From positions 24,842 through 88,841 of the forward strand of contig NZ_QWJJ01000019.1 of NCBI RefSeq assembly GCF_003575965.1: DNA of 64,000 bases, given 5' to 3'. Within the stretch, counting starts at the first letter, position 1, and each line of letters opens with the position of its first letter. Origin of the DNA: Pseudooceanicola sediminis. Its GTDB lineage: Bacteria; Pseudomonadota; Alphaproteobacteria; Rhodobacterales; Rhodobacteraceae. The notes below the pieces were generated by a model, which was not told where the DNA came from, did not search any database, and saw only the letters and a list, made by a program, of their open reading frames with translations. The translations under genes were made by a program, and so were the position numbers. This document shows positions 1 to 64,000 of the stretch, in pieces.

Positions 1-72
1 GAGTGGCCGCTGCACTGCCACAACCTCTATCACATGGCAGCAGGCATGATGACGACTGTTGAGTATGTCTGA
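1..72 (+). CDS. Multicopper oxidase, C-terminal end only
   Basis: The first 72 bases read in frame 1 end in a TGA stop and encode the last 23 residues of a type-1 copper site: HCHNLYHMAAGMM followed by a short tail. The HCHxxxHxxxxM pattern is the C-terminal Cu-binding motif of multicopper oxidases such as CopA/CueO-type proteins. The body of the gene lies left of the window. It is not a copy of the multicopper oxidase at 53-54.5 kb, whose tail differs (HCHMLSHAASGMM). Family call is firm; the exact subfamily cannot be judged from 23 residues. Confidence 0.75.
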   Translation, partial: EWPLHCHNLYHMAAGMMTTVEYV

Positions 73-321
73 AGCTTGCTCTCCCGAAGAGATCGAGGCG
101 ATGGGATCGTCTGATCATCAATCGCTGAAGCCATGACCGCGCAACTAACGCCAATCAGTCTCCGGTAAACCCGGCGCGGTTCAAGCGAACGCCCTGTAAG
201 CAAGCCGAAATTGCGCGCCGCGCAGGGCGAGATCAAGTTTGAATGCTCCGATCCCCAAAAACGCCAAATATTTCTCTTGCCGCAGCACGTGCCATCGACG
301 ACCAGGCTTCAAGCGTGAAAG
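73..321. other. Gene-poor stretch
   Basis: About 250 bases between the multicopper oxidase stop and the next gene. I see no convincing reading frame, strong terminator hairpin or known operator here. Confidence 0.5.
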
Positions 322-963
322 ATGGTAGTCATGCAGAAATATTTCGCCATTGAGATGTCCGCCGTCCGTTTCGTGCGAAACACACTGTTCTTCAGCCTGC
401 TCGCCCTGGTGCCGCCGCTGATGGCTTTCGTCGCGATGACGCCGGGTTTCGGTGCTATGTTGGCCAGCGGTGGGCCTCCGCTTGGCAGGTTCATGCGGCA
501 GGTCATTACCAACGGTCTGCCGGTCGTCTTTGTCGTAAACTACGTGAGTTTCTTCTTGTTTGCGTGGATCGTCGCCAAGCCGGGCCAGCGTTACGGGATA
601 AAGCTTGTGCTACTCGTCGATATGCCGGTCCGCGTCATCGGCTTCATCGCACTGCATGTCGTGATTTATGTCCTATCGGCCGACTTGTACGGATCCTTTG
701 GAGGAAGCCGCGCGACCGCGCTTCGGGTCGTGGCGCCGACACTGGCCCGTTCTTTCCTCTTCGAGAATATTTCTGGCGTCTATCTTTATGCGACTATGGT
801 GAGCGCGTTACCGCTCTATGTCACAGCCATCGAGAATTCGGACAGGCTCGGCGGACTGGCACGGAGATTTCCAAGACGGCTGGGATTCGTGCTTTTCGCG
901 ATTTTACTGTTTGGTTTCTCTGTTCTGGCGCTGACTGCATTCGCTGCCTTGCTCGTCTGGTAG
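322..963 (+). CDS. Uncharacterised integral membrane protein
   Basis: A 213-residue protein not recognised by family. About five hydrophobic segments are visible, roughly at residues 20-42, 68-88, 105-125, 150-170 and 190-212. The N terminus is short and the protein ends directly after the last membrane segment, so it has almost no soluble domain. The start could also be the in-frame ATG three codons downstream. The next gene is some 200 bases away, so it appears monocistronic. Function is unknown; an inner-membrane location is an inference from hydrophobicity only. Confidence 0.6.
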   Translation: MVVMQKYFAIEMSAVRFVRNTLFFSLLALVPPLMAFVAMTPGFGAMLASGGPPLGRFMRQVITNGLPVVFVVNYVSFFLFAWIVAKPGQRYGIKLVLLVDMPVRVIGFIALHVVIYVLSADLYGSFGGSRATALRVVAPTLARSFLFENISGVYLYATMVSALPLYVTAIENSDRLGGLARRFPRRLGFVLFAILLFGFSVLALTAFAALLVW

Positions 964-1047
964 CAGGCGTCTTGAAAGGCGCTTCCGGCGGCCGCAACTC
1001 ATCGAATTGCACCAGAGATTTCCATATAGTGTCCCGATGAATAGCGC

Positions 1048-1063
1048 CAATTGAATTCAATTG
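1048..1063. repeat. 16-bp perfect palindrome
   Basis: CAATTGAATTCAATTG is a perfect, AT-rich palindrome in an otherwise GC-rich intergenic region. A related ATTGCACC word occurs on both sides (about 1014 and 1060). It could be an operator for a dimeric regulator of the downstream lipoprotein gene; no function is shown. Confidence 0.35.
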
Positions 1064-1164
1064 CACCCGCGCGTATCCGACTAAAAGGGCTTGTTCACCA
1101 AGCCGGTGTCTTCGACACTCATTGACAGTTCAAAACTGCTTTGTTGAGGAAGGTTGCGCCCGGG

Positions 1165-1452
1165 ATGACGAATATGAGAACTCGACTGTTTGGCTTTGCG
1201 TCAGCGATCCTGTTGTTCGCGGGATGCGCCGTTCCGACTACCTCGAACAACAAAGGGGAAACGGGGTTCATCCAAAAGCTGCCCGACGGTGTGGTCGCAA
1301 TTGCAGCACCGTACCAGAACCTCAGCACGGTACGCGTCTTGCCGGAAGACGGCTGCTACTGGTATCTGCACGTCGGGCCGGTCGAAAATACCTTGCTGCC
1401 GCTTCGGACGACCGATGGACGCCCGATCTGCACTGCATCCTCGTCAGGTTAA
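1165..1452 (+). CDS. Small putative lipoprotein
   Basis: A 95-residue protein with a short basic N terminus, a hydrophobic stretch and a lipobox-like LFAGC at about residues 19-23, so it is probably exported and lipid-modified. The mature part is about 70 residues with two further cysteines and no recognised domain. An ATG three codons later is an alternative start; a GAGGAAGG element about 10 bases upstream favours the chosen one. It stands alone, convergent with the downstream L,D-transpeptidase. Function unknown. Confidence 0.6.
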   Translation: MTNMRTRLFGFASAILLFAGCAVPTTSNNKGETGFIQKLPDGVVAIAAPYQNLSTVRVLPEDGCYWYLHVGPVENTLLPLRTTDGRPICTASSSG

Positions 1453-1539
1453 GACGCGACCTTCCACGCGGCTCGGTTTCGTTTGTTGGCAACTCAGGAA
1501 TGAATCGCGGGTGGCTGATAAGCAGCCGCTGTTCTTGGT

Positions 1540-2205
1540 TCAACTCTGCGCGGTCGTGGATTCCTCAGGCGGGTAGAGAAACGCCGTCGAACCGGGTGCG
1601 ACCTGATCATAGAGGCCGATGATATGGGGCATGACCATCCGAACGCAGCCTGAACTTGCCCGCCCGCCGATCGAACGCGGATATGGCGTGCCATGTATCC
1701 GCAGATACGTGTCTCGGTTGCCGAAAAACAGATAAAATGCCCGTGCGCCCAAGGGGTTCGTCGGTCCGCCCTCCTGTCCATCCGCGTACTGTGCGTAGAC
1801 TTCCGGTTCTCGTCGGATCATGTCGTCGGTCGGCGTCCATCTCGGCCATTTGGCCTTTCTGCGGATTGTATATGTCCCTGGCTCGTAGAGGTCGCCGCGG
1901 GCGATGGCCACACCGAACCGCATCGCGGTTCCGTCGCTCCGGATATGATAGAGGTAGCGGGCGATAGCATCCACGTGGATGTCACCTGGCCGCAATCCGT
2001 CATTGGCCTCGACCCGCACGGGCAGAAAGCGCGGATGCAGGCCCCAGGGGTTCGAGGTCGCCGGATCGAAATTCGGTGGCGTTACCTGCGCATCCCAGGC
2101 TGCCCATTGGTCCGGCCCGGGTGCGGGGTCTGCGAGCAGTGGGTTCGAGATCGCCGGCGAAAACAACGCCGCAGTGGTCACGACGAAATGGCGTCTGGTC
2201 AACAT
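1540..2205 (-). CDS. L,D-transpeptidase (YkuD domain)
   Basis: A 221-residue exported protein. The N terminus (MLTRRHF followed by a hydrophobic run ending near ALLAD-like residues) is a signal peptide. The catalytic motif is clear: HGT at about residues 171-173 and SSGC with the nucleophilic cysteine at about 187, as in the YkuD/ErfK family that cross-links peptidoglycan or attaches proteins to it in the periplasm. A TTG codon seven triplets upstream extends the frame, but the ATG at 2205 has a good AAGGAAAT ribosome site. A second family member is at 50.1 kb with a different body. Family call is firm; the exact acceptor is unknown. Confidence 0.88.
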   Translation of the reverse strand: MLTRRHFVVTTAALFSPAISNPLLADPAPGPDQWAAWDAQVTPPNFDPATSNPWGLHPRFLPVRVEANDGLRPGDIHVDAIARYLYHIRSDGTAMRFGVAIARGDLYEPGTYTIRRKAKWPRWTPTDDMIRREPEVYAQYADGQEGGPTNPLGARAFYLFFGNRDTYLRIHGTPYPRSIGGRASSGCVRMVMPHIIGLYDQVAPGSTAFLYPPEESTTAQS

Positions 2206-2405
2206 TGGATTTCCTTCGTTCGGCAACCGATAATGAAAAACTCGTGCGGCTAACTTTCTCTACCGCATTGAAACGCGTGGTCTTCGCACAGTCCAATAAA
2301 GGATCTGTGTGATCCCGGTGGTTTGCAGGCGGTCTTGGTCCTGACACTGGCTGTTTTGGTCTTCTCTCCGCGGTTCCATCCGCTCGGCTGTTTTGTCGCC
2401 CGATA

Positions 2406-3734
2406 TCAGTGATCATGTGCAACTTCCTGCGGCGCCAGCCACCGAGACAAGTAAATCCGCTCGAATATGAAAACAGCAGTGATGCCGCCAAGGGCATAGA
2501 GCACGATGAGCGGATCGCTCCGAAGTTTCATCATGGTGAAGGCCACCAACACTACGGAATCGAACGCCAGAGCCAAAAGCAGCACGAAGCCAGAGGCCCC
2601 GATCTCCTCGCGCCTGTAGCGGAAAACGCCCCAGTGCACGGCCATGTCCATGACAAGATAGAAAAAGGCGCCGAGCGATGCGATCCGGCCGAGGTCGAAG
2701 AACACCGCCAGTGTCGAAGCGATGACAACGGTGTAAACGAGCGTGTGCCGTTGGATCGGTCCCGACATGCCGAAATGCCGATGCGGAATCATCTTCATAT
2801 CCGTCAACATCGCCAGCATCCGCGATACGGCGAACACACTGGCCAGCACGCCCGAAGCCGTGGCCACCGCCGCCAGGATTACGGTCAGAAAGAAACCGGT
2901 CTGCCCGAGGGCGGGTTCGGCGGCCTCGGCGAGCGAATAGTCCCGCGCGGCGACGATCTCGTCGATGGTCAGGCTCGACCCGACACCGAAGGCAACCAAC
3001 AGATAGACAGCCACGCAGATTGCGATGGATATCACGATCGCCCGGCCCACGTTGCGGTTCGGTTCGGTGATTTCGGAACCGCTGTTCGTGATTGTGGTGA
3101 AGCCCTTGAAGGCCAATATCGCGAACGCCACGGATGCGATGAAGCCCGTCACACCATAGGACTGCGTGTCGCTCGTCGCAGCGGAGATCTGGAAGCCGCT
3201 GGACCAGATCGCGGCGATGCCGAATAATCCAATGCCGCCGATCTTGATCGCCGCCATGATCAGCGAGAACACCCCGACCGACCGGTTGCCGGCGATGTTC
3301 ACCAGGAAGGCGAAGACAATGACGCCCACGGCGAGGGTCGGCACCAGCGGCCCACCCTCGATGTCAAAGGCGCGCAGGACGTAGGTTGCGAAGGTCCGGG
3401 CCACGAGGCTTTCGGCAATCACCATGCTCAAAGCCATCAGCAGGGCGGCTCCCGCCGCGACTGCGCCAGGGCCATAGCATTTCTGCAGGATCATCGCGAT
3501 CCCGCCCGAGGACGGCCATTTGTTGGACATCCTGATGTAGCTATAGGCGCTGAAGCCAGTCACGATTGCGCCCGCGATGAAGGCAAGCGGGAAGAGCGGT
3601 CCGGCAAGCTGCGCAATCTGCCCGGTCAGCGCAAAGATGCCAGCGCCGATCATCACGCCCGTTCCCATTGCGACGGCGCCGCCCAGAGTGATCGACCCTT
3701 CGCGGTAGGTGTCGCTTCTATCTTCGTGTTGCAT
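2406..3734 (-). CDS. APC-family amino acid permease
   Basis: A 442-residue polytopic protein with about 12 hydrophobic segments. The N-terminal GAVAMGTGVMIGAGIFAL stretch (about residues 19-36) is the glycine-rich first-helix motif of APC transporters, and a conserved-looking FAILAFKGF follows in mid-protein. Such proteins import amino acids or amines by proton or sodium symport, or exchange them; the substrate is not evident. It overlaps the upstream UbiB-fusion gene by 17 bases and is the last gene of the long minus-strand operon. Family call firm, substrate unknown. Confidence 0.85.
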   Translation of the reverse strand: MQHEDRSDTYREGSITLGGAVAMGTGVMIGAGIFALTGQIAQLAGPLFPLAFIAGAIVTGFSAYSYIRMSNKWPSSGGIAMILQKCYGPGAVAAGAALLMALSMVIAESLVARTFATYVLRAFDIEGGPLVPTLAVGVIVFAFLVNIAGNRSVGVFSLIMAAIKIGGIGLFGIAAIWSSGFQISAATSDTQSYGVTGFIASVAFAILAFKGFTTITNSGSEITEPNRNVGRAIVISIAICVAVYLLVAFGVGSSLTIDEIVAARDYSLAEAAEPALGQTGFFLTVILAAVATASGVLASVFAVSRMLAMLTDMKMIPHRHFGMSGPIQRHTLVYTVVIASTLAVFFDLGRIASLGAFFYLVMDMAVHWGVFRYRREEIGASGFVLLLALAFDSVVLVAFTMMKLRSDPLIVLYALGGITAVFIFERIYLSRWLAPQEVAHDH

Positions 3735-5787
3735 TCTTGCCTGCCTCTACTCTTTCGTCTTCGTCCAACCCTGGGCCGGCATGCCACCTGAAATCGCAGT
3801 GGTCGTTGCCGCCGGCAATTGTCTTCGGCCGTAACAGCCGCCCGCCCCATTTCTCGGCCACCGGGAAATCGAGTGCGCACCACGTTGCCGTACATAGTGC
3901 CGAGGAATCATGGCCCGCAAAGAACTCGGCTACCGGGCATTTCGTACAGTCAAAGGCGACGACGTTCTCGCCCGCTTCGACGTCGCGCCAACCATACCCC
4001 GGCGGTCCAAAGGGGAAACGGCGAAACAGGCTCGTCGCGATCTGCAGTCGCTTGGCCGGATCGGCGGTGATGGCGCGGGCGAACTCGAACGGTGGATCGG
4101 CCATCCGATTGTAGATGTCCCAGCCAATCGCATGGATGATCCTATGACTCTGCGCCTCTGACCGCCCTCGCGCGATCAGGGTTCGGTTCAACGCAAGCGT
4201 CAGGGCGGCAAGATGCGTGGTCAGGATCGCGCCGGCGTTCGGCTCCAGCGGAAGGTCGCGTTCAAGCAGATAGTAGGCCGCCCAGGTTTCCGAGAGGATT
4301 GCGTCGGTCTCCTCGCCCAGGTGTCGCAAGGCGAAATGACTGAAAAGCATCGTCAGCGCGGCGCGGCCAATACTCTCACCGGATGGGATGACAGCCTCAA
4401 GAATTCCGCGCCCCATCCCGCGGGTCGCGGAATGGTCCCAGGTCTCGTCAATCGCCTCGGCGGGTGGCATGGCACCCGTCAGCAGAAGCTCGGGAAGCAC
4501 CTGCGTGACACGCCCCAGTGGATCGCTGTCCGCCAGACGCGCGGCGACCTCGCGCGCGATGACGGGCCGCGACAAATCGTCAAACCGCGCGTCGGGCGCC
4601 AGCACGAAAAGCAACGCCTCGGCGGTCGTCAGCGCCTTGGCATGGAGCATGAGGGAGGCGGGAAAGACGAACCCGGCGTGGTAGCCTGCCCGCATCATCG
4701 CAAGATAGGTTCGCGCCAGGCTGGCCTGGCGCGAGGGGGCCGAGTAGAATTCCGCCGCAAGCTCCTCGAACCTATGCCGGAACAGCGCGTGATCGGCGCC
4801 CGCTAGGGCCTCGGTCTGCGCGCTGAAATGGTAATAGGCGCGCCGGGTCTGCCGCTGTGCTACAGCCATCCAGTACAGCACAAAGCGGTCGCGCTGCGCC
4901 GCATCCAACTCGCCATACATGCCGAAATCGAGCAATGTGACACTGCCGTCGGAATGAAAGACGATATTGCCGGGATGCAGGTCGGCGTGAAACAGCCCGT
5001 CCGACACGAACATCTCCAGCAGCATCGACACCAGCGCCTCGACCAGTGCGGATCGGGTTTGTTCAGGAAGGGTGGCCGAGGCCTCGGACAGGCGCATGCC
5101 GTCGACCCAATCCATGGTCAGCACGCGGGCCGCCGTATGGTCGGGATACGTCTTTGGAATTCGGACGCGATCCTGTCCCGCGAGATTCTCGCGAAAACGA
5201 TCCATGACAGCCGCTTCGGCGCAAAAGTCAAGTTCGGCTAAGGAGTAGCGCCGAAACTCCGAGAGGAACGCCGGCAAATTCGTGCGCCGAAGGCGGCGCG
5301 GCAGCACCATACGCGCGATCCTCAGCCCGAGGTCGAGCGCGTCGAGATCGCGGTGGAACAGCGGCCCCAGCCCCGGTCGCTGCACCTTGACCGCGACCGC
5401 CCGACCGTTCGCCAGACTTGCCTTGTGCACCTGGGCAAGGGACGCGGCGGCGACGGGTCGGGCCTCAAAGCTGGCAAAGGCCGTTTCCACCGGCGCCGCG
5501 AGTTCATCCTCGACGATGCGCCGCACCGTGGCGAAGTCAACATCGGGCGCGTGCTCCTGCAATTCCGCAAGCCGCGCGACGTAGCTTTCGGGCAGAATGT
5601 CGGGGCGGGTGCTGAGGATCTGGCCCAGCTTGACGAAGACCGGCCCCAAAGCGAGCAGGTTTCGGGCGAACCGATCCGGCGCACCAGTGTCGCCGCTGGC
5701 CGGTTCATATCGCCGGAGGGTCCAAATGTCTTTCGACAAGACGACGACAATTCGGACCAGCCGCAGGAAGTTATTCGTGCGGTTCAC
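3718..5787 (-). CDS. UbiB/ABC1-type kinase fused to an ATC-hydrolase-like domain
   Basis: A 689-residue protein. The first ~420 residues are a UbiB/ADCK atypical kinase: the KxGQ motif at 53-56, an Ala-rich nucleotide loop plus Lys around 115-135, HADLHPGN at about 267-274 and DFG at 287-289. After residue ~470 comes a second domain with a Cys-rich C-terminal part (CTKCP near 614, two more Cys at about 632 and 637, and GGNDHCDFRW near 660), which matches the L-2-amino-thiazoline-4-carboxylic acid hydrolase-like family. Normal UbiB proteins are about 500-550 residues. The start is GTG with GGAGGA upstream and a GTGA overlap with the preceding gene. Partner lipid or quinone is unknown. Confidence 0.85.
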   Translation of the reverse strand: MNRTNNFLRLVRIVVVLSKDIWTLRRYEPASGDTGAPDRFARNLLALGPVFVKLGQILSTRPDILPESYVARLAELQEHAPDVDFATVRRIVEDELAAPVETAFASFEARPVAAASLAQVHKASLANGRAVAVKVQRPGLGPLFHRDLDALDLGLRIARMVLPRRLRRTNLPAFLSEFRRYSLAELDFCAEAAVMDRFRENLAGQDRVRIPKTYPDHTAARVLTMDWVDGMRLSEASATLPEQTRSALVEALVSMLLEMFVSDGLFHADLHPGNIVFHSDGSVTLLDFGMYGELDAAQRDRFVLYWMAVAQRQTRRAYYHFSAQTEALAGADHALFRHRFEELAAEFYSAPSRQASLARTYLAMMRAGYHAGFVFPASLMLHAKALTTAEALLFVLAPDARFDDLSRPVIAREVAARLADSDPLGRVTQVLPELLLTGAMPPAEAIDETWDHSATRGMGRGILEAVIPSGESIGRAALTMLFSHFALRHLGEETDAILSETWAAYYLLERDLPLEPNAGAILTTHLAALTLALNRTLIARGRSEAQSHRIIHAIGWDIYNRMADPPFEFARAITADPAKRLQIATSLFRRFPFGPPGYGWRDVEAGENVVAFDCTKCPVAEFFAGHDSSALCTATWCALDFPVAEKWGGRLLRPKTIAGGNDHCDFRWHAGPGLDEDERVEAGKNATRR

Positions 5788-6881
5788 GGTCTTCCTCCAT
5801 TGACCCCGGTCGACCAGGTCTCGACTGCCATGCTCGGCAGGAGACGGCGAAGATCGTCCAGCGCCTCGGAGTATGTCAGGTGGTCGACGATGGTTGACAC
5901 GCCGGGCATCGGGCGCTCCGACGCTGGCAATGCGCGGATCGTGGCGAGGATCATCGCCGTCGTCACCTCGGCCTGATCGCCGGCTGCGACATGGCGCGAG
6001 GCAGCAACGCTGCCGTCGGGGTTCTGCACCTCAACGGCGATGCGGGTGCGGGCTTGACCCAGTTCCGGCAGCCTCCTCAAGAGCCGCGTCACGCCGCGTT
6101 TGCGCCGCGACAGCACCGGACCGAGACCGAGCCGCAAGAGCAGACCGACAGCGCGCGTCACGAAAGGAGGATCGATCGACACGAAAGTGCGGACAAGGAC
6201 CGGGGCCCCGCTGCCCGAGCAATCCGCGACGCCATCCATAGGGAAGCCGATCCCAAGCGCGGGACGCGCCCGACTGCCCCGCTCGAAGGCAAACGAGCGA
6301 CGGAGGTCTCCGGGCCGGACCATATGGTTTTTGGGACCGGAAAGCCGGTACGGGCGGCCGAGGGCGCCGATGGACCATTCCGTCGCGGCCCTTCCATAGT
6401 GGCGGCCCATGCCGAGTTCCAACCCGATGTCTACAGTGGCAGCCTCATATTCGCGGACGAGTTCGGCTGCCATCAAAGTGCTCAAGCCGGGCGCGGTCCC
6501 GACGCAGAGGACAGCAGTGCCCGGGCCGCCGACGACCGCCACTTCACGCCTCAGTGCTTGCACAAAATCCGGCGACGCCGAGGTCTCGAGGAAGCTTCCC
6601 CCATTGCGGACAACTTCGACTGCGACCGATGGCGGCGTCGCTTCGGTTAGGTTTATCACCGTCGCGCCAAGCGGCAGCTTTCCGGCGGCGTCCTTCCCGG
6701 CGATATCGAGCCGGAGCGCCTCGACACGATCACCTGACCCAACTCCGTTGCGCGAAACCAGCAATATTCGGGCCGCCGTATGATCGAGCAGCAACCGGAC
6801 CAGTCGACCGCCGACATCGCCCGTGCCTCCGATCAGCACGACGGTTCCTTGCATCGGCGGCGGGTCGAGCCGGCTTTCCAT
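5784..6881 (-). CDS. Saccharopine dehydrogenase-like NAD(P)-binding protein
   Basis: A 365-residue protein with a Rossmann fingerprint near the N terminus (VVLIGGTGDVGGRLV, about residues 13-27), typical of the saccharopine dehydrogenase-like family rather than true lysine enzymes. The body contains an APGLSTLMA segment typical of these proteins. The frame extends about 78 codons upstream, but that part lies inside the cytochrome c gene; the ATG at 6881 overlaps the cytochrome stop by one base (TGATG), which fixes the start. It precedes the UbiB fusion by a GTGA overlap. Role likely reductive, possibly in lipid or quinone metabolism by context; substrate unknown. Confidence 0.75.
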   Translation of the reverse strand: MESRLDPPPMQGTVVLIGGTGDVGGRLVRLLLDHTAARILLVSRNGVGSGDRVEALRLDIAGKDAAGKLPLGATVINLTEATPPSVAVEVVRNGGSFLETSASPDFVQALRREVAVVGGPGTAVLCVGTAPGLSTLMAAELVREYEAATVDIGLELGMGRHYGRAATEWSIGALGRPYRLSGPKNHMVRPGDLRRSFAFERGSRARPALGIGFPMDGVADCSGSGAPVLVRTFVSIDPPFVTRAVGLLLRLGLGPVLSRRKRGVTRLLRRLPELGQARTRIAVEVQNPDGSVAASRHVAAGDQAEVTTAMILATIRALPASERPMPGVSTIVDHLTYSEALDDLRRLLPSMAVETWSTGVNGGRP

Positions 6882-7342
6882 CACTCGATTCCATTGGCGC
6901 GCTGCAATTCGCGAATGTAGCTGACGATCAGTCCAACCGTTTCCTCCGTGACCCCTTTCACAGGAGGCATATCGCCGAAATTCCAGTGATGTGATTGCAC
7001 GCCCGCCGTCGCGGCCCGCAGGAACGCCCCGTCCGGGTGATGACCCGGCTCGTAGATGGGATGGACCAACGGCGGACCATTCCCAGTTCCACCTGCCCCG
7101 TTTTTTCCGTGGCACGACGCGCAGCTATTCTCGAACGCGAGCTGGCCGAAATATGAAGGCGCGCTCAGGGTCTCCGGCACGATGATGGTATCTGGATCGG
7201 GTGCGGGCGCCCCGGCGGCGTCGCCATGCATCTGGGTGTTGACCCGTGGTCGGTCGGCTCCGACCTCATCGGACTGGGCCAACAGGCCAGTTGCCAATCC
7301 GAATGCGAGCAGGGAGGCAATCGCCATTGTCTTTCGGGACAT
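6881..7342 (-). CDS. Small c-type cytochrome
   Basis: A 153-residue exported monoheme cytochrome c. A signal peptide (SRKTMAIASLLAFGLATGLLA) is followed by a linker and the heme site CASCH, then a conserved C-terminal block with PPLVHPIYEPGHHPD and HHWNFGDMPPVKG, where the Met in the last motif is the likely sixth heme ligand. The same C-terminal block recurs in the cytochrome at 50.7 kb. An ATG 12 codons upstream is an alternative start. It sits within the long operon, overlapping the next gene by one base. Electron partner unknown. Confidence 0.85.
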   Translation of the reverse strand: MSRKTMAIASLLAFGLATGLLAQSDEVGADRPRVNTQMHGDAAGAPAPDPDTIIVPETLSAPSYFGQLAFENSCASCHGKNGAGGTGNGPPLVHPIYEPGHHPDGAFLRAATAGVQSHHWNFGDMPPVKGVTEETVGLIVSYIRELQRANGIE

Positions 7343-7389
7343 TGTTGCGGGGTTTCCGCTTTTCTTGGCTTTGGGCATATTACTGTCCG

Positions 7390-8046
7390 TTACCTGTTAG
7401 CACCGACCAGGCTCGACCACCGTTGCGGAATGAACGCGGGAACATCTGCGGCGTAGCGATCCCAGGCATCCCCGAAGCGCGACCGGCTATCGGCCTCCTC
7501 GGCGCGGGCGAGTCGTGCGTACATCCAGACCAGCACCGGGAACATCGCGAGTGTCAGAAGTGTCGGCCACTGCACGAGAAAGCCCGCCATGATCAGCACG
7601 AAGCCAACATATTGCGGGTGGCGAATGCGTGAATAAGGCCCGGTCGTTGCCAGCACGCCGCGTCGCTGCGCGGACCAGAGATGGTGCCAGGCCACTGAGA
7701 TCAGCCAGAACCCGCCGCCGATCAGCGCGAAGCTCAGGAAATGGAACGGACCGAAATGCGGATTCGCGCGCCAGCCGAACATCATCTCGGGCAGATGCCC
7801 GCTGTCATGCGCAAACCAGTCGACATCGGGCCAGGTTGACTGCAGCCAGCCGGACAGAAAGAAGATGGTCAGGGGAAACCCGTACATCTCGGTAAAAAGG
7901 GCCACGATGAAGGCGCTGAACGCCCCGAAACTCCGCCAGTCCCGCGACGTCTGCGGCTTGAAGAAGCTGAAGGCGAAGATGATGAAGACGGCCGAGTTGA
8001 TGAAGACCAACAGCCAAAGGCCATAGGCAGTTCCGGGATCGGTCAT
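7390..8046 (-). CDS. Isoprenylcysteine/phospholipid methyltransferase-like membrane protein
   Basis: A 218-residue polytopic protein with about five membrane segments. Near the C terminus it has GPYSRIRHPQYVGF, the RHPxYxG motif that binds S-adenosylmethionine in the ICMT/PEMT/NnrU superfamily. Members methylate lipids, isoprenylated molecules or thiols at the membrane; the substrate here is unknown. The start ATG at 8046 overlaps the stop of the DUF2933 gene (ATGA), so the longer reading frame upstream is not used. It lies between the phosphoketolase side and the cytochrome in the operon. Confidence 0.8.
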   Translation of the reverse strand: MTDPGTAYGLWLLVFINSAVFIIFAFSFFKPQTSRDWRSFGAFSAFIVALFTEMYGFPLTIFFLSGWLQSTWPDVDWFAHDSGHLPEMMFGWRANPHFGPFHFLSFALIGGGFWLISVAWHHLWSAQRRGVLATTGPYSRIRHPQYVGFVLIMAGFLVQWPTLLTLAMFPVLVWMYARLARAEEADSRSRFGDAWDRYAADVPAFIPQRWSSLVGANR

Positions 8047-8306
8047 TTCTTGTCTCCTCCTCCACCATGTCCGCCGTGGCCCCCATGCATGAAGAAGTGC
8101 ATGCCCACGCAGAGCAGTAGCGGCAGCCAAAGGAGCCAGTTGCTGCCGAGGATGTGGACCCGGTGCTCGTAGCCCAACAGGAGACCGCCGACGACCAGCG
8201 CAACGATCAGATAAATGCCGGCGCGCGACCGCCAGAAGGAAGGCGTCGGGGAAGGTTCTTCCGACTGGTCGCCGCGACCTCGATGGTGTTCGCTGGGATC
8301 ATGCAT
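8043..8306 (-). CDS. DUF2933 small membrane protein, His/Gly-rich tail
   Basis: An 87-residue protein with two hydrophobic segments (about residues 31-48 and 54-70) followed by a HFFMHGGHGGHGGGG tail. This matches the DUF2933 family, small membrane proteins found in metal-resistance loci. The His-rich tail could bind copper or another metal (inference). Two further members are in this window at 28.2 and 49.7 kb. Start chosen at the ATG that begins the conserved acidic N terminus; it overlaps the methyltransferase gene by four bases. Confidence 0.75.
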   Translation of the reverse strand: MHDPSEHHRGRGDQSEEPSPTPSFWRSRAGIYLIVALVVGGLLLGYEHRVHILGSNWLLWLPLLLCVGMHFFMHGGHGGHGGGGDKK

Positions 8307-8417
8307 GTTGCACCTCCAATATGACCGTTTTGTCAGGTGACCCGTCGTCACTGTCCGGGCCGATTACGCGGTTAGGATGTCCGCTTAAGGCGCGGGAGAG
8401 AGGTTGCATGATCGGAA

Positions 8418-10949
8418 TCATGGGGCATTCTCCTCAAATAGAATGTCCTTCGGCGCGCGATCACCATTTACTGCGTCGAGTTCGGCACTCGTCAGGAAGT
8501 CTTCAGCTTGCCGCCCCAGAACATCTGCGGCGGCCACGACGACGTGCGCCCAAGTCGACCGATTGGCGAAGAGCATGCCGTTCGTATCGAGTGTGCCACC
8601 GCGCCCGCAGAACCCGAGGAATCTGGAGGTCCGGGCACCGGTATCGAGGGGGCGGACGACACCGCAGAACGGCTCTGGCCTCGTATGGGAAATGAAGACT
8701 CGCGCCTTTACGGAAGGTGGAAACAGCTTGTCGACAACGGCCTTCGAGGCTGTGTATTCCTCTTCGCGGCCGTCGCGCGGCAGGCGGAACCGCCCCGGCT
8801 CGAGCAACAGGATAACGCGGTGCCTCACGCCACGTTCAGCGAGACGAACGGAGGCTCCGAGGGCCTCTCCAAGCTGGTAGGCGCCCACCGCGACAAGAAG
8901 CAGTTCGGGCGCCTCCTCACCGAGATCACGAAGACAGACCGCACCGTCGTTCAGCGCCATTCTCGCCAGTTCGGGAGAAAGCCGGGCCGCCACCTCGCGC
9001 TTGGGAATGACCATCGTCCAGATTGCACCTCGGGAACGGAAGACCGCGTCGAGGCAGGCTATTGCACTGTTCCAATCGACAGGGAAGACGACGCGGGAAA
9101 GATCGGACATCTCGCCCCACATCGTTTCAGCCACCGTCGTATCCTGGTGCGACAACTCGTTTTTTCCGTTCTCCCAGGCGTGGGACGTCGCGATCAGGGG
9201 CACGCCCAACCAATAGGGCTTGCGCCCCGCATCGATCATGTGCCGCGTGAAGATCAAGTCCTGGCGGAGCGCTCCAAGCATCTTTGTCGCGAATGCTTCG
9301 TAGGACACCGCGACGTTCAGACCACCCTTGTTCGCGAGGACAGAGCAAATTACCGCTTCCTCGTTGAGAGCGGTGACGACGGAGCCGCTGAGCGACTCCG
9401 CCAGTCCCGGCTCGGGCTCGGTCACGCGGTGCTTGAGTTGGTCGAGAGTCGCGTTCATCCGGTTGCTCCGCATCTCGTCGGGGTTGCCAACACGGACGCG
9501 AAGACGCGGATTTGCCATGACGATGGAATGAAAGTGCTGGTCAATCCCAGCCATCGGAGATGCCCGTTCGTCTTCCTCAGAAGCTGTCCAGGGTGGTTCC
9601 GGCAAGTCGGCTGCAACCGGTTGGCGCGAGATCAGTGGATGATCGCGCTCCTTCGTGCGTCCGGCCGCCGAATGATTGTTCAGTTGCCGAGCAGCGGTCG
9701 CCAGTTCGTCCGCGGGCACCCAGAGTTTCCTTGCGCCATCGTTGAATGATCGACGTGCGGCAGCATCGTTCCGCGGGTTCCCATCAAGGGGCAGATTGTG
9801 CGCTCGGTTCGTGCCGGCGCCAGGAAAGCCGAAGCCTTTGATCGTCTCGGCGATGCCGTAGTGCAGTGGGACAGGATAAGTTTGCTCGCCCTGCAGGGCC
9901 GCCGCAGCGCAGGCGCCGAGTCGCTCTTCCATCTCCAGGATCGCCCAGGCAAAGGCGGCAGGATCCCGGCCATCCAAGTCAATTGGGTCAAAGCCGTTCA
10001 GGCGAAGATGGCGACGGAACCATTCGACTCCCCCGACCTGAGCCATGGTGGTACGCTGGTCGATCCGCCGTCCATTCGCGATCATGATCGGGGTGACCAG
10101 TCCTGTGTCGTCCGCTCTCCACCAGCGCGGCACCCAGTCGCTGCCACGCTGTTCCTCGAACGCGCCATCGCTCAAGAATGCGACCAGGCGCTCGCCGGGC
10201 TCTGGCATGTGCCCATAGAGAAGCCCGGCAAAACCGAGATATCCACCCTCGATGAGCCCGCCCGCTGTATGTGGATTGACATGGCTTCCCAACGGCGACG
10301 ACGGTCGCCCTCCGGCGTCGATCTCATAGGAGTAGAAATCCCGAACAAATCCGGTCAGCCCCTGGTCGGAGAAGGCGTACCGCTCCGACTGCGCTGGCGA
10401 CATGTTATCGACGATAAGGTTCACCGCATCGATCGCAGCGACGCAATGCCCCTGACCCATCAACCAAGACCGCGTCGTGCCACTGAGCGCATTGGCTGCG
10501 AGATAGCCAACATAAGCGGGGACCATATTGAGTGATCCCCCGGTGTGACCGTCGGGGTTCGGCTTGAAATCCTCGGACCGGAGGGCCTGTCCGTCGGTGC
10601 GGACGGTGCACGCATAGGTCATGTGCACAACAAGCCACATCGCGGCGTTTGTGACCTGATCCGCTGCCCTGAGAATGGCGTAGCCCGCAGCCTTGTCGGG
10701 GATGGCCCCACGCTGGTGAAGCGCATCCACCATATCGTGAACGCGCACCTGAGTCAGGTCGTCGTGGGCCAGCGCCCCGGCACCGCCCGCCCAATCGGCG
10801 AAACTGCGATCATGGTCGCGGTAAAGTGCTGCCCGGTTGCGCTGTCGGTGTCGTTCAGGACTCGGCAAGGTTATGCCGCTATTGGCCGGTGGCGGCATGT
10901 CGGCACCCATTTCGCGTCGGTCGCGCGATGACCCAACTGGGCTCGTCAT
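8418..10949 (-). CDS. Phosphoketolase-like thiamine-diphosphate enzyme
   Basis: An 843-residue protein of the xylulose-5-P/fructose-6-P phosphoketolase superfamily (usual length about 800). Conserved landmarks are [11 protein letters not shown] near residue 165, [16 protein letters not shown] near 227, an LSDGAFEEQ segment where classical enzymes have GDGEAETG, and LSHQDTT near 600. Classical phosphoketolase turns xylulose 5-phosphate plus phosphate into acetyl-phosphate and glyceraldehyde 3-phosphate. Changes at the diphosphate-binding motif mark this as a divergent branch, so activity must be regarded as inferred. The start shares ATGA with the copA stop. Acetate kinase and phosphotransacetylase, which would use acetyl-phosphate, are at 26-28 kb. 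Confidence 0.8.
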
Positions 10950-13294
10950 ATTTTCACCCCGCGCAATCGCAGCGAATTGAGCACCACCGAGATCGACGAG
11001 GCGCTCATGGCGAAAGCGGCAAACATCGGGCTGATCAGGATGCCGAAGAAGGGAAACAGAACCCCCGCCGCGACCGGTACGCCGGAGGCGTTGTAGATCA
11101 GGGCGAAGAAGAGATTCTGGCGAATGTTGCGCATGGTCGCGCGCGCGAGCCGCCGCGCGCGCACGATGCCGTCCAGGTTTCCCTTCACCAGAGTGATGCC
11201 GGCGCTTTCGATGGCGACATCGGCGCCGGTGCCCATCGCGATCCCGACATCCGCCTGTGCCAACGCCGGCGCGTCGTTCACGCCGTCCCCGGCCATCGCG
11301 ACCTTGCGGCCTGCCTCTTGCAGCTCCCTGATGATGCGGGCCTTGTCCTCGGGTAGAACGTCGGCCCGGATCTCGTCGATGCCGAGCCGCGATCCGATCG
11401 CCTTTGCCGTGCGTTCATTGTCGCCTGTGGCCATGATGACGCGGAAACCAAGCTCGTGCAGGTCCTTGATCGCCGCAGGGGTGGTCTCCTTGACCGGGTC
11501 TGCGACGCTGACCAGGCCGGCGATCTCGCCTTCGACCACCACGAACATGACCGTCTCGCCTTCGTCGCGGCGGGCATTTGCCTTGGTGGTCAGGTCGCCC
11601 GCCTCGAGCCCCAGATCGCGGATCATCGCGAGGTTGCCAAGTGCGACCGCCTGTCCGTCAACGGTTCCCTTGACCCCCTTGCCAGTGACGGCCTCGAATT
11701 CTTTCGCATCGGCCATCTTCACCCCGCGCTCTTCCGCACCCCGAACGATGGCTTCGGCAAGCGGATGCTCGGACCCGCGTTCTAGCGAGGCGGCAAGGCG
11801 CAGGACTTCCGGCTCGGCATGGCCCGTCTCGGGCAGGACGGCGACAAGCTTCGGTTTGCCCTCGGTCAAGGTACCGGTCTTGTCGACAATGAGGGTGTCG
11901 ATCTTCTCGAACCGCTCCAGCGCCTCGGCGTTCTTGATGAGTACCCCGGCCTGTGCGCCGCGGCCTGTGGCTGTCATGATCGACATGGGCGTGGCCAGGC
12001 CCAATGCACAAGGGCAGGCGATGATCAACACCGCGACGGCGGCAATCAACGCATAGGACAAGGCCGGTGCCGGTCCCCAGACGGCCCAGGCAATGAAGGA
12101 CAGAATGGCGATACCGATCACCGCCGGGACGAAAAATCCGGCGACCTGGTCGGCGTATTTCTGGATCGGCGCGCGGCTGCGTTGTGCGTTCGCCACCATT
12201 TCGACGATCTGCGACAGCATCGTGTCGGCGCCAACGCGGGTCGCTTCCATCATCAGACTGCCGGTTCCGTTGATCGTGGCCCCGGTCACGGGATCGCCTT
12301 CGGTCTTCTCGACCGGAACGGGCTCTCCCGAGATCATGCTTTCATCGACCGAGGACCGGCCATCGACCACGATGCCGTCCACCGGCACCTTGTCACCTGG
12401 CCGCACGCGCAACCGGTCGCCCACCTGAACCTCTTCGAGCGCGATTTCCTCTTCCGTCCCGTCGGGCCGGATCACGCGGGCGGTCTTGGCCGCCATGTCA
12501 AGAAGCGCGCGGATCGCCTTGCCCGTGCCCTCGCGAGCGCGGAGCTCCATCACCTGGCCGAGCAGCACAAGCGTCACGATCACGGCGGCCGCCTCGAAAT
12601 AGACGCCGACATGCCCCTCGGGGTCGCGGAAACCGTCCGGAAAGATGCCTGGCGCGAACACGGCGACGACGCTGAAAAGCCAGGCCGCCATCACGCCCAT
12701 GCCAATCAGCGAGAACATGTTGAGGTTCAACGTGCGGAACGAATTCCAACCGCGGACGAGGAACGGCCATCCGCACCAGAGGACGACGGGCGTGCCGAGC
12801 ACCAGTTCGATCCATAGCGTCGTGCGTTCGCCGAAGATGTCCCGCACTCCAGGGAAACCCAGATAGGGGCCCATGGTCAGAACGAGAAGCGGGATCGTTA
12901 GTACAGTGCCAACCCAGAAGCGCCGCGTGAAATCGACCAGCTCCGGATTCGGGCCTTCCGCAGCCATCGCGGCCGATTCCAGTTCAAGCCCCATGCCGCA
13001 GATCGGGCACGAGCCGGGATGCGTCTGACGGACCTGTGGGTGCATCGGGCAGGTATAGACGGCGCCATCATATCCTGCCGGAATCTCATCGTATTTGGCA
13101 TCAGTGATGGTCGGATGTCCGTGCGCGCCATGGGCGTGGTGATCGTGCCCGGAATGGGTGCCGAGTTCCGACTCGGGAACCAGATGCATCCCGCATTTTG
13201 GGCAATCGCCGGGACTGTCCTGCCGCACCTCGGGGTGCATCGGGCAGACATAGGTGGTGCAGTCGAGTGCGGACTGGTGAGCGTGGTCGTTCAT
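10946..13294 (-). CDS. copA: Copper-translocating P1B-type ATPase
   Basis: A 782-residue P-type ATPase. Instead of HMA domains it has two HMBD-type metal sites at the N terminus ([17 protein letters not shown] at about 14-39 and [17 protein letters not shown] at about 79-103). The transmembrane ion site is CPC in [13 protein letters not shown], the phosphorylation site is DKTGTLT, followed by TGDN and [10 protein letters not shown] hinge motifs. CPC predicts Cu(I)/Ag(I) export. It follows prs with a 4-base overlap, but a CueR-type promoter lies in the end of prs just upstream, so it can be transcribed independently. Family and metal class are firm. Confidence 0.93.
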
Positions 13295-14238
13295 TTGGAA
13301 TTCCTCTCGGAGCGAGTCGGGGTCAACCTAGTCCTTCCACTTACTGGAAGGTCAAGGCCTGACACAGCTGACCGAACCGCCTTGGCAAGCACACCGGCGG
13401 TTCCGATCACATTGGAGGGGTGCGGTATGGTATCGGTGGTGACAATCCGTGCGGCACCGGCGGACATGATGACATCATGTGCCCCTTCCGCAAAGACCGC
13501 GTGGATAGCCAGACAGACCGGCGATCCGGTTCCGGCTGCAAGCAATCGCTCGACGGCGCGCGCCATCGTCCTGCCGGAAGACGCAATGTCATCGAGTATC
13601 ACCGGGGTGCCCTGGTGAAGCGTGGCGCTCTCTGGCACGCTGACATCAACCTGGAGATCGCCAGTCCTGATCTTTCGCAAGACCTCGTACGGTCGTGCGG
13701 CGAGCCGGGCCACTTCGGCAACCCATTGCTGGCTTTCGCTGTCAGGTCCCAGCAATACGGCATCCGGCAGATTTGTTCGAATCCAGTCGGCGAGAAGCGG
13801 GGCGGAAGCGACACGCACGGCCGGGATCGTGAAAACATCCTCCAGCCGCTCGATGCGGTGCAGATGGGGATCGACCGTCACCAGCCAGTCAAAACTCTCG
13901 GCGAGAAATCCGGCGAACAGCTTGGCGCTGACGGCCTGTCCGTCGCGAAAACGCCGGTCCTGCCGCATGTATCCCAGATAAGGCGCGATCAGCCCGACAT
14001 TCCGGGCCCCCAGCTCTCGGGCCGTCTCCGCGGCAAAGCGCAGCGGCAGTGCTAGCCGATCGGGATCGCGAAGCGTCGCGAGAACCGCGACATCGGCACC
14101 TTCCATATCGCCCGGCAAGGTAATCAGGCTTTCACCGTCGGGGAAGCGATGCCAGTCGAGCGCACGGAGATTGGCATCCAGCTCTGGCGCGAGGGATCGC
14201 GCGAGTGGCGTCATTTCTGGGAACGGGACAAGGATCAT
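13291..14238 (-). CDS. prs: Ribose-phosphate pyrophosphokinase (PRPP synthetase)
   Basis: A 315-residue PRPP synthetase-like protein, the usual family length. Visible landmarks are RFPDGES near residue 34, [11 protein letters not shown] near 87, [10 protein letters not shown] near 124 and the PRPP-binding loop [13 protein letters not shown] near 214. The family makes 5-phosphoribosyl-1-pyrophosphate from ribose 5-phosphate and ATP in the cytoplasm. It overlaps both neighbours by four bases: a nucleoside/AMP phosphorylase before and copA after. The context suggests ribose-phosphate recycling rather than the housekeeping copy. Its last codons double as the copA operator. Confidence 0.87.
13325..13355 (-). 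promoter_or_regulatory. CueR-type operator/promoter for copA
   Basis: On the minus strand TTGACC (13355-13350) is followed by a 19-base spacer carrying the inverted repeat CCTTCCA-N5-TGGAAGG, then TAGGTT as a possible -10. A 19-base spacer spanned by a dyad is the signature of MerR/CueR-activated promoters. It lies within the last codons of prs, about 30 bases before the copA ATG. Confidence 0.75.
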
Positions 14239-15743
14239 GCCGTGTCCTCCGACAGTGTCAGCGCGCCAATATGGGCTTCGGCATAGACTCGTGCATAGGC
14301 GAGCTCGCCGGTCGTCTCGGCGTGGATCTCATAGAGCGGCTGTCCTTTTTCCACACCTTCCCCGACCCGCACCAGCAGACGAACTCCCGCCCGCTGCTGG
14401 CGCGGCGCGCCGGCAAGCTTTGCAATGCGGGCAATCAAACGGTTGTCGATGGCAGTGAGATAACCGGACACACCGGCAGTCATCGCAATGCGCTGCGGCG
14501 CTTCCCCGGGTTCGTGGAACCCACCCTGCGCGGCGCAGATCGCCAAAAATTTAGCCTCTGCAGCGCCAGTGTCGAGCAAAGTCTCTGCCTGCGCCCTGCC
14601 CTCTCCACTCTCTGCACCCGGTGCTAGGTCGAGCAGCCGACCCGCGAGGTCCAGAGCACGTTCGCGCAAATCCGTCGGCGCACCCGGCGCACGCCGCAGC
14701 ACCGCCAACACATCCGCCGCCTCGAGTGCAGGGCCGATACCCCGCCCGACCGGTGCCGTTCCATCGCTTTCGTGAATCGCGACGCGAAGCCCAATGGCTT
14801 GACCCACCGAACTCAGGCGGGAACCTAGGGACGCCGCTGCCTGCGCCGACCGTACCTTGGCTGTCGGCCCGACCGGCATATCGATCAACACGTCGGTTGC
14901 ACCGACCGCCGCCTTCTTTGACAGGACGCTGGCCACCAACTGTCCGGTGCTGTCAAAATCCAGCGGCCGCTCAATGCGGATGAAGTGATCGTCGGCCGGG
15001 CTGAGGTTCAGTCCGCCGCCCCAGACCACGCATCCGCCTTCGGCTTCGACCACCTTGCGCAGCGCTGCAGCGTCCAGAGCCACCGGTGCCATGACTTCCA
15101 TCGTATCAGCGGTCCCAGCAGGGGAAGTGATCGCCCGGCTCGACGTCTTGGGGATCAGATGCCCGGCTGCGGCAACGATGGCTACGACAATCGGGGTTGT
15201 CCGGTTTCCCGGAAGGCCACCGACACAATGCTTGTCCAGGACGGCCTCGCTACCCCAGTCAAGCGTTTCGCCCGCAGCCTGCATTTCGCGGGTCAGCGCC
15301 ACCGTCTCGCCCTCGTCAAGACGGTTTCCAGCGCTGGCAGTGATGAAGGCGGCGAGGTCGAGATCCGAGAGACGGTTGTCGAGCGTGTCGCGGATGATCG
15401 CGGCAAAATCCTCCCGTTTCAGCCGCCCGCCATAGGCCTTGGCCCGAATTGCGGACGAAGACACAGGCGGCTCGGGATGCGAGAAACGTGCCCGATCTCC
15501 GGCTTGCGCCTTGAGCGCCTCCCAAGCGGAGACCGACAGCGCGGCCTTTTCCACCGCGAGCCACTGGCCGCGCGCGACCACGTTCAGCGTTGCGATGATC
15601 CAGCGGTCGCGCAGGTCGACGCGAATTCGGGTCTCGGCGGCAAACCCTTCGGAACGACAGATGTGGCAATCTTCGTGCATGTAGACGACCGGCTGGCGGT
15701 AGGTGTCTATTCCGGAGGGGAGCATTGCGAGCGTATCGGTCAT
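14235..15743 (-). CDS. Thymidine phosphorylase type 2 / AMP phosphorylase-like
   Basis: A 502-residue protein of the glycosyltransferase-3 nucleoside phosphorylase family, in the long (about 500-residue) group that includes archaeal AMP phosphorylase and bacterial putative thymidine phosphorylases. An ~85-residue N-terminal domain precedes the catalytic part with DKHCVGGLPGNRT near 170, the SSRAITSPAGTADTMEV stretch near 200 and a C-terminal pyrimidine-phosphorylase-type domain. The reaction releases a base and leaves ribose 1-phosphate, or ribose 1,5-bisphosphate if the substrate is AMP; sequence alone does not decide. It is tightly coupled to prs and the beta-CASP gene. Confidence 0.85.
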   Translation of the reverse strand: MTDTLAMLPSGIDTYRQPVVYMHEDCHICRSEGFAAETRIRVDLRDRWIIATLNVVARGQWLAVEKAALSVSAWEALKAQAGDRARFSHPEPPVSSSAIRAKAYGGRLKREDFAAIIRDTLDNRLSDLDLAAFITASAGNRLDEGETVALTREMQAAGETLDWGSEAVLDKHCVGGLPGNRTTPIVVAIVAAAGHLIPKTSSRAITSPAGTADTMEVMAPVALDAAALRKVVEAEGGCVVWGGGLNLSPADDHFIRIERPLDFDSTGQLVASVLSKKAAVGATDVLIDMPVGPTAKVRSAQAAASLGSRLSSVGQAIGLRVAIHESDGTAPVGRGIGPALEAADVLAVLRRAPGAPTDLRERALDLAGRLLDLAPGAESGEGRAQAETLLDTGAAEAKFLAICAAQGGFHEPGEAPQRIAMTAGVSGYLTAIDNRLIARIAKLAGAPRQQRAGVRLLVRVGEGVEKGQPLYEIHAETTGELAYARVYAEAHIGALTLSEDTA

Positions 15744-17122
15744 CGCGGGCGGTCCAGATACACGGTTTCCAGATGCTCGGGCGCGCGGGCCGGTCGTCCG
15801 AGTTCATGGTCGATGCGGAAGCGCAGGGTGTCGGATGCCGAAGGCTCGCCATGGGTCACGTAAGTCATGCGCGGCACCGGACCGGCTGACATCCAGCGCA
15901 GGATCTCTTCGGCGTCGGCATGGCCCGAAAAAGACTGAAGCTGCACGACCTCGGCCTCGATGGGAAAATCCCGCCCGAACATGCGCAACTTCCGCGCGCC
16001 TTCCGCCAAAGCGGCGCCGCGCGTGCCGCCCGCCTGAAAGCCTGACAGGAGGATCGCATTGCGCCGGTCGCCTCCGAAACTGGCCAGATGATGCAGGATG
16101 CGTCCGCCGGTCAGCATGCCACTTGCCGAGATGATGATCATCGGCCCGGCTCTGGTGTTGAGCTCTTTCGACTGCGCTACCGTGTTCACCCGCTTGGCCA
16201 GTTGGAACATCGCCACGCATTCCTCGCGGCTGACATGATGCTCGTCATGATGCCGGTGGTAGATCTCGGTGGCGTCGACCGACATTGGGCTGTTGAGAAA
16301 GACCGGGACATATGGAATCTCGCCCCTCTCGATCAGCCGCGAGATATGCAGCATCAACCCCTGGGCACGGCCGACAGCGAAAGACGGGATCAATACCGTT
16401 CCGCCCCTGGCGAAGACCCGTTTCAGGACCGGCGCCAGTTCCGCCTCCGGGTCGATGCCGGGATGGACGCGGTTGCCGTAGGTGGATTCGCAGACAAGAA
16501 CGTCGGCACCGGCAAAGGGCTTTGGCGGACGCATCAACGGGTCCGGGTCGTGCCCCAGATCGCCGCTGAAATGGATGACCTTTCCGCCGAACTCAATCCG
16601 GATCTGTGCCGCGCCCAGAAGGTGCCCCGCCGGAATGAAGGTCGCGGTGATATCGTCGCCCAGATCGACCCTTTGCCCGAAATCCACGGTTTCGAACCGA
16701 TCGAGCGCCGCCTCGGCGTCCTTCAGCGTGTAGAGTGGTTTCGGGTTCTTGTGTTTGGAGAACCCCCGGCGCGCGGCATAGCGCGCTTCCTCTTCCTGGA
16801 TGTGGCCGCTGTCCGGCAGGATCAGTCCGCAAAGCTCGGCCGTGGCACTGGTGCAGATGACGCGGCCACGATAGCCCGCCCGGATCAGCGCAGGAAGATA
16901 GCCGGAATGATCCAGATGCGCATGCGTAAGCAACACGGTGTCGATGGTGGACGGCCGAACCGGGAACGGTTTCCGGTTTCGCGCGCGCAGTTGCTTGAAG
17001 CCCTGGAACAGGCCGCAGTCGACCAGAATGCGCCGCCGACCGATTTCCAAAAGGTAGCGCGATCCGGTGACAGTTCCGGCGGCTCCGAGAAACCGCAGCG
17101 AGGGACGGTTGGAGCGTGTCAT
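15740..17122 (-). CDS. MBL-fold metallo-hydrolase with beta-CASP and RNA-specificity domain
   Basis: A 460-residue protein of the CPSF/YSH1-like branch of metallo-beta-lactamases. The Zn site HAHLDHSG is near residue 55, followed by further ligands in the SGDLGHD segment, the beta-CASP insertion, and C-terminal LLSGFQAGGTRG and FSGHADAEEIL motifs that define the RMMBL domain. Relatives are mostly RNA endo/exonucleases. The frame extends upstream but MTRSN at 17122 is the first codon that gives the usual family N terminus. Together with the phosphorylase and PRPP synthetase it suggests turnover of RNA-derived nucleotides (inference). Confidence 0.88.
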   Translation of the reverse strand: MTRSNRPSLRFLGAAGTVTGSRYLLEIGRRRILVDCGLFQGFKQLRARNRKPFPVRPSTIDTVLLTHAHLDHSGYLPALIRAGYRGRVICTSATAELCGLILPDSGHIQEEEARYAARRGFSKHKNPKPLYTLKDAEAALDRFETVDFGQRVDLGDDITATFIPAGHLLGAAQIRIEFGGKVIHFSGDLGHDPDPLMRPPKPFAGADVLVCESTYGNRVHPGIDPEAELAPVLKRVFARGGTVLIPSFAVGRAQGLMLHISRLIERGEIPYVPVFLNSPMSVDATEIYHRHHDEHHVSREECVAMFQLAKRVNTVAQSKELNTRAGPMIIISASGMLTGGRILHHLASFGGDRRNAILLSGFQAGGTRGAALAEGARKLRMFGRDFPIEAEVVQLQSFSGHADAEEILRWMSAGPVPRMTYVTHGEPSASDTLRFRIDHELGRPARAPEHLETVYLDRPR

Positions 17123-17168
17123 GCTACCCTCCCGCGGTTGGCGATGGCGTTGAACAGGCCACCGAAGA

Positions 17169-17483
17169 TCAGGGCACATACCAGCCGTAGAGGAAGGTCT
17201 CGATAAGGCCGATGACGAACCCTGCGGGCGTCAGCCAGACGAACCCGGGCAGCAGACCTGCCCAGGTCTCATACATTGCATAGCCGGGAAATATCAGGTC
17301 GAACGCTACGCAGATCAGGAAGGTCAGGGCCAGGAACAGGCTCAGCGCCCAGCCGAAGGCCATCAGCGGGATGCGTACCGCCCCTTCTGGACCGGACTTC
17401 CCCATCACGCAGTCCCCACAGGTGAAACGAAGCGCCACGAATAGAATCGCTGCGAGGACGGCAAAATAGATGATTGCGGTCAT
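17169..17483 (-). CDS. DUF5676-like small membrane protein
   Basis: A 104-residue protein with about three membrane segments. After an N-terminal helix and a CGDC motif (near residues 22-25) comes a region ending GLIETFLYGWYVP, which matches the DUF5676 protein at 30.1 kb (GLIESFAYGWYVA). It is the first gene of the long minus-strand operon, 46 bases before the beta-CASP gene. A weak ECF-like promoter match lies about 35 bases upstream of its ATG. Function unknown; membrane location is inferred. Confidence 0.7.
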   Translation of the reverse strand: MTAIIYFAVLAAILFVALRFTCGDCVMGKSGPEGAVRIPLMAFGWALSLFLALTFLICVAFDLIFPGYAMYETWAGLLPGFVWLTPAGFVIGLIETFLYGWYVP

Positions 17484-17516
17484 GACAATTCTCCTTGATG
17501 TGTTCCATGGCCTTTC

Positions 17517-17543
17517 GACGCCTCCCGATCTGATGTCCTGACA
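17517..17543 (-). promoter_or_regulatory. Possible variant ECF-type promoter
   Basis: TGTCAGG-N16-CGTC upstream of the DUF5676 gene that heads the phosphoketolase operon. It differs from the six strict sites (TGTAAYG-N15-CGTC) by two bases and one spacer base, but its distance to the ATG (about 33 bases from the -10) is like theirs. Confidence 0.25.
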
Positions 17544-17754
17544 ATTCGCCAGCAAAGGCCGTGCGACCGCCCTGCCCCAACCATTCGTTCGGTTCCCCGG
17601 CAAGCCCTATCAGGCTTGGTCTCAAACGGCGTCGAGGATTGCTTGTAGCCGACCTATGGCGGGCATTTGATCCGCCATGGCTTCGAATTCCTTGGCTGCC
17701 GGCGCCCGTTTTCTGATGTTGCCAAACTGGGGAAGTGTCCGGGAAGCATCGCGC

Positions 17755-17925
17755 TTAACTCCGCCCGCAGCAGCAACCGCCCGCTCTTCGCTGCTTCTGC
17801 GGGGTCGGCTGATTGTCTGGCGACTCATAGGGTGTCGCTTCCACCGCCTCCCGATCGCTTCCGCAGCAACCGACACCTCCTGCTTGGGCTTCAAGGTCGG
17901 TTCGGGTGTGTTTCTCAGGTTCCAT
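17755..17925 (-). CDS. Small cysteine-rich protein (CCG/CCCG motifs)
   Basis: A 56-residue soluble peptide with GGVGCCGSD near residue 20 and a C-terminal GGCCCGRS, separated by a polar, Pro/Gln-rich linker. A similar peptide with the clusters in opposite order is at 21.96 kb. The Cys clusters suggest thiol metal binding (Cu(I), Zn or Cd), like a metallothionein-type buffer; this is inference. The start is set by GGAGG five bases before the ATG at 17925 and by a strict ECF-type promoter whose predicted start lies about 27 bases upstream. A longer opposite frame here is a shadow. Confidence 0.65.
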   Translation of the reverse strand: MEPEKHTRTDLEAQAGGVGCCGSDREAVEATPYESPDNQPTPQKQRRAGGCCCGRS

Positions 17926-17958
17926 CCTTGCCTCCAATGCTTTGGGTTTCAATCAGTA

Positions 17959-17984
17959 GACGCCGGCCGAGAAAAAGCATTACA
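17959..17984 (-). promoter_or_regulatory. ECF-type promoter, TGTAATG-N15-CGTC
   Basis: Minus-strand -35 TGTAATG (17984-17978) and -10 CGTC (17962-17959) with 15 bases between them, about 34 bases before the Cys-rich peptide ATG. One of six identical-spacing sites in the window; see findings. Confidence 0.65.
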
Positions 17985-18083
17985 GGACAAGGAACCGTCG
18001 GCGCGACGGACGGCGGGGACTGCCCGGACAAAGCGCGACATCGGATCCTGCTTGACCTGTCTTTTTTTGTCGCGGACACGTCA

Positions 18084-18701
18084 TTACCCAATCACCAGCT
18101 GCAGATCGACGCCCAACTCAAATGGCGGGATGTCAAGATTGCGTGGCGCCGGCCCTCGTCGGATTCTTCCCGAAGTGTCGTAATGAGACCCGTGGCAAGG
18201 GCAGAACCAGCCGCCGAAATCGCCTACCGCCGCACCGTCCTGACCCAGAGGTATGCATCCGAGATGCGTGCAGACGCCGATCACCACAAGCCATTCACCG
18301 GTTGCGTCCGCGGCCCGGTTCTCATCCAGTGCGGACTCTTGGGCTTCGTGGTTCGGGTTCTCGCGGCTGGTATCGACCGGATCGACAAGATCGTCGAGAG
18401 AAACGGTCTGCGCCGCAGCGATCGCTTGGGGCGAGCGGCGCCAGATGAAAACCGGACGTCCCTGCCATTTGACGGTAATGCGTTGACCCTCTTCCACCCC
18501 GGTGAGATCGACCCGGACCGTGGACGCACCGACGATATCGGCCGAGGGATTCATGGAGTTGATCAGTGGCCAGACCGCGGCGCCGGTTGCAACGGCTCCG
18601 GCGCTCGCGGTCGCATAGTAGAGGAAGTCGCGTCGTGCCGATGGGGCATAGGCTTGATGAAGTAAGACATCGGCGCTCGAAGGAGCATTTTGCTCTGTCA
18701 T
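18084..18701 (-). CDS. petA: Rieske iron-sulfur protein (cytochrome bc1 subunit type)
   Basis: A 205-residue Rieske protein with the two cluster motifs CTHLGC (near residue 148) and CPCHGSHYD (near 167), which hold a [2Fe-2S] cluster with two Cys and two His. The N terminus [19 protein letters not shown] is a twin-arginine-like, uncleaved membrane anchor as in PetA. Length is normal for PetA. No petB or petC is adjacent, so this is a stand-alone copy, transcribed after the CBS-BON gene. It could substitute for or modify the chromosomal bc1 Rieske subunit; that is inference. Confidence 0.9.
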
Positions 18702-18741
18702 ATCACGCTCCTGACCCTGAATTGCCGATCAATGGCCCGCA

Positions 18742-19434
18742 TCAGATGCCCCAGGCGTAGTCGGGAATACGGCCCAGGTGCACCGATATCTCGCCAAGAC
18801 CGTCAATCGCTTCCAGCGCGACCTTGGCCGCGTCTTCCTCGTCGTTGGAATTGACGATACCCCAGACGTCGACGCGATTATCAGCGACGACGACGTTCAG
18901 GTGAACGGGGTTCAGTCCCGGCACCTGCGCAAGCGCACCCAGGACTATGTCGCGCCTTTCGTCCTCGCCGGCCTCCGGCCGGACATGCACGATCGGTTGC
19001 GCCGCAAGTGCCTGCAACAGATTTGCACGGCTCACGATCCCGACGAGCTTGCCGTCTTCGACCACGGGCACCCGCTTGATGTGTTTTTTTTCAAGCAGCC
19101 GGGCGATCTCCCCAGCGGGCGTGTCAGGTCCCACGGTCGTCAGTTGCGTGGTCATGATATCCCTGAGCAGCTGGCCGTGGTCCTTGACGAAATTCCTCGC
19201 GTCTGTTTGGGTTTCGGAGAAAAGAGATAACCACCAAGATCGGGTCTCGTCTTTTGCGCCCTCAACGCGGCGCATCAGATCGCCCTCGCTCACGATGCCC
19301 ACGAGGCCGTCGGCATCGTCCAGAACCGGAATGGCGCTGATACGGTGTTGCGACATCAGTTCCGCTGCCTTCTTTACGGTCATGCCTGGCGTTCCGGTAA
19401 CAACGGTTTTCGTCATGATATCCGATGCATTCAT
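18742..19434 (-). CDS. Tandem CBS domain plus BON domain protein
   Basis: A 230-residue cytoplasmic protein. It begins MNASDIMTKTVVT, the usual start of a CBS pair; two CBS domains run to about residue 145 (second one with TTVGPDTPAGEIARLL and VVEDGKLVGIVSRANL). The remainder is a BON-like domain with NRVDVWGIV. CBS pairs bind adenine nucleotides and sense energy state. The frame extends some 110 codons upstream but that part lacks domain character and contains the ECF-type promoter. The Rieske gene follows 40 bases later. Target of the sensing is unknown. Confidence 0.85.
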   Translation of the reverse strand: MNASDIMTKTVVTGTPGMTVKKAAELMSQHRISAIPVLDDADGLVGIVSEGDLMRRVEGAKDETRSWWLSLFSETQTDARNFVKDHGQLLRDIMTTQLTTVGPDTPAGEIARLLEKKHIKRVPVVEDGKLVGIVSRANLLQALAAQPIVHVRPEAGEDERRDIVLGALAQVPGLNPVHLNVVVADNRVDVWGIVNSNDEEDAAKVALEAIDGLGEISVHLGRIPDYAWGI

Positions 19435-19510
19435 GTCTGGTTCGCCTTCCGTGCGCTGCTTCGCGGCCTCAACACAGGCAAGCGCCTGCATCGGCGGCCA
19501 CTGATTAAGA

Positions 19511-19536
19511 GACGCGCCAGGCTTCGAAACATTACA
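19511..19536 (-). promoter_or_regulatory. ECF-type promoter, TGTAATG-N15-CGTC
   Basis: Minus-strand TGTAATG at 19536-19530 and CGTC at 19514-19511, spacer 15, about 77 bases before the ATG of the CBS-BON gene. Same spacing as the other five sites. Confidence 0.65.
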
Positions 19537-19627
19537 GGTGAGAGCGTCTCCAGGAGCGCAACGGTCCGCCGACGCGTGCCCAAGACCGCGCGAACCTAGT
19601 CTCCTCGGCTCGGTTCCAAGCGAAGCA

Positions 19628-20110
19628 TCAACCGGGATTGCGCCCCTGATCAGCAATCCGGCACGCCAAACGGCGCATGTAGAAAAGCACGAGCATGGGA
19701 ACAAACACCCATTGCAGGATCGGGGAAAGACCGGTGCCGAGGACCGGAAGCGTCGGCATGTCGGCATCATAGGCCCAGCGGCCCGTCACCTCGGTGTGCA
19801 GGTATTCGAGACCTATGGTCGCCATAAGTCCAACCGCAAAAAACACAGCCGGGGCAGCCACCTTTTTGTTTGCAATCCAATTGCGGCCTTCGCCCACAAG
19901 GGCGGCACACCAGAAAGCCGCCAACGCGATGGCAATATCACCCAGTGTCGCCTTCAGGCAGATGAGAGTACCGGTGAAGTGTTCGGTCTGGCCGAGGCTC
20001 GCAAATAACGGTGCCTGCAAGAGTTCCCACGCGAAATGTCCAAGGAACGACAGGAACACAAGATCGACCTCTGGCGGCGGGCGACAGGAACGCGCAACGG
20101 TTATGGGCAT
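19628..20110 (-). CDS. Uncharacterised membrane protein
   Basis: A 160-residue protein with about four hydrophobic segments and recognisable but unassigned motifs: GHFAWELLQAPLF near residue 24, GRWAYDADMPTLP near 110 and GTGLSPILQWVF near 124. The Trp-Tyr and Pro-rich loops suggest a defined family, but I cannot name it. It is divergent from the secreted protein gene at 20.3 kb and separated from the CBS gene by about 190 bases. An inner-membrane location is inferred; function unknown. Confidence 0.6.
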   Translation of the reverse strand: MPITVARSCRPPPEVDLVFLSFLGHFAWELLQAPLFASLGQTEHFTGTLICLKATLGDIAIALAAFWCAALVGEGRNWIANKKVAAPAVFFAVGLMATIGLEYLHTEVTGRWAYDADMPTLPVLGTGLSPILQWVFVPMLVLFYMRRLACRIADQGRNPG

Positions 20111-20315
20111 CTGAAACCTGATATCTTCGTGGGAGAACGGGGGCTATGACCCTCCGGCTAATACCCTGAAACCGATACTGTGAACAGCAAACCAGAAATG
20201 GTCACGAGCGGCGTGCTGCCCCAGATTGCTGGTAGTTCAGGATTGACTCAAATCAAAGTCACGCTTTGGCAATATGTCAAAATCTGACTGCGGGAATCGC
20301 GAAGGGCATGGACGC

Positions 20316-20684
20316 ATGTTCAGTACTATGCAGAGAACCTGGGGCGTGAGGATTCGAGCGGTGACAGCCGCCGTAGCCGTCATGGCGCTTCTCGCCTCTG
20401 CATTTGCAGCGCCGCTGGAAATCGATCACCGTGTCCGGTCCACGCAAGCTGCCGCTGTTTCCGTCGCCAACGTCGGCAGTGACGATGGCGGTCGCGTTCA
20501 GCTTGCTTCGAGCACAGAATGCCATGCCGGCCACAGTTGCATGCCCGTGATCATGCCCAGACTCGAAGTACAGGGTTTGGAGCATTTCGATAGTCCGCTG
20601 GGACTTCCCCGCGTGCGGGACTACCTCGCATTAGGGGTTCGGTACCGGCTCTTCCACCCGCCCCGAATCCTTTCACAGGTCTGA
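20316..20684 (+). CDS. Secreted small protein with CHxGxxC motif
   Basis: A 122-residue protein with a signal peptide (VRIRAVTAAVAVMALLASAFA) and a mature part with ECHAGHSC near residue 72 and a C-terminal YRLFHPPR. The protein at 51.2 kb has the same plan: signal peptide, GHCHPGLDC, then a tail with SYDPPPPR. This suggests a family of small periplasmic proteins with a Cys/His metal or thiol site. It ends 53 bases before the CorE-like sigma gene, so it may be co-transcribed. An ATG 14 codons upstream is possible. Function unknown. Confidence 0.6.
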   Translation: MFSTMQRTWGVRIRAVTAAVAVMALLASAFAAPLEIDHRVRSTQAAAVSVANVGSDDGGRVQLASSTECHAGHSCMPVIMPRLEVQGLEHFDSPLGLPRVRDYLALGVRYRLFHPPRILSQV

Positions 20685-20737
20685 TCGTCGGCACCGGCTC
20701 TTCGGTGCTGCTCAACGCCATGTGAAAGGAGCAAGCC

Positions 20738-21358
20738 ATGTACGCTGAACGAATACACACATCAACCGAGGTCTCTCGCCACGAAGCCGAGGCCAGACTC
20801 ATCGAGTGCCGCAACAAGTTTTTGGGATTTCTTCGGAAACGACTGAGAAATCCCCAAGATGCCGAGGATATTTTTCAGGAATTCTGCGTCAAGGTGCTGC
20901 GCAATCACGCCACCATCAAGAATGGCGAACGACTGGACGCCTGGTTGGCGATCACACTGAGGCATACCCTGACCGATCACTACCGGCGCCAGGCCACGCG
21001 AAGTCAGGCGACCGAAGCCTTTGCGAGCGAGGCAAAGATACTGAGTCCGGAGACCGAGCCATCGTCCGGGGATGTCGATGAGCCGGCGTGCAGTTGCATT
21101 CACGCGGCAATGCAGGACCTGCAACCTGCTCATGCAGAGTTGCTGACGCGCCTCGATCTGCGCGAAGAATCACGCGACAGGGTCGCAACCGACCTTGCAG
21201 TCACTCAGAATGCCTTGCGGGTGCGTGTCCATCGCGCGAGGCTCGCGTTGAAGAAGCGCATAGCCGAGATCTGCCCGACTTGCGGTGAAGGTCGGTTCAT
21301 GCAGTGCGACTGCGATCATTCCCAAGAAATCCACAATCGGACGGAAATGGCGTTCTGA
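20738..21358 (+). CDS. ECF sigma factor, CorE-like (CxC linker and Cys-rich tail)
   Basis: A 206-residue ECF sigma factor. Sigma2 spans about 20-90 (FLGFLRKRL, DAEDIFQEFC, DAWLAITLRHTLTDHYRR), sigma4 about 125-172 with a helix-turn-helix ending VHRARLALKKRI. It has a CSC at 118-120 in the linker and Cys at 179, 182, 190 and 192 in the tail. This CxC linker plus Cys-rich tail is the layout of the Myxococcus CorE group, whose members sense copper or cadmium/zinc directly without an anti-sigma factor. GGAGC lies upstream of the ATG. A second member is at 34.9-35.5 kb. No anti-sigma gene is adjacent. Confidence 0.88.
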   Translation: MYAERIHTSTEVSRHEAEARLIECRNKFLGFLRKRLRNPQDAEDIFQEFCVKVLRNHATIKNGERLDAWLAITLRHTLTDHYRRQATRSQATEAFASEAKILSPETEPSSGDVDEPACSCIHAAMQDLQPAHAELLTRLDLREESRDRVATDLAVTQNALRVRVHRARLALKKRIAEICPTCGEGRFMQCDCDHSQEIHNRTEMAF

Positions 21359-21580
21359 ATGTCGGGAATTTCCAAAATGCGCTTCTTCCAATTGACGATC
21401 GCCTCTATTGCGAAGGCTCCGACGATTGGGCGAAGCGAGGTCAGTCAAGAGCTTGATCCGTTTAGTCGTATCATCAGGCGGCGCGGGACCCCCGGTCGGA
21501 ATCCGCAGGTACGTGTCGCGCGTTCGATGGCCGCGCAGGAACGGCTCGGTCGGGATTCGATCCGGGGAGTGATCCGATGA
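21359..21580 (+). other. Doubtful ORF joining the sigma gene and the sigma4-only gene
   Basis: A 73-codon frame whose ATG directly follows the sigma stop (TGAATG) and whose TGA overlaps the next ATG (ATGA). The geometry is operon-like, but the residue pattern looks non-native and no family is recognisable. The minus strand of the same DNA has RDTYLRI, similar to the L,D-transpeptidase at 1.7 kb, so this may be the remnant of an older gene. Confidence 0.25.
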
Positions 21581-21879
21581 AATCAGTCGGCAATCCCGAT
21601 CCGATTGGCGATGATGAGCTAGAAGCGCTGATCTGCGACTGCATTGAAATACTGTTTCAGACACTTCCCGCGGATCAGGCAAGCATTGTTCGTGCTATCG
21701 ATCTGGAGGGCGCGTCACCCCAGTCTGTTGCCGACACTCTGGGGCTGGGCCTGGGCGATGTCGCCACGGTTCTTGCGTTAGGGCGGCAGGGCCTGAAGGC
21801 CACGTTTGGCGAGATGTCCAGGATCTGCCCCGTGCACGGCCTGGCTGGCTGCGAGTGCCATCGCATAGGCGACGACTGA
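21577..21879 (+). CDS. Sigma2-less CorE-like protein (CxC, sigma4, Cys-rich tail)
   Basis: A 100-residue protein that aligns with the C-terminal half of the CorE-like sigma factor just upstream: CDC at 20-22 in place of CSC, a sigma4-like helix-turn-helix around 33-78, and a tail with CPVHGLAGCECH (Cys 84, 92, 94). It has no sigma2 region and so cannot act as a classical sigma factor alone. It may bind -35 DNA or core RNA polymerase together with a partner, compete with the full sigma, or serve as a metal sensor. It lies in the same direction, 218 bases after the sigma gene. Confidence 0.75.
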   Translation: MKSVGNPDPIGDDELEALICDCIEILFQTLPADQASIVRAIDLEGASPQSVADTLGLGLGDVATVLALGRQGLKATFGEMSRICPVHGLAGCECHRIGDD

Positions 21880-21897
21880 ATCTGGTCCCCTGTTGGC

Positions 21898-21923
21898 TGT
21901 AACGCCGGGGCGCCGAATGCGTC
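21898..21923 (+). promoter_or_regulatory. ECF-type promoter, TGTAACG-N15-CGTC
   Basis: TGTAACG at 21898-21904 and CGTC at 21920-21923 with a 15-base spacer, about 40 bases before the ATG of the Cys-rich peptide and 19 bases after the sigma4-only gene. Confidence 0.65.
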
Positions 21924-21963
21924 CTTACAATACAAGGATAAGTCACTGACGAAGGGTTTTACT

Positions 21964-22149
21964 ATGAGCAAGACAGATGCGCCATCCAAGACGCAAGGCA
22001 GCTGCTGCTGCGGGTCGTCAACCGACAGCTCGAAAAACACCGCTTCCGAGACCAGGGAGGCGGCGGCGGCAGGTAGGCTGAGCAACGAGGCAAGAGAAAC
22101 CGCAACCGAGCGGTCCAACGTCTGCTGCGGCGGTCACGGGTCGCAATGA
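21964..22149 (+). CDS. Small cysteine-rich protein (CCCG/CCGG motifs)
   Basis: A 61-residue hydrophilic peptide with QGSCCCGSS at about residues 11-19 and a C-terminal NVCCGGHGS, joined by an Ala/Glu/Arg-rich linker likely to be helical. It is the counterpart of the peptide at 17.8 kb, which carries its CCCG cluster at the other end. Probable cytoplasmic metal- or thiol-binding buffer (inference). It is the first gene behind a strict ECF-type promoter and is followed by a small membrane protein, the patatin lipase and a cytochrome. Confidence 0.7.
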   Translation: MSKTDAPSKTQGSCCCGSSTDSSKNTASETREAAAAGRLSNEARETATERSNVCCGGHGSQ

Positions 22150-22192
22150 ATTCGCCACTTCCACGGGTTCAAAAAATCAAAGGAGACCAACC

Positions 22193-22339
22193 ATGCCATT
22201 CATCATGTTCCTTTTCGCGAGCGGCCTGACCGTCGTTCTGATGCTCTACGGCTTTCGGAATCGCGGTGAAATTCTGGCTTTGGCAAGCGTCAGATACGCC
22301 TTCGGAAAACCCGCTGCGCGGTTGCGGAAGCAATTCTGA
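22193..22339 (+). CDS. Small single-pass membrane protein, 48 residues
   Basis: A short gene starting at the ATG 22193 behind a strong AAAGGAGACC ribosome site. The product begins MPFIMFLFASGLTVVLMLYG, a single hydrophobic helix, followed by a basic cytoplasmic tail ending RLRKQF. It is unrecognised by family. The position between the Cys-rich peptide and the patatin gene, and the good ribosome site, support it as real. Confidence 0.6.
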   Translation: MPFIMFLFASGLTVVLMLYGFRNRGEILALASVRYAFGKPAARLRKQF

Positions 22340-22500
22340 TGCGCCGGGGACTGCCACCGCTCTTGCGGCATTTCCGATGACACCGGGGATGCTAAGGGCG
22401 CGGAGCATCCGCCCCACGCCTGGGTGGACAGGGCGAATTGCGGGCAGGCCTATCTGGCAGGGATTTACCCATCGCCTTGAGCGCTGTGGAGCGAACCGCG

Positions 22501-23427
22501 ATGCGCGCTGAAACGCGCCGTGCGCCCCACCTCGGGCTGGTTCTGTCCGGGGGAGGCGCGCGTGGATACGCGCACGCGGGCGCGCTGCGGGCTCTCAACC
22601 ACCTTGGTATTTTTCCCGGTGTTCTTGTTGGCGTGTCGATGGGGGCCGTCGTCGGGGCGACATATGCGCTGAACGACGATTGGTACGGCGCACTGGTTGA
22701 CATGGACATATCCGGGTTTCCTCCGTGGCCGAATTTTTCAGAACCCGGAGTATTCAATTACGTCAAGAACCTGCGGGTCGCTCAAAAGGCAATCACGGGG
22801 ATGTATTTTGGCTGGGGCGTCGGGCAGCCGACCGTTGAATGGGGCAGGACCATGTTTTCGAACCTGACCCTGGGTAAGCCGCTCGAAGCCGGGCGCATAC
22901 CCGTCCTCGCGACGGCGACCGACATCGTGAGCGGTGAGCGCGTCGTTCTGGAAACCGGGCCGACGGCGGACGCGCTTTACGCGAGCGCAGCCTTGGCAGG
23001 CATCCTGCCACCCGCCGAGATGGACGGACGCATTCTGGTCGATGGCGGCTACTGCGACCTTGCGCCTGTCGATGTGGCGCGGGCGGCCGGGGCAGAAATT
23101 GTGATTGTGGTGGATGCCGCGACAAATTTCGAGGCGAAGAAGCCAGCCAATGGCTTGCAGGCGATGTTTCGAGCCATCGAGATCTGCCAGAACGAACATA
23201 CACATCTTCGGTTCATGCCAGCGGACATGATCATTCGCCCGGTAATTGACCCGCCTGTTGGAGTGCTCGAGTTCGAAAACAAGCGCCGATGCACAGCAGC
23301 GGGTGCACGCGCTGTCTTGCGCTCTCGCGCCGAAATCCGGCGGCTGACCCAAAGGGTTGAGCCAGAGGTGTTCGCTCCAACCACCCCCGAAGCGCAATGC
23401 AACACCGAAGAAAGGAACAGACCATGA
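22501..23427 (+). CDS. Patatin-like phospholipase
   Basis: A 308-residue patatin family protein. The oxyanion loop LSGGGARGYAHAG is near residue 18, the serine elbow GVSMG near 49 and the catalytic Asp in VDGGYCD near 184, giving the Ser-Asp dyad of bacterial lysophospholipases. No signal peptide is seen, so it acts in the cytoplasm or at the inner membrane face. It overlaps the next cytochrome gene by ATGA. In context with fabI, cfa and DUF3141 it suggests membrane-lipid turnover. The start is the first ATG that gives the standard N terminus. Confidence 0.88.
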   Translation: MRAETRRAPHLGLVLSGGGARGYAHAGALRALNHLGIFPGVLVGVSMGAVVGATYALNDDWYGALVDMDISGFPPWPNFSEPGVFNYVKNLRVAQKAITGMYFGWGVGQPTVEWGRTMFSNLTLGKPLEAGRIPVLATATDIVSGERVVLETGPTADALYASAALAGILPPAEMDGRILVDGGYCDLAPVDVARAAGAEIVIVVDAATNFEAKKPANGLQAMFRAIEICQNEHTHLRFMPADMIIRPVIDPPVGVLEFENKRRCTAAGARAVLRSRAEIRRLTQRVEPEVFAPTTPEAQCNTEERNRP

Positions 23428-23912
23428 CAATCATCAAGACATGCCTTGCTGCGACCTTTGTGGCCGCATTTGCGTTGCCGTCCTTGGCGGACAGCCACAA
23501 TGCTTCCGGGACGATGATGGGGGCAGGACTGCTCTTGCCAGAGATGAATGCACAGGAAGGTCGCCGGCTGTTCGCGGCGAAGGGGTGTGTTGTCTGCCAC
23601 TCGATCAACGGAGTCGGCGGGACCGACGCGCCGATGCTGGACGCGGAATTCATGGACTCTCCGATGAATCCGTTCGAGTTTGCTGCGCGCATGTGGCAAG
23701 GCGCCGAGGCGATGGTCGCGTTGCAGCGCGACGAGCTTGGCGATGTGATCGAACTGAATGGCGAGGAACTGGCCGAGATCATTGCCTTTGTTCACGACCC
23801 CGACGAACAGGCAAAGTTCTCGAACGCGGACATCCCCGAAAACATCGAGGCGATGATGGGCCATATGGAGGGCGATGCGGCGCATGCGGATACCGAAGAG
23901 CAACATGACTAG
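23424..23912 (+). CDS. c-type cytochrome
   Basis: A 162-residue exported monoheme cytochrome. The signal peptide IIKTCLAATFVAAFALPSLAD is followed by a CVVCH heme motif near residue 55 with GVGGTDAP after it, and Met-rich stretches that could supply the sixth ligand. It ends in an acidic, His-containing tail. The start overlaps the patatin stop (ATGA), indicating translational coupling, with AAAGGA upstream. Location periplasmic. Electron partner unknown. Confidence 0.85.
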   Translation: MTIIKTCLAATFVAAFALPSLADSHNASGTMMGAGLLLPEMNAQEGRRLFAAKGCVVCHSINGVGGTDAPMLDAEFMDSPMNPFEFAARMWQGAEAMVALQRDELGDVIELNGEELAEIIAFVHDPDEQAKFSNADIPENIEAMMGHMEGDAAHADTEEQHD

Positions 23913-23991
23913 TCCGGAGCGTGTGCCGACCGTCTCCGAAGCCGCGCGTGCGCCGGTCGTCCTCAATGCGATTTCGGAACGCGGAGGGTGA

Positions 23992-24162
23992 ATGTCAGGT
24001 CGCGGGACGGATTTTGGCAGCACGTTCCCACCGCCGCGGTTCAATGGCAAAGGGCTTGATCAGCCCGGGCGTGATGTCGGTACGGGTCCCGGCGCGATGA
24101 TCGCGCTCTTTGCGGCCTTCGGCATCGCGGCTGTTTTTGTTTGCGAGCGGATGTATCTTTAA
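23992..24162 (+). CDS. Small membrane protein, 56 residues
   Basis: A short gene at ATG 23992 preceded by GGAGGGTGA. The N-terminal 33 residues are polar and Gly/Pro-rich, then one hydrophobic helix (IALFAAFGIAAVFVC). The TGA of a 28-codon frame (23905-23991, starting inside the cytochrome gene) touches its ATG, which may couple translation. Not recognised by family; probable single-pass membrane protein. Confidence 0.5.
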   Translation: MSGRGTDFGSTFPPPRFNGKGLDQPGRDVGTGPGAMIALFAAFGIAAVFVCERMYL

Positions 24163-24239
24163 CTCTGGACCGCACCACTGGGCCAAGCCTGTCCCTGCCG
24201 CAACGGCACGGTCCAACTGCAAAGGCGAGGATTTTCAGG

Positions 24240-24926
24240 ATGTGTCTTTCCCAGACCGTCAGTTTCGCGGCAAGCGTCTTTCTTGTTGGTGGCGGTGCTT
24301 TTGCGGTTACAAAGGCGTGGCAAATCAACAGGCGCTACCTGCCGGTTGCCCTCATGCCGCTATTTGCGGGCCTGCAACAGTTCATGGAAGGCAACGTATG
24401 GTGGGGCGTCAATACCGGCAATCCCGGCGCAACGCTGATGGGCGCTTTGGGATTCATCTTTTTCACCTGGTTCATGTGGCCGTTCTGGATTCCGCTTTCC
24501 AGCTACGTGCTGGAGCCGAACGGCAGCCGTCGGCGCCCCTATATGCTGGCGATGACTTTGGCGGGGCTGGCCTTCGGATTGGCTCTCTATGTCCCGCATC
24601 TGACCAATCCGGAGTGGATTCAGGTAACTGTCAATCAGGATTCACTGGCCTATGAGGGCACCATGATCCTGGACTATCTGATGCCACGCGAATTGACTTA
24701 TGTGATCTACCTGATCCTGATCATTGTGCCGCCGCTGATTTCGACCTATCTGCACATGCGCTGGTTCGCCCTGACCATCGTGGCGGTGGTCGTCGTCGAT
24801 ATCCTGTTTCTTCGCTACGCCTATATCTCGTTCTTCTGTCTGCTTGCGGGGCTTGGCACGCTACACCTCATCTACATCATCGCCCGCAACAAGTGCGCGC
24901 GAGAATGTCCTATGTTGTTTGCCTAG
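24240..24926 (+). CDS. DUF6629-like integral membrane protein
   Basis: A 228-residue protein with about seven hydrophobic segments. It begins MCLSQTVSFAASVFLVGGGA and contains LPVALMPLFAGLQQFMEG near residue 42, the conserved start and first loop of the DUF6629 family. The frame extends 33 codons upstream without membrane character; the ATG at 24240 fits the family start. Role unknown. It is the last gene of the plus-strand run that begins with the Cys-rich peptide and is convergent with fabI. Confidence 0.78.
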   Translation: MCLSQTVSFAASVFLVGGGAFAVTKAWQINRRYLPVALMPLFAGLQQFMEGNVWWGVNTGNPGATLMGALGFIFFTWFMWPFWIPLSSYVLEPNGSRRRPYMLAMTLAGLAFGLALYVPHLTNPEWIQVTVNQDSLAYEGTMILDYLMPRELTYVIYLILIIVPPLISTYLHMRWFALTIVAVVVVDILFLRYAYISFFCLLAGLGTLHLIYIIARNKCARECPMLFA

Positions 24927-25149
24927 ATGCGGTCCGGGTTTGTGGCGCCGTCAGCGCCGTCAGCGCCGGCTTGCGCCTATCTCGAGTAGTCAATGCCTCG
25001 AAGCCGACGATAACGTCCAGAAGTTCGGCGGTGATTTCTGACTGACGGACCGATCTCGCATCAGCGAGCAATTCCGAATTTGCCTTTGGTGACGTTCTTT
25101 TCGTCTTCCTTCTAGTCTTTGCCCGGGCGCGTGGCGCGCGGAGCCGTGA
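24927..25149. other. Intergenic region between convergent genes
   Basis: About 220 bases between the DUF6629 gene and fabI. It holds a short direct repeat of GTCAGCGCC units near 24950-24970. No gene and no clear U-tract terminator seen. Confidence 0.4.
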
Positions 25150-25962
25150 TCAGTGAAAGATCATGCCATCGACGTGAAACCCGGCATCGACATGCAGGAT
25201 CTCGCCGGTGATGGCGGTTGTATGGTCGCTGACCAGCAGCAGGGCGGCGCGTCCCACTTCGTCGGCGGTCACGGTGCGTCGCAGCGGTGATTTGGCCTCG
25301 GTCTCGCGGATCAGTTCGTCGAAATGCTCGATGCCGGATGCCGCGCGGGTCTTGATCGCCCCGGCGGAGATCGCATTGACGCGAATACCCTTTGGCCCCA
25401 GTTCATGCGCCAGATAACGCACGGAAGCCTCGAGCGCGGCCTTGACCGGACCCATCAAGTTGTAGTGATCCACGACCTTCTCGGCCCCGAGAAAACTTAA
25501 CGTGGTGAGGCTGCCGCCCCGCGCCATGAGGGGCTCAGCCAACTTGGCCATGCGGATGAAGGAATGGCAGGATATTTGCATTGCTTGCGCAAAGCCGGTC
25601 GCCGAACTGTCCACCAGCCGTCCGTGCAGGTCCGCGGCCGGGGCCCAGGCGATGGCATGCACCAGAAAATCGAGTCTCCCCCAAGTAGAGGTGATGCGCT
25701 CGAAGACCGCCTCGAGCTGGCCGTCGCGGGAGACATCGCAAGGCGCCAGGATTGGGGCGTCGATCGACTGTGCCAATGGCTCCACATGCGGGCGTGCCTT
25801 GTCGTTGAGATAGGTCACGGCGAGCTCCGCGCCCGCGGCGTGGCAATTGCGCGCCGCCGCCCAAGCCAGACTGTGTTCGTTGGCAATACCGATCACGAGG
25901 CCCTTCTTGCCGTTCATGTCGAGTGACCAGTTGGTGCCGGGGGCATGGGTTGCATTTGTCAT
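25150..25962 (-). CDS. fabI: Enoyl-[acyl-carrier-protein] reductase
   Basis: A 270-residue SDR-family enoyl-ACP reductase (NADH). The nucleotide site KGLVIGIANEHSLAWAAA near residue 18 and the active-site YNLMGPVK (Tyr-x6-Lys) near 161 are diagnostic of FabI; length is normal. It completes each round of fatty-acid elongation in the cytoplasm and is the triclosan target. Here it overlaps pta by four bases (ATGA), so it is an accessory copy in an acetyl-phosphate operon. The longer upstream frame lies in pta. Confidence 0.9.
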   Translation of the reverse strand: MTNATHAPGTNWSLDMNGKKGLVIGIANEHSLAWAAARNCHAAGAELAVTYLNDKARPHVEPLAQSIDAPILAPCDVSRDGQLEAVFERITSTWGRLDFLVHAIAWAPAADLHGRLVDSSATGFAQAMQISCHSFIRMAKLAEPLMARGGSLTTLSFLGAEKVVDHYNLMGPVKAALEASVRYLAHELGPKGIRVNAISAGAIKTRAASGIEHFDELIRETEAKSPLRRTVTADEVGRAALLLVSDHTTAITGEILHVDAGFHVDGMIFH

Positions 25963-26990
25963 GCCGCCGCCTCCTCGGGGGGCGCTGTCACGCCAAGCGC
26001 GCAGCAAGCGTGTTCGGGTTGCGGGGCCGCCGCTGCGCTGCTCTCTACCGGTGAGGTTGGTGCTTGCTGCAATATGCCCTGGCGAAACATCAGCGCCGCC
26101 ACCGCCAGCGAGGCCATCCGCGCCGGGGCCGAATCGGCACGCGAGGTCAGAACGACGGGGGCCGACAGACCCACAACAACGCCCGCAGCGACCGCTCCAG
26201 CAAGATATTCCAGCGCCTTGGCGAGGATGTTGCCAGACACAAGATCGGGGACCAGCAGGATATCCGCCCGACCCGCCACATCCGACAGGATGCCTTTCAC
26301 ATTGGCGGCGCTTTTGGAGATAGCGTTGTCAAACGCCAGCGGCCCGTCGATCTGCGCGCCGGTAATCTGACCGCGCCGCGCCATCAGCGTCAAACAAGCA
26401 GCGTCGAGGGTCGAGGGAATGCCGCCCGTCACCGTCTCTACCGCCGACAGGACCGCAACGCGCGGCTCGGCCGCGCCGAGCGTGTGAAACAGATCAACGG
26501 CATTCTGACAAATCTCACCTTTCGCCGCGAGATCGGGCGCGATGTTGATGGCCGCATCGGTGATGCCGATCAACCGGTCATGTCCAGGAATGTCGACCAG
26601 AAAGGTGTGGCTGCACCGTCGCCCCGCGAGGCGCAGGCCGGCGGCACTGTCCAGAACGGCGCGCATCAGGATATCGGTATGAACATTGCCTTTCATGACG
26701 AGATCGGCGTCGCCGCTGTGCACCATCAGAACCGCAATGGCTGCGGCTTCGGCATCGGATCCCGCCTCGATGATCCAGTCGGAATGCGGGGTCCAATCCA
26801 TTGCCGTGCAAATCCGCAGCGTCGCCGCCCGGTCGCCGATCAGTCGCGGTTCGGCGAGACCTGCAAGGGCGGCATCGCGCAGGGTTTCCAGAACCACCGG
26901 CTGCGCGGCATCGACCACGGCGACTCGCACCGCGCCCTGGCCGCTGGCTCTGTCGATCAGATGTTGCAGGCTTTCCGGCTGTGCACTCAT
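25959..26990 (-). CDS. pta: Phosphate acetyl/butyryltransferase
   Basis: A 343-residue protein of the PTA/PTB family in the short form (no N-terminal P-loop domain). It contains ADLVMKGNVHTDILMRAVLD near residue 97, GITDAAINIAPDL near 138 and the C-terminal LLVPDLVSGNILAKALEYLAG near 244, typical of the phosphotransacylase fold. It interconverts acetyl-phosphate and acetyl-CoA (or a butyryl equivalent). The tail is Cys/Ala-rich. It starts three bases after ackA and overlaps fabI. Acyl specificity is not determined by sequence; related bacterial genes are sometimes labelled as bifunctional enoyl-CoA hydratase. Confidence 0.85.
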   Translation of the reverse strand: MSAQPESLQHLIDRASGQGAVRVAVVDAAQPVVLETLRDAALAGLAEPRLIGDRAATLRICTAMDWTPHSDWIIEAGSDAEAAAIAVLMVHSGDADLVMKGNVHTDILMRAVLDSAAGLRLAGRRCSHTFLVDIPGHDRLIGITDAAINIAPDLAAKGEICQNAVDLFHTLGAAEPRVAVLSAVETVTGGIPSTLDAACLTLMARRGQITGAQIDGPLAFDNAISKSAANVKGILSDVAGRADILLVPDLVSGNILAKALEYLAGAVAAGVVVGLSAPVVLTSRADSAPARMASLAVAALMFRQGILQQAPTSPVESSAAAAPQPEHACCALGVTAPPEEAAA

Positions 26991-26993
26991 GTC

Positions 26994-28202
26994 CTAGCCC
27001 TCGGTTCCGGTTCGTTTGAACGCGCGATGGGTGGAGAGTTGCGCGGCGACATGCCGGGCAATCATCTTTTCTTCGTCCGTCGCGCGGACCTCGACGATGG
27101 CCCGCGCTCCCGGCTTTGAGATCACGGTGTGGCCGGACTTGTTGGCACCGTGTTCCACGTCGATCCCCAGATAGCCAAGCCCGGAACAGATGCGCCCGCG
27201 TATCTCGGCCGAATTCTCACCGATGCCGCCGGTAAACACGACACGGGTCACGCCGCCGAGTGCACCGGTCAGACGCGCAAGGTGCAGCCGGGCCTGATAG
27301 CAGAAATAGTCGACCGCCAACTGCGCTTGCGGCACGGAGCTTTCCAGAAGATCGCGCATGTTCCGGCTGCAACCGGAAATCCCCAGAAGCCCGCTCTGGG
27401 TGTAGAGCAGGGTTGCGACCTCGTCGGCACCCAGGCCCCTTTCCTGCATCAGGAAGAGAACGATACCCGGATCCAGATCACCACTGCGCGTGCCCATGGG
27501 CAGGCCGGCGATTGTGGAGAAACCCATGCTGGTTTCTACCGGTTTCCCGTCCCGGATCGCGACCATCGACGCACCGTTGCCCAGATGGGCGATGACGATG
27601 CGTTCGGCACCGATTTCGACGCCGTCGCGGTGAAGTGCGTCCATGATGTATTCGTAGGAGAGGCCGTGAAAGCCATAGCGCCGGATGCCCTTTTCAGCCC
27701 AGGCGCGGGGCAGCGCGGTCATGCGAGCCAGAGGGGGCAGATCGTGATGAAACGCGGTGTCGAAACAGGCCACCTGCGGCAGGTCCGGCCGGGTGGCCAG
27801 AACCGCGTCGATTCCGGCCAGATTGGGCGGGATGTGCAGCGGCGCAAGCGCCTTCAGTCGGCGCAAACGCGCGACAATGGCGGGTGTGACGCGCTTAGGG
27901 CAGTCGCAGTCCGGTCCGCCATGCACGACGCGGTGGCCGACGGCCACCAGGTCCAGTGCGCCAGGCAGGCCGGCGACAGCACGGAGCAGCCGGCTTAGCG
28001 CTGCGTCATGGCTGACGAATTGACCCGGTTCGTCGATCACCACGGTCCGGCGCGCATCGCTAAGCTGGAAATGCGCATTGGGAAGCCCGATCCGGTCGAT
28101 CGCCCCCGACCACAACCGCCTGGGCTGGCCGGACGCGGTGAACAGGGCGAATTTCAGCGAGGAAGACCCCGAATTGAGGGTCAGAATGACCTGTTCAGGC
28201 AT
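26994..28202 (-). CDS. ackA: Acetate kinase
   Basis: A 402-residue acetokinase. LTLNSGSSSLKF near the N terminus, GHRVVHGG near 85, RYGFHGLSYEYI near 170 and VVFTGGIGENSAEIR near 320 are all family signatures. It makes ATP from acetyl-phosphate or the reverse. The start ATG at 28202 overlaps the small DUF2933-like gene; the longer frame upstream is not coding. With pta and the phosphoketolase-like enzyme it completes an acetyl-phosphate pathway. Confidence 0.93.
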   Translation of the reverse strand: MPEQVILTLNSGSSSLKFALFTASGQPRRLWSGAIDRIGLPNAHFQLSDARRTVVIDEPGQFVSHDAALSRLLRAVAGLPGALDLVAVGHRVVHGGPDCDCPKRVTPAIVARLRRLKALAPLHIPPNLAGIDAVLATRPDLPQVACFDTAFHHDLPPLARMTALPRAWAEKGIRRYGFHGLSYEYIMDALHRDGVEIGAERIVIAHLGNGASMVAIRDGKPVETSMGFSTIAGLPMGTRSGDLDPGIVLFLMQERGLGADEVATLLYTQSGLLGISGCSRNMRDLLESSVPQAQLAVDYFCYQARLHLARLTGALGGVTRVVFTGGIGENSAEIRGRICSGLGYLGIDVEHGANKSGHTVISKPGARAIVEVRATDEEKMIARHVAAQLSTHRAFKRTGTEG

Positions 28203-28377
28203 CGGTGTGGCCCTTTGACGGCTGGTTGTTCTTTGGACTGGCCAGTCCGTCCCTTTTCGTGGCGTGATCACTGGTGTGATTCTGTCCGCCCTTCTTGCCG
28301 TGGCTGTGTCCAAAAAGGTGCATGGCAACCATTCCGCCGCCCAGAAGCAGCAGCCAGTTTTCTGCTATCCATTGCAT
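28195..28377 (-). CDS. Small DUF2933-like membrane protein
   Basis: A 60-residue protein. One hydrophobic helix (NWLLLLGGGMVAMHLFG) is followed by GHSHGKKGG and a polar tail. It resembles the membrane and His/Gly-rich part of the DUF2933 proteins at 8.1 and 49.7 kb but is shorter. It overlaps the ackA start by eight bases and lies 18 bases after the DUF3141 gene, so it is an operon member. Metal binding by the His-Gly segment is inference. Confidence 0.6.
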   Translation of the reverse strand: MQWIAENWLLLLGGGMVAMHLFGHSHGKKGGQNHTSDHATKRDGLASPKNNQPSKGHTDA

Positions 28378-28395
28378 TTGTCGTCTCCTCTCCGG

Positions 28396-30150
28396 TCACA
28401 CCGGCAAATGGGCGTCGTTCTCGGGGTCGGATGTATCGCCGCCGTAGAGCGTTCTGAACGCGCGCTCGGAACTGGCGTCCCGGGCAATGCGGGCGCGCTC
28501 GATGGCATCGCCGATGGCCGCGATGGCCGCCCTCTCACGCCCGATCATCGGATCGTCCGAACCGAGCGGTTCGCGTGTTGCGGCGATAGCGTCTGCCGTC
28601 TGCCGGACCAGACGCATCCAGGGATTGAACCGTTCGGAAAACACAAGGCGGCTGGTGCGCATCGGATGCATCCATTTCAGCATCTCGGCACTGGCTGGGG
28701 TCGTCATCAGCCGCACCCAGGGACTCACGAATGTGGCATAGAATGCCTCGTTGATTTCCGAAACGCGCTCGACAGTCTCGAAGGTCTTCTCAGGAACATG
28801 CGGATCAAGGTCGCTCACCTTGCGCGGCTCGAACCGCACCTTGTACTCCGGCGCGTGGCAATCAGGATCGCCCGATGGGTTGTCGATCTTCATCTCGTAG
28901 AGACCGGGTTTGAGCTTTTCGATCTTGCCCAGGCTTTCCAAAATGGCGCGATGCTCAAGGCGCGCCACCGACGCCGAAACGAAGATGCCGAGGTGCCCGA
29001 CATGATCATTGGTCATGTAGACGATCCGCTGCTCCGCTGCCTTGAGATCCGCTGTGTCCTTGTAGACCGCCGGGATCCACCCCAGGGCCTGCGCGGGCGG
29101 CGTGATATTGTCGCCGTAGGAGGCGAAAACGATCATCGGGCTCTTGATCTTGCGCAGATCGGCCACACAGTGGTCTCCGATCGGCATCTCGCCGCTTTCC
29201 AGCTTGTTTCCGATGAACAGGTTCCGGGTGATTTCCATGATTTCCGCGCCGCTGAGGGTATAGAATCCGTTCCACCACCGCTCGAACTCCAGAAAGCGGT
29301 CGCGTTCGGTATCCACGTTGGTCAGCAGGTTGGCGTATTTCTCCCAGATCGCCTTTTCAGGTTTCAGGGTTTCGAAATTCTGCGCCAGCCAGGCACCGTC
29401 AAAGCGTCCGTCGCCCAGATCGGCCGTCAAGTGCGCCAGCCAGGCACCGCCCAGCAAGCCGCCGGTGACCCGCATCGGGTTCACGCCTTCCTCTCCGGCC
29501 CAGTAGGACAGCGGCGAGCCGTTCAGCACGACCGGCCCGGCCAGTCCTTCGCAATGCGCCGCGAGCAGCGTGACCGCCCAACCGGCCTGACAATTGCCAT
29601 AGAGGACCGGGGCGCCGCCATCGTGGCGCCATGCGACCTCTTCGACGAAGCGACGCAACGCGAGCAGCACATCCTCAAGCGTCTGGTCGGGGGCGGGTTC
29701 GGGGAAGAAGATGACGAAATAGACCGGGTGCCCCTCGGCCATGGCCATGCCGACCTCGCTATCGCGCTTGAACCCGCCGATGCCGGGACCGTGTCCTGCA
29801 CGGGGGTCCACCACGATGACAGGCGGTTTATTGGCATCGACGCAATCGTCCCAGCAATTTCCATCGACTTCAGTGATCTTGAGCAATGCATAATTGGCCG
29901 GGCGCTCAAACTGGCGCGCATCCAGGAGCGTTTCGTACTTGAAATTCAGCAGCGGCGGCATCCCCGCGCGGTCGTGCGCGATCATGTTGTCAGCGCGTTC
30001 GCGCAGTGTATCCAGAAACAGCACCGTGCGTTCCCAGAGATCGCGGCCGTAGGCGACGGGATCGGAGGGCGGAACATTGTTGGCAACTGGATGGGTGGGA
30101 GCTTCCGTGTTCGCGGCGACGAGAGGCTCAATCGAGGTTACAGTGTTCAT
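28396..30150 (-). CDS. DUF3141 alpha/beta-hydrolase, PHA synthase-like
   Basis: A 584-residue protein of the DUF3141 family. The nucleophile elbow YGNCQAGWA near residue 180 is the GxCxG box of PHA synthases (PhaC), and other PhaC-like pieces surround it. The family is often found with phosphotransacetylase, acetate kinase and fabI, as here. The product could polymerise or hydrolyse hydroxyacyl-CoA-derived chains, but the activity is not established from sequence. MNTVTS at 30150 is chosen because it overlaps the DUF5676 stop by four bases. Confidence 0.85.
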   Translation of the reverse strand: MNTVTSIEPLVAANTEAPTHPVANNVPPSDPVAYGRDLWERTVLFLDTLRERADNMIAHDRAGMPPLLNFKYETLLDARQFERPANYALLKITEVDGNCWDDCVDANKPPVIVVDPRAGHGPGIGGFKRDSEVGMAMAEGHPVYFVIFFPEPAPDQTLEDVLLALRRFVEEVAWRHDGGAPVLYGNCQAGWAVTLLAAHCEGLAGPVVLNGSPLSYWAGEEGVNPMRVTGGLLGGAWLAHLTADLGDGRFDGAWLAQNFETLKPEKAIWEKYANLLTNVDTERDRFLEFERWWNGFYTLSGAEIMEITRNLFIGNKLESGEMPIGDHCVADLRKIKSPMIVFASYGDNITPPAQALGWIPAVYKDTADLKAAEQRIVYMTNDHVGHLGIFVSASVARLEHRAILESLGKIEKLKPGLYEMKIDNPSGDPDCHAPEYKVRFEPRKVSDLDPHVPEKTFETVERVSEINEAFYATFVSPWVRLMTTPASAEMLKWMHPMRTSRLVFSERFNPWMRLVRQTADAIAATREPLGSDDPMIGRERAAIAAIGDAIERARIARDASSERAFRTLYGGDTSDPENDAHLPV

Positions 30151-30416
30151 GCCGGGGCACTCCGTGCGAAAAAGTTCCATGCGGGGACAAAGATCACGGC
30201 GACGTACCAGCCGTAGGCAAAGCTTTCGATGAGACCGAGAAGGGCGCTTGACCAACTGATCCAGCTCACACCGGGCAGCAATGGCAGCCACGCCTGATAC
30301 ATGGTGGCTCCGAGAAACAGCAGTCCGAACAGAACGCAGAGCGCGAAGCTCACCGCCAACAGGACGCCAAGCGCCATGGCAACAGGATAGATGCGGATAG
30401 GTCTTGTTTCTGACAT
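30147..30416 (-). CDS. DUF5676 small membrane protein
   Basis: An 89-residue protein with two to three membrane segments, ending with GLIESFAYGWYVAVIFVP. It is a paralogue of the DUF5676-like protein at 17.2 kb. It is the first gene of the DUF3141-ackA-pta-fabI operon, about 65 bases behind a strict ECF-type promoter. The start is the first ATG of the conserved region. Function unknown. Confidence 0.75.
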   Translation of the reverse strand: MSETRPIRIYPVAMALGVLLAVSFALCVLFGLLFLGATMYQAWLPLLPGVSWISWSSALLGLIESFAYGWYVAVIFVPAWNFFARSAPA

Positions 30417-30487
30417 GCAGATTACTCCTGAGATCGCAATGTCGCGCAAGCACGACAGGCCCCGCGTTTCCACGGGTTCGATATCAA

Positions 30488-30513
30488 GACGTCGCCAGTG
30501 GGCATCCGTTACA
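30488..30513 (-). promoter_or_regulatory. ECF-type promoter, TGTAACG-N15-CGTC
   Basis: Minus-strand TGTAACG (30513-30507) and CGTC (30491-30488), spacer 15. The bases after the -10 (TTGATATCGAA) match those of the cfa promoter at 33183-33208 (CTGATATCGAA), a longer identity than the motif alone. Confidence 0.7.
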
Positions 30514-30587
30514 GGATCAGTACAAGAAACTGTTGACGGAACTGTCGATGCAGACCATTTTCGGCTGCCTGAGAACAAGGTGTGCAG

Positions 30588-31742
30588 TTATTGGCCTTGC
30601 CTTGCGCGCGCCAGAACCAAGAGACCCGCAATTGCCGAGAGGCTGGACCCGGCCAGGATTGACAGCCGCGCGCTAGCGGCCAGCGCCGGCGCCTCGAACG
30701 CAAGCGCAGTGACGAACAGTCCCATTGTGAACCCGACGCCTGCGAGCAGAGCGGCCCCATAGATGTGCCTGAAGCTTACTTTTGGCGGCAGTACGCCGAT
30801 ATTCAGTCTGACGGCTACCCAGGTTGCGCCGAGCACGCCTATCTGCTTGCCTAGGAACAGGCCAAGAAAGACGCCAAGCGACACGCCACCCGTTACGTTC
30901 CGAAGTGTCTCTGCCTCGACCGACACACCGGCGTTGAAGAAGCCGAATGCCGGCACGATCAGCAGACCTGCCCAAGGATGCAACAACCGCTTTGTGATGC
31001 GCAGGGGGGAATGTCTATGGCTGCCTTTTGCGCCTTTGGGGATCACCGCTGCGATAAGGACCCCAGCAAGGGCGGCTTCGAGGCCGGATTGGAACAGGGC
31101 TAACCAAAGCAATACGCTCAGGACAGTCAGCGGCAGCGGACGAGCCAGTTCAAGCCGGTTCAGGCAGATCATGACCCCGAATGTGCCAATGGCCAGGATC
31201 ATCGGGAAGAACTGGATTTCCTCACTGTAGAAGACGGCGATGATCGCGACCGCCCCGAGGTCGTCGAAGATCGCCAGTGCCATCAGGAATGCCCTGAGTC
31301 CGACGGGGACGCGATGCCCGAGCAAGGACAGCAACGCCAGGGCAAGGGCAATGTCGGTGGCCATGGGGATCGCCCAACCACGCAGCGCTTCGCCATCGGG
31401 TGCCGCAAGCGCGACGTAGATCAGTGCCGGAACGGCCATGCCGCCAAAAGCGGCAATCGCGGGCACCGCGGCCCGCTGAAGGCTCGACAGATGCCCCTCG
31501 AGAAGCTCATGCTTGATTTCGACCCCGACAAGAACGAAGAAAATCGTCATCAGGCCCTGGTTGATCCAGACGATCAGCGGTTCCCTCATCTGGAAAGGCA
31601 GAAGGCCAACCCGGATCGGCGCATGGTGAATCGCCGCGTACAAATCCGCCAACGGAGAATTTGCCGCGATCAAAGCAGAAATGATGGCGCTCAGGATAAG
31701 GACTCCCGAAATCCTGTCTTGGATCAGCGGCTTAATGGTCAC
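30588..31742 (-). CDS. nhaA: Na+/H+ antiporter NhaA
   Basis: A 384-residue antiporter of the NhaA family with about 12 membrane segments. The ion-binding Asp pair is in FDDLGAVAIIA near residue 163, a further Asp in MATDIALALAL near 132, and the loop FFVLVGVEIKHELLEGHL near 68 is typical. It exchanges sodium for protons across the inner membrane. The start is GTG. No operon partner is apparent; the next gene is in the same direction about 110 bases upstream (cfa). Confidence 0.93.
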   Translation of the reverse strand: MTIKPLIQDRISGVLILSAIISALIAANSPLADLYAAIHHAPIRVGLLPFQMREPLIVWINQGLMTIFFVLVGVEIKHELLEGHLSSLQRAAVPAIAAFGGMAVPALIYVALAAPDGEALRGWAIPMATDIALALALLSLLGHRVPVGLRAFLMALAIFDDLGAVAIIAVFYSEEIQFFPMILAIGTFGVMICLNRLELARPLPLTVLSVLLWLALFQSGLEAALAGVLIAAVIPKGAKGSHRHSPLRITKRLLHPWAGLLIVPAFGFFNAGVSVEAETLRNVTGGVSLGVFLGLFLGKQIGVLGATWVAVRLNIGVLPPKVSFRHIYGAALLAGVGFTMGLFVTALAFEAPALAASARLSILAGSSLSAIAGLLVLARARQGQ

Positions 31743-31850
31743 TTCGTATGCAATCTGTCCGTGAATGTTTCGAACGGCGTCCGTTGCAACATCTCGTGAA
31801 CCAAAATGCAGCTTTGGCCAAAGGTCGCCAGTGTCGGCCGTTTCTGCTTG

Positions 31851-33146
31851 TCACAGTCGGCCTTCAGCTTTGGCGATGTAGTCGCGGGTCAATGGGACCG
31901 TGGTCTGGCGCTTCGCCAACTGGAACTGGAACACCACCAAACCGGTATGGCGGAACGCGGCTTCGCAGACCGCAAGATAGAACTCCCACATCCGGCAGAA
32001 CCTGTCGTCATGAAGCGCGGCGAGCCTCGCACGATTGGCCAGAAACCGGCGCCGCCAGGCGCGCAGGGTTTCGGCGTAGTGCAGGCGCAAAACCTCGACA
32101 TCCGTGACAATCAGGCCGCTCTTTTCGATGGCCGGAAGCACTTCGGACATGGCCGGGACGTAGCCGCCCGGAAATATGTACCTATTGATCCATGCCCCCG
32201 GCGCGCCGGGCGGACCGCTGGTGCCGATCGTATGAATCAGCGCGACCCCGTCGTCGCTCAACCGGCGTGCGACGCAGTCGAAATAGGTCTGGTAGTGCGG
32301 CGTACCGACATGCTCGAACATGCCGACCGACACGATCCGATCATATTTCCGATTTTCATTCCGGTAATCCCGCAGAAGAAATCGCACCTTGTCCGCCAGG
32401 CCGGCGGTCAGGGTTTCCTTTTGCGCGAATTTCAACTGTTCTGCGGACAGCGTGAGACCCGCGACCGAAACGTCATGTTTGCGCGCCAGAAACCGGGCCA
32501 GCCCGCCCCAGCCCGAGCCGATATCGAGAACCTGTTGACCCGGCTGCAACAGCAGCTTGGCCGCAATGTGCCGTTTCTTTCGGAGCTGCGCCTGTTCCAG
32601 CGTATCGTCCGCCGCTGCGAAATAGGCGCAGGAATACTGCCGGTCCGCATCCAGAAACGAGGTATACAACTCATCCGTCAGATCGTAATGATGCGCCGCG
32701 TTGCGCGCGGCCCGTCCCTTTGGGTTGAACAAGGTAAACGGCCGGGTGTTTCGGCGGATCGCCAGCCATATCCGGCGCACAGGCGAGCTCTTCGCATCGC
32801 CAAGGTTGCGCAGCACCAGCTCCAGAAATGTGTAGATGTCGCCGTCATCGATGCGAAGACTGCCGTTCATATAGGCCTCTCCGACCGCCAGATCGGGGTG
32901 AAATGCAATCCGGCGCACGGTGCTTGGTCTGGTGATCGTGGCGGCAATTTGCGGGTTGCCCTTGCCGAACCGACGTACGGTTCCGTCGGGAAAGCTCAGC
33001 GTCAGCGAGCCGTTCTTGATCGACCGGTTCAGAAAGCGACTTACCAAGTGCGTCCAGAGATTGAACCGACCCCGCATTGACATTGCCGGAGGTGCAGGAT
33101 GAACCCTTGTCGCGGTGAGCCGCTCGATATCAGTGAAGTCGTTCAC
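31851..33146 (-). CDS. cfa: Cyclopropane-fatty-acyl-phospholipid synthase
   Basis: A 431-residue SAM-dependent enzyme of the CFA synthase family. The SAM motif QQVLDIGSGWGGLARF is near residue 203, followed by GLTLSAEQLKFAQ and MFEHVG, and the GGYVPAMSEV segment near 335. It adds a methylene bridge to unsaturated acyl chains of membrane phospholipids, which stabilises membranes against acid, solvent and oxidative stress. Start is GTG. A strict ECF-type promoter lies 37 bases upstream, so it belongs to the proposed sigma regulon. Confidence 0.9.
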   Translation of the reverse strand: MNDFTDIERLTATRVHPAPPAMSMRGRFNLWTHLVSRFLNRSIKNGSLTLSFPDGTVRRFGKGNPQIAATITRPSTVRRIAFHPDLAVGEAYMNGSLRIDDGDIYTFLELVLRNLGDAKSSPVRRIWLAIRRNTRPFTLFNPKGRAARNAAHHYDLTDELYTSFLDADRQYSCAYFAAADDTLEQAQLRKKRHIAAKLLLQPGQQVLDIGSGWGGLARFLARKHDVSVAGLTLSAEQLKFAQKETLTAGLADKVRFLLRDYRNENRKYDRIVSVGMFEHVGTPHYQTYFDCVARRLSDDGVALIHTIGTSGPPGAPGAWINRYIFPGGYVPAMSEVLPAIEKSGLIVTDVEVLRLHYAETLRAWRRRFLANRARLAALHDDRFCRMWEFYLAVCEAAFRHTGLVVFQFQLAKRQTTVPLTRDYIAKAEGRL

Positions 33147-33182
33147 GAATGGGCCTCCTTCGCTTAGCGGTTTCGATATCAG

Positions 33183-33208
33183 GACGTTGACCGTTGAAGA
33201 TCGTTACA
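33183..33208 (-). promoter_or_regulatory. ECF-type promoter for cfa, TGTAACG-N15-CGTC
   Basis: Minus-strand TGTAACG (33208-33202), 15 bases, CGTC (33186-33183), followed by CTGATATCGAAA. The GTG start of cfa is 37 bases downstream of the -10. Confidence 0.7.
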
Positions 33209-33474
33209 CATTCGAGACAGCCGGTCCGGGCCGGCAATCGGCGCAACTTCATTCGCATGTGAGCGAGTCTGACCATCCCAAAGGCCGTCAGAGGGGCCTG
33301 CGGCCGCAGTCGAGGCCTTCGCTCAGAAACTCGGTGTCGCACTTGAAATGTGAATCCAGCATCTCCCGTATGGCCAATAGACTAGAAAGAATCCGGAACA
33401 GCTTTCCGTGCTGCGGAGTGACAGAGCGGAAGGGCCCGACCGTATAGTCAAAAATGTCGACAGCATGAAGAACG

Positions 33475-33500
33475 TGTAACGGAACGCCGAGGCGGACGTC
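33475..33500 (+). promoter_or_regulatory. ECF-type promoter, TGTAACG-N15-CGTC
   Basis: TGTAACG at 33475-33481 and CGTC at 33497-33500, spacer 15, about 40 bases before the ATG at 33541. It drives the sigma4-like gene, possibly giving positive feedback or negative feedback on the regulon. Confidence 0.65.
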
Positions 33501-33540
33501 AGTTCCATTGAATGCAGGATGCAAACAGGAGTTGTCCAGG

Positions 33541-33861
33541 ATGAGACAGAGCGCTTTCGATTTCGTGACGCCGATAGACCGCGGCAGCCCGCCTTGTCGA
33601 TGCAGCCATCTCGACGGGAGTTCAGCGGACGAGGCCGAACTCGTGCAGCTGTTCCGAGACTTGGAGCAAACGCTTTTCAGAGTCATGGACCACAACCACG
33701 CCGACATTTTCGAACGTTGCGAGGTGCAGGGCCAGACGCTTTCCAGGATCGCCTGCGAAACCGGATGCAGTCGGTCTGAGGCAACCCGCCGTCTCGCGCA
33801 TGCGCGCCGCTGTATTTGCCATCTTGTGGTCTTGACACTCGCGCCGGCAAAATCCGAATGA
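33541..33861 (+). CDS. Sigma4-like Cys-containing regulator without sigma2
   Basis: A 106-residue protein. It has a CRC near residue 20, an acidic helical linker (DEAELVQLFRDLEQTLFRVM), and a sigma4-like helix-turn-helix (QTLSRIACETGCSRSEATRR) around 65-84, followed by RRCICHL near 90. There is no sigma2 region, so it is not a normal sigma factor. Compared with the protein at 21.6 kb it keeps the N-terminal CxC but has CIC at the end instead of a CPxxG tail. Start chosen at ATG 33541 because the upstream promoter would place its transcript start near 33508. Its function as a metal-responsive co-regulator or decoy is inference. Confidence 0.65.
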   Translation: MRQSAFDFVTPIDRGSPPCRCSHLDGSSADEAELVQLFRDLEQTLFRVMDHNHADIFERCEVQGQTLSRIACETGCSRSEATRRLAHARRCICHLVVLTLAPAKSE

Positions 33862-33913
33862 TGTCTGCCAAGAGCTTGCAGGCGTTGGCTCATGTTGCAG
33901 AATTCGTTTTCAC

Positions 33914-34825
33914 ATGAGTATCGTATCCTTGTTCAAGATCGTGGCTGCGATGCTGCTTTGGGCCGCCTGTTATCCATTGATCACTGTCGGCATCAAGCTG
34001 GCACCACACCTCAGTTTTGCAACACTGCGCGCAGTGATCGCCGGTTTGGCTCTGGTCGGTCTGGCATACCTATTGCGCCGCCCGTTGCCACGTGGCGCAG
34101 GCGTGTGGGCAGCGTTGTGCATGATGGGGATCGGTGCAACCACCCTCGGGTTTCTTGGCATGTTTCACGCGGCCGAGTTTGTCTCGCCGGGGATTGCGAC
34201 TGTCATCGCGAACACACAACCATTGCTTGCGGCCGGTCTGGCGGGCATCGTACTAGGCGAGCGATTGCAATCGGTCGGCAAGGCCGGTCTGTTCATCGGG
34301 TTTTTAGGCATCATTGTGATCGCTGCCCCGCAGTTGTTTTCGGGCGGTCAGGACAGCTATATCCTTGGTATAGCCTATATCGTACTCGCCGCCCTGGGCG
34401 TCACGGTCAGCAATGTGATGATAAAGAAGATCGCTGGAAAAACTGACCCGCTCATGGCAATGGGGTTGCAGCTGTTGATTGGCAGCGTTCCCCTAGCCAT
34501 CATCGCTGGCATGACAGAGGACCCATTCGCGATCCAGTGGTGCTTCACCTTCATTTTTGTCTTGCTTGCGCTGGCGTTGTTCGGATCGGCGCTAGTCTAT
34601 GTGCTCTGGATGTCTGTCCTCACCGTTGTGCCGCTCAATCAGGCCAACGCCTTCAGCTTTCTGGTGCCGATTTTCGGACTGACAATGGGGGTGTTGTTCT
34701 ATGGTGAAGCCATCGGCTGGCTGAAAATGACAGGCATTTTTCTGGCAATCATCGGTGTGGTGCTTGTAACGCGGAATGGAGCCACGCGGGATTCGGGCGA
34801 AAAGCCGCTATCAGGTTCGATCTAG
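33914..34825 (+). CDS. EamA/DMT-family transporter
   Basis: A 303-residue protein with about ten hydrophobic segments arranged as two EamA repeats of roughly 140 residues. Typical pieces are ACYPLITVGIKLAPHLSFATLRAVIAGL near the N terminus (first motif) and the second-half NAFSFLVPIFGLTMGVLFYGE. DMT proteins export metabolites such as amino acids or nucleosides; substrate not evident. It starts 52 bases after the sigma4-like gene and may be in the same transcript. It is convergent with the sigma factor at 34.9 kb. Confidence 0.88.
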   Translation: MSIVSLFKIVAAMLLWAACYPLITVGIKLAPHLSFATLRAVIAGLALVGLAYLLRRPLPRGAGVWAALCMMGIGATTLGFLGMFHAAEFVSPGIATVIANTQPLLAAGLAGIVLGERLQSVGKAGLFIGFLGIIVIAAPQLFSGGQDSYILGIAYIVLAALGVTVSNVMIKKIAGKTDPLMAMGLQLLIGSVPLAIIAGMTEDPFAIQWCFTFIFVLLALALFGSALVYVLWMSVLTVVPLNQANAFSFLVPIFGLTMGVLFYGEAIGWLKMTGIFLAIIGVVLVTRNGATRDSGEKPLSGSI

Positions 34826-34896
34826 AATTGACCGCGAGCGGGGGTAAATCGTAGACGCCGAGTTTTCCGGAGAATTAAAAGAAAGGTCCTGTGGGC

Positions 34897-35517
34897 TCAT
34901 GTCACCGCGGCGTCCTCCCTGCAATTCGAATGCACCGCGGGATTTCCGCATCCCGCAGGCGGGCAGTAGCAGTCATCGCGATCCGTCTCGCAACAAATCC
35001 CGCAATGGCTTAGCAAGCTATCCTTCAGGGCACTGCGCGCGCGATGCAATCGCACCGCCAAAGTGCCGCGCGTCAGTCCCAGATCAGCGGCGACAGAGGC
35101 ACGGTCGTCGTCGTTCAGGTCTATCCGCCGGATCAGATCGGCATCGGCCGGCCGCAATTCGGGGAGCAGACCCGCAGAACAGCTGCATGACCGCGACAAC
35201 TGACCGGTTGCATCCTCCGCCCAGCCTTGGGGCTCGGCCGCCACGGCCTCTGCAAGATGCCGTCGCCGCGCGGCTTTGCGATAGTGATCGTTTAGTACCG
35301 AGCGCAGTATGGCATAAAGCCAGGCGTCCATCCGTTTGACATCGCGAAGCTGGTCCTTGCTGGCCAGAACCCGAATGCAGAATTCCTGCAACACATCCTC
35401 GGCTTCGGCCCGGTTGCCGAGGCGTTTCGCAAGAAAGCCAAGGAACGCTTTGCGTCCCTCAATCAATGCGGTCTCGGTCGATGGTCCGCGGTCAGTTCCT
35501 TTCATATCGTTGCACAT
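34897..35517 (-). CDS. ECF sigma factor, CorE-like (CxC linker and Cys-rich tail)
   Basis: A 206-residue paralogue of the sigma factor at 20.7 kb. Sigma2 contains FLGFLAKRL, AEDVLQEFCIRVL and DAWLYAILRSVLNDHYRK; sigma4 ends AVRLHRARSALKDSLL. The linker holds CSC at 111-113 and the tail is richer in cysteine than its paralogue (C172, C175, C176, C183, C185, C190, C199). The layout is that of CorE-type sigma factors, which are controlled by direct metal binding. No anti-sigma gene is adjacent. ATG 35505 is an alternative start. Confidence 0.88.
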   Translation of the reverse strand: MCNDMKGTDRGPSTETALIEGRKAFLGFLAKRLGNRAEAEDVLQEFCIRVLASKDQLRDVKRMDAWLYAILRSVLNDHYRKAARRRHLAEAVAAEPQGWAEDATGQLSRSCSCSAGLLPELRPADADLIRRIDLNDDDRASVAADLGLTRGTLAVRLHRARSALKDSLLSHCGICCETDRDDCYCPPAGCGNPAVHSNCREDAAVT

Positions 35518-35549
35518 TTCAATTCCTCCTTTTCAGTGACGACGATGGG

Positions 35550-36473
35550 TCACGCGACAAAGCTGGCTTCCTGCTTGGTTGCGGTTCTCGATCGTCTCAA
35601 CGCATACAGTACCAGGGCAAGCCCGATCAGGATCATTGGCGCGGAGAGCACCTGCCCCATCGTCAGTCCCCAATCGCCAAAATGGATCGCATGGCCGACC
35701 GGATTTCCGGGGGCTACGAATTGCGTATCCGGCTGTCGAAACAATTCTACGAGACTTCTGGCAGCGCCGTATCCGACCAGGAATGTCCCGGCGAGTGCTC
35801 CCGGCATCTTTAGCCAACCGCGCCGCCAAGCGAGGTAGATCAGAACGGTGCCAAGTAGCAGGCCCTCGAGCAGCGCCTCGTAAATCTGCGAGGGATGGCG
35901 GGCGCAAAGGGAAACGACGCCGAGGCAATCCTGCGCGGCCTCACCCGGAAAGATCACTGCCCAGGGAACGTCGGTGGGGCGACCCCAGAGCTCATTGTTG
36001 ATGAAGTTCGCGAGCCGCCCGAAAAGCAACCCAGGTGGGGTCGCCAGCGCGAGCAGGTCGGCGACGCTAAGCAGCGACGCCTTCTGGCGAAGACAGAAGA
36101 CCAGCCCGGCGATGGCAACGCCCAGGATACCGCCATGAAAGGACATGCCTCCCTGCCAGACTTTCGGTATCTCCAGCGGATTGGCCATGTAGTATTCCGG
36201 CTGGTAGAAGAACACGAAACCGAGGCGTCCACCGACGATCACCCCGAGGATGATCCAGGTGACAAGATCCTCGATCTGATTGCGGTCGAGTGGCGGACCG
36301 GCCCTGGACCACAGCACCGGTCGGGACACCGCCGCCACGCAGATGCGCCAGCCGATCAGCAGGCCGACGATATAGGCGAGCGCGTACCAGCGAAGCGCAA
36401 ACTTGAAGCCGCCGATCTCGATCGAGAACAGCTCGGGTCCGATATCCGGAAATGGTAGGGCGGCGGTCAGCAT
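35550..36473 (-). CDS. lgt: Prolipoprotein diacylglyceryl transferase
   Basis: A 307-residue polytopic enzyme. [12 protein letters not shown] near residue 109, [17 protein letters not shown] near 152 and [13 protein letters not shown] near 196 are Lgt signatures. Lgt attaches diacylglyceryl to the lipobox Cys of exported lipoproteins. Several lipoprotein-like genes are present in the window. This is probably an accessory copy; the sigma gene begins 33 bases downstream on the same strand. Confidence 0.92.
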
Positions 36474-36593
36474 CGGCGAGTCCCCTTAAGCATGGGTTTG
36501 ACTTGGAAACCGTCAGCAATCCCCGGCCGGCCTTTGATCTCGTAGGCTTTGCGGCGCTTGAAAGACCCGCAGGGGGCACCACCAGAGCGGCGA

Positions 36594-37292
36594 TCAATCA
36601 TGGCGCACCCGATGTCTTTGCCAGTCCCTCACGGCCACGAACAGAAGGGGCGTCAGCGTCAGCGCACCCAGCCCTATGGCGGCCCAGGCAGCTCGGGATG
36701 AACTCCCGCTGACCGCCTCGTTTCCGAAATGGGCAAGAACGAAGCTCGCCGGGATGATTCCGGCGAGGGTTGCGACCGCGAACCGCCAGAAGTGCAGTCG
36801 GCTTAGCCCTGCCGCGTAGCTGACGATGTCGAAGGAAATGAATGGCAGCAACCGGCTGACGAAGACCGTGAATGTCAGCGCGTTCTGCGACCCCAGCCAG
36901 CCCGCGTCCACCTTGTCGCCGAGCCAGCGAACGAGAACGTCGCGGCCGAGAAATCGCGCCAGCCCGAATGCGACAAGTGCGCCCAGTTCGGCTCCAGCTA
37001 CGATGTAGGCGGTTCCCAACGTATGTCCGTAGGCGGCCCCGGCCGCCAGTGCGATCGGTGCGCTCGGAATTGGTGTGGCGACGATGGCGGCCGTCATGAA
37101 GGCGATGACAAGCATCGGACCCCAAGGCCCCGCAGCCTGCACCCATCCGGAGATGCGCTCACCATCAATACTTTCGATTGCATCTGCAATTGGACCGAAA
37201 AACAGGATCACAAGTACCACGACCAGGAGCGCTGCGATGGCTGCCTTGGCAGCCGGGCGGGATATCGACGAGTCTGCCATTCGCGCGCTCAT
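36594..37292 (-). CDS. TVP38/TMEM64 (DedA-like) membrane protein
   Basis: A 232-residue protein of the SNARE-associated/VTT family with about five membrane segments. Typical motifs are MTAAIVATPIPSAPIALAAG and AYGHTLGTAYIVAGAELGALVAF near residues 80-115, and FVSRLLPFISFDIVSYAAGLS near 155. Members move or scramble lipids. The start is uncertain: ATGs at 37334 (overlapping DUF302), 37292 and 37280 are all in frame. It follows the DUF302 gene and is probably co-transcribed with it. Confidence 0.82.
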   Translation of the reverse strand: MSARMADSSISRPAAKAAIAALLVVVLVILFFGPIADAIESIDGERISGWVQAAGPWGPMLVIAFMTAAIVATPIPSAPIALAAGAAYGHTLGTAYIVAGAELGALVAFGLARFLGRDVLVRWLGDKVDAGWLGSQNALTFTVFVSRLLPFISFDIVSYAAGLSRLHFWRFAVATLAGIIPASFVLAHFGNEAVSGSSSRAAWAAIGLGALTLTPLLFVAVRDWQRHRVRHD

Positions 37293-37323
37293 TCCTGCGG
37301 CTGGAAGGTCAAGGCATTGGCGA

Positions 37324-37710
37324 TCAAGCAGCATCAACCGCTTTACGAAGCATGTCGCGAACCTCGCCCGCGACGTCGTGCAGCTGCTGGTTGTCGATGG
37401 CCTTCATCGATTCGACCGGGTCGATGGCGCTGATCTCGGTGCCGCCACTCACCTCGCGCAGGATCACGTTGCAGGGCAGCATCGCGCCCACGCGTGGCTC
37501 GATCCCGATGGCCTTGTGCGCCATGCCGGGATTGCAGGCCCCCAAGATGCGGTAGGGCGGCATGTCGATGTCGATCTTCTTTTTCATCGTCGCCTTGACG
37601 TCGATCTCGGTAAGGACGCCGAAGCCCTTTTCGGCAAGCGCTTCGCGAATGCGCGTTTCCGCGTCGTCGATGCCGGTGCCATTCAGAATGCGGTCATAGG
37701 TGTAGGCCAT
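37324..37710 (-). CDS. DUF302 domain protein
   Basis: A 128-residue single-domain protein. It begins MAYTYDRIL and contains EALAEKGFGVLTEIDVKATMKKKI near residue 22 and the conserved ILGACNPGMAHKAI near 57 and PRVGAMLPCNVILRE near 77. DUF302 proteins are small soluble proteins of unknown function, often with metal or sulfur genes. Two Cys are in the conserved positions. A clear AAAGGAGA ribosome site precedes ATG 37710. It follows the 31-residue membrane peptide gene by 17 bases. Confidence 0.85.
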   Translation of the reverse strand: MAYTYDRILNGTGIDDAETRIREALAEKGFGVLTEIDVKATMKKKIDIDMPPYRILGACNPGMAHKAIGIEPRVGAMLPCNVILREVSGGTEISAIDPVESMKAIDNQQLHDVAGEVRDMLRKAVDAA

Positions 37711-37727
37711 TCCAGATCTCCTTTCGT

Positions 37728-37823
37728 TCATTTGGACAGATATTTGACGAATGCGAGAATCCCCAACACCACGAAGACGAGAACGAGCAGCATCCAGACA
37801 CCGCCCATGCCGAAACCCATCAT
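37728..37823 (-). CDS. 31-residue membrane peptide
   Basis: A very short gene on the minus strand, ATG at 37823 with GGAGG five bases before it. The product MMGFGMGGVWMLLVLVFVV and a short basic tail (KYLSK) is a Met/Gly-rich N terminus plus a single helix. It ends just before the DUF302 gene and follows a strong terminator hairpin. The ribosome site and the helix pattern support it as a real small membrane protein; function unknown. Confidence 0.6.
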   Translation of the reverse strand: MMGFGMGGVWMLLVLVFVVLGILAFVKYLSK

Positions 37824-37851
37824 CAGAACCTCCATAAATGCGGGAAATCTG

Positions 37852-37876
37852 CGGCGCCGGCGTAACGCCGGCGCCG
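37852..37876 (-). terminator. Hairpin terminator after the EF-hand gene
   Basis: An 11-bp perfect GC stem (CGGCGCCGGCG) with a TAA loop, just after the stop of the EF-hand gene. There is no clear U run, but the stem is very stable. The same CGGCGCCGG core forms the hairpin at 55768-55790. Confidence 0.6.
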
Positions 37877-37881
37877 ACCGC

Positions 37882-38457
37882 TCAGTTGTCGTCCATCATG
37901 GTACCGTTGCCCATGCGCGCGCCATCACCGGGTTGGGTCTGCATCATGCGCTCGCGCATCGATTGCATGCGCTCCATCATGTCGGCCGGAGCCGTCATCT
38001 CCTCGGCCGTGACCGACCCGTCGCCATCGGCGTCCAGGTACTGGAACCGATCCACCATCATCTCGCGGATCATGGCGCTGTGAAGGGTTTCGAATTCGGC
38101 AATCGAGAGCGCGCCGTCGCCGTCGCTGTCGTATTCAGTCAGTTTCGCCTGCAACTGGGCACGCATTTCCTCGGGCGTCACAGTGCCGTCGCCATCGGCA
38201 TCGAACATCTGCATCATGCCACCGCCCATTGGGCCCATTCCGCCCATCATGCCACCATGCATGCGTTGCATCATGTCCATCATCCCGGTCATGCCACCCA
38301 TGTCTCCCATCATGCCAGGGGCGCCCTGCAACATCATCCCGGCGCGGTCACCCGGGCCGTCTTTGGCACCGTGGCCATGATGTGAATCGGCGAATGCGGC
38401 TCCTCCGAGAGCTGTTGCGGCCAGCACAGCCGTCGCGAACAGTGTCTTGCGTGTCAT
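37882..38457 (-). CDS. Exported EF-hand calcium-binding protein
   Basis: A 191-residue protein with a signal peptide (RKTLFATAVLAATALGGAAFA), a Met/Gly-rich low-complexity region around 45-90, and three EF-hand loops: FDADGDGTVTPEE, YDSDGDGALSIAE and LDADGDGSVTAEE. All three have the standard D-x-D-x-D/G pattern. The product is probably periplasmic and binds calcium. The Met-rich part could bind Cu(I) (inference). The frame extends 57 codons upstream without domain character; ATG 38457 gives the signal peptide. It is divergent from the response regulator gene. Confidence 0.85.
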   Translation of the reverse strand: MTRKTLFATAVLAATALGGAAFADSHHGHGAKDGPGDRAGMMLQGAPGMMGDMGGMTGMMDMMQRMHGGMMGGMGPMGGGMMQMFDADGDGTVTPEEMRAQLQAKLTEYDSDGDGALSIAEFETLHSAMIREMMVDRFQYLDADGDGSVTAEEMTAPADMMERMQSMRERMMQTQPGDGARMGNGTMMDDN

Positions 38458-38626
38458 GATGATCTCCTCGTGTTTGGTTTCGACAAACGTCATATGGCAG
38501 CGATAAGTCGCGACGGAATGTGGGGAAACAATGGTTTTGTATCGCCCCGTCGCAAGCGTCGTCCTTGTTACATTTCGTGACAATTCTCTTCGGGAATCCA
38601 ATGCGGTAATCGCTAAAAGGAAGAAC

Positions 38627-39349
38627 ATGACCGATCAGCCTCATATCCTTGTCGTGGACGACCACCGCGAAATCCGGGAGTCCGTTACTCGGTATCTGGA
38701 GAAGAACGGCCTGCGGGCGACCTCCGCGCGCGATGCGGTCGACATGGACGCCAAACTCGCCAAAGGGCAGTTCGACCTGATCGTGCTGGACGTCATGATG
38801 CCCGGCGAGGACGGTTTGTCAGTCTGCCGCCGCCTTTCGGCGAAGGGTGGTGTGCCGATCCTGATGCTGACGGCGCTCGGCGAAGAGACGGATCGGATCG
38901 TTGGGCTGGAAATCGGTGCGGACGATTACCTCGCCAAACCGTTCAATCCCAGAGAGCTGCTTGCGCGGATAAAGGCCATCCTGCGGCGCTCGTCCACGCC
39001 GGAGATCTACGCCGGCAAACTGTCCGGGCACCGCATCGGATTCGCAGAGTGGGTCCTCGATACCGACAGCCGGGTGCTGACGAACGAAAGCGGCGCGCAG
39101 GTCGATCTCACGGGATCCGAACTGAAGCTTCTCGTCGCATTTCTTGAGCGGCCCCGTTTGGTCCTCAACCGGGATCAGTTGCTCGATCTTACTGCAGGGC
39201 GCGCGGCGTCTCCTCTTGATCGGACCATAGACAATCAGATCAGCCGTCTGCGGAGGAAGATAGAGGCCGACCCGTCGCGCCCCCGCATCGTCACAACCGT
39301 TCGCGGCGGCGGCTATTGCCTTGCTGCCGATGTCCGCGAGTTGAGCTGA
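38627..39349 (+). CDS. OmpR-family response regulator
   Basis: A 240-residue response regulator. The receiver domain has the acidic pocket (VVDDH), the phosphoacceptor Asp in LIVLDVMMPGEDG near residue 53 and the Lys in AKPFNPREL near 106. The C-terminal winged helix ends RPRIVTTVRGGGYCLAADV. It starts at MTDQPHILVV; the longer frame is upstream non-coding. The histidine kinase gene begins in its last codon (TGATG), so the pair is one unit. Signal unknown; the context suggests metal or redox. Confidence 0.93.
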   Translation: MTDQPHILVVDDHREIRESVTRYLEKNGLRATSARDAVDMDAKLAKGQFDLIVLDVMMPGEDGLSVCRRLSAKGGVPILMLTALGEETDRIVGLEIGADDYLAKPFNPRELLARIKAILRRSSTPEIYAGKLSGHRIGFAEWVLDTDSRVLTNESGAQVDLTGSELKLLVAFLERPRLVLNRDQLLDLTAGRAASPLDRTIDNQISRLRRKIEADPSRPRIVTTVRGGGYCLAADVRELS

Positions 39350-40737
39350 TGCCGCGCCCTTTCGACAGCCTCCGGGGGCAGCTGGTCCTGCTGATCGTCG
39401 CCGCGCTCGCCGTCGCCCAGACGATAAGCCTGTTTTTGTTCGTAGACGAGCGTGGCCTGGCGGTGCGCGCTGCCTTGGGATTCGAGGCGGCGGGTCGCGC
39501 GGCAAATGTCGCGCTCTTGCTCGAAGAAGCGCCGGCATCCTTGCAGCAGGCGATCCTGCGCGCCGCGAATTCGCCCTTGGTGCGTTTCGATCTTTCGGAG
39601 ATCCCCGCAGTCGATCACGAGAGCCACGCGGACGGCGGAGCCCTGGAAGCGCGCGTGCGTGGACTTCTTGGGGGGGCGACGGACCGGGAAATCCGCGTGG
39701 AACTGCATGAGGTCGAGCATGGCGTCCTGCCGATGCCGCATCTCGCGCCGGAGATGGCTGAAATGCATCTGGCGATGATGCGCGGTGACCTGTCGGCAAT
39801 CGAGATGCAGCTTTCGATCGCGCTTGCGGACGGGCAGTGGCTGAATGTCGGAACGCGGTTCGAGCGCCCGCCGCTGCAATGGCCCTGGGTTTCGTTCGTC
39901 AGTTTCGGCCTTACGGCGGCAATAATCCTGGTCGCGGCCTGCTGGTTTCTTTTGACCCGTCTGACCGGCCCTCTCTTGCGTGTGTCGCGCGCCGCGGACC
40001 GGCTGGGTCGTGGCGAGACCGTCGATCAATTGCCGCTGATCGGTCCGGACGAGGTGCGCAATCTCACGCAAGCCTTCAATCGGATGCAGGCTCGGCTGAC
40101 CCGCTTCGTCGCCGACAGGACGCGTCTTCTCGCGGCTTTGGGCCATGATCTGCGCTCTCCGCTGACAGCCATGCGGGTCCGTGCCGAGATGGTCGAGGAG
40201 GACGAAACACGCGAAAGCCTTGTCGCATCGGTCGAGGAAATGCAGGAGATGGTCGACGCGACGCTTGCCTTTGCGCGTGGCATGGCGAGTTCAGAGGTCT
40301 ATGAGACGGTGGATTTGGCGAGCTATCTGCGCCAGTTGCAGGCTGATATGATCGACGGCTTCGACCTGGATGCTTCCGAGAGCATCAGCGTGCGGTTGCG
40401 GCCTCACTCGGTACGGCGCGCCCTGCGCAACATCATCGAGAATGCACAGCGCTACGGCAAAGGCGCGACCGTCACCTACCAACATGACGCGGAGGATGTT
40501 CAGATCCTTATCTCCGACAGTGGCCCCGGAATACCCGAAGCCGATCTCGAGCAGGTGTTTGAGCCCTTCTTCCGCCTCGAAAAATCCCGCTCACGTGAAA
40601 CGGGCGGCACTGGCCTCGGTCTTTCGATCGCACGAACGATCATCCGGGCCCACGGCGGCGACGTGACGCTGGCGAACCGCGCCGAAGGCGGTCTACGCGC
40701 GACCGTAACGCTGCCACGCGAAGCCAAACCTGATTAG
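39349..40737 (+). CDS. Sensor histidine kinase
   Basis: A 462-residue membrane sensor. Two membrane segments flank a ~130-residue periplasmic region rich in Met/His (HGVLPMPHLAPEMAEMHLAMM, split here in reading). A HAMP domain (DRLGRGETVDQLPLIG) is followed by the H-box ALGHDLRSPLTAM near residue 262, an N-box NIIENAQRYG, and G-boxes DSGPGIP and GGTGLGLSIA. Met/His in the sensor loop would suit Cu(I) sensing (inference). One-base overlap with the response regulator. Confidence 0.92.
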   Translation: MPRPFDSLRGQLVLLIVAALAVAQTISLFLFVDERGLAVRAALGFEAAGRAANVALLLEEAPASLQQAILRAANSPLVRFDLSEIPAVDHESHADGGALEARVRGLLGGATDREIRVELHEVEHGVLPMPHLAPEMAEMHLAMMRGDLSAIEMQLSIALADGQWLNVGTRFERPPLQWPWVSFVSFGLTAAIILVAACWFLLTRLTGPLLRVSRAADRLGRGETVDQLPLIGPDEVRNLTQAFNRMQARLTRFVADRTRLLAALGHDLRSPLTAMRVRAEMVEEDETRESLVASVEEMQEMVDATLAFARGMASSEVYETVDLASYLRQLQADMIDGFDLDASESISVRLRPHSVRRALRNIIENAQRYGKGATVTYQHDAEDVQILISDSGPGIPEADLEQVFEPFFRLEKSRSRETGGTGLGLSIARTIIRAHGGDVTLANRAEGGLRATVTLPREAKPD

Positions 40738-40754
40738 GAAGAAAGGGGCCTGAA

Positions 40755-41075
40755 ATGACAAGAAATATAACCATCGCAATTCCATTCGCCTTTGTAGTCT
40801 CTGCCGGATCGGCACTCGCCGACCCCGCTGATAACTGGCGCGACGGTTTCGGCCACATGATGTGGGGTGGAGGTTTCGGAATGTTCGGCGGACTGATGAT
40901 GCTTCTGTTCTGGGGCGCGATCATCGCCTTGATCGTGTTCGCTGTCCGGGGGTTCTCCGCCGGGTCCCGACCAGGCGGCAAATCGAATGCCGAAGATATC
41001 CTGCGTGAGCGATATGCCAGAGGTGAAATCGACGAGGAGGAGTACGAGCGTCGAAAAGCGAAGCTGGACTCGTGA
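40755..41075 (+). CDS. Small membrane protein with SHOCT domain
   Basis: A 106-residue protein with a signal-like N terminus, a Met/Gly-rich part (GHMMWGGGFGMFGG), one membrane helix (LMMLLFWGAIIALIVFAV) and a C-terminal SHOCT motif (EDILRERYARGEIDEEEYERRK). SHOCT segments mediate oligomer contacts in many small membrane proteins. It lies 17 bases behind the histidine kinase gene and is probably part of the same operon. Role unknown. Confidence 0.82.
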   Translation: MTRNITIAIPFAFVVSAGSALADPADNWRDGFGHMMWGGGFGMFGGLMMLLFWGAIIALIVFAVRGFSAGSRPGGKSNAEDILRERYARGEIDEEEYERRKAKLDS

Positions 41076-41136
41076 AAGCGAAGCCCATTGCCTGACTTTC
41101 CCACACTAATGTGAGCCGCCATTTGGTTCACCGCTA

Positions 41137-41167
41137 TTGACCTTCCCGCCCGGGAAGGCCGCACCCG
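41137..41167 (+). promoter_or_regulatory. CueR-like operator upstream of ccmF
   Basis: TTGACC at 41137-41142 followed by TTCCCGCCCGGGAAGG, the inverted TTCC...GGAA arrangement of the other sites. The base composition at the expected -10 (CACCCG) is poor, so this may be a weaker or altered site. Confidence 0.45.
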
Positions 41168-41199
41168 TTCTGTCGATTGCCGAAAGACCAGGAAGTTCG

Positions 41200-43200
41200 A
41201 TGATACCCGAGATTGGACAATTTGCCCTCGCCCTCGCCCTTGGCACCGCCCTGGTGCAGAGCGTCCTGCCCATGCTCGGCGCCGTACGCGGTAACGTTTT
41301 GTGGATGCGAAGCGCCCGTAGCTCGGCCATTGCTCAACTCGTCTTTATAGGTCTCGCCTTCGCGGCGCTGATGCGATCCTTTGTGGTCAGTGATTTCACC
41401 GTGGCCAATGTGGTCGAGAATTCACACTCGCTCAAACCGATGCTCTTCAAGATAGCGGGCACCTGGGGCAGCCATGAAGGGTCGCTTCTGCTCTGGGTGC
41501 TGATCCTGGCAGCCTTTGGGGCCGGTGTGGCCCTGTTCGGGTCGAACATCCCGGAGGCGCTCAAGGCGCGCACGCTCTCTGTGCAGGCCTGGATAAGCAC
41601 CGGCTTTCTGTCATTCCTGCTGCTGACGTCGAACCCGTTCGAGCGGGTCTTTCCTCCACCGCTCGACGGCAACGACCTGAACCCGCTTTTGCAGGACGTC
41701 GGTCTGGCGATGCACCCGCCGCTGCTCTATTTCGGCTATGTCGGCTTCTCGATCGTGTTTTCCTTTGCTGTTGCCGCTCTGATCGAAGGCCGGGTCGACG
41801 CTGCATGGGCCCGCTGGGTGCGGCCTTGGACCCTCGCAGCCTGGATGAGCCTTACGGCGGGCATCGCGCTCGGGTCCTGGTGGGCCTATTACGAGCTGGG
41901 CTGGGGCGGCTGGTGGTTCTGGGATCCGGTCGAGAACGTCAGCTTCATGCCCTGGCTTCTCGGTACAGCGCTGCTGCATTCGGCGATCGTCACAGAAAAG
42001 CGCGACGCCTTCAAAAGCTGGACGATCCTTCTTGCGATCCTCACCTTTTCGCTTTCCCTTCTGGGAACGTTCATCGTGCGGTCGGGCCTTCTGACATCCG
42101 TACATGCGTTCGCCGTCGATCCCGAACGTGGCCTCTACATCCTTGGCCTTCTGGGAATTTCAATTGGAGGCTCGCTTACGCTTTATGCCTGGCGCGCGCC
42201 GGCTATGGAGGGCGGCGGCCTCTTTACGCCCGTCAGCCGCGAGGCAGGCCTGCTGATCAACAATCTTCTTCTTGCTACCGCCACCGGGACCGTCTTGTTC
42301 GGCACGCTCTACCCACTTTTCATGGAAGCGTTGACCGGCGAAAAGCTCTCGGTCGGGCCGCCGTTCTTCAACTCAACCTTCGTGCCCATGATGCTGCCTT
42401 TGGTCCTGGTTATGGGTATAGGACCGTTCCTGTCCTGGAAGCGGGCCGATCTCAAAGGTGTCCTGCAACGCCTTCGTTTCGCCGCGGTGCTGGCCGGACT
42501 TGCCGGGCTTGCCACGTGGTATCTGACCCGCGGCGGACCGGTTCTCGCCTATCTTTCTGTGGCACTCGCCGCCTGGTTGCTTTTTGCAACGCTGCGCGAA
42601 TGGGCGCTACGTATCAGGCTCTTCGATGTGAGTTTGACCGACGCATTACGACGCGCCCGAAACCTGCCGCGCGCGTCACACGGAATGACGCTTGCACATA
42701 CCGGCCTGGCGGTGGCGATATTGGGCTTTGTCGGCTCCAGCGCCTGGAAATCCGAAGAGATCGTCTTTGTCCAGCCGGGTTCCGTCATTCAGATTGCCGG
42801 ATTTGACGTGCGCTTTGACGGTGTGGAACGGGTGAGCGGTCCGAACTACATCGCCGATCGCGGCACGCTTGTGGTGAGCCGGGAGGGGAATTTCGTCACC
42901 ACGCTTTACCCTGAGCGACGTTCTTACCCCGTCGCGCAAAGCACCACGACCGAGTCGGCGATCAGGTCCACGCTTGCGGGCGATCTTTATGCCTCGCTGG
43001 CCACACCGGCCTCGGAGACCGCCACCGATCAGGGCGCCTGGACGCTTCGCATCCTCTACGAACCCTTGGTGAACTTCATCTGGATCGGATCGGTCATGCT
43101 GGTACTGGGCGGCACCCTGTCGCTCTCCGACAGGCGCCTGCGTGTCGGCGCCCCGCGTCGCGTCGCGCGACCGCCGTCCGTCGCCACACCCGCGGAGTAA
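41200..43200 (+). CDS. ccmF: Heme lyase subunit CcmF (cytochrome c maturation)
   Basis: A 666-residue polytopic protein, the normal CcmF size, with about 15 membrane segments. The early GTWGSHEGSLLLW and the heme-handling WWD motif GGWWFWDPVENVSFMPWL near residue 245 are diagnostic. CcmF joins heme to CxxCH apocytochromes in the periplasm together with CcmH and CcmI. The start uses AGGAAG. The operon ccmF-ccmG-ccmH-ccmI follows in order, but ccmA-E are not in the window. Confidence 0.95.
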   Translation: MIPEIGQFALALALGTALVQSVLPMLGAVRGNVLWMRSARSSAIAQLVFIGLAFAALMRSFVVSDFTVANVVENSHSLKPMLFKIAGTWGSHEGSLLLWVLILAAFGAGVALFGSNIPEALKARTLSVQAWISTGFLSFLLLTSNPFERVFPPPLDGNDLNPLLQDVGLAMHPPLLYFGYVGFSIVFSFAVAALIEGRVDAAWARWVRPWTLAAWMSLTAGIALGSWWAYYELGWGGWWFWDPVENVSFMPWLLGTALLHSAIVTEKRDAFKSWTILLAILTFSLSLLGTFIVRSGLLTSVHAFAVDPERGLYILGLLGISIGGSLTLYAWRAPAMEGGGLFTPVSREAGLLINNLLLATATGTVLFGTLYPLFMEALTGEKLSVGPPFFNSTFVPMMLPLVLVMGIGPFLSWKRADLKGVLQRLRFAAVLAGLAGLATWYLTRGGPVLAYLSVALAAWLLFATLREWALRIRLFDVSLTDALRRARNLPRASHGMTLAHTGLAVAILGFVGSSAWKSEEIVFVQPGSVIQIAGFDVRFDGVERVSGPNYIADRGTLVVSREGNFVTTLYPERRSYPVAQSTTTESAIRSTLAGDLYASLATPASETATDQGAWTLRILYEPLVNFIWIGSVMLVLGGTLSLSDRRLRVGAPRRVARPPSVATPAE

Positions 43201-43206
43201 GAGTAC

Positions 43207-43770
43207 ATGCGACGCACCCTTGCGGCCCTGCCCATCCTGATCGCCCTCGTGTTCGGCGCCTTTTTTCTGTGGGGGCTGAATCCCGACCGCGATCCCAATG
43301 CCATCCCGTCGGTCCTGATCTCGCAACCCGCGCCGACCTTCGATCTACCACCGGTCGAGGGCATCGGCGTTCCTGGGCTGTCGCGGGAAAACCTGATCGG
43401 CAACCCCGAACCGGTCGTGGTGAATGTCTTTGCGTCTTGGTGTGTGCCTTGCCGAGCGGAACACGCCGTGCTGACCCGCATGGTTGAACGGGACGGCATC
43501 AGGCTGTTTGGCATCAACTACAAGGACAAACCCGAGGATGCTCGCGCGTGGCTGGATAACCTTGGAAACCCGTATGAACTGATCGGATCGGACTTGAACG
43601 GTCGCGCGGGTATCGAGTGGGGGATATCGGGAGTGCCCGAGACCTTTATCGTCGCGGGCGACGGAACAGTCCTCTACCGCTATGTCGGCCCGATCGTGGG
43701 CGCCGACGCCGAGGCGGAATTTGCCACGGCGCTCGCTCAGGCAAGAACCAAGATCGGAGCAAACTCATGA
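43207..43770 (+). CDS. ccmG: Thiol:disulfide protein CcmG/DsbE
   Basis: A 187-residue membrane-anchored thioredoxin-like protein. An N-terminal signal anchor is followed by the CcmG motif NVFASWCVPCRAEH near residue 76 and GISGVPETFIVAGDG near 139, where the cis-Pro loop sits. It reduces the Cys pair of apocytochromes for heme attachment. It lies 6 bases after ccmF and overlaps ccmH by ATGA. Confidence 0.93.
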   Translation: MRRTLAALPILIALVFGAFFLWGLNPDRDPNAIPSVLISQPAPTFDLPPVEGIGVPGLSRENLIGNPEPVVVNVFASWCVPCRAEHAVLTRMVERDGIRLFGINYKDKPEDARAWLDNLGNPYELIGSDLNGRAGIEWGISGVPETFIVAGDGTVLYRYVGPIVGADAEAEFATALAQARTKIGANS

Positions 43771-44243
43771 GAATCAGTGTTCTTGCCGCCACGCTGACGC
43801 TGGCAATGTTGCCCTTTTCAGCCGGAGCCGTCGAGCCTGATGAGATTCTGGACGACCCCGTATTGGAAGCGCGAGCCCGCGAGATATCGAAGGATCTGCG
43901 CTGTGTCGTCTGCCAGAATCAGGACATCGACAGCTCAAACGCCGGGGTGGCACGCGACTTGCGGCTACTGGTCCGCGAGCGGCTTGTCGCTGGCGATACC
44001 GATGCGGAAGTCGTGGATTTCGTGCAGGCGCGCTATGGCGACTTCGTGCTGCTCAAACCGCCCTTCAAGCCCGAGACCTACCCGCTTTGGCTGGCACCGG
44101 GTGTGTTTTTTCTGATCGGCACCGGGGCCGTGTTCACCGTGCTCCGCAGCAGCCGAAAGCGCGCTGTCGAGGGCACACTCAGCGACGATGAAGAAGGCAC
44201 GATTGCTGCGTTGCTCGATGATGAAGCCGGAGAAAAGTCATGA
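43767..44243 (+). CDS. ccmH: Cytochrome c maturation protein CcmH
   Basis: A 158-residue protein with a signal peptide, the conserved EISKDLRCVVCQNQDIDSSNA block near residue 45 containing the redox-active CVVC pair, LRLLVRERL, and a C-terminal membrane helix. It is the short CcmH type, with the TPR part encoded separately by ccmI. The start ATG overlaps ccmG (ATGA) and fixes the N terminus. It holds apocytochrome thiols ready for CcmF. Confidence 0.93.
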   Translation: MRISVLAATLTLAMLPFSAGAVEPDEILDDPVLEARAREISKDLRCVVCQNQDIDSSNAGVARDLRLLVRERLVAGDTDAEVVDFVQARYGDFVLLKPPFKPETYPLWLAPGVFFLIGTGAVFTVLRSSRKRAVEGTLSDDEEGTIAALLDDEAGEKS

Positions 44244-45403
44244 TACTGTTTGTCTTCTTCGCCCTTCTCTCGTCGGTCGCGGCAATCCTGATGCTCTTTC
44301 CATTGCGCAAGCCTGGCATCCCTGGAACAGATCGGAGAGCGGGCGCGGTTGCTGTCCTCTCGGACCAGTTGCGCGAGGTCGATCGGGAGATGGAACGGGG
44401 ACTAATTTCGAACGAGGAGGCGGCAGCCGCCCGGATCGAGATCAAACGGCGGCTCCTGAAACTGGGCCGGGTGCCTTCTGGAAATGACCGCAAGGTTCAG
44501 GGCGGACGCGCCGCGCTATGGGCCTCGGCCCTCGTTGTTCCATTGGTCGCGGGCCTCTTCTATGTCGGGCTCGGTTCGCCAGATATTCCAGCTGTGGCCT
44601 TCGCGGATCGGCAGGAAGAGCGCACGGAACAGGCGCAGATCACCGAACTGACCGTTCGGTTGCTCGAACGCCTTCAAAGCGATCCAAGCGGCGGCCCGTC
44701 AGAGGGCTGGATGCTGCTCGGGCAGACCTATATGCGCTTGGGTCAATACGACGACGCAGCATTGGCCATGGAAAAGGTGATCGGGCGCGACGACGCTTCC
44801 TCTGCGGTGCTGTCGCAATATGCCGAGGCGCTTGTCGCTGCCGAAGACGGCATCGTGACGCCAAAAGCCCGGAACGCGATCCGGCGCGCACGTGAAATGG
44901 ATCCCACAAATCCCGCAGCCACATTTTACGAGGCAATCGCTCTCGATCAGGCTGGCGACAGCGAGGAAGCGCATGATCTGCTAGTGTCTCGCCTCGATGC
45001 AGCCAAGGGTCCCGCCCCATGGATGGAGGTCTTCATCGCCCAGACCAATCGGATTGGCGAGACCCTCGGGCGCGCCCCATTGAGCCTCGCCTCTTTCGCG
45101 CCAGTGGCTGGCAACGGTGCGCGCGGACCCACGGAGGACGACGTGGCGGCGGCCTCCGAGATGAGCGAGGCTGACAGGGCCGCCTTCATTCGGTCGATGG
45201 TCGATCGCCTCGCCGAGCGTCTGGCCGAGGAGCCCGACGATCTCGATGGCTGGCTGCGCCTGGCAAACGCGTATCGTGTCCTGAACGAGACGCAGAACGC
45301 GCGTGACGCTTACGAGGCGGCGGAGCGGCTGGCCGGGGACCTGCGGCCAGATGACCCGCGAACTGAAACAATTCGAAATGCGCTTGCCGAACTTGGCGGA
45401 TAG
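44240..45403 (+). CDS. ccmI: Cytochrome c biogenesis protein CcmI (TPR)
   Basis: A 387-residue protein. Two N-terminal membrane segments (about residues 2-20 and 91-112) flank a cytoplasmic loop of basic helices (VLSDQLREVDREMERGLISNEEA, split in reading), then a periplasmic TPR region with GWMLLGQTYMRLGQYDDAALAMEKV and GWLRLANAYRVLNETQNARDAYEAA-type repeats. It chaperones the C-terminal end of apocytochromes. It overlaps ccmH by four bases and ends the operon. Confidence 0.9.
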   Translation: MILFVFFALLSSVAAILMLFPLRKPGIPGTDRRAGAVAVLSDQLREVDREMERGLISNEEAAAARIEIKRRLLKLGRVPSGNDRKVQGGRAALWASALVVPLVAGLFYVGLGSPDIPAVAFADRQEERTEQAQITELTVRLLERLQSDPSGGPSEGWMLLGQTYMRLGQYDDAALAMEKVIGRDDASSAVLSQYAEALVAAEDGIVTPKARNAIRRAREMDPTNPAATFYEAIALDQAGDSEEAHDLLVSRLDAAKGPAPWMEVFIAQTNRIGETLGRAPLSLASFAPVAGNGARGPTEDDVAAASEMSEADRAAFIRSMVDRLAERLAEEPDDLDGWLRLANAYRVLNETQNARDAYEAAERLAGDLRPDDPRTETIRNALAELGG

Positions 45404-45487
45404 CCAGCGAACCTTCACCGAGATTTTGTCCCGCAATGTCGGACGCCATCCTTGGCGGCGATTCAGGTGCCGCCGCAATCCTCCGGT

Positions 45488-46423
45488 CTATGGCGCGGAC
45501 TTCGCCATAACGTCAATCTCCTCGGCCCCGGCTTCATCGAGACAGTTGGTTTCGATTTGCAATGTCACAAAATAGAACCCGAACCGCGATTTCAGCATCG
45601 CATGGGCTTCTTGGAGTATGACCCCGCTGTCGATGTCTTCGCGAATGCGCAGATGCGCGGAAAATACGTTCCGTCCACTCGTCAGTGTCCAGGCGTGGGC
45701 ATGATGAACGTCCCTGACGCCCTCGAGAGCGGCCAATGCATCCACGACTTCATCCAGGTCGATCTCTTTCGGTGTTCCTTCCATCAGCAGGCGCCCTGCA
45801 TCGCGCAGGATACCCCAGCTCGCCCAAATCAGTACAAACCCGAAAGCCATGCCGAGGATAGGATCGATCAGCAGGAAGCCTGTGAACTCGATCACCAGTG
45901 CCGTCACGATGATCAGCAGACTGCCAACAAATGTCTGCACGATGTGCCAGAGTGCACCGCGGGTGTTGAGGTCGCTGCGGCTCTGTTTCCAGATCAGGCC
46001 AAGCGATATGAACTCTGTCACCAGCCCCCCGGCCGCCGCCAACAGCATCGGTCCCGTCGGAAGGTCGATGGGCGACCCAAGCCGCATTGAAGCCATGTAG
46101 ATCACGACGAGCGCCATGCCCAGGAGGAACCCGCCATTGATCAGCGCTCCAAGGATTTCCGACCGGAACCAGCCAAAACTTAGATCCGAACTGGCAGGTC
46201 GCTGAGCCAATCGGGCCGCCGCCAGCGCCACAAGCACGCCGCCCACGGCTGAGAAGGTGTGAAATGCGTCCGAGATCACGGCGATGGAGCCGGTCCAAAG
46301 GCCGATGGCAAGCTCGATCACGAAGTAAATGCCAGTCAACCAGGCCGAGATCACCAACCCCCGCCCGCTCGTCGGCATGTGGCCCGCATGGGCGACCGCG
46401 GCGTTCTTTGGAGCCTCCCGCAT
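45488..46423 (-). CDS. Cation diffusion facilitator family transporter, atypical metal site
   Basis: A 311-residue CDF-type protein with six membrane segments and the usual cytoplasmic C-terminal domain (near 230-300). In membrane helix 2 the normal HxxxD appears as HTFSA after SDAF, and in helix 5 the normal HxxxD appears as HIVQT. Thus the His residues are kept but both Asp ligands of the transport site are lost. Ordinary CzcD/ZitB-like CDFs use these Asp for Zn2+ and Co2+. The substrate may be different (Cu(I) or another ion), or transport may be altered. It is followed by the ScsB operon in the same direction. Confidence 0.82.
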   Translation of the reverse strand: MREAPKNAAVAHAGHMPTSGRGLVISAWLTGIYFVIELAIGLWTGSIAVISDAFHTFSAVGGVLVALAAARLAQRPASSDLSFGWFRSEILGALINGGFLLGMALVVIYMASMRLGSPIDLPTGPMLLAAAGGLVTEFISLGLIWKQSRSDLNTRGALWHIVQTFVGSLLIIVTALVIEFTGFLLIDPILGMAFGFVLIWASWGILRDAGRLLMEGTPKEIDLDEVVDALAALEGVRDVHHAHAWTLTSGRNVFSAHLRIREDIDSGVILQEAHAMLKSRFGFYFVTLQIETNCLDEAGAEEIDVMAKSAP

Positions 46424-46486
46424 CGAATGATCCTTTCCTGTTCAGCCCTGATTGCCGATGACCGGTGTTTCTGGTGATCCGCGCCT

Positions 46487-48613
46487 CTATTGTGTTGCGG
46501 CGGCCCGTCCGGAACCGGCGTCCGACAGTGCCTCGAGAACGGCTTCGCTTGACAGAAGTTCGGGCAGCACGACGCCGTCCGGGGCTCCGGGTCCATAGAC
46601 GGCATTGAACGGAATCCCGTAGCGCCCGAAGCTTTCCAGATAGCGCGATATGGTCTCACTTGGGCGCGTCCAGTCCGCCTGCATGGCGATGACACCGGAG
46701 CCTCGCAATCTCGAAACGACGGGGTCACGATCGAGAACCAGCGCCTTGTTGGCTTTGCAGGTCAGGCACCAGTCGGCCGTGACGTCCACGAAGACAACCT
46801 GCCCGATCGAGATGTGCCGCGCGATAGCCGAGCGGTCGAATTCAGCCCATTCGGTTCCGGCGACGGCGGTGGACTTGTCGGCGTCCGAAAGATATCCCGC
46901 CAGCGCGACGGAAACCACTGACAACACCGCTGCTCCCAGAACCCTCGCCATCCCGGGTACCCGTCGCAGCGACAAGAGTGCCACCCCACTGAGGCTAAGC
47001 GCCCCGACCCAGACGGCGGTCCATTGTCCAGCCACGCCGGTCAGAACCCAGAAAAGCCAGGCCGCGGTACCAGCCAGCGCCAGGCCAAGAACGATCTTGA
47101 GCACGATCATCCACTGCCCCGGTCTTGGCAGGCGTCCGACAAGATGTGGAAACGCGGCAATGATTACGTACGGCAGGGACAATCCCAGCCCCAACGCCGT
47201 GAAGATCACCGCGATATCGATGGACCGCCCGGCCAGGGCAAAGGCCACCGCGGTCCCAAGGAAAGGCGCCGAACATGGCGTGGCCAGGATCGCGGCGAAC
47301 GCGCCGGTCGCGAAGTCGCCGCCATAGCCTTTTCCGCCGCCCGCCCGGGCAAGCCGGGTCTGCCAAGACGTCGGCAGCGCAATGTCGAACAGGCCAAAGA
47401 GATTGGCCGCGAAGACCACCAGGACGACGAACATAATTGCCAAGAAGACCGGGCTCTGGAATTGCAGACCCCACCCCACAGTCAAACCCAATGCTCGGGC
47501 GCCAAGCGTCGCCGCGGCAAGCACCCACATGAAGGCCAGGACACCAAGAGCGGAGATGGCAAACCCGGTGCGAATCCGGGCCGGGGATTGGCCGGCGGAC
47601 GTGATGGCAGAGGAAAGCTTGATCGACAGCACCGGAAGCACGCAGGGCATCACATTCAGGATCAACCCGCCGAGGAATGCGATGGCCGCAATCCACGCCA
47701 ACTCGCCCATGCCGGGCACAACCGCGGCGATGCTGAAGGGCGGCTCGGGCGGCGCGTCGGAGAGCGCGGGCTGCAAGGTGGCGGCGCGACTGCCGTCCGT
47801 CACCGTGATCTGCAACTCGGGCAAATCCGGGGCTGCGGCAAGGACAGGGAGCCTTGCCCAGACTAGTCTGTCGCCCTGCCCCAAACGAACGTCCGGTTTT
47901 CCGAACGCCGTGCCTTCGCCCAGTTCAGGGAAGATATCCGGGGCTTCGAACGGAACATCGCTGCGCGCGGTCACCGTGAGAGCTGTCATAGACGCATCGA
48001 GGTGAGCGGTTTCGATCCCGATGCCGCTGTCTGTGCCATCATCTGGAACACGTGCGGCGTAGGTCGAAATCTGCGTCGCAGCGTCTTTGTCGATGCCGCT
48101 CGCCCTCGGCAGGGTCAGCGACAGCGCGAAATCCTGCGGGACGCAAACCGTCGAACAGATGAGCAGGCTCACCCGCGCGTTTAGACGCGTCGGCCCGCCA
48201 GGTTCCGATAGCGTGATCCGGATCGGGAACACGACCTCGTCTTGGTAACCGAAATTCTCGATGCCGAAGGCGGTGAATCGTTTGGGCGCAGGCCACAGGA
48301 AGTTCGTCTCCGCGACGTTCTCCGATCCGGTCCAGTCAATCGTTGGCGGCAATCCGACTTCGCCCGGCGAACGCCAGTAGGTCTTCCAGTCCTTGCCGAG
48401 CCGCAAATGAAGACCTGCCGAAATCGACGCCGCATCCGGACCGACGCCGTTCTCCGCCGTTATCAGACGGGCCTCGACGGCCGGGTTGGCGAAACTTTCC
48501 GACTCGGCCGCCGCGGCCATCGAGGCGAATGCTAAGATGGCAATCAGGGCGAAAAGGACAGGAAAAGCCTTGCCGCAAAGTGATGCTATGCGCTTCTTCA
48601 AGCCACCCGACAT
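46487..48613 (-). CDS. scsB: ScsB/DsbD-family thiol:disulfide reductase
   Basis: A 708-residue three-part protein. After a signal peptide comes a DsbD-alpha-like domain with an LLICSTVCVPQDF motif near residue 150; then a CcdA-like membrane core with NVMPCVLPVLSIKL near 319 and ATPCSAPFLGTAV near 439; and last a thioredoxin domain with WCLTCKANK near 617. Electrons pass from cytoplasmic thioredoxin across the membrane to periplasmic partners. The ScsB arrangement is linked to copper tolerance in enterics. Its partner DsbA-like gene begins in its first codons (16-base overlap). Confidence 0.9.
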   Translation of the reverse strand: MSGGLKKRIASLCGKAFPVLFALIAILAFASMAAAAESESFANPAVEARLITAENGVGPDAASISAGLHLRLGKDWKTYWRSPGEVGLPPTIDWTGSENVAETNFLWPAPKRFTAFGIENFGYQDEVVFPIRITLSEPGGPTRLNARVSLLICSTVCVPQDFALSLTLPRASGIDKDAATQISTYAARVPDDGTDSGIGIETAHLDASMTALTVTARSDVPFEAPDIFPELGEGTAFGKPDVRLGQGDRLVWARLPVLAAAPDLPELQITVTDGSRAATLQPALSDAPPEPPFSIAAVVPGMGELAWIAAIAFLGGLILNVMPCVLPVLSIKLSSAITSAGQSPARIRTGFAISALGVLAFMWVLAAATLGARALGLTVGWGLQFQSPVFLAIMFVVLVVFAANLFGLFDIALPTSWQTRLARAGGGKGYGGDFATGAFAAILATPCSAPFLGTAVAFALAGRSIDIAVIFTALGLGLSLPYVIIAAFPHLVGRLPRPGQWMIVLKIVLGLALAGTAAWLFWVLTGVAGQWTAVWVGALSLSGVALLSLRRVPGMARVLGAAVLSVVSVALAGYLSDADKSTAVAGTEWAEFDRSAIARHISIGQVVFVDVTADWCLTCKANKALVLDRDPVVSRLRGSGVIAMQADWTRPSETISRYLESFGRYGIPFNAVYGPGAPDGVVLPELLSSEAVLEALSDAGSGRAAATQ

Positions 48614-49371
48614 GCCGATCCCCAGCCTTCCTCACGTTCTCTCGCGACGATCGCCTGAACCGTTCGCTCGCTGACTTCACCTTGGATGACTGTTCGGCCT
48701 ATCACCATTGCAGGGGTGCCTATGAACGCGAAGATACGCGCGATCGCTGCGCTGATTTCGAGATCTTCCAGAACTTGGTCGCTGTCCATGTCCGCGACCA
48801 GCCTTGCATGATCGACGCCGATATCATTGGCAAGAGATTGAAGATATTCGGGGGTCGCTTGAAACGGCGATCTCATAAGCCTTTCGTGGAATGCAGGATA
48901 AGCCCCCTGGTTTCTCGCTGCCAGCGCCGCTTTCGCCGCAAGCGTCGAGGTCTCGCCCAGCAATGGCAATTCGTGCCAGCTTACGCGGATCCCGCTGCCC
49001 GTCTGCGCTTCCAAGGCGGCGAGGCGTTTGGTCTGAACGCGGCAATACGGACAATAGTAATCGGAAAATGACGCCACGGGCACTTCGTCTGCCGTCGTCG
49101 GCAGGTCGTGATACAGCGCGGCGCAAATGTTCTGTCTTGCCCTGATCTCGGCCGCTGCGAGATTGTCGGCATCTTCTTGAGTTTCCAGCCCGACGAACGG
49201 ATCGAAACCGGACGAACTCTGCCCTGCGGTCAAGCGCTGAAACCCTGCGGGATCATCGATCTCTTCAAAAACCAGGTCATCGCGGCCGAAGCCGGGAGCA
49301 ATTCGAAAGGCGGCATATGCCGCGGCCACTCCGGATACGACCAGCAACGTGTTTCGTCTTTCCCTGTTCAC
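48598..49371 (-). CDS. DsbA-family thioredoxin-fold protein
   Basis: A 257-residue exported protein with a signal anchor (NTLLVVSGVAAAYAAF) and a DsbA-like catalytic domain: SFSDYYCPYCRVQTKRL near residue 105 and a cis-Pro loop IGTPAMVIG near 223. The CPYC active site suggests an oxidase or isomerase; as the ScsB partner it may be ScsC-like. Start is GTG. It overlaps scsB by 16 bases and precedes it in the operon. Confidence 0.88.
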   Translation of the reverse strand: MNRERRNTLLVVSGVAAAYAAFRIAPGFGRDDLVFEEIDDPAGFQRLTAGQSSSGFDPFVGLETQEDADNLAAAEIRARQNICAALYHDLPTTADEVPVASFSDYYCPYCRVQTKRLAALEAQTGSGIRVSWHELPLLGETSTLAAKAALAARNQGAYPAFHERLMRSPFQATPEYLQSLANDIGVDHARLVADMDSDQVLEDLEISAAIARIFAFIGTPAMVIGRTVIQGEVSERTVQAIVAREREEGWGSACRVA

Positions 49372-49404
49372 CCTGGCTCGCCCATTTCAATATTTTGTCC
49401 AAAT

Positions 49405-49629
49405 CTATTCGATCAATTTGCCACGAAACAGGAAACCCTCGCGACCATCTTTGCAGTTGAGGATCATCAGCCCACTCGTTCCCGCCTCTCTTGCCACGCA
49501 GCCTTGAGGAAGTTGTCCTGATGTGTCGCTGGTCGACAGTCGTGCCGCATTGGCATCGAGACAATTCTGTAGCGATGTCGAGCAAGCACCCAGAAAGAAG
49601 ACAGCGGCTAGGGGAGAGAGGTTGCGCAA
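49405..49629 (-). CDS. Small putative lipoprotein
   Basis: A 74-residue protein if started at TTG 49629: a typical lipoprotein signal (RNLSPLAAVFFLGAC) with lipobox LGAC, and a mature part with three further Cys and GYLILNCKDGREGFLFRG-like residues. Starts at the ATGs 49683 or 49722 would overlap the DUF2933 gene by 38 or 77 bases and put a long basic extension before the signal, which is less likely. It lies between the DsbA-like and DUF2933 genes. Function unknown. Confidence 0.5.
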   Translation of the reverse strand: MRNLSPLAAVFFLGACSTSLQNCLDANAARLSTSDTSGQLPQGCVAREAGTSGLMILNCKDGREGFLFRGKLIE

Positions 49630-49645
49630 GGTGAGACGGCCGATC

Positions 49646-49939
49646 CTATTCCGCTGCAATTTTCGCAGTTTCCCGGACGCCATCGGCTTCGTACCCGGCA
49701 CCTTTTTTTCGTGCCGACCCATGACAGGATTTCCCCATCATGCGATGCATGACCAGATGCGCTCCGACACACAGAAGGAGTGGCGCGACGGCGAAGAGAC
49801 CTTCGGAAGCGCCTGATATCCCACCGGCTACAAGATAGGCCATGATCGGCAACACCATTACCGCACAGCAGATCCACATGCCGTATTTCATCAACATTTC
49901 TGATGCCGGCTTGGCATTCTTTTCGTCTTCAGCTCTCAT
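49646..49939 (-). CDS. DUF2933 membrane protein
   Basis: A 97-residue protein with two hydrophobic segments and the family motif LLLCVGAHLVMHRMMG near residue 60, followed by a polar Lys/Glu tail. It is longer than the other two DUF2933 copies and has CHG in place of a His-Gly repeat. A TTG codon ten triplets upstream extends the frame, but ATG 49939 is preferred. A CueR-like operator lies directly upstream, so copper control is likely. Confidence 0.72.
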   Translation of the reverse strand: MRAEDEKNAKPASEMLMKYGMWICCAVMVLPIMAYLVAGGISGASEGLFAVAPLLLCVGAHLVMHRMMGKSCHGSARKKGAGYEADGVRETAKIAAE

Positions 49940-49969
49940 TTGGTCATTTCTCTTTCGGTCCTCGCGCAA

Positions 49970-50000
49970 TTGCTAGCGGCTTCCTGCACGGGAAGGTCAA
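49970..50000 (-). promoter_or_regulatory. CueR-like operator for the DUF2933 gene
   Basis: Minus-strand TTGACC (50000-49995), TTCCCGTGCAGGAAG, and TAGCAA (49975-49970) as -10 with a 19-base spacer. It is 48 bases from the divergent site at 50048, so the two genes face away from a shared control region. Confidence 0.6.
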
Positions 50001-50047
50001 CGTTACAAACCGATACAAAAATCACTCTTATGTCAGACAGGGATCGC

Positions 50048-50078
50048 TTGACCTTCCAGTACTGGAAGGTCGTTTAAG
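50048..50078 (+). promoter_or_regulatory. CueR-type operator with perfect 22-bp palindrome
   Basis: TTGACC (50048-50053), spacer of 19 bases, TTTAAG (50073-50078). The palindrome 50050-50071 is perfect, with the arms GACCTTCCAGT and ACTGGAAGGTC, the best example in the window. It precedes the L,D-transpeptidase, cytochrome and multicopper oxidase series. Confidence 0.75.
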
Positions 50079-50114
50079 CACGCGAAACAGGCAGGAATTC
50101 GGAGCAAGCAGGCT

Positions 50115-50690
50115 ATGGCAGAGCATGCCCTTACCATGACCGACCGCCGTCGGTTCATCGCAGGTGCGACCGGCAGTCTTTTTGCGTTGGCAGCACCGTC
50201 GATACTTCGAGCTCAAGAAGCAGCGCTCACGCGACGCAACATTTCGTCTTTCCGCACCCACGAATGGCAGGATCACTTCGATTCCCTGGGCAAGGGTATT
50301 ATCATCTCGGACACAACCACGAAGGTTCTCCAGCATTGGACCAACGATGGTGCGATGCGCATCTATCCGACCTCGGTTCCGCAGTCCGATGAACTCACGC
50401 GTCGCGGCTACACCGAGATTGTGTTCAAGGACGAAGCTCCGGACTGGGCCCCTACCCCATCGATGATCGAGCGCGACCCGAGCCTTCCAAGGTATGTGCC
50501 GCCGGGGCCTGAGAACCCGCTTGGCATTCGCGCGATGCACCTTACGTGGCAATATTATCGTATCCACGGTACGAATGACACACGCAAGATTGGCAGGAAA
50601 TCGTCGAACGGCTGTATCGGGCTTTATAACGAGCACATTGTCGAAGTCTTTGACAGAACGCCGGTCGGAACACAGGTCAAATTGATATGA
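50115..50690 (+). CDS. L,D-transpeptidase (YkuD domain)
   Basis: A 191-residue exported protein. The N terminus has a twin-arginine-like DRRRFIAGATGSLFALAAPS signal, and the catalytic region is YRIHGTNDTRKIG followed by SSNGCIGLYN near residue 170, with the nucleophilic Cys. ATG 50136 is an alternative start. The catalytic residues match the YkuD fold, but the body differs from the gene at 1.5 kb. Its CueR-type promoter suggests copper-induced remodelling of peptidoglycan cross-links. Confidence 0.87.
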   Translation: MAEHALTMTDRRRFIAGATGSLFALAAPSILRAQEAALTRRNISSFRTHEWQDHFDSLGKGIIISDTTTKVLQHWTNDGAMRIYPTSVPQSDELTRRGYTEIVFKDEAPDWAPTPSMIERDPSLPRYVPPGPENPLGIRAMHLTWQYYRIHGTNDTRKIGRKSSNGCIGLYNEHIVEVFDRTPVGTQVKLI

Positions 50691-50721
50691 GCCGGACTGA
50701 CGTCTGCGAGGAACCGCAAAA

Positions 50722-51180
50722 ATGAACAAAACGCTTTTGGCCGTCTTGGCCTTTCTGCTGATCGGCGGCTTGGCGGTCTACTGGAACGCGACGCAAACTG
50801 CCCAACAAACAGCTGGCCACTCCATGGTGACGCCGGATACGAGCGAGATCGCGCAAGGGGCACCGATTGTGGAGGTCGCGCTCCCCGCGGAGCTGTCCTC
50901 TGAAGCGCAGATCGGTAAACGTGCCTTCGAGGCGAAATGTGCAACCTGCCACGGCGCGAATGCTGCAGGCCAGAATGGCGTTGCGCCGCCACTTGTACAT
51001 AAAATTTATGAGCCCAATCATCACTCCGACATGGCCTTCGTGCTCGCGGCGAAGAACGGCGTCAGAGCCCATCACTGGAATTTCGGGAACATGGCTCCCG
51101 TCGAGGGGCTTACCGATGCCGACGTCAAGATGATCGCGCGCTATGTGCGCGAACTTCAGGCAGAAAACGGTATTTTCTAG
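50722..51180 (+). CDS. Small c-type cytochrome
   Basis: A 152-residue exported monoheme cytochrome. A signal anchor (LLAVLAFLLIGGLAVYW) is followed by the heme motif CATCH near residue 73 and a C-terminal block PPLVHKIYEPNHHSD and HHWNFGNMAPVEGL that is shared with the cytochrome at 6.9 kb. The conserved Met in FGNM is a likely axial ligand. It lies 31 bases after the transpeptidase gene and 3 bases before the next gene. Confidence 0.88.
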   Translation: MNKTLLAVLAFLLIGGLAVYWNATQTAQQTAGHSMVTPDTSEIAQGAPIVEVALPAELSSEAQIGKRAFEAKCATCHGANAAGQNGVAPPLVHKIYEPNHHSDMAFVLAAKNGVRAHHWNFGNMAPVEGLTDADVKMIARYVRELQAENGIF

Positions 51181-51183
51181 CGT

Positions 51184-51531
51184 ATGTACGCCGGGCTTTC
51201 TCCCTTCATGGTCTTGCGCGCAGCGATCCTCTGCGCGCTTGTTGCATTTGGCCTGGCGCCGCAATCAGCCGACGCACACGCAGAGGATGTGGGGGTCGTC
51301 GCAGAAGCGCATGGGACGACCGGCGATGATCATGACCCCCACAACCTGATCGAAGAGGCTTTGGGCCACTGCCACCCAGGCCTCGATTGCGCGCTTGCAG
51401 CTGTAGTGATTCAACCGGAACACCTGCTCCAAGGTGTCGGGATCGACGGTGAGAAGTTTCGTGTCCGTCATGCTTCCCATGAAGGCACCGACTTATCCTA
51501 TGACCCTCCGCCTCCACGAGATTTCGTCTGA
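51184..51531 (+). CDS. Secreted small protein with CHPGLDC motif
   Basis: A 115-residue protein with a signal peptide (VLRAAILCALVAFGLAPQSADA) and a mature part rich in His, Asp and Glu, containing GHCHPGLDCALAAVV near residue 62 and a Pro-rich C terminus. It shares the plan of the protein at 20.3 kb. The His/Cys content suggests copper binding in the periplasm (inference). It is coupled to the cytochrome before it by only three bases. Confidence 0.6.
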   Translation: MYAGLSPFMVLRAAILCALVAFGLAPQSADAHAEDVGVVAEAHGTTGDDHDPHNLIEEALGHCHPGLDCALAAVVIQPEHLLQGVGIDGEKFRVRHASHEGTDLSYDPPPPRDFV

Positions 51532-51574
51532 TCGAAATTGCGAAATCGAACAGTGAAAGACGAAGGAACAGAAT

Positions 51575-52159
51575 ATGAAAACCAAAGGGATGATCACTGC
51601 CGCATTGGCAATTGGCGTTGCATCGGCCACGCTGGCGCATAGCGGCGCAACCGGCATCGTCAAGGAACGCATGGTCGCGATGTCGGCCATGGGCGACGCC
51701 GTCAAGGCCGTCGCCCCGATGATGAGCGGCGAGGCCGCCTACGAGGCGGAGGCGGTCCGCCAAGCCGCCGAACTGATCGGCGCGCACGCGGGCAACGCGA
51801 TGACGGAACTGTTTCCCGAAGACAACGAGAATGCGGCATCCTACGTCAAGGATGCCATTTGGGAGGACTGGGACACCTTCACCGGCCTTGCGGAACAGCT
51901 GCACACCTATTCCGAAGGGCTCGCTCTCGCCGCCGAGAACGGGCTCGCCTCTTATGAGGGAGGCATGGCCGATGCGGGTGCGATGATGGGCGGCGACGCC
52001 ATGATGGGTTCTGGTGACATGATGGGCGGAGGCGGGATGATGGCCGACGCTACTATGGGCCGGGAAGAGCTCGCTGAAATGCCGGCCGATGCCGTCTTTG
52101 CGATGGTCAGCGACACATGCTCTTCGTGTCACACGCGGTTCCGGACAGAGGCCAAGTGA
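51575..52159 (+). CDS. Cytochrome c' (class II cytochrome c)
   Basis: A 194-residue exported protein with a signal peptide ending in ATLAHSG and a helical body of about 150 residues. The heme motif CSSCHTRF lies near the C terminus (about 184-190), the hallmark of the four-helix cytochrome c' family. A Met/Gly-rich stretch (GAMMGGDAMMGSGDM) around residues 134-150 is unusual and could bind copper. The next gene starts one base after its stop. Confidence 0.85.
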   Translation: MKTKGMITAALAIGVASATLAHSGATGIVKERMVAMSAMGDAVKAVAPMMSGEAAYEAEAVRQAAELIGAHAGNAMTELFPEDNENAASYVKDAIWEDWDTFTGLAEQLHTYSEGLALAAENGLASYEGGMADAGAMMGGDAMMGSGDMMGGGGMMADATMGREELAEMPADAVFAMVSDTCSSCHTRFRTEAK

Positions 52160-52160
52160 C

Positions 52161-53102
52161 ATGAGGCAGGTTATTGCAGGTGTTGTCGGGCTTGCCCTTG
52201 TGGGTACGGCCGCGACAGCCGCGCTGGTGATGTGGCCGGTCGGCCAGGAACCGGCGAAGATCGAATTGGCGGGCGATGTCCAGCGCGGTGCATATCTGGC
52301 GCGCGCCAGTGGCTGCATCGCATGCCATACGAATTTCGAGGATGGCGGGGCGCCACTCGCGGGTGGCGCCCCGCTTGAGACTGACTTTGGAACCTTCTAT
52401 CCGCCAAACCTGACAACCGATGCCCAGCATGGGATCGGGGGCTGGACCGTCGAGCAGTTCGCAATGGCGGTAAGGCAGGGTATCTCGCCCGAGGGCGAGC
52501 CGTATTACCCGACCTTCACGTATCCGTTTTATGCGGACTTCTCGGATCAGGACATCGCGGACCTTTGGGCGGCTTTCCAGACGGTGGCACCTGCCGCCGA
52601 GTCCGCCCCTGTCCACGAGGCGACATTCCCCTTCGATCAGAGATGGGGGCTGAAGCTCTGGCGTGCAGCATATCTGAGCGACCCGCAAACCGAGCCGGTC
52701 GAGGGGAAGAGTGAAACCTGGAACCGGGGGCGCGAACTCGTCAGGGGTGCCACGCATTGCGGCGCCTGCCACACGGGCCGCAATCTGGCCGGTGCCCGGG
52801 TCGCAAGCGCCGTCTTCGCCGGCAACGATGCGCTGCCGGGCGGAAACAAGGCTCCGTCCATCCTTCCAGAGGATCTGGCGGAACGTGGCTGGACGGTCGC
52901 GAACTTGTCCTACGCGCTGCAAAGCGGTGTCACGCCTTCGGGCGATGTCTTTGGGGGAAGCATGGGCGAAGTCGTGCAGAATGGAACCCGGTTCCTGTCG
53001 AAAGATGATCTGCGGGCCATGGCGACCTATCTTCTGGACAGCAATCTCGCGCCCGAGGATGAAATCGCCTCCATACCAGCTTCCGGTCCAGTGCTGGACT
53101 GA
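52161..53102 (+). CDS. Diheme c-type cytochrome
   Basis: A 313-residue protein with an N-terminal signal anchor and two heme sites: CIACH near residue 52 and CGACH near 200. The order and size resemble the diheme cytochrome subunit of alcohol and sorbitol dehydrogenases (GAPLAGGAPL repeat between motif one and LTTD). It could transfer electrons from a periplasmic oxidase, such as the multicopper oxidase beside it, to the respiratory chain. An 11-bp hairpin (52346-52373) falls in the repeat. Confidence 0.87.
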   Translation: MRQVIAGVVGLALVGTAATAALVMWPVGQEPAKIELAGDVQRGAYLARASGCIACHTNFEDGGAPLAGGAPLETDFGTFYPPNLTTDAQHGIGGWTVEQFAMAVRQGISPEGEPYYPTFTYPFYADFSDQDIADLWAAFQTVAPAAESAPVHEATFPFDQRWGLKLWRAAYLSDPQTEPVEGKSETWNRGRELVRGATHCGACHTGRNLAGARVASAVFAGNDALPGGNKAPSILPEDLAERGWTVANLSYALQSGVTPSGDVFGGSMGEVVQNGTRFLSKDDLRAMATYLLDSNLAPEDEIASIPASGPVLD

Positions 53103-53105
53103 CAT

Positions 53106-53129
53106 GGTGGGGCGCTTCCGCGCCCCACC
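53106..53129 (+). terminator. Hairpin between cytochrome and multicopper oxidase
   Basis: A 10-bp perfect stem (GGTGGGGCGC) with TTCC loop just after the cytochrome stop. No U run follows, so it may be a terminator, attenuator or mRNA stabiliser. Confidence 0.5.
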
Positions 53130-53150
53130 CAATCAAAGGACAATGAAAAA

Positions 53151-54542
53151 ATGACGACACGGCGGGAATTTCTGAAGCACGGTGCGGCAACGGTCGGAGC
53201 CCTGACCCTACCCGTTTCGGCCCGCGCCCAAACCGCCCGGTTCGAGGAACTCACAGCGCGCGCAGCTTCAATTCAGTTGGCACCGCCGTCCTACCCCAGG
53301 ACCGAAATCTGGGGCTATGACGGCACCATGCCCGGCCCCGAACTGAGGGTCACTCAAGGCGCACGCGTGCAGCGGTCGTTCCGGAACGCATTGCCACAGG
53401 CAAGCTCGGTACACTGGCACGGCATCCGTATCGACAACGCCATGGATGGGGTCGCAGGCTTGACCCAGCCCGCCGTGGAGCCGGGTCAGACCTTCGACTA
53501 CGATTTTGTCGCGCCGGACGCAGGGACCTATTGGTACCACGCGCATAACCGGTCGGTCGAACAGGTCGCACGTGGCCTTTACGGTGCGTTGATCGTCGAA
53601 GAGGATGAGACACCGGAGGTGGACCGGGAAGAAGTGCTGATCCTCGATGATTGGCTGCTCGATCCGGAAACCGCTGAAATCGATCCGGATTTTGAGGCAG
53701 TCCACGACCGCAGCCACGCCGGCCGCCGAGGCAATTTCATCGCGACCAACGGGCACCCTGCCCTGTCACTCGAAGTGCGGCAGAACGAGCGCCTGCGCCT
53801 GCGACTGATCAATGCCGCCAATGCGCGGATCTTTGTGCTGTCCCTTGCCGGATTGCAGGGCTGGAGCATCGCGCTGGACGGGATGCCCCTGGCTTTGGCG
53901 GAACCACTGATTGATGCGCTCATCCTCGGTCCGGGTCAACGCGCCGACCTCATCGTCGACGTGACCGCGGAGCCAGGTGAGACCGCGCATCTGGTTCGGG
54001 TCGAGGACCAGGAGGGCTTTTCGCAGGTCGCCTTCCCGGTTAGCGGCTCGGCATCGACCGCACGACGCGACATTCCCGGTGCCCTTCCCCGCAATGCGAA
54101 GATGGAAGTGGGCGAGATCCATGGCGCTGTTCCGGTGCGACTGAACATGCAGGGCGGAGCGATGGGAACGCTGGACGCAGCTGTTCTGGATGGCGAGCGC
54201 AAGTCTTTCCGGGAACTTGTTAATGCGAACCAGTTCTGGGCCTTCAATGGCACTATCGGAATGACCGAGACTCCGCTTGCCGAGCTTGCACTTGGTCAGA
54301 CCGCCAAACTCGAAATCTACAACGACACGTCCTTCCCCCACGCGATGCACCTACACGGGATGCATTTCCGCGAGATCGGCCAGGGCGGAACCCTCGGCCC
54401 CCTTCGCGATACGCTGCTAATGTTCGGGGGCGAGACCAGGACGATCGGCTTCGTCGCCGACAATCCGGGTGACTGGCTGTTTCATTGCCATATGCTCAGC
54501 CATGCGGCCTCTGGCATGATGACCTGGATCAGGGTTGCGTGA
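53151..54542 (+). CDS. Multicopper oxidase
   Basis: A 463-residue protein. The twin-arginine signal TRREFLKHGAATVGALTLP leads it to the periplasm folded. Copper motifs are SVHWHGIRID near residue 85, YWYHAHNRSVEQVARG near 128, HAMHLHGMHF near 405 and DWLFHCHMLSHAASGMM near 445, giving type 1, 2 and 3 sites. It would oxidise Cu(I) to Cu(II) or another substrate with O2. It overlaps the next cytochrome gene by one base. Confidence 0.92.
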   Translation: MTTRREFLKHGAATVGALTLPVSARAQTARFEELTARAASIQLAPPSYPRTEIWGYDGTMPGPELRVTQGARVQRSFRNALPQASSVHWHGIRIDNAMDGVAGLTQPAVEPGQTFDYDFVAPDAGTYWYHAHNRSVEQVARGLYGALIVEEDETPEVDREEVLILDDWLLDPETAEIDPDFEAVHDRSHAGRRGNFIATNGHPALSLEVRQNERLRLRLINAANARIFVLSLAGLQGWSIALDGMPLALAEPLIDALILGPGQRADLIVDVTAEPGETAHLVRVEDQEGFSQVAFPVSGSASTARRDIPGALPRNAKMEVGEIHGAVPVRLNMQGGAMGTLDAAVLDGERKSFRELVNANQFWAFNGTIGMTETPLAELALGQTAKLEIYNDTSFPHAMHLHGMHFREIGQGGTLGPLRDTLLMFGGETRTIGFVADNPGDWLFHCHMLSHAASGMMTWIRVA

Positions 54543-55003
54543 TGGGCAGATATCTTACCTTGTCGGCGATCGTCTTGAGCGCGGCGGCAGCTGGAGGCTG
54601 GCTGATGACCCGGGCCGGTGCTCAGACCGAAGCCACACCCGAAACCTACGATATTGTCCGGGGCGAGACGCTTTACACGGAGTATTGCGCGGCCTGCCAT
54701 GGGGCGAACCTGGAGGGACAGCCCGATTGGCGCTCGCCCGGACCCGATGGCGTTTTGCCCGCACCGCCCCATGACGATACCGGACATACCTGGCATCATT
54801 CCGACAGTGTCCTTTTCGACTACACGAAACTCGGGGGCAAGGCGGCGCTCGCGCGCCAGGGTGTCGAGTTTGAAAGCGGTATGCCCGGTTTCGACGAGCA
54901 GCTCTCGGACCCCGAAATTTGGGACATCATTGCCTACATCAAATCGACCTGGCCCGAACGTCAGCGCGCCATTCAGGCCGAACGAAGCGGTCAGAGCCAA
55001 TAG
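54542..55003 (+). CDS. c-type cytochrome
   Basis: A 153-residue exported monoheme cytochrome with a signal peptide (LTLSAIVLSAAAAGGWL) and the heme site CAACHGANLEGQ near residue 45, then HDDTGHTWHH and GMPGFDEQLSD. The start ATG overlaps the multicopper oxidase stop (TGATG), so the two are translationally coupled, which supports direct electron transfer between them. Confidence 0.88.
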   Translation: MGRYLTLSAIVLSAAAAGGWLMTRAGAQTEATPETYDIVRGETLYTEYCAACHGANLEGQPDWRSPGPDGVLPAPPHDDTGHTWHHSDSVLFDYTKLGGKAALARQGVEFESGMPGFDEQLSDPEIWDIIAYIKSTWPERQRAIQAERSGQSQ

Positions 55004-55018
55004 CGGGAAGGAACTGAA

Positions 55019-55747
55019 ATGCGCTCGATCAAAATCGCAGCAATTTCTTTGGGGCTCGCACTCGGCCCCATTCAGTCAACGGCACAGGACCTGACCGACG
55101 AGCGGATCAAGGAACTGGCGCTGCAAGCCATAAGGGAAAACCCGCAGATCATCATGGAGGCCGTGCAACTGCTGGAAGCCGAGCAAGCGGCCGCTCAGGC
55201 CGGCGCAGTGGCAGATGTACTGGAAAACGAGCGGGATCTGCTTGAACGCGACCCAAACGCGCCGGTTCTCGGCAATCCCGATGGCGACGTCACCGTGGTC
55301 GAGTTCTTCGACTACAATTGCCCCTATTGCAAACGCGCCATGGCTGAAGTCCAGGGGCTGCTCGAAGCAGACCGCAACGTCCGGCTGGTCTATCGCGAAT
55401 GGCCGATTCTGAGCGAAGGCTCGGTGTTTGCCGCCAAGGCCGCCCTGGCGGCGCGCGAACAAGGCAAGTACGAGGAATTCCACTGGGCCCTGATGGGAAT
55501 GCAGGGACGTGCCGAGGAAGCCTCGGTCCTGCGGGTCGCGGAAGAGATCGGTCTGGATGTCGAACAGCTTCGCGCCGACATGGACGCGCCCGAAGTCGAG
55601 GAACACATCGCTACCTCGATGCGTCTGACGCAAGCACTCGGCTTCAATGGAACACCGTCGTTCGTGATCGGTGAGACCCTCGTTCCCGGATTCGTGGACG
55701 AGGAACAGCTCAGATCTGTTGTCGAGGAAACGCGCGACGGCGGCTGA
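55019..55747 (+). CDS. DsbA-family protein with N-terminal helical domain
   Basis: A 242-residue exported protein with a signal peptide, an N-terminal helical region (DERIKELALQAIRENPQII), and a thioredoxin domain with FFDYNCPYCKRAM near residue 100 and FNGTPSFVIGETLVPG near 215. It resembles the Com1/ScsC-like group of periplasmic thiol oxidase/isomerases. It is the last plus-strand gene of the cytochrome/oxidase block and could keep the cysteines of copper proteins or cytochromes reduced or correctly paired. Confidence 0.88.
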   Translation: MRSIKIAAISLGLALGPIQSTAQDLTDERIKELALQAIRENPQIIMEAVQLLEAEQAAAQAGAVADVLENERDLLERDPNAPVLGNPDGDVTVVEFFDYNCPYCKRAMAEVQGLLEADRNVRLVYREWPILSEGSVFAAKAALAAREQGKYEEFHWALMGMQGRAEEASVLRVAEEIGLDVEQLRADMDAPEVEEHIATSMRLTQALGFNGTPSFVIGETLVPGFVDEEQLRSVVEETRDGG

Positions 55748-55767
55748 CCGCCACGACCTTGTGAAAC

Positions 55768-55790
55768 CGGCGCCGGGCAAGCCGGCGCCG
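55768..55790. terminator. Bidirectional hairpin between dsbA-like gene and copZ
   Basis: A 9-bp perfect stem (CGGCGCCGG) with a GCAAG loop between two convergent genes. Its core equals that of the hairpin at 37852-37876. Confidence 0.6.
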
Positions 55791-55798
55791 CGCTGATG

Positions 55799-56005
55799 TC
55801 AGGTTGCGGCGGGCGCAGCTACCTCGTAACCGGCATCGCGGATCGCCTCGGACACTGCGCGTTCGCTCAGAAAGCTTTCAACCGAAACAGTGTGCGTCGG
55901 CAGTTCGCATGACACGGTCGCCGTGGGGTCAATTGCCTTGATCGCCTTCTCGATTGCTGCGGTGCAATGCCCGCAACTCATGCCTGGAACATTGAAGTTC
56001 GTCAT
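55799..56005 (-). CDS. copZ: Copper chaperone CopZ (HMA domain)
   Basis: A 68-residue single HMA domain with the metal-binding MSCGHC motif at about residues 8-13. It carries Cu(I) in the cytoplasm to P-type ATPases. The start ATG at 56005 gives the standard N terminus (MTNFNVPG). It is divergent from the second copA, with CueR-type sites on both sides of the intergenic region. Typical family length. Confidence 0.9.
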
Positions 56006-56031
56006 CTCCGTCTCCTTCTCTCTCTTCGCTT

Positions 56032-56062
56032 CAGGTGAGTGCTTCCAGCACAGGAAGGTCAA
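56032..56062 (-). promoter_or_regulatory. CueR-like operator for copZ
   Basis: Minus-strand TTGACC (56062-56057) followed by TTCCTGTGCTGGAAG. The -10 at 19-base spacing is poor (CACCTG), so the call rests on the dyad and on the gene downstream. Confidence 0.5.
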
Positions 56063-56088
56063 GGTCGAAAGAAAAAAATCTGACAGGG

Positions 56089-56119
56089 TTGACCTTCCAG
56101 CCAGTGGAAGCCCTATCTA
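56089..56119 (+). promoter_or_regulatory. CueR-type promoter for copA2
   Basis: TTGACC (56089-56094), 19-base spacer with TTCCAGCCAGTGGAAG, then TATCTA (56114-56119) as a good -10. This is the textbook layout of a CueR-activated promoter, about 26 bases before the copA ATG. Confidence 0.78.
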
Positions 56120-56144
56120 TATTGCGAACGATAAGGAGATCTCC

Positions 56145-58664
56145 ATGCCCGCAACGCAAAATCTGCGGCTTTCTGTCCGGAACATGTCCTGTGCATCCTG
56201 CGTCGGGCGGGTCGAACGCGCGCTTTCGGCTTTACCCGGGGTTGGCGATGTCAACGTGAACCTTGCGGCCGAGACGGCGCAGATTCGGATCGGGTCTGCC
56301 GCGCATCTCCCCGAGGTGATCGAGGCGCTGGAACGGGCGGGCTATCCCGCCAGGACCCGAAGCATCCGCCTGAACGTGTCGTCTATGTCCTGCGCGTCCT
56401 GCGTGGGACGTGTCGACAAGGCACTTGCGGCCGTGCCAGGGGTGCTTGGCGTCAACGTCAACCTTGCGTCGGAAACCGCGACCGTGGCCTATGCCGAGGG
56501 TGCGGTGGATCTGGCCGATCTTCTGAAGGCGGCCGGGGATGCCGGCTACCCTGCCGAGGCTGCAGACGACGCGGGCCTCGAGGACCGCAGCGCGCGCAAG
56601 GAAGGCGAAGCGCGCGACCTGGCCCGCAGGACCGCGTTCGCTGCGGCGCTTGCCCTGCCCGTGTTCCTGCTGGAAATGGGCGCGCATCTGGTGCCTGGCA
56701 TGCACGAAATGATCGGGCGGACGATCGGCCATCAGACAAGCTGGATGATCCAGTTCGTGCTGACCACCCTCGTTCTGGCCTGGCCAGGCCGCGGCTTTTA
56801 TATCAAGGGGTTTCCGGCCCTGCTGAACGGCGCGCCGGATATGAACAGCCTGGTCGCCGTGGGCACCGGTGCGGCCTACCTGTTTTCCGTCACGGCACTT
56901 TTCGCGCCCGATCTGCTGCCCGAAGGGACGCGCGCCGTCTATTTCGAGGCGGCGGCGGTGATCGTGGTGCTGATCCTTCTGGGCCGCTGGATGGAGGCGC
57001 GCGCCAAGGGCCGCACCGGGGCTGCGATCCAGAAACTGCTCGGGCTTCAGGCCCGGACGGCGCGGGTGCTAGTCGATGGCACGGTGCAGGATGTGCCCAT
57101 AGAGAGGATCGGAACCGGCCATATCCTCGTGGTGCGCCCCGGCGAACGCATCGCGGTGGATGGCGAGGTGACCCAAGGCAGCGCCCATGTGGACGAAAGC
57201 ATGATCACCGGAGAGCCGGTTCCGGTGGCAAAGGCCGCCGGCGATCCGGTGACCGGCGGCACCGTCAACGGCACCGGCAGCTTCCAATTCCGCGCTACGC
57301 GCGTCGGCGCCGACACCACCCTGGCCCAGATCATCCGCATGGTGGAAGAGGCGCAGGGCGCCAAACTGCCGATCCAGGGCATGGTCGACCGGATCACGCT
57401 GTGGTTCGTGCCCGCCGTCATGACGCTCGCCGCGCTTACCGTGCTGGTCTGGCTCGTGGTCGGGCCGTCGCTCGCTCTGTCCTATGCCCTGGTGGCAGGC
57501 GTGTCGGTGCTGATCATCGCCTGCCCCTGCGCAATGGGACTGGCTACGCCCACGTCGATCATGGTCGGCACCGGTCGTGCTGCCGAAATGGGCGTGCTGT
57601 TCCGCAAGGGCGACGCCTTGCAGCAACTGACCGGCGTGGACGTGGTCGCGCTCGACAAGACCGGCACGGTGACGGCGGGGCGCCCGGAACTGACTGACCT
57701 TATCCTCGCCGACGGCTTCGATCACGGTGACGTGCTGACGCTTGTCGCGGCGGTCGAGGCGCAGTCGGAACATCCCATCGCCGAGGCGATCGTGCGCGCG
57801 GCGAAGGCCGAGGGATCCGTTTCGCAGGACGTTCAGGGATTTGATTCGGTCACCGGCTACGGTGTGCGGGCCAGGGTCGACGGCCGCGACGTTCTGGTCG
57901 GCGCGGACAGGTTCATGGACCGCGAAGGGATCTCCCTGGGCGCGTTTGTCGAGGCAGAAACCCGTCTCGCCGCGTCCGGGCACACCGCGCTTTTCGCCGC
58001 AGTGGACGGCCAGGTCGCGGCGGTGATCGGCGTCGCCGACCCTGTCAAACCGGCCAGCCGGGCGGCGATCGCGGCCCTGCACGACATGGGCCTGAAGGTC
58101 GCGATGATCACCGGCGACAAGCGCGAAACGGCCGAGGCCATTGCCAGCGAGACCGGCATCGATCATGTCATCGCCGGGGTGTTGCCCGACGGCAAGGTCG
58201 CGGCGCTGGACAAACTGCGCGACCAAGGCAAGCGGATCGCCTTTGTCGGCGACGGGATCAACGACGCTCCTGCGTTGGCCCATGCGGATGTGGGCATCGC
58301 CATCGGCACCGGCACCGATGTCGCCATCGAGTCCGCCGACGTGGTCCTGATGTCGGGCGACCTGCGCGGAGTGGTGAATGCTTTCGAGGTGTCCGAACGG
58401 ACCATGCGCAATATCCGCCAGAATCTGTTCTGGGCCTTCGGATACAATGTTGCGCTTATTCCTGTGGCCGCCGGGGCGCTCTACCCCGTCTTCGGGCTGC
58501 TGTTGTCACCCGTGCTGGCGGCCGGAGCGATGGCGCTCAGCTCCGTCTTCGTGCTGACGAATGCCCTGCGCTTGCGCCGTGTCAGGCCAGCAATGGACGA
58601 GGCGAAATCAATGGTTTCCGGCGATGCTTCAACTGTCGCCCCCACCCCAGTCGCCGCCGTATAA
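56145..58664 (+). CDS. copA: Copper-translocating P-type ATPase with two HMA domains
   Basis: An 839-residue ATPase. Two N-terminal HMA domains carry MSCASC at about 14-19 and SMSCASC near 82-87. The ion site is CPC in [13 protein letters not shown], the phosphorylation site DKTGTVT, followed by TGDKRET and [12 protein letters not shown]. It exports Cu(I) from the cytoplasm. The start at ATG 56145 has AAGGAG upstream. It differs from the first copA (13 kb) in its HMA, not HMBD, metal domains. cueR is 13 bases downstream. Confidence 0.95.
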
Positions 58665-58677
58665 GGAGGAACATGCA

Positions 58678-59097
58678 ATGAATATCGGAGATGTCGCCAC
58701 CCTGTCGAGGCTCCCAGCCAAGACGATTCGCTATTACGAGGACATCGGCCTTGTGAAACCCCTGCGGAGCGCGAACGGCTATCGGACCTTCCGTGAAAGC
58801 GACGCGCACAGACTGGCCTTTCTCGGCCGCGCCCGTGCGCTTGGGTTCAGCATAGAGGACTGCCGCAGCCTTCTTGCGCTTTATGGCGATGAAGACCGCG
58901 CCAGTGCCGAGGTCAAGGAGATCGCCGAGCTGCATCTCGACCGGATCGACGAAAAGATCACCGAGTTGACGGAAATGCGCGCGACGCTCGCGCATCTTGT
59001 CGATGCCTGCGCCGGGGATCATCGTCCGGACTGCCCGATCCTCGCGGATCTGGCCATGGAGTGCCGCGGCGAAGACCAACTAGAGAAATCAGCCTAG
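58678..59097 (+). CDS. cueR: Copper-responsive MerR regulator CueR
   Basis: A 139-residue MerR-family protein: an N-terminal winged helix-turn-helix (MNIGDVATLSRLPAKTIRYYED) and a C-terminal metal loop CAGDHRPDCPIL near 112-121 with two Cys separated by seven residues, the pair that binds Cu(I) in CueR. The Ala/Ser at position about 75 that excludes divalent metals was not assessed. It activates promoters with 19-base spacers such as those seen in this window. It follows copA, so it is under its own target promoter. Confidence 0.9.
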   Translation: MNIGDVATLSRLPAKTIRYYEDIGLVKPLRSANGYRTFRESDAHRLAFLGRARALGFSIEDCRSLLALYGDEDRASAEVKEIAELHLDRIDEKITELTEMRATLAHLVDACAGDHRPDCPILADLAMECRGEDQLEKSA

Positions 59098-59528
59098 CCG
59101 GGTCGCCAAAGTTGGCATTGGCAATCCTCTTTGCGGTCCTGCTTGTCGGAATGAGTGGGCTCATACATGTTCGCGCCATGTCCCTGGTGATGGCGGCCAC
59201 CAAGCGTGCATCTTTTTCCCGGTCGGGCAATCTGTTGATCGCGCTCTATTGTCTGGCGATAGCCCATATTCTTGAAGCTGGTCTTTACGCCGTGGGATTC
59301 AGTTTGGGCGAGGGCATCGGCATCGGTGGTTTTGCCCAAGCGAATGTCGAAACGTTCATGGACGTCTTTTATTTTTCCGTCGTCAATTACTCTTCCCTGG
59401 GACTTGGAGATATCTATCCCACCGGTCATTTGCGTTTTCTTGCCGGCGTCGAAGCGTTGAATGGCTTCCTGTTGATCAGCTGCTCGGCATCCACGATCTT
59501 TCTCGTCGTGACGAGAGACAGGGACTGA
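59061..59528 (+). CDS. Small ion channel-like membrane protein
   Basis: A 155-residue protein with about three membrane segments and a pore-like loop VNYSSLGLGDIYPTG near residue 110, resembling the K+ channel selectivity filter but with LGLGD in place of TVGYGD. It may be an Ion_trans_2-type two-helix channel. The start is uncertain: GTG at 59061 overlaps cueR by 37 bases; a TTG at 59112 is also possible. It lies directly behind cueR. Confidence 0.65.
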   Translation: MPRRRPTREISLAGSPKLALAILFAVLLVGMSGLIHVRAMSLVMAATKRASFSRSGNLLIALYCLAIAHILEAGLYAVGFSLGEGIGIGGFAQANVETFMDVFYFSVVNYSSLGLGDIYPTGHLRFLAGVEALNGFLLISCSASTIFLVVTRDRD

Positions 59529-59565
59529 TTGCACGGCCCTCTCTCACCTGTCGGTAAAGAGATTC

Positions 59566-59596
59566 GGAACCCTCCAGCGCTGGAAGGTCGTTATTG
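59566..59596 (+). promoter_or_regulatory. CueR-like operator for DUF305
   Basis: The inverted repeat TCCAGCGCTGGA (59573-59584) lies in a 19-base spacer between GGAACC (59566-59571) and TTATTG (59591-59596), 39 bases before the ATG of the DUF305 gene. The -35 hexamer differs from TTGACC, so this is a variant site. Confidence 0.5.
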
Positions 59597-59634
59597 CTAT
59601 GTCTTGTGGGAGTGGCAGCGAAAGGAGAGCACAT

Positions 59635-60507
59635 ATGTCATATTGGAGATTTGCCGCGATGATCGCGACCTCGACGGTTGTGATGTTCGGATTGATGTAT
59701 CTCAATACCTACCTCTGGACCCACGTGTTCTGGTCCGAGACCCGCGCCTATATGGCGCTGCTGATGGGCGCGACCATGGCGATCATCATGTTGGGTTTCA
59801 TGCTGTCGATGTATTCCAGCAAGGCGATTAATGCGGCGATCTTTGGCGGCGCGGCAATTGCCTTCGCAGCCTCGCTCTGGCTCGTCCGTAGCCAGGTTAC
59901 GGTCGGCGACACCAGCTACATGCGGGCGATGATCCCGCACCATTCGATCGCGATCATGACGTCGAGCCGCGCGAACATCTCGGACCCGCGCGTGCGCAAG
60001 CTGGCCGACGAGATCATCTATGCGCAAGACAAGGAAATCGCCGAGATGCGCTATCTGATCAACAGCATCGAGGCCTCCGGCGACGCGTCCGAGACCGAAG
60101 AGCAGTCAAGCTCCCAGATTGTCAGCCTTGATCAGGCACTCTCGACGGCACATGTCGCCGTACTCGACGCAGGCTTCCTGACCGAAGAGGATATTGCGGC
60201 GCTGTTTCCCGCCGGAGCGACCTGCACGTTCAACTACACTACCGGCAGCCCGCCATCGCTCGCCATCGGAGAAGTAGATGGCCAAGCCACCGGGCTGGTC
60301 AAACTGAGCGGCGATCTGGTCCGGCTGGTGGCCGTGTCTGACACCGTTCTCAGCACGGAGGGTCTGACCATCAATATCGGCGCGCCCGGCACGACCGGAG
60401 AGGCGATCGGACCGATCGGACCCGAGCCTTCCGAGGCGGACATGTCGCTCAAACTCGATGCCGGCCTGACTGCTGGTTACCGGGGTTTCTACAACTGCCG
60501 CGGATAA
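59635..60507 (+). CDS. DUF305 protein with membrane anchor and C-terminal extension
   Basis: A 290-residue protein. Three membrane segments occupy the first ~90 residues, then a DUF305 helical domain with YMRAMIPHHSIAIMTS near 102 and KEIAEMRYLI near 130 (His and Met ligands typical of the family). About 110 further residues follow after 175, a Gly/Ser-rich beta-type segment. Most DUF305 proteins lack this extension. CueR-like operator upstream, glutaredoxin-MauE gene downstream. Proposed role: copper handling at the membrane. Confidence 0.85.
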   Translation: MSYWRFAAMIATSTVVMFGLMYLNTYLWTHVFWSETRAYMALLMGATMAIIMLGFMLSMYSSKAINAAIFGGAAIAFAASLWLVRSQVTVGDTSYMRAMIPHHSIAIMTSSRANISDPRVRKLADEIIYAQDKEIAEMRYLINSIEASGDASETEEQSSSQIVSLDQALSTAHVAVLDAGFLTEEDIAALFPAGATCTFNYTTGSPPSLAIGEVDGQATGLVKLSGDLVRLVAVSDTVLSTEGLTINIGAPGTTGEAIGPIGPEPSEADMSLKLDAGLTAGYRGFYNCRG

Positions 60508-60529
60508 ACGAGATCGAAGGAGACGCGGT

Positions 60530-61291
60530 ATGCGCGACACCGCCACAAAAACCGCCACGCTTTATCGCATGGTCATGCCCGGGCATCTCTGCCCCTACGG
60601 CCTCAAGTCGAAGGACCTACTGGAACGCGCGGGATATGAAGTCGAGGATCATGAGCTGACCACCCGCGAAGAGACCGACGCCTTCATGGAAAAGCACGTC
60701 GTAGAGACGACGCCCCAGACATGGATCGGAAAAGAGCGGATCGGCGGCTATGACGATTTGCGCGAGTATTTCGGCAAGGAGGTGAAGGAAGAAGACGAAA
60801 CCAGTTACCAACCGGTCATCGCCATCTTCGCCGTCGCTTTCCTGATGGCCCTCGGACTCAGCTGGACAATGTTCGGCTCGATTCTGACGTTGCGGGCCTT
60901 GGAATGGTTCATCGCGATTTCGATGTGCTTCCTGGCGGTGCAGAAGTTGCAGGATGTCGAAAGCTTCTCGACGATGTTTCTCAATTACGACCTGCTAGCC
61001 CGCCGACTGGTACGCTATGGCTACATTTATCCCTTTGGCGAAGCCTTCGCAGGTGTCCTTATGGTGGCCGGCGCGTTGACCTGGCTTTCGGCTCCGGTGG
61101 CGCTGTTTATCGGAACGGTTGGCGCGGCGTCGGTCTTCAAGGCGGTCTATATCGACAAGCGCGAGCTGAAATGCGCCTGCGTCGGCGGCAGTAGCAACGT
61201 GCCACTCGGTTTTGTGTCGCTGACCGAAAACCTCATGATGATGCTGATGGGGGTCTGGATGCCATTGAAGGTCTTCGTACTCGGCTGGTGA
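60530..61291 (+). CDS. Glutaredoxin fused to a MauE/DoxX-like membrane domain
   Basis: A 253-residue protein. The first ~85 residues are a glutaredoxin with CPYG near residue 21 and TTPQTWIGKERIGGYDDL. The rest is a four-helix membrane domain of the MauE/DoxX type with KREL-CAC near 215. The fusion would move reducing equivalents or thiols at the membrane. It is the last gene of the copper block before the type IV secretion genes. Confidence 0.85.
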   Translation: MRDTATKTATLYRMVMPGHLCPYGLKSKDLLERAGYEVEDHELTTREETDAFMEKHVVETTPQTWIGKERIGGYDDLREYFGKEVKEEDETSYQPVIAIFAVAFLMALGLSWTMFGSILTLRALEWFIAISMCFLAVQKLQDVESFSTMFLNYDLLARRLVRYGYIYPFGEAFAGVLMVAGALTWLSAPVALFIGTVGAASVFKAVYIDKRELKCACVGGSSNVPLGFVSLTENLMMMLMGVWMPLKVFVLGW

Positions 61292-61526
61292 CCAACGATC
61301 GATCTGCGTCGCAATGCGTCGGCATAGCGCGGAGCCTACATATCAGTTTAGCCAAAGAATCTCCGGGCCGATGGGAAGTTTCTAGCTGTGAAGCTGGGCC
61401 AAACGCATGCAGGTAAGCACGTCTCGCAGAATATCCGCCAGAGTGCGATGCCGCGCGATTTAGGGACGCACACGCATTGCATACAGGAAGACCTGGAATA
61501 TTGATCGGCAACAACTCTCCAGTCCA
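61292..61526. other. Junction between copper block and type IV secretion genes
   Basis: About 235 bases with no gene, inverted repeat or recognisable insertion. It marks a boundary between two functional modules. Confidence 0.4.
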
Positions 61527-62552
61527 TCACGGGCGTAACCGTTTCGCACGTTCGGCCATCCTGACCACCTGCGCACTGGCAGTCGTTGCCGCCGCCCGAA
61601 CCGCCGCTGGACTCTGCACAACGCCTCGCCCGATCGCCTCCCCAGTGGTCAACGCACCGATCCGCGACCTGCCCTTGACGCCAGCGGTGTTGAAGAGCCC
61701 TCGCATTACTCCAGTCGAGCCGGCGACAACTGCGGGTGCTGCTGCCACCATCAGGTTCCCGGAAATGCCCCGCACGATCAGGGGAGTAGCCGCGACAAAG
61801 CCCTTGGCCAGGAAGACCATGACGAAGAATGGCACGAGCGAGCCAATGTTGGTCGCGGAATTCGGATCACCGATCTGGGCAAGGAGTGAGTTGGCCATGC
61901 CGACCACGGTCGAGAACATTGCTGCGATCACGATGGGGTAGAAGGCGTAGCTGATCGTGGTCGAAACCCACCTATGGAAGAAGTCTTTGGTCGCGTCGAA
62001 GAGCGACAGAGCGATCATGATAGGAGCGAGGCCGAGCATGAGTGTCAGCATCATCTTGGCGAAGATGAGCACGATGCCAGTCATGAAGCCGAGAAGGCTC
62101 AACAGGACGAGCCCGATGCCGCCCAGGATCGCACCTGTCATCCAGTTCAGGTTGCTGCCGATCGCATTCAGGTACTGGCTGAACTTTTCGATCAGGATGT
62201 CGAATTCGCCCGCAAAATGTGTGGCTCCGGCTCCTCCTCCGCCAACCGACGACACCAGCGCGCCGGCAACGTAGTCCAAGCCGCCAATGACCGCATTTGA
62301 GACAGCGTTGAAGTTGGCCCAGTTGAAGGCGAACAGCCCGATCAGGGTAAGTTTCACTAGATACCAGAAGAAACTGGCGCCATCCATGCTGCGGAACTGG
62401 AAGGCCATGTTGATGCAGACGCTGATCAGCGAGAGCGTGACCATCAGCAGAACGATCGCGCCGGTATTGCTTGCCACAGCCCCGAACTGGGACTCAGCGG
62501 CATCGGCAAGGAACGCGTCTGCCGTTCCGACCATCCAGCTGACGACGCCCAT
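61527..62552 (-). CDS. virB6: VirB6/TrbL-family type IV secretion channel protein
   Basis: A 341-residue polytopic protein with about seven membrane segments and a large loop in the first third. It matches the VirB6/TrbL group: GYVAGALVSSVGGGGAG near residue 88, MILGLAPIMIALSLFDATKDFFHRWV-type sequence near 190 (a family hallmark). It forms part of the inner-membrane channel. It overlaps the preceding small gene by one base (TAATG). Confidence 0.87.
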   Translation of the reverse strand: MGVVSWMVGTADAFLADAAESQFGAVASNTGAIVLLMVTLSLISVCINMAFQFRSMDGASFFWYLVKLTLIGLFAFNWANFNAVSNAVIGGLDYVAGALVSSVGGGGAGATHFAGEFDILIEKFSQYLNAIGSNLNWMTGAILGGIGLVLLSLLGFMTGIVLIFAKMMLTLMLGLAPIMIALSLFDATKDFFHRWVSTTISYAFYPIVIAAMFSTVVGMANSLLAQIGDPNSATNIGSLVPFFVMVFLAKGFVAATPLIVRGISGNLMVAAAPAVVAGSTGVMRGLFNTAGVKGRSRIGALTTGEAIGRGVVQSPAAVRAAATTASAQVVRMAERAKRLRP

Positions 62553-62971
62553 TACCAGTTGCCTTGAGCTTCGCAGATTGTACGCACGCTCGGCTCGAGT
62601 TGCTTCCTTACTTCAATCCAGTCGCGGCGAAACGCTGAATGCTCGGCTTGGCTAAGGCCTGCATACCTTCCATGATATTCGCCATCGGAGCTATCCCAAG
62701 CGGGAAAGCGGGTTTCACAGCCGCAGTCGCCAGATTCAGCGATCTCCTCCCAGGCCCGAATTTCGTACAACTCCATCAAAGCTGCTGCCTTGTAAGCTTC
62801 ACGCGGATTGATTTCGTCCATCCAAGTCGGTCGCGCCGGACGATCGTTGCAGATCCGGTATTGTTGAGGCGACATATCCACTGTGAGATCGTTTGAAACC
62901 TGAGGCGAAGTCTGCGCCACAAGGGGGCCCGCCAAGGCGGCAAGCATGAGTGCGAGAATTGGTTTTCGCAT
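62552..62971 (-). CDS. Exported protein in the type IV secretion locus
   Basis: A 139-residue protein with a signal peptide (RKPILALMLAALAGPLVA) and a mature part with Cys at about 42, 84, 86 and 133 that could form disulfides. It does not resemble a known VirB subunit. Its place between virB11 and virB6, with single-base overlap, suggests a locus-specific periplasmic component. The longer frame upstream is ignored because of the better ribosome site (AAAAGGA). Confidence 0.65.
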   Translation of the reverse strand: MRKPILALMLAALAGPLVAQTSPQVSNDLTVDMSPQQYRICNDRPARPTWMDEINPREAYKAAALMELYEIRAWEEIAESGDCGCETRFPAWDSSDGEYHGRYAGLSQAEHSAFRRDWIEVRKQLEPSVRTICEAQGNW

Positions 62972-62987
62972 CTGGGAGATTCCTTTT

Positions 62988-64000
62988 TTACTCAGCGGCA
63001 ACGGAGGGGCTCTTGTTGCCTCTGCCGTCGACCGTGTCGAGGTTCAAATCTGTGGTTTGACCCGGGAGAAAGAACTCGGTGATCCCGCGCGCGCCTTCAT
63101 GGCGGCCTGCCTGAATGATCACGTCGATCGAGCCTTCGATGTAATCGATCATGTCGGCATAGGTCATCGGCACATCGGTTTTCAGGGCGGCGATGGCAAG
63201 GCGGCGAACAGCAAGTTGTGGGGTCTCGGCATGCAGCGTGGTCAGCGATCCACCGTGGCCGGTGTTGATTGCCTCGAGAAACGTCATCGCCTCGCGCCCG
63301 CGGACTTCGCCTAGGACGATCCGGTCAGGTCGCATGCGAAGCGTTGAGGCCAAGAGCACATCGGCACTGCGGGCATCCGTGTCCCGGTCCGCGATCAACG
63401 TCACGGCATTGGGCTGCTCGGGGCGCAGCTCGGCCGCCTCCTCGATGGTGATGATCCGCTCTTCGGGCGGGATCAGCGAAAGGATCTTGCGCGCCGCGAC
63501 CGTCTTGCCGGTCGATGTACCGCCCGAAACGATCATGTTGAGCTTGTTCTCGACGCAGAAGCGCAGCGCGGCGTCGATGTCGCCGGAGGCAACCACATTG
63601 CGCAGCGCGGCGTTTCGTTCGCGCCGCAGACCTTCGAGGCTGCGCTCCTTTCCAAAGAGGAAGCCGAGCCGGATTGCCTCCAGCGGCAGGGAGGAGAAGA
63701 ACCGCAACGATATTGAAAACCCGCCCTCGACTGCCGGCGGCTGGATCACCTGCGCGCGGATCGGGCGATCACGATATAGGATCGAGACCGAGACGATAGG
63801 CTTCTTGGTGCTGAGCGTGGTCGAGGCGGCGGAGGCGATCTGGTTGCCGAGGTCCTTGATCTCAGTCTGGCTCAGCGGGCTGCCGAGACCTCGCATGAAG
63901 TGATCGCCCTGGAATTCGCCCCAGACTTGTCCGTCGGGATTGATGCAGATCTCGATCGTGTCGTCGCGCAGGACCTCGGGGCCGAAACGGTCGAGCGACG
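62988..64000 (-). CDS. virB11: VirB11 secretion ATPase, 5' end beyond the window
   Basis: At least 336 codons of a VirB11/PilT-type AAA+ ATPase; the frame stays open to the right edge through residues such as LDRFGPEVLRDDTIEICIN that precede the ATG at 63896. The Walker A loop is GGTSTGKTVAARKIL, followed by IITIEEAAEL and LVLGEVRGREAMTF (Walker B and Arg finger region), and the C-terminal NTGHGGSLTTLHA. It powers pilus assembly and substrate transfer. It is the first gene of the minus-strand set seen here. Confidence 0.93.
   Translation of the reverse strand, partial: SLDRFGPEVLRDDTIEICINPDGQVWGEFQGDHFMRGLGSPLSQTEIKDLGNQIASAASTTLSTKKPIVSVSILYRDRPIRAQVIQPPAVEGGFSISLRFFSSLPLEAIRLGFLFGKERSLEGLRRERNAALRNVVASGDIDAALRFCVENKLNMIVSGGTSTGKTVAARKILSLIPPEERIITIEEAAELRPEQPNAVTLIADRDTDARSADVLLASTLRMRPDRIVLGEVRGREAMTFLEAINTGHGGSLTTLHAETPQLAVRRLAIAALKTDVPMTYADMIDYIEGSIDVIIQAGRHEGARGITEFFLPGQTTDLNLDTVDGRGNKSPSVAAE

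Follow-up and report, generated by a model that had tools for sequence, protein, structure and literature searches.

We have analyzed a stretch of 64,000 nucleotides from Pseudooceanicola sediminis (hereafter the window) in which two genes code for predicted ECF sigma factors. The first, sig1 (20738–21358, forward strand), matches Sigma70_r2 at 4.5e-12, with a weak region 4 below the cut-off, and carries a CxC in the linker and a CxxC..CxC C-terminus. The second, sig2 (34897–35517, reverse strand), gave 5.4e-11 for Sigma70_r2 and again a region 4 below the cut-off. According to an excerpt of PMC8999054, CorE-like factors have two sequence hallmarks, a CxC located between sigma2 and sigma4 and a C-terminus rich in Cys, and on the basis of their domains and both Cys hallmarks sig1 and sig2 are classified as CorE-like ECF sigmas (ECF44/ECF238). 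The linker residues C118 and C120 and the C-terminal C179, C182, C190 and C192 were invariant in all 19 CorE-like sigmas aligned, and the 15 solved sequences matching profile A1 at E ≤ 1e-5 were all sigma factors. Unlike CnrH and other ECF sigmas that have a membrane anti-sigma factor, no anti-sigma family appeared among the Pfam and NCBIfam matches of the window neighbours scanned, a set in which some small genes are unnamed. Elsewhere, a gene annotated as NrsF family is found about 5 kb from the CorE-like gene of Pseudorhizobium.

Ahead of the sig1 operon there is a box of the Crp/Fnr type, TTGACTCAAATCAA (20243–20256, forward strand), followed by the gene of a small secreted-looking protein with a CHAGHSC motif in its translation (20316–20684, forward strand). 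Relatives of this protein were detected by tblastn in nine of the ten sig1-type sources searched. Crp/Fnr boxes have a consensus like TTGAT-N4-ATCAA. The pattern TTGAYN4RTCAA occurs a single time in the window, with 0.16 occurrences expected and at least one in 15 of 100 shuffles, and a box of the same form is located at −476 to −518 in 8/10 sig1-type loci. We consider it a candidate Fnr-type site of the sig1 operon that was absent from the preliminary description of this DNA.

Promoter-like sites and the genes behind them

The preliminary description had reported six exact copies of TGTAAYG-N15-CGTC, all of which were found at the positions and on the strands given there. Site 1 (17959–17984, reverse strand, TGTAATG-N15-CGTC) is 33 nt before the ATG of Cys-rich peptide A (17755–17925, reverse strand; GCCG..GGCCCG in the translation, no NCBIfam family). 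Site 2 (19511–19536, reverse strand) precedes by 76 nt the ATG of a CBS-BON protein (18742–19434, reverse strand), behind which is a Rieske iron-sulfur protein gene (18084–18701, reverse strand; Rieske 2.9e-11, UCR_Fe-S_N 3.2e-19) likely to share its transcript. Site 3 (21898–21923, forward strand) lies 40 nt before Cys-rich peptide B (21964–22149, forward strand; known from its translation, with no Pfam or NCBIfam family). Site 4 (30488–30513, reverse strand) is 71 nt before the ATG of a DUF5676-like two-helix membrane protein (30147–30416), followed on the same reverse strand by a DUF3141 protein (28396–30216; 4.2e-206, scored on the longer open frame 28396–30453), an acetate/propionate kinase family gene, ackA (26994–28328), a phosphate acyltransferase of the pta/ptb family (25959–26990) and the enoyl-ACP reductase fabI (25150–26007). 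Site 5 (33183–33208, reverse strand) is 36 nt before the GTG of cfa, a cyclopropane-fatty-acid synthase family protein (31851–33146, reverse strand; CMAS 1.1e-89), and site 6 (33475–33500, forward strand) is 40 nt before s4b (33541–33861, forward strand), which codes for a protein with CxC and sigma4. Counted between the end of CGTC and the start codon, the distances of 33–76 nt agree with the 34–77 given previously, and at 6/6 places the site and its downstream gene share a strand. All six are intergenic in our own gene list, in which 15% of 17169–37731 is non-coding. No site of this form was found for s4a, sig1 or sig2 themselves in the window.

The gene names proposed earlier could be maintained (among them the two Cys-rich peptides, Rieske, DUF3141-ackA-pta-fabI and cfa as a CMAS-family member). 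In the CBS-BON protein the CBS part is firm (9e-34) and BON is below the Pfam cut-off (23 bits, cut-off 27, on the longer frame). The name of the sigma4-like gene can be kept with a Pfam score that is also below cut-off, and DUF5676 rests on similarity to the product of 17169–17480, itself just under the Pfam cut-off. Outside the run of sites, a P1B-type ATPase with a CPC motif and two CPMHP heavy-metal domains is encoded at 10946–13294 (reverse strand); in six related genomes an exact site is followed by a run of same-strand genes that includes its counterpart. A two-component pair is located nearby (38531–40737), and one one-mismatch site is found 63 nt before its response regulator.

With one mismatch allowed, the window has 8 sites, while shuffled sequence gave a mean of 1.3 and a maximum of 4. 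The complete genome (4,440,901 bases in 54 contigs) contains 7 exact sites, six of them within this 15.5 kb, for which the scan-corrected chance is about 4e-12. The seventh, on contig C28 (307649), falls within what looks like a long reading frame on the opposite strand and is probably there by chance. As genome-wide controls, the backwards pattern gave 4 sites, a spacer of 14 gave 4, none of them on contig C16, and a spacer of 16 gave none.

The motif tracks CorE-like genes in other genomes

At least 11 of 295 genomes of the family bear CorE-like genes (up to 10 candidates per genome were scored). Five or more exact sites were found in 8 of 11 of these and in 1 of the 284 others (Fisher p ~1e-12), and of the 68 exact sites that the 11 genomes contain, 52 were counted by hand at no more than about 25 kb from a CorE-like gene. 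Over 79 CorE-like loci and part of the window, the spacer of 15 gave 117 distinct sites and the remaining spacers between 8 and 24 gave 0 to 4 each, counts that are not independent since many of the loci compared are kin. CGTC was present at +15 in 117 of 199 cases of TGTAAYG, and the backwards pattern gave 6 sites around CorE-like loci. The genes behind the 117 sites include 29 Cys-rich peptides, 28 sigma4-only proteins, 13 DUF5676-like proteins, 7 CFA and 5 CorE-like sigmas, and DUF5676-DUF3141-ackA-pta is among those that recur elsewhere. A same-strand site (up to one mismatch) is found within 300 nt downstream of 62 of 91 distinct CorE-like ORFs. Thirteen of the 79 loci lack an exact site; in 11 of these a one-mismatch site precedes a usual target (named by eye), and one locus, L116, has no site at up to one mismatch. 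The preliminary description had considered a −35 containing AAC typical of ECF sigma promoters. Four of the six window sites have AAC; among the 117 of the comparative set, 47 have AAC and the other 70 AAT. A comparative version of the test proposed there, whether the motif is no commoner upstream of starts than by chance, did not refute the regulon.

The association extends beyond the family. Four genomes from other families of the class (G392, G394, G442 and G534) gave 10 matches, 9 of them with the linker CxC, and for 8 of these 9 an exact site is no more than about 520 nt away (hand count). The two matches that lack CxC, one in G442 and one in G301, have no exact site within the same distance. 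On a Nitrospirota plasmid the CorE-like gene is followed, at 181 and 237 nt, by a tandem TGTAACC-N15-CGTC (one mismatch).

Several target orthologs from other genera have the site at a nearly constant distance with the letters of the spacer diverged. For site 4, an exact site is located 71–85 nt before 7/8 DUF5676-like ortholog matches. Site 2 is kept in 2/4 CBS-BON ortholog matches, at 74 nt (exact) in a Sulfitobacter MAG and at 75 nt (one mismatch) in Jannaschia, and is absent in two Hoeflea. Site 5 is found at the identical distance before cfa in Pelagivirga and not in Jannaschia (1/2 ortholog matches), and site 6 at 38 nt with one mismatch in two Sulfitobacter loci and not in Jannaschia (2/3 matches for s4b). 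The search with the gene of Cys-rich peptide A returned no ortholog.

Probable promoters of CorE-like sigma factors

We interpret TGTAAY(G)-N15-CGTC as the −35 and −10 of a promoter that would be read by CorE-like ECF sigmas, here sig1 and/or sig2, with a probability of roughly 90%. The regulon proposed in the preliminary description gains support from the hallmarks in both sigma genes and from the abundance of the motif, which tracks CorE-like genes over the 295 genomes, and the comparison strongly supports that an active sigma would start transcription at the six sites. Paralogues with differing Cys tails are found with one common motif. Sites beside sig1-type genes are few (5/16 in the class "other" that contains them) and at least one further sig1 relative is present in every one of the six sig1-type genomes searched, so the reading of the motif is not separately assignable to sig1.

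These could also be true ECF promoters of a sigma encoded elsewhere, the CorE-like genes being mere passengers in a metal island. The −35 and −10 do resemble other ECF promoters such as those of B. subtilis SigX (quoted in PMC12153292), and sig1 and sig2 lack a site of their own in the window. However, the genomes rich in sites are the ones that bear CorE-like genes, and where there is only one such gene (G093, G156, and G121 if locus L085 is set apart) the sites adjoin it. Five CorE-like genes have the site 17–20 nt before their own start, and the pattern recurs in other families and, inexactly, on the Nitrospirota plasmid, all of which makes a sigma from elsewhere improbable. We give still less credit to an operator of another regulator, such as a Cus/Cop-type response regulator or a MerR-type protein, with no promoter at the sites. 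The two-component pair with its one-mismatch site would suit it, but the motif is non-palindromic, always follows the strand of the gene behind it and nearly disappears with other spacers. Chance or a repeat artefact is practically discarded by the clustering, the spacer specificity and the conservation between genera with diverged spacers, even if single exact matches are common (176 of the 295 genomes have at least one).

With sig1 and/or sig2 as the readers, we propose the following mechanism. The cluster itself codes for two sigmas composed of sigma2, linker CxC, sigma4 and a tail rich in Cys; a metal would bind CxC and tail, and the sigma would then work without an anti-sigma factor, as may be extrapolated from Myxococcus CorE. 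The metal is most likely copper, judging from the CPC-type P-ATPase target and the copper genes annotated adjoining the CorE-like genes of relatives. The metal-loaded sigma would start transcription at the TGTAAYG-N15-CGTC sites of the Cys-rich peptides (presumed metal buffers), CBS-BON/Rieske, DUF5676-DUF3141-ackA-pta-fabI and cfa, and the P-ATPase would likely be reached by read-through from site 1. Together these targets would lead to metal export and buffering, altered membrane lipids and an energy route through acetyl-phosphate. A Fnr/Crp-type regulator at 20243–20256 may set the level of sig1, for example in response to oxygen or NO. The six signatures probably mark a gene set switched on by the adjacent metal-sensing sigmas.

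Sigma4-only proteins

What the preliminary description called a sigma4-like gene belongs to a larger group. Besides s4b (weak Sigma70_r4_2, and a weak match to both sigma4-only profiles, ~2.5e-5), the window codes for s4a (21577–21879, forward strand; weak Sigma70_r4), with CxC, sigma4 and a Cys-rich tail and no sigma2; its predicted model aligns with solved sigma factors over their region 4. By sequence, s4a, s4b and their kin are classed as sigma2-less relatives of CorE. Among 69 relatives without sigma2, 57 are directly behind a CorE-like gene and 56 have the CxC. Read by eye, VRxHRxR is invariant in 19 CorE-like sigmas and kept in none of 19 sigma4-only proteins; the family would mostly retain CxC and the sigma4 fold, with the DNA-contact motif of CorE-like sigma4 missing.

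Made beside or inside the regulon, s4a and s4b might damp or tune the sigma. Tentatively, and at somewhat below even odds, we suggest a new class of metal-sensing regulators, truncated relatives of the sensor sigma, often made from that sigma's own promoter type, that would bind the same metal and titrate or damp the full sigma. With the Fnr box and the paralogues of differing Cys on one promoter code, they would form a plasmid-mobile circuit, complete in itself, in which metal and oxygen signals are integrated and which turns itself off. They could instead be the sigma4 half of a split sigma in need of a sigma2 partner, as SigO/RsoA of B. subtilis, where there is likewise a protein with sigma4 and no sigma2 (PMC8103513). 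The alignment of the s4a model fits this alternative, which we consider unlikely. No sigma2-only partner gene was found among the window proteins scanned, where region 2 matches only sig1 and sig2, VRxHRxR is lost, and unlike SigO/RsoA the sigma4-only gene is mostly behind a complete sigma and mostly has CxC.

Comparison with known systems

The putative regulon is of the CorE-like ECF kind already known. CorE and CorE2 of Myxococcus xanthus (ECF44, now ECF238), the only members of the group studied experimentally according to an excerpt of PMC8103513, likewise have sigma2, CxC, sigma4 and a Cys-rich tail and metal genes as targets (PMC3107203 and PMC8999054). According to PMC3107203, CorE promoters have AAC in the −35 and G in the −10, 16–18 residues apart; the spacing here is 17. 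Unlike in CorE/CorE2, paralogues with several tail signatures are found here beside one motif, sigma4-only partner genes and a Fnr-type box ahead of sig1 are present, and the targets include Cys-rich peptides, CFA synthase and DUF5676/DUF3141/ackA/pta, while the regulon of CorE, as given in the abstract, consists of cuoB, copA, copB and a gene with an HMA domain. Burkholderia cenocepacia OrbS, also an ECF sigma, likewise carries its own metal sensor as Cys residues at the C-terminus and differs in being inhibited by Fe(II), regulating a siderophore and having another Cys spacing (PMC9023288).

A promoter code valid across many genera makes the targets of such sigmas predictable from sequence, and about 100 sites become available for testing promoter choice by metal-loaded sigma factors. 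The sigma4-only partners raise the question of how the cell turns off a sigma that carries its own sensor. A ready laboratory system, albeit with one inexact site in the stretch read, is the pair of D. shibae strains with and without a 102-kb plasmid, for which an excerpt of PMC9426580 gives a "sigma 70 factor" as candidate regulator. The plasmid carries a CorE-like sigma gene with a sigma4-only gene behind, and this sigma is very probably that factor; the pDSHI06 cluster has only one site, with one mismatch, in the 24.6 kb read. Many other bacteria have this signature next to the same type of sigma, frequently together with a sigma-like partner protein of half the size.

Six promoter-like sites in one stretch of the genome

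A regulon read by an ECF sigma factor had been proposed in the preliminary description from six copies of TGTAAYG-N15-CGTC, a putative ECF -35/-10 promoter. A pattern search has confirmed the six exact sites at 17959-17984 (-), 19511-19536 (-), 21898-21923 (+), 30488-30513 (-), 33183-33208 (-) and 33475-33500 (+). All are intergenic by the gene list made here, and the last base of CGTC is found 33, 76, 40, 71, 36 and 40 nt, respectively, from the start codon. When one mismatch was allowed the window contained 8 sites versus 1.3 expected, the maximum in the shuffles being 4. Over the 4,440,901 bases of the genome there were seven exact sites, six of them inside the window, and the controls gave four matches for the backwards pattern, four for a spacer of 14 and none for a spacer of 16. 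The chance of having six of seven sites within a single 15.5 kb stretch is ca. 4e-12 (scan-corrected). The seventh site, on contig 28, sits within an apparent long opposite-strand frame and was discarded as a member of the regulon, and so were the one-mismatch matches elsewhere in the genome (a search with a T added at the end gave 13, the six known sites included, versus 39 for the backwards control).

We have also counted the motif in 79 CorE-like loci, retrieved by an alignment-based scan of one genome per species (Jannaschia, Sulfitobacter, Roseovarius, Pelagivirga, Paracoccus, Hoeflea, Stappia, Oricola, Thalassospira, Maricaulis and others), plus the window from 10 to 40 kb, 1.41 Mb in total. 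Sites identical over the site and 10 bases each side were counted once. A spacer of 15 gave 117 distinct sites, each other spacer from 8 to 24 gave 0-4 and the backwards pattern 6; CGTC at +15 follows 117 of the 199 TGTAAYG words present. Such spacer specificity, together with the strand, argues against an operator of another regulator. A repeat element does not fit the six window sites, in which both spacers and flanks differ (by eye), and chance is ruled out by the spacer, backwards and genome controls. The -35 element carries AAT in 70 sites and AAC in 47, and the wider consensus is approximately tcTGTAAYG..N..rCGTCT. An exact site is lacking in 13 of the 79 loci; a one-mismatch site was detected in 12 of them, preceding a usual target (named by eye) in 11 of the 13, and neither kind of site was found at locus L116.

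A known counterpart is CorE of Myxococcus xanthus, a metal-sensing ECF sigma factor, whose promoters are described as carrying AAC in the -35 element and G in the -10 element, 16-18 residues apart (PMC3107203); the AAC-to-G distance in our motif is 17, within this range. The B. subtilis SigX promoter, quoted as TGTAAC / CGWC (PMC12153292), also resembles the motif, and the promoter type itself is therefore an ordinary ECF one.

Association with CorE-like sigma factors

Two ECF sigma factors are coded in the window, sig1 (20738-21358) and sig2 (34897-35517). In each, the linker that joins sigma2 to sigma4 carries a CxC and the C-terminus is Cys-rich, two features by which a 2022 review of non-canonical ECF factors (PMC8999054) characterises CorE and CorE2. 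When sig1 and sig2 were aligned with 17 relatives, two cysteines of the linker and four of the tail were invariant in 19 out of 19 sequences; this alignment took in 19 of 22 CorE-like hits.

We have searched for the motif and for sig1 in 295 evenly drawn genomes of the same family. Matches to sig1 at E 1e-18 appeared in at least 11 genomes, a lower bound given that at most 10 candidates per genome were scored, and 22 of the 23 matching genes bear the CorE marks; locus L085, with neither CxC nor Cys-rich tail, was left out of the CorE-like set. The exact motif was found 7, 10, 8, 3, 2, 7, 7, 10, 5, 5 and 4 times in these 11 genomes, and by hand count 52 of these 68 sites are within ca. 25 kb of a CorE-like gene. 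Five or more sites were present in 8 of the 11 versus 1 of the 284 genomes without a match (counts tallied by hand, p ~1e-12); among the latter, also by hand count, G211 has five sites and four genomes have four. The motif thus tracks the CorE-like genes, which supports the regulon proposed: by the sequence features tested the system would work like, and belong with, CorE-like ECF regulons. Two candidates in genomes without a sig1 match at 1e-12 were rejected, the five sites of G211, spread over two contigs, and a pair in G197, for which the frames behind are not the usual targets. A relative from the same genus (G192) had neither a sig1 match at 1e-12 nor an exact site.

The motif, with up to one mismatch, was located within 300 nt downstream of 25 of 33 CorE-like genes with the CGxCC..DC.C tail, 19 of 23 with CGxCC..GF.DC.C, 9 of 13 with CxTCP, 4 of 6 in which no tail type was recognised, and 5 of the remaining 16, a class that includes the sig1 type. 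One site type accompanies CorE-like genes of differing tail signatures. The tail determines the metal in M. xanthus (PMC8999054, PMC9023288), so by analogy signals from different metals may converge on a single promoter set. In the first genome set, a site lies 17-20 nt ahead of the start of five CorE-like genes, which points to autoregulation of these genes.

The gene sig2 closes a same-strand run (35550-37731, -) that codes for an additional Lgt (prolipoprotein diacylglyceryl transferase), a membrane protein of the VTT type and a protein that we take to be DUF302-like. The motif search of the window found no site ahead of this run. Ahead of sig1 and of the gene of a small CHAGHSC protein, the Fnr-type box TTGAYN4RTCAA occurs once in the window (20243-20256). 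Alone it is weak, since 15 of the 100 shuffled sequences had at least one such box. Eight of the 10 sig1-type loci (all but L110 and L116) have a box of this form between -476 and -518 relative to the sig1-like start, and this similar position suggests that the sig1 operon is controlled by a regulator of the Fnr/Crp family. In Pseudorhizobium flavum (L203:10791-11674) a Crp/Fnr-family regulator gene adjoining a CorE-like gene has an exact site ahead of it, a second link between both regulator types.

Our literature search found no description of the motif or of sigma4-only CorE relatives, an earlier ECF238/ECF44 logo (the groups of CorE and CorE2) being possible. Nor did it find reports of how widely the code is distributed, of its set of targets, of partners with sigma4 only or of the Fnr link.

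Genes and operons behind the sites

The proteins behind the 117 sites were clustered. Start codons were picked by a score that always returns one, so the recurring families count as evidence and the distances do not. Cys-rich peptides of the GCCG...GCCC type were behind 29 sites and sigma4-only proteins, which have no sigma2, behind 28: a cluster of 23, four of the type of the window gene s4a, and the window gene s4b. There were also 13 DUF5676-like proteins, 7 CFA synthases, 5 complete CorE-like sigmas, a 48-residue membrane peptide in 4 copies, 3 proteins that by eye resemble multicopper oxidases, CopA-like ATPases and single cases including Rieske and cytochrome c, the rest being unassigned or doubtful frames. 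No NCBIfam family was found for the two Cys-rich peptides, the DUF5676-like protein and the CHAGHSC protein of the window. A DUF6629 membrane protein (24141-24926, +) has its gene also near CorE-like genes in Jannaschia, Roseovarius lutimaris and a Sulfitobacter plasmid.

The window sites were footprinted in genomes that carry a near relative of sig1. Of the 8 matches of the DUF5676-like gene, 7 are preceded by an exact site at 71-85 nt (71 in the window). CBS-BON has a site at 74-75 nt in 2 of 4, one with a mismatch (76), cfa at 36 nt in 1 of 2 (36), and s4b a one-mismatch site at 38 nt in 2 of 3 (40). A site was also found in the single match of the Cys-rich peptide gene cysB and in 3 of 9 matches of s4a, which has none in the window; no ortholog of the other peptide gene, cysA, was found in these genomes. 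The spacer letters differ between orthologous sites, indicating conservation of the motif rather than of the entire region.

In Jannaschia, Sulfitobacter and Pelagivirga the site is followed by DUF5676-DUF3141-ackA-pta-fabI-P-ATPase, in two Hoeflea genomes another site by Rieske-MBL-deoA-prs-P-ATPase, and in R. lutimaris a site leads towards MBL-P-ATPase. The counterpart ATPase of the window (10946-13294) combines a CPC motif with two CPMHP domains, features expected of Cu/Ag exporters. It belongs to a minus-strand run downstream of the site ahead of cysA, with overlapping stop and start codons, and we infer that it would be co-transcribed from there. The likely long operon behind this site (17925-3718, -), with several such overlaps, codes for a Cys-rich peptide, DUF5676-like, MBL-RNase-like, thymidine-phosphorylase-like and PRPP-synthetase-like proteins, the CPC P-ATPase, a phosphoketolase and more, and with ackA/pta would form an acetyl-phosphate energy route. 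The phosphoketolase had no counterpart at 40% identity or more in the stretches examined of six relatives, which weakens its membership of the core regulon.

Other lineages and plasmids

A search of 385 genomes across the class gave six with a sig1 match at 1e-25, our genome included. Four of them (G392, G394, G442 and G534) have ten matches, nine with the linker CxC. By hand count, an exact site is present within ca. 520 nt of eight of these nine, behind the gene in seven cases and divergent in one; for the ninth (G392) the distance is 1.7 kb, again behind. The tenth match (L275) and the single match of G301 (L271), both without CxC, have no exact site within ca. 520 nt. Eleven class genomes without a sig1 match contain 0-2 sites each. 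Among the genes behind the other-family sites are those of CCGHG..CCCGS peptides and, judged by eye, of a CFA synthase and of proteins resembling phasins; a clear start with a ribosome-site-like word was seen at 10 of 17 examined and at none of the other 7.

Relatives of sig1 are found on 31 PLSDB plasmids, 15 predicted conjugative (the CxC and the tail were checked in eight of the genes), and the module looks mobile. For s4b no tblastn match was found in plasmids. A conjugative plasmid of Indioceanicola has three exact sites, one preceding a Cys-rich peptide, and Phenylobacterium and Pseudorhizobium plasmids one each. In Croceicoccus a one-mismatch site is found 21 nt ahead of a CorE-like gene, and one exact site has no gene behind it. 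On a plasmid of the Nitrospirota (Manganitrophus), two tandem TGTAACC-N15-CGTC (one mismatch) are located 181 and 237 nt behind a CorE-like gene; behind them is an unannotated 96-residue frame, by eye like a P-ATPase start, and the annotated P-ATPase begins 2.2 kb farther along. As counter-evidence, the stretch of pDSHI06 of D. shibae contains a single one-mismatch site. The CorE-like sigma there (L206:11983-13027) is very probably the 'sigma 70 factor' mentioned as a possible regulator in the paper on the 102-kb plasmid of D. shibae, and a sigma4-only gene is found behind it.
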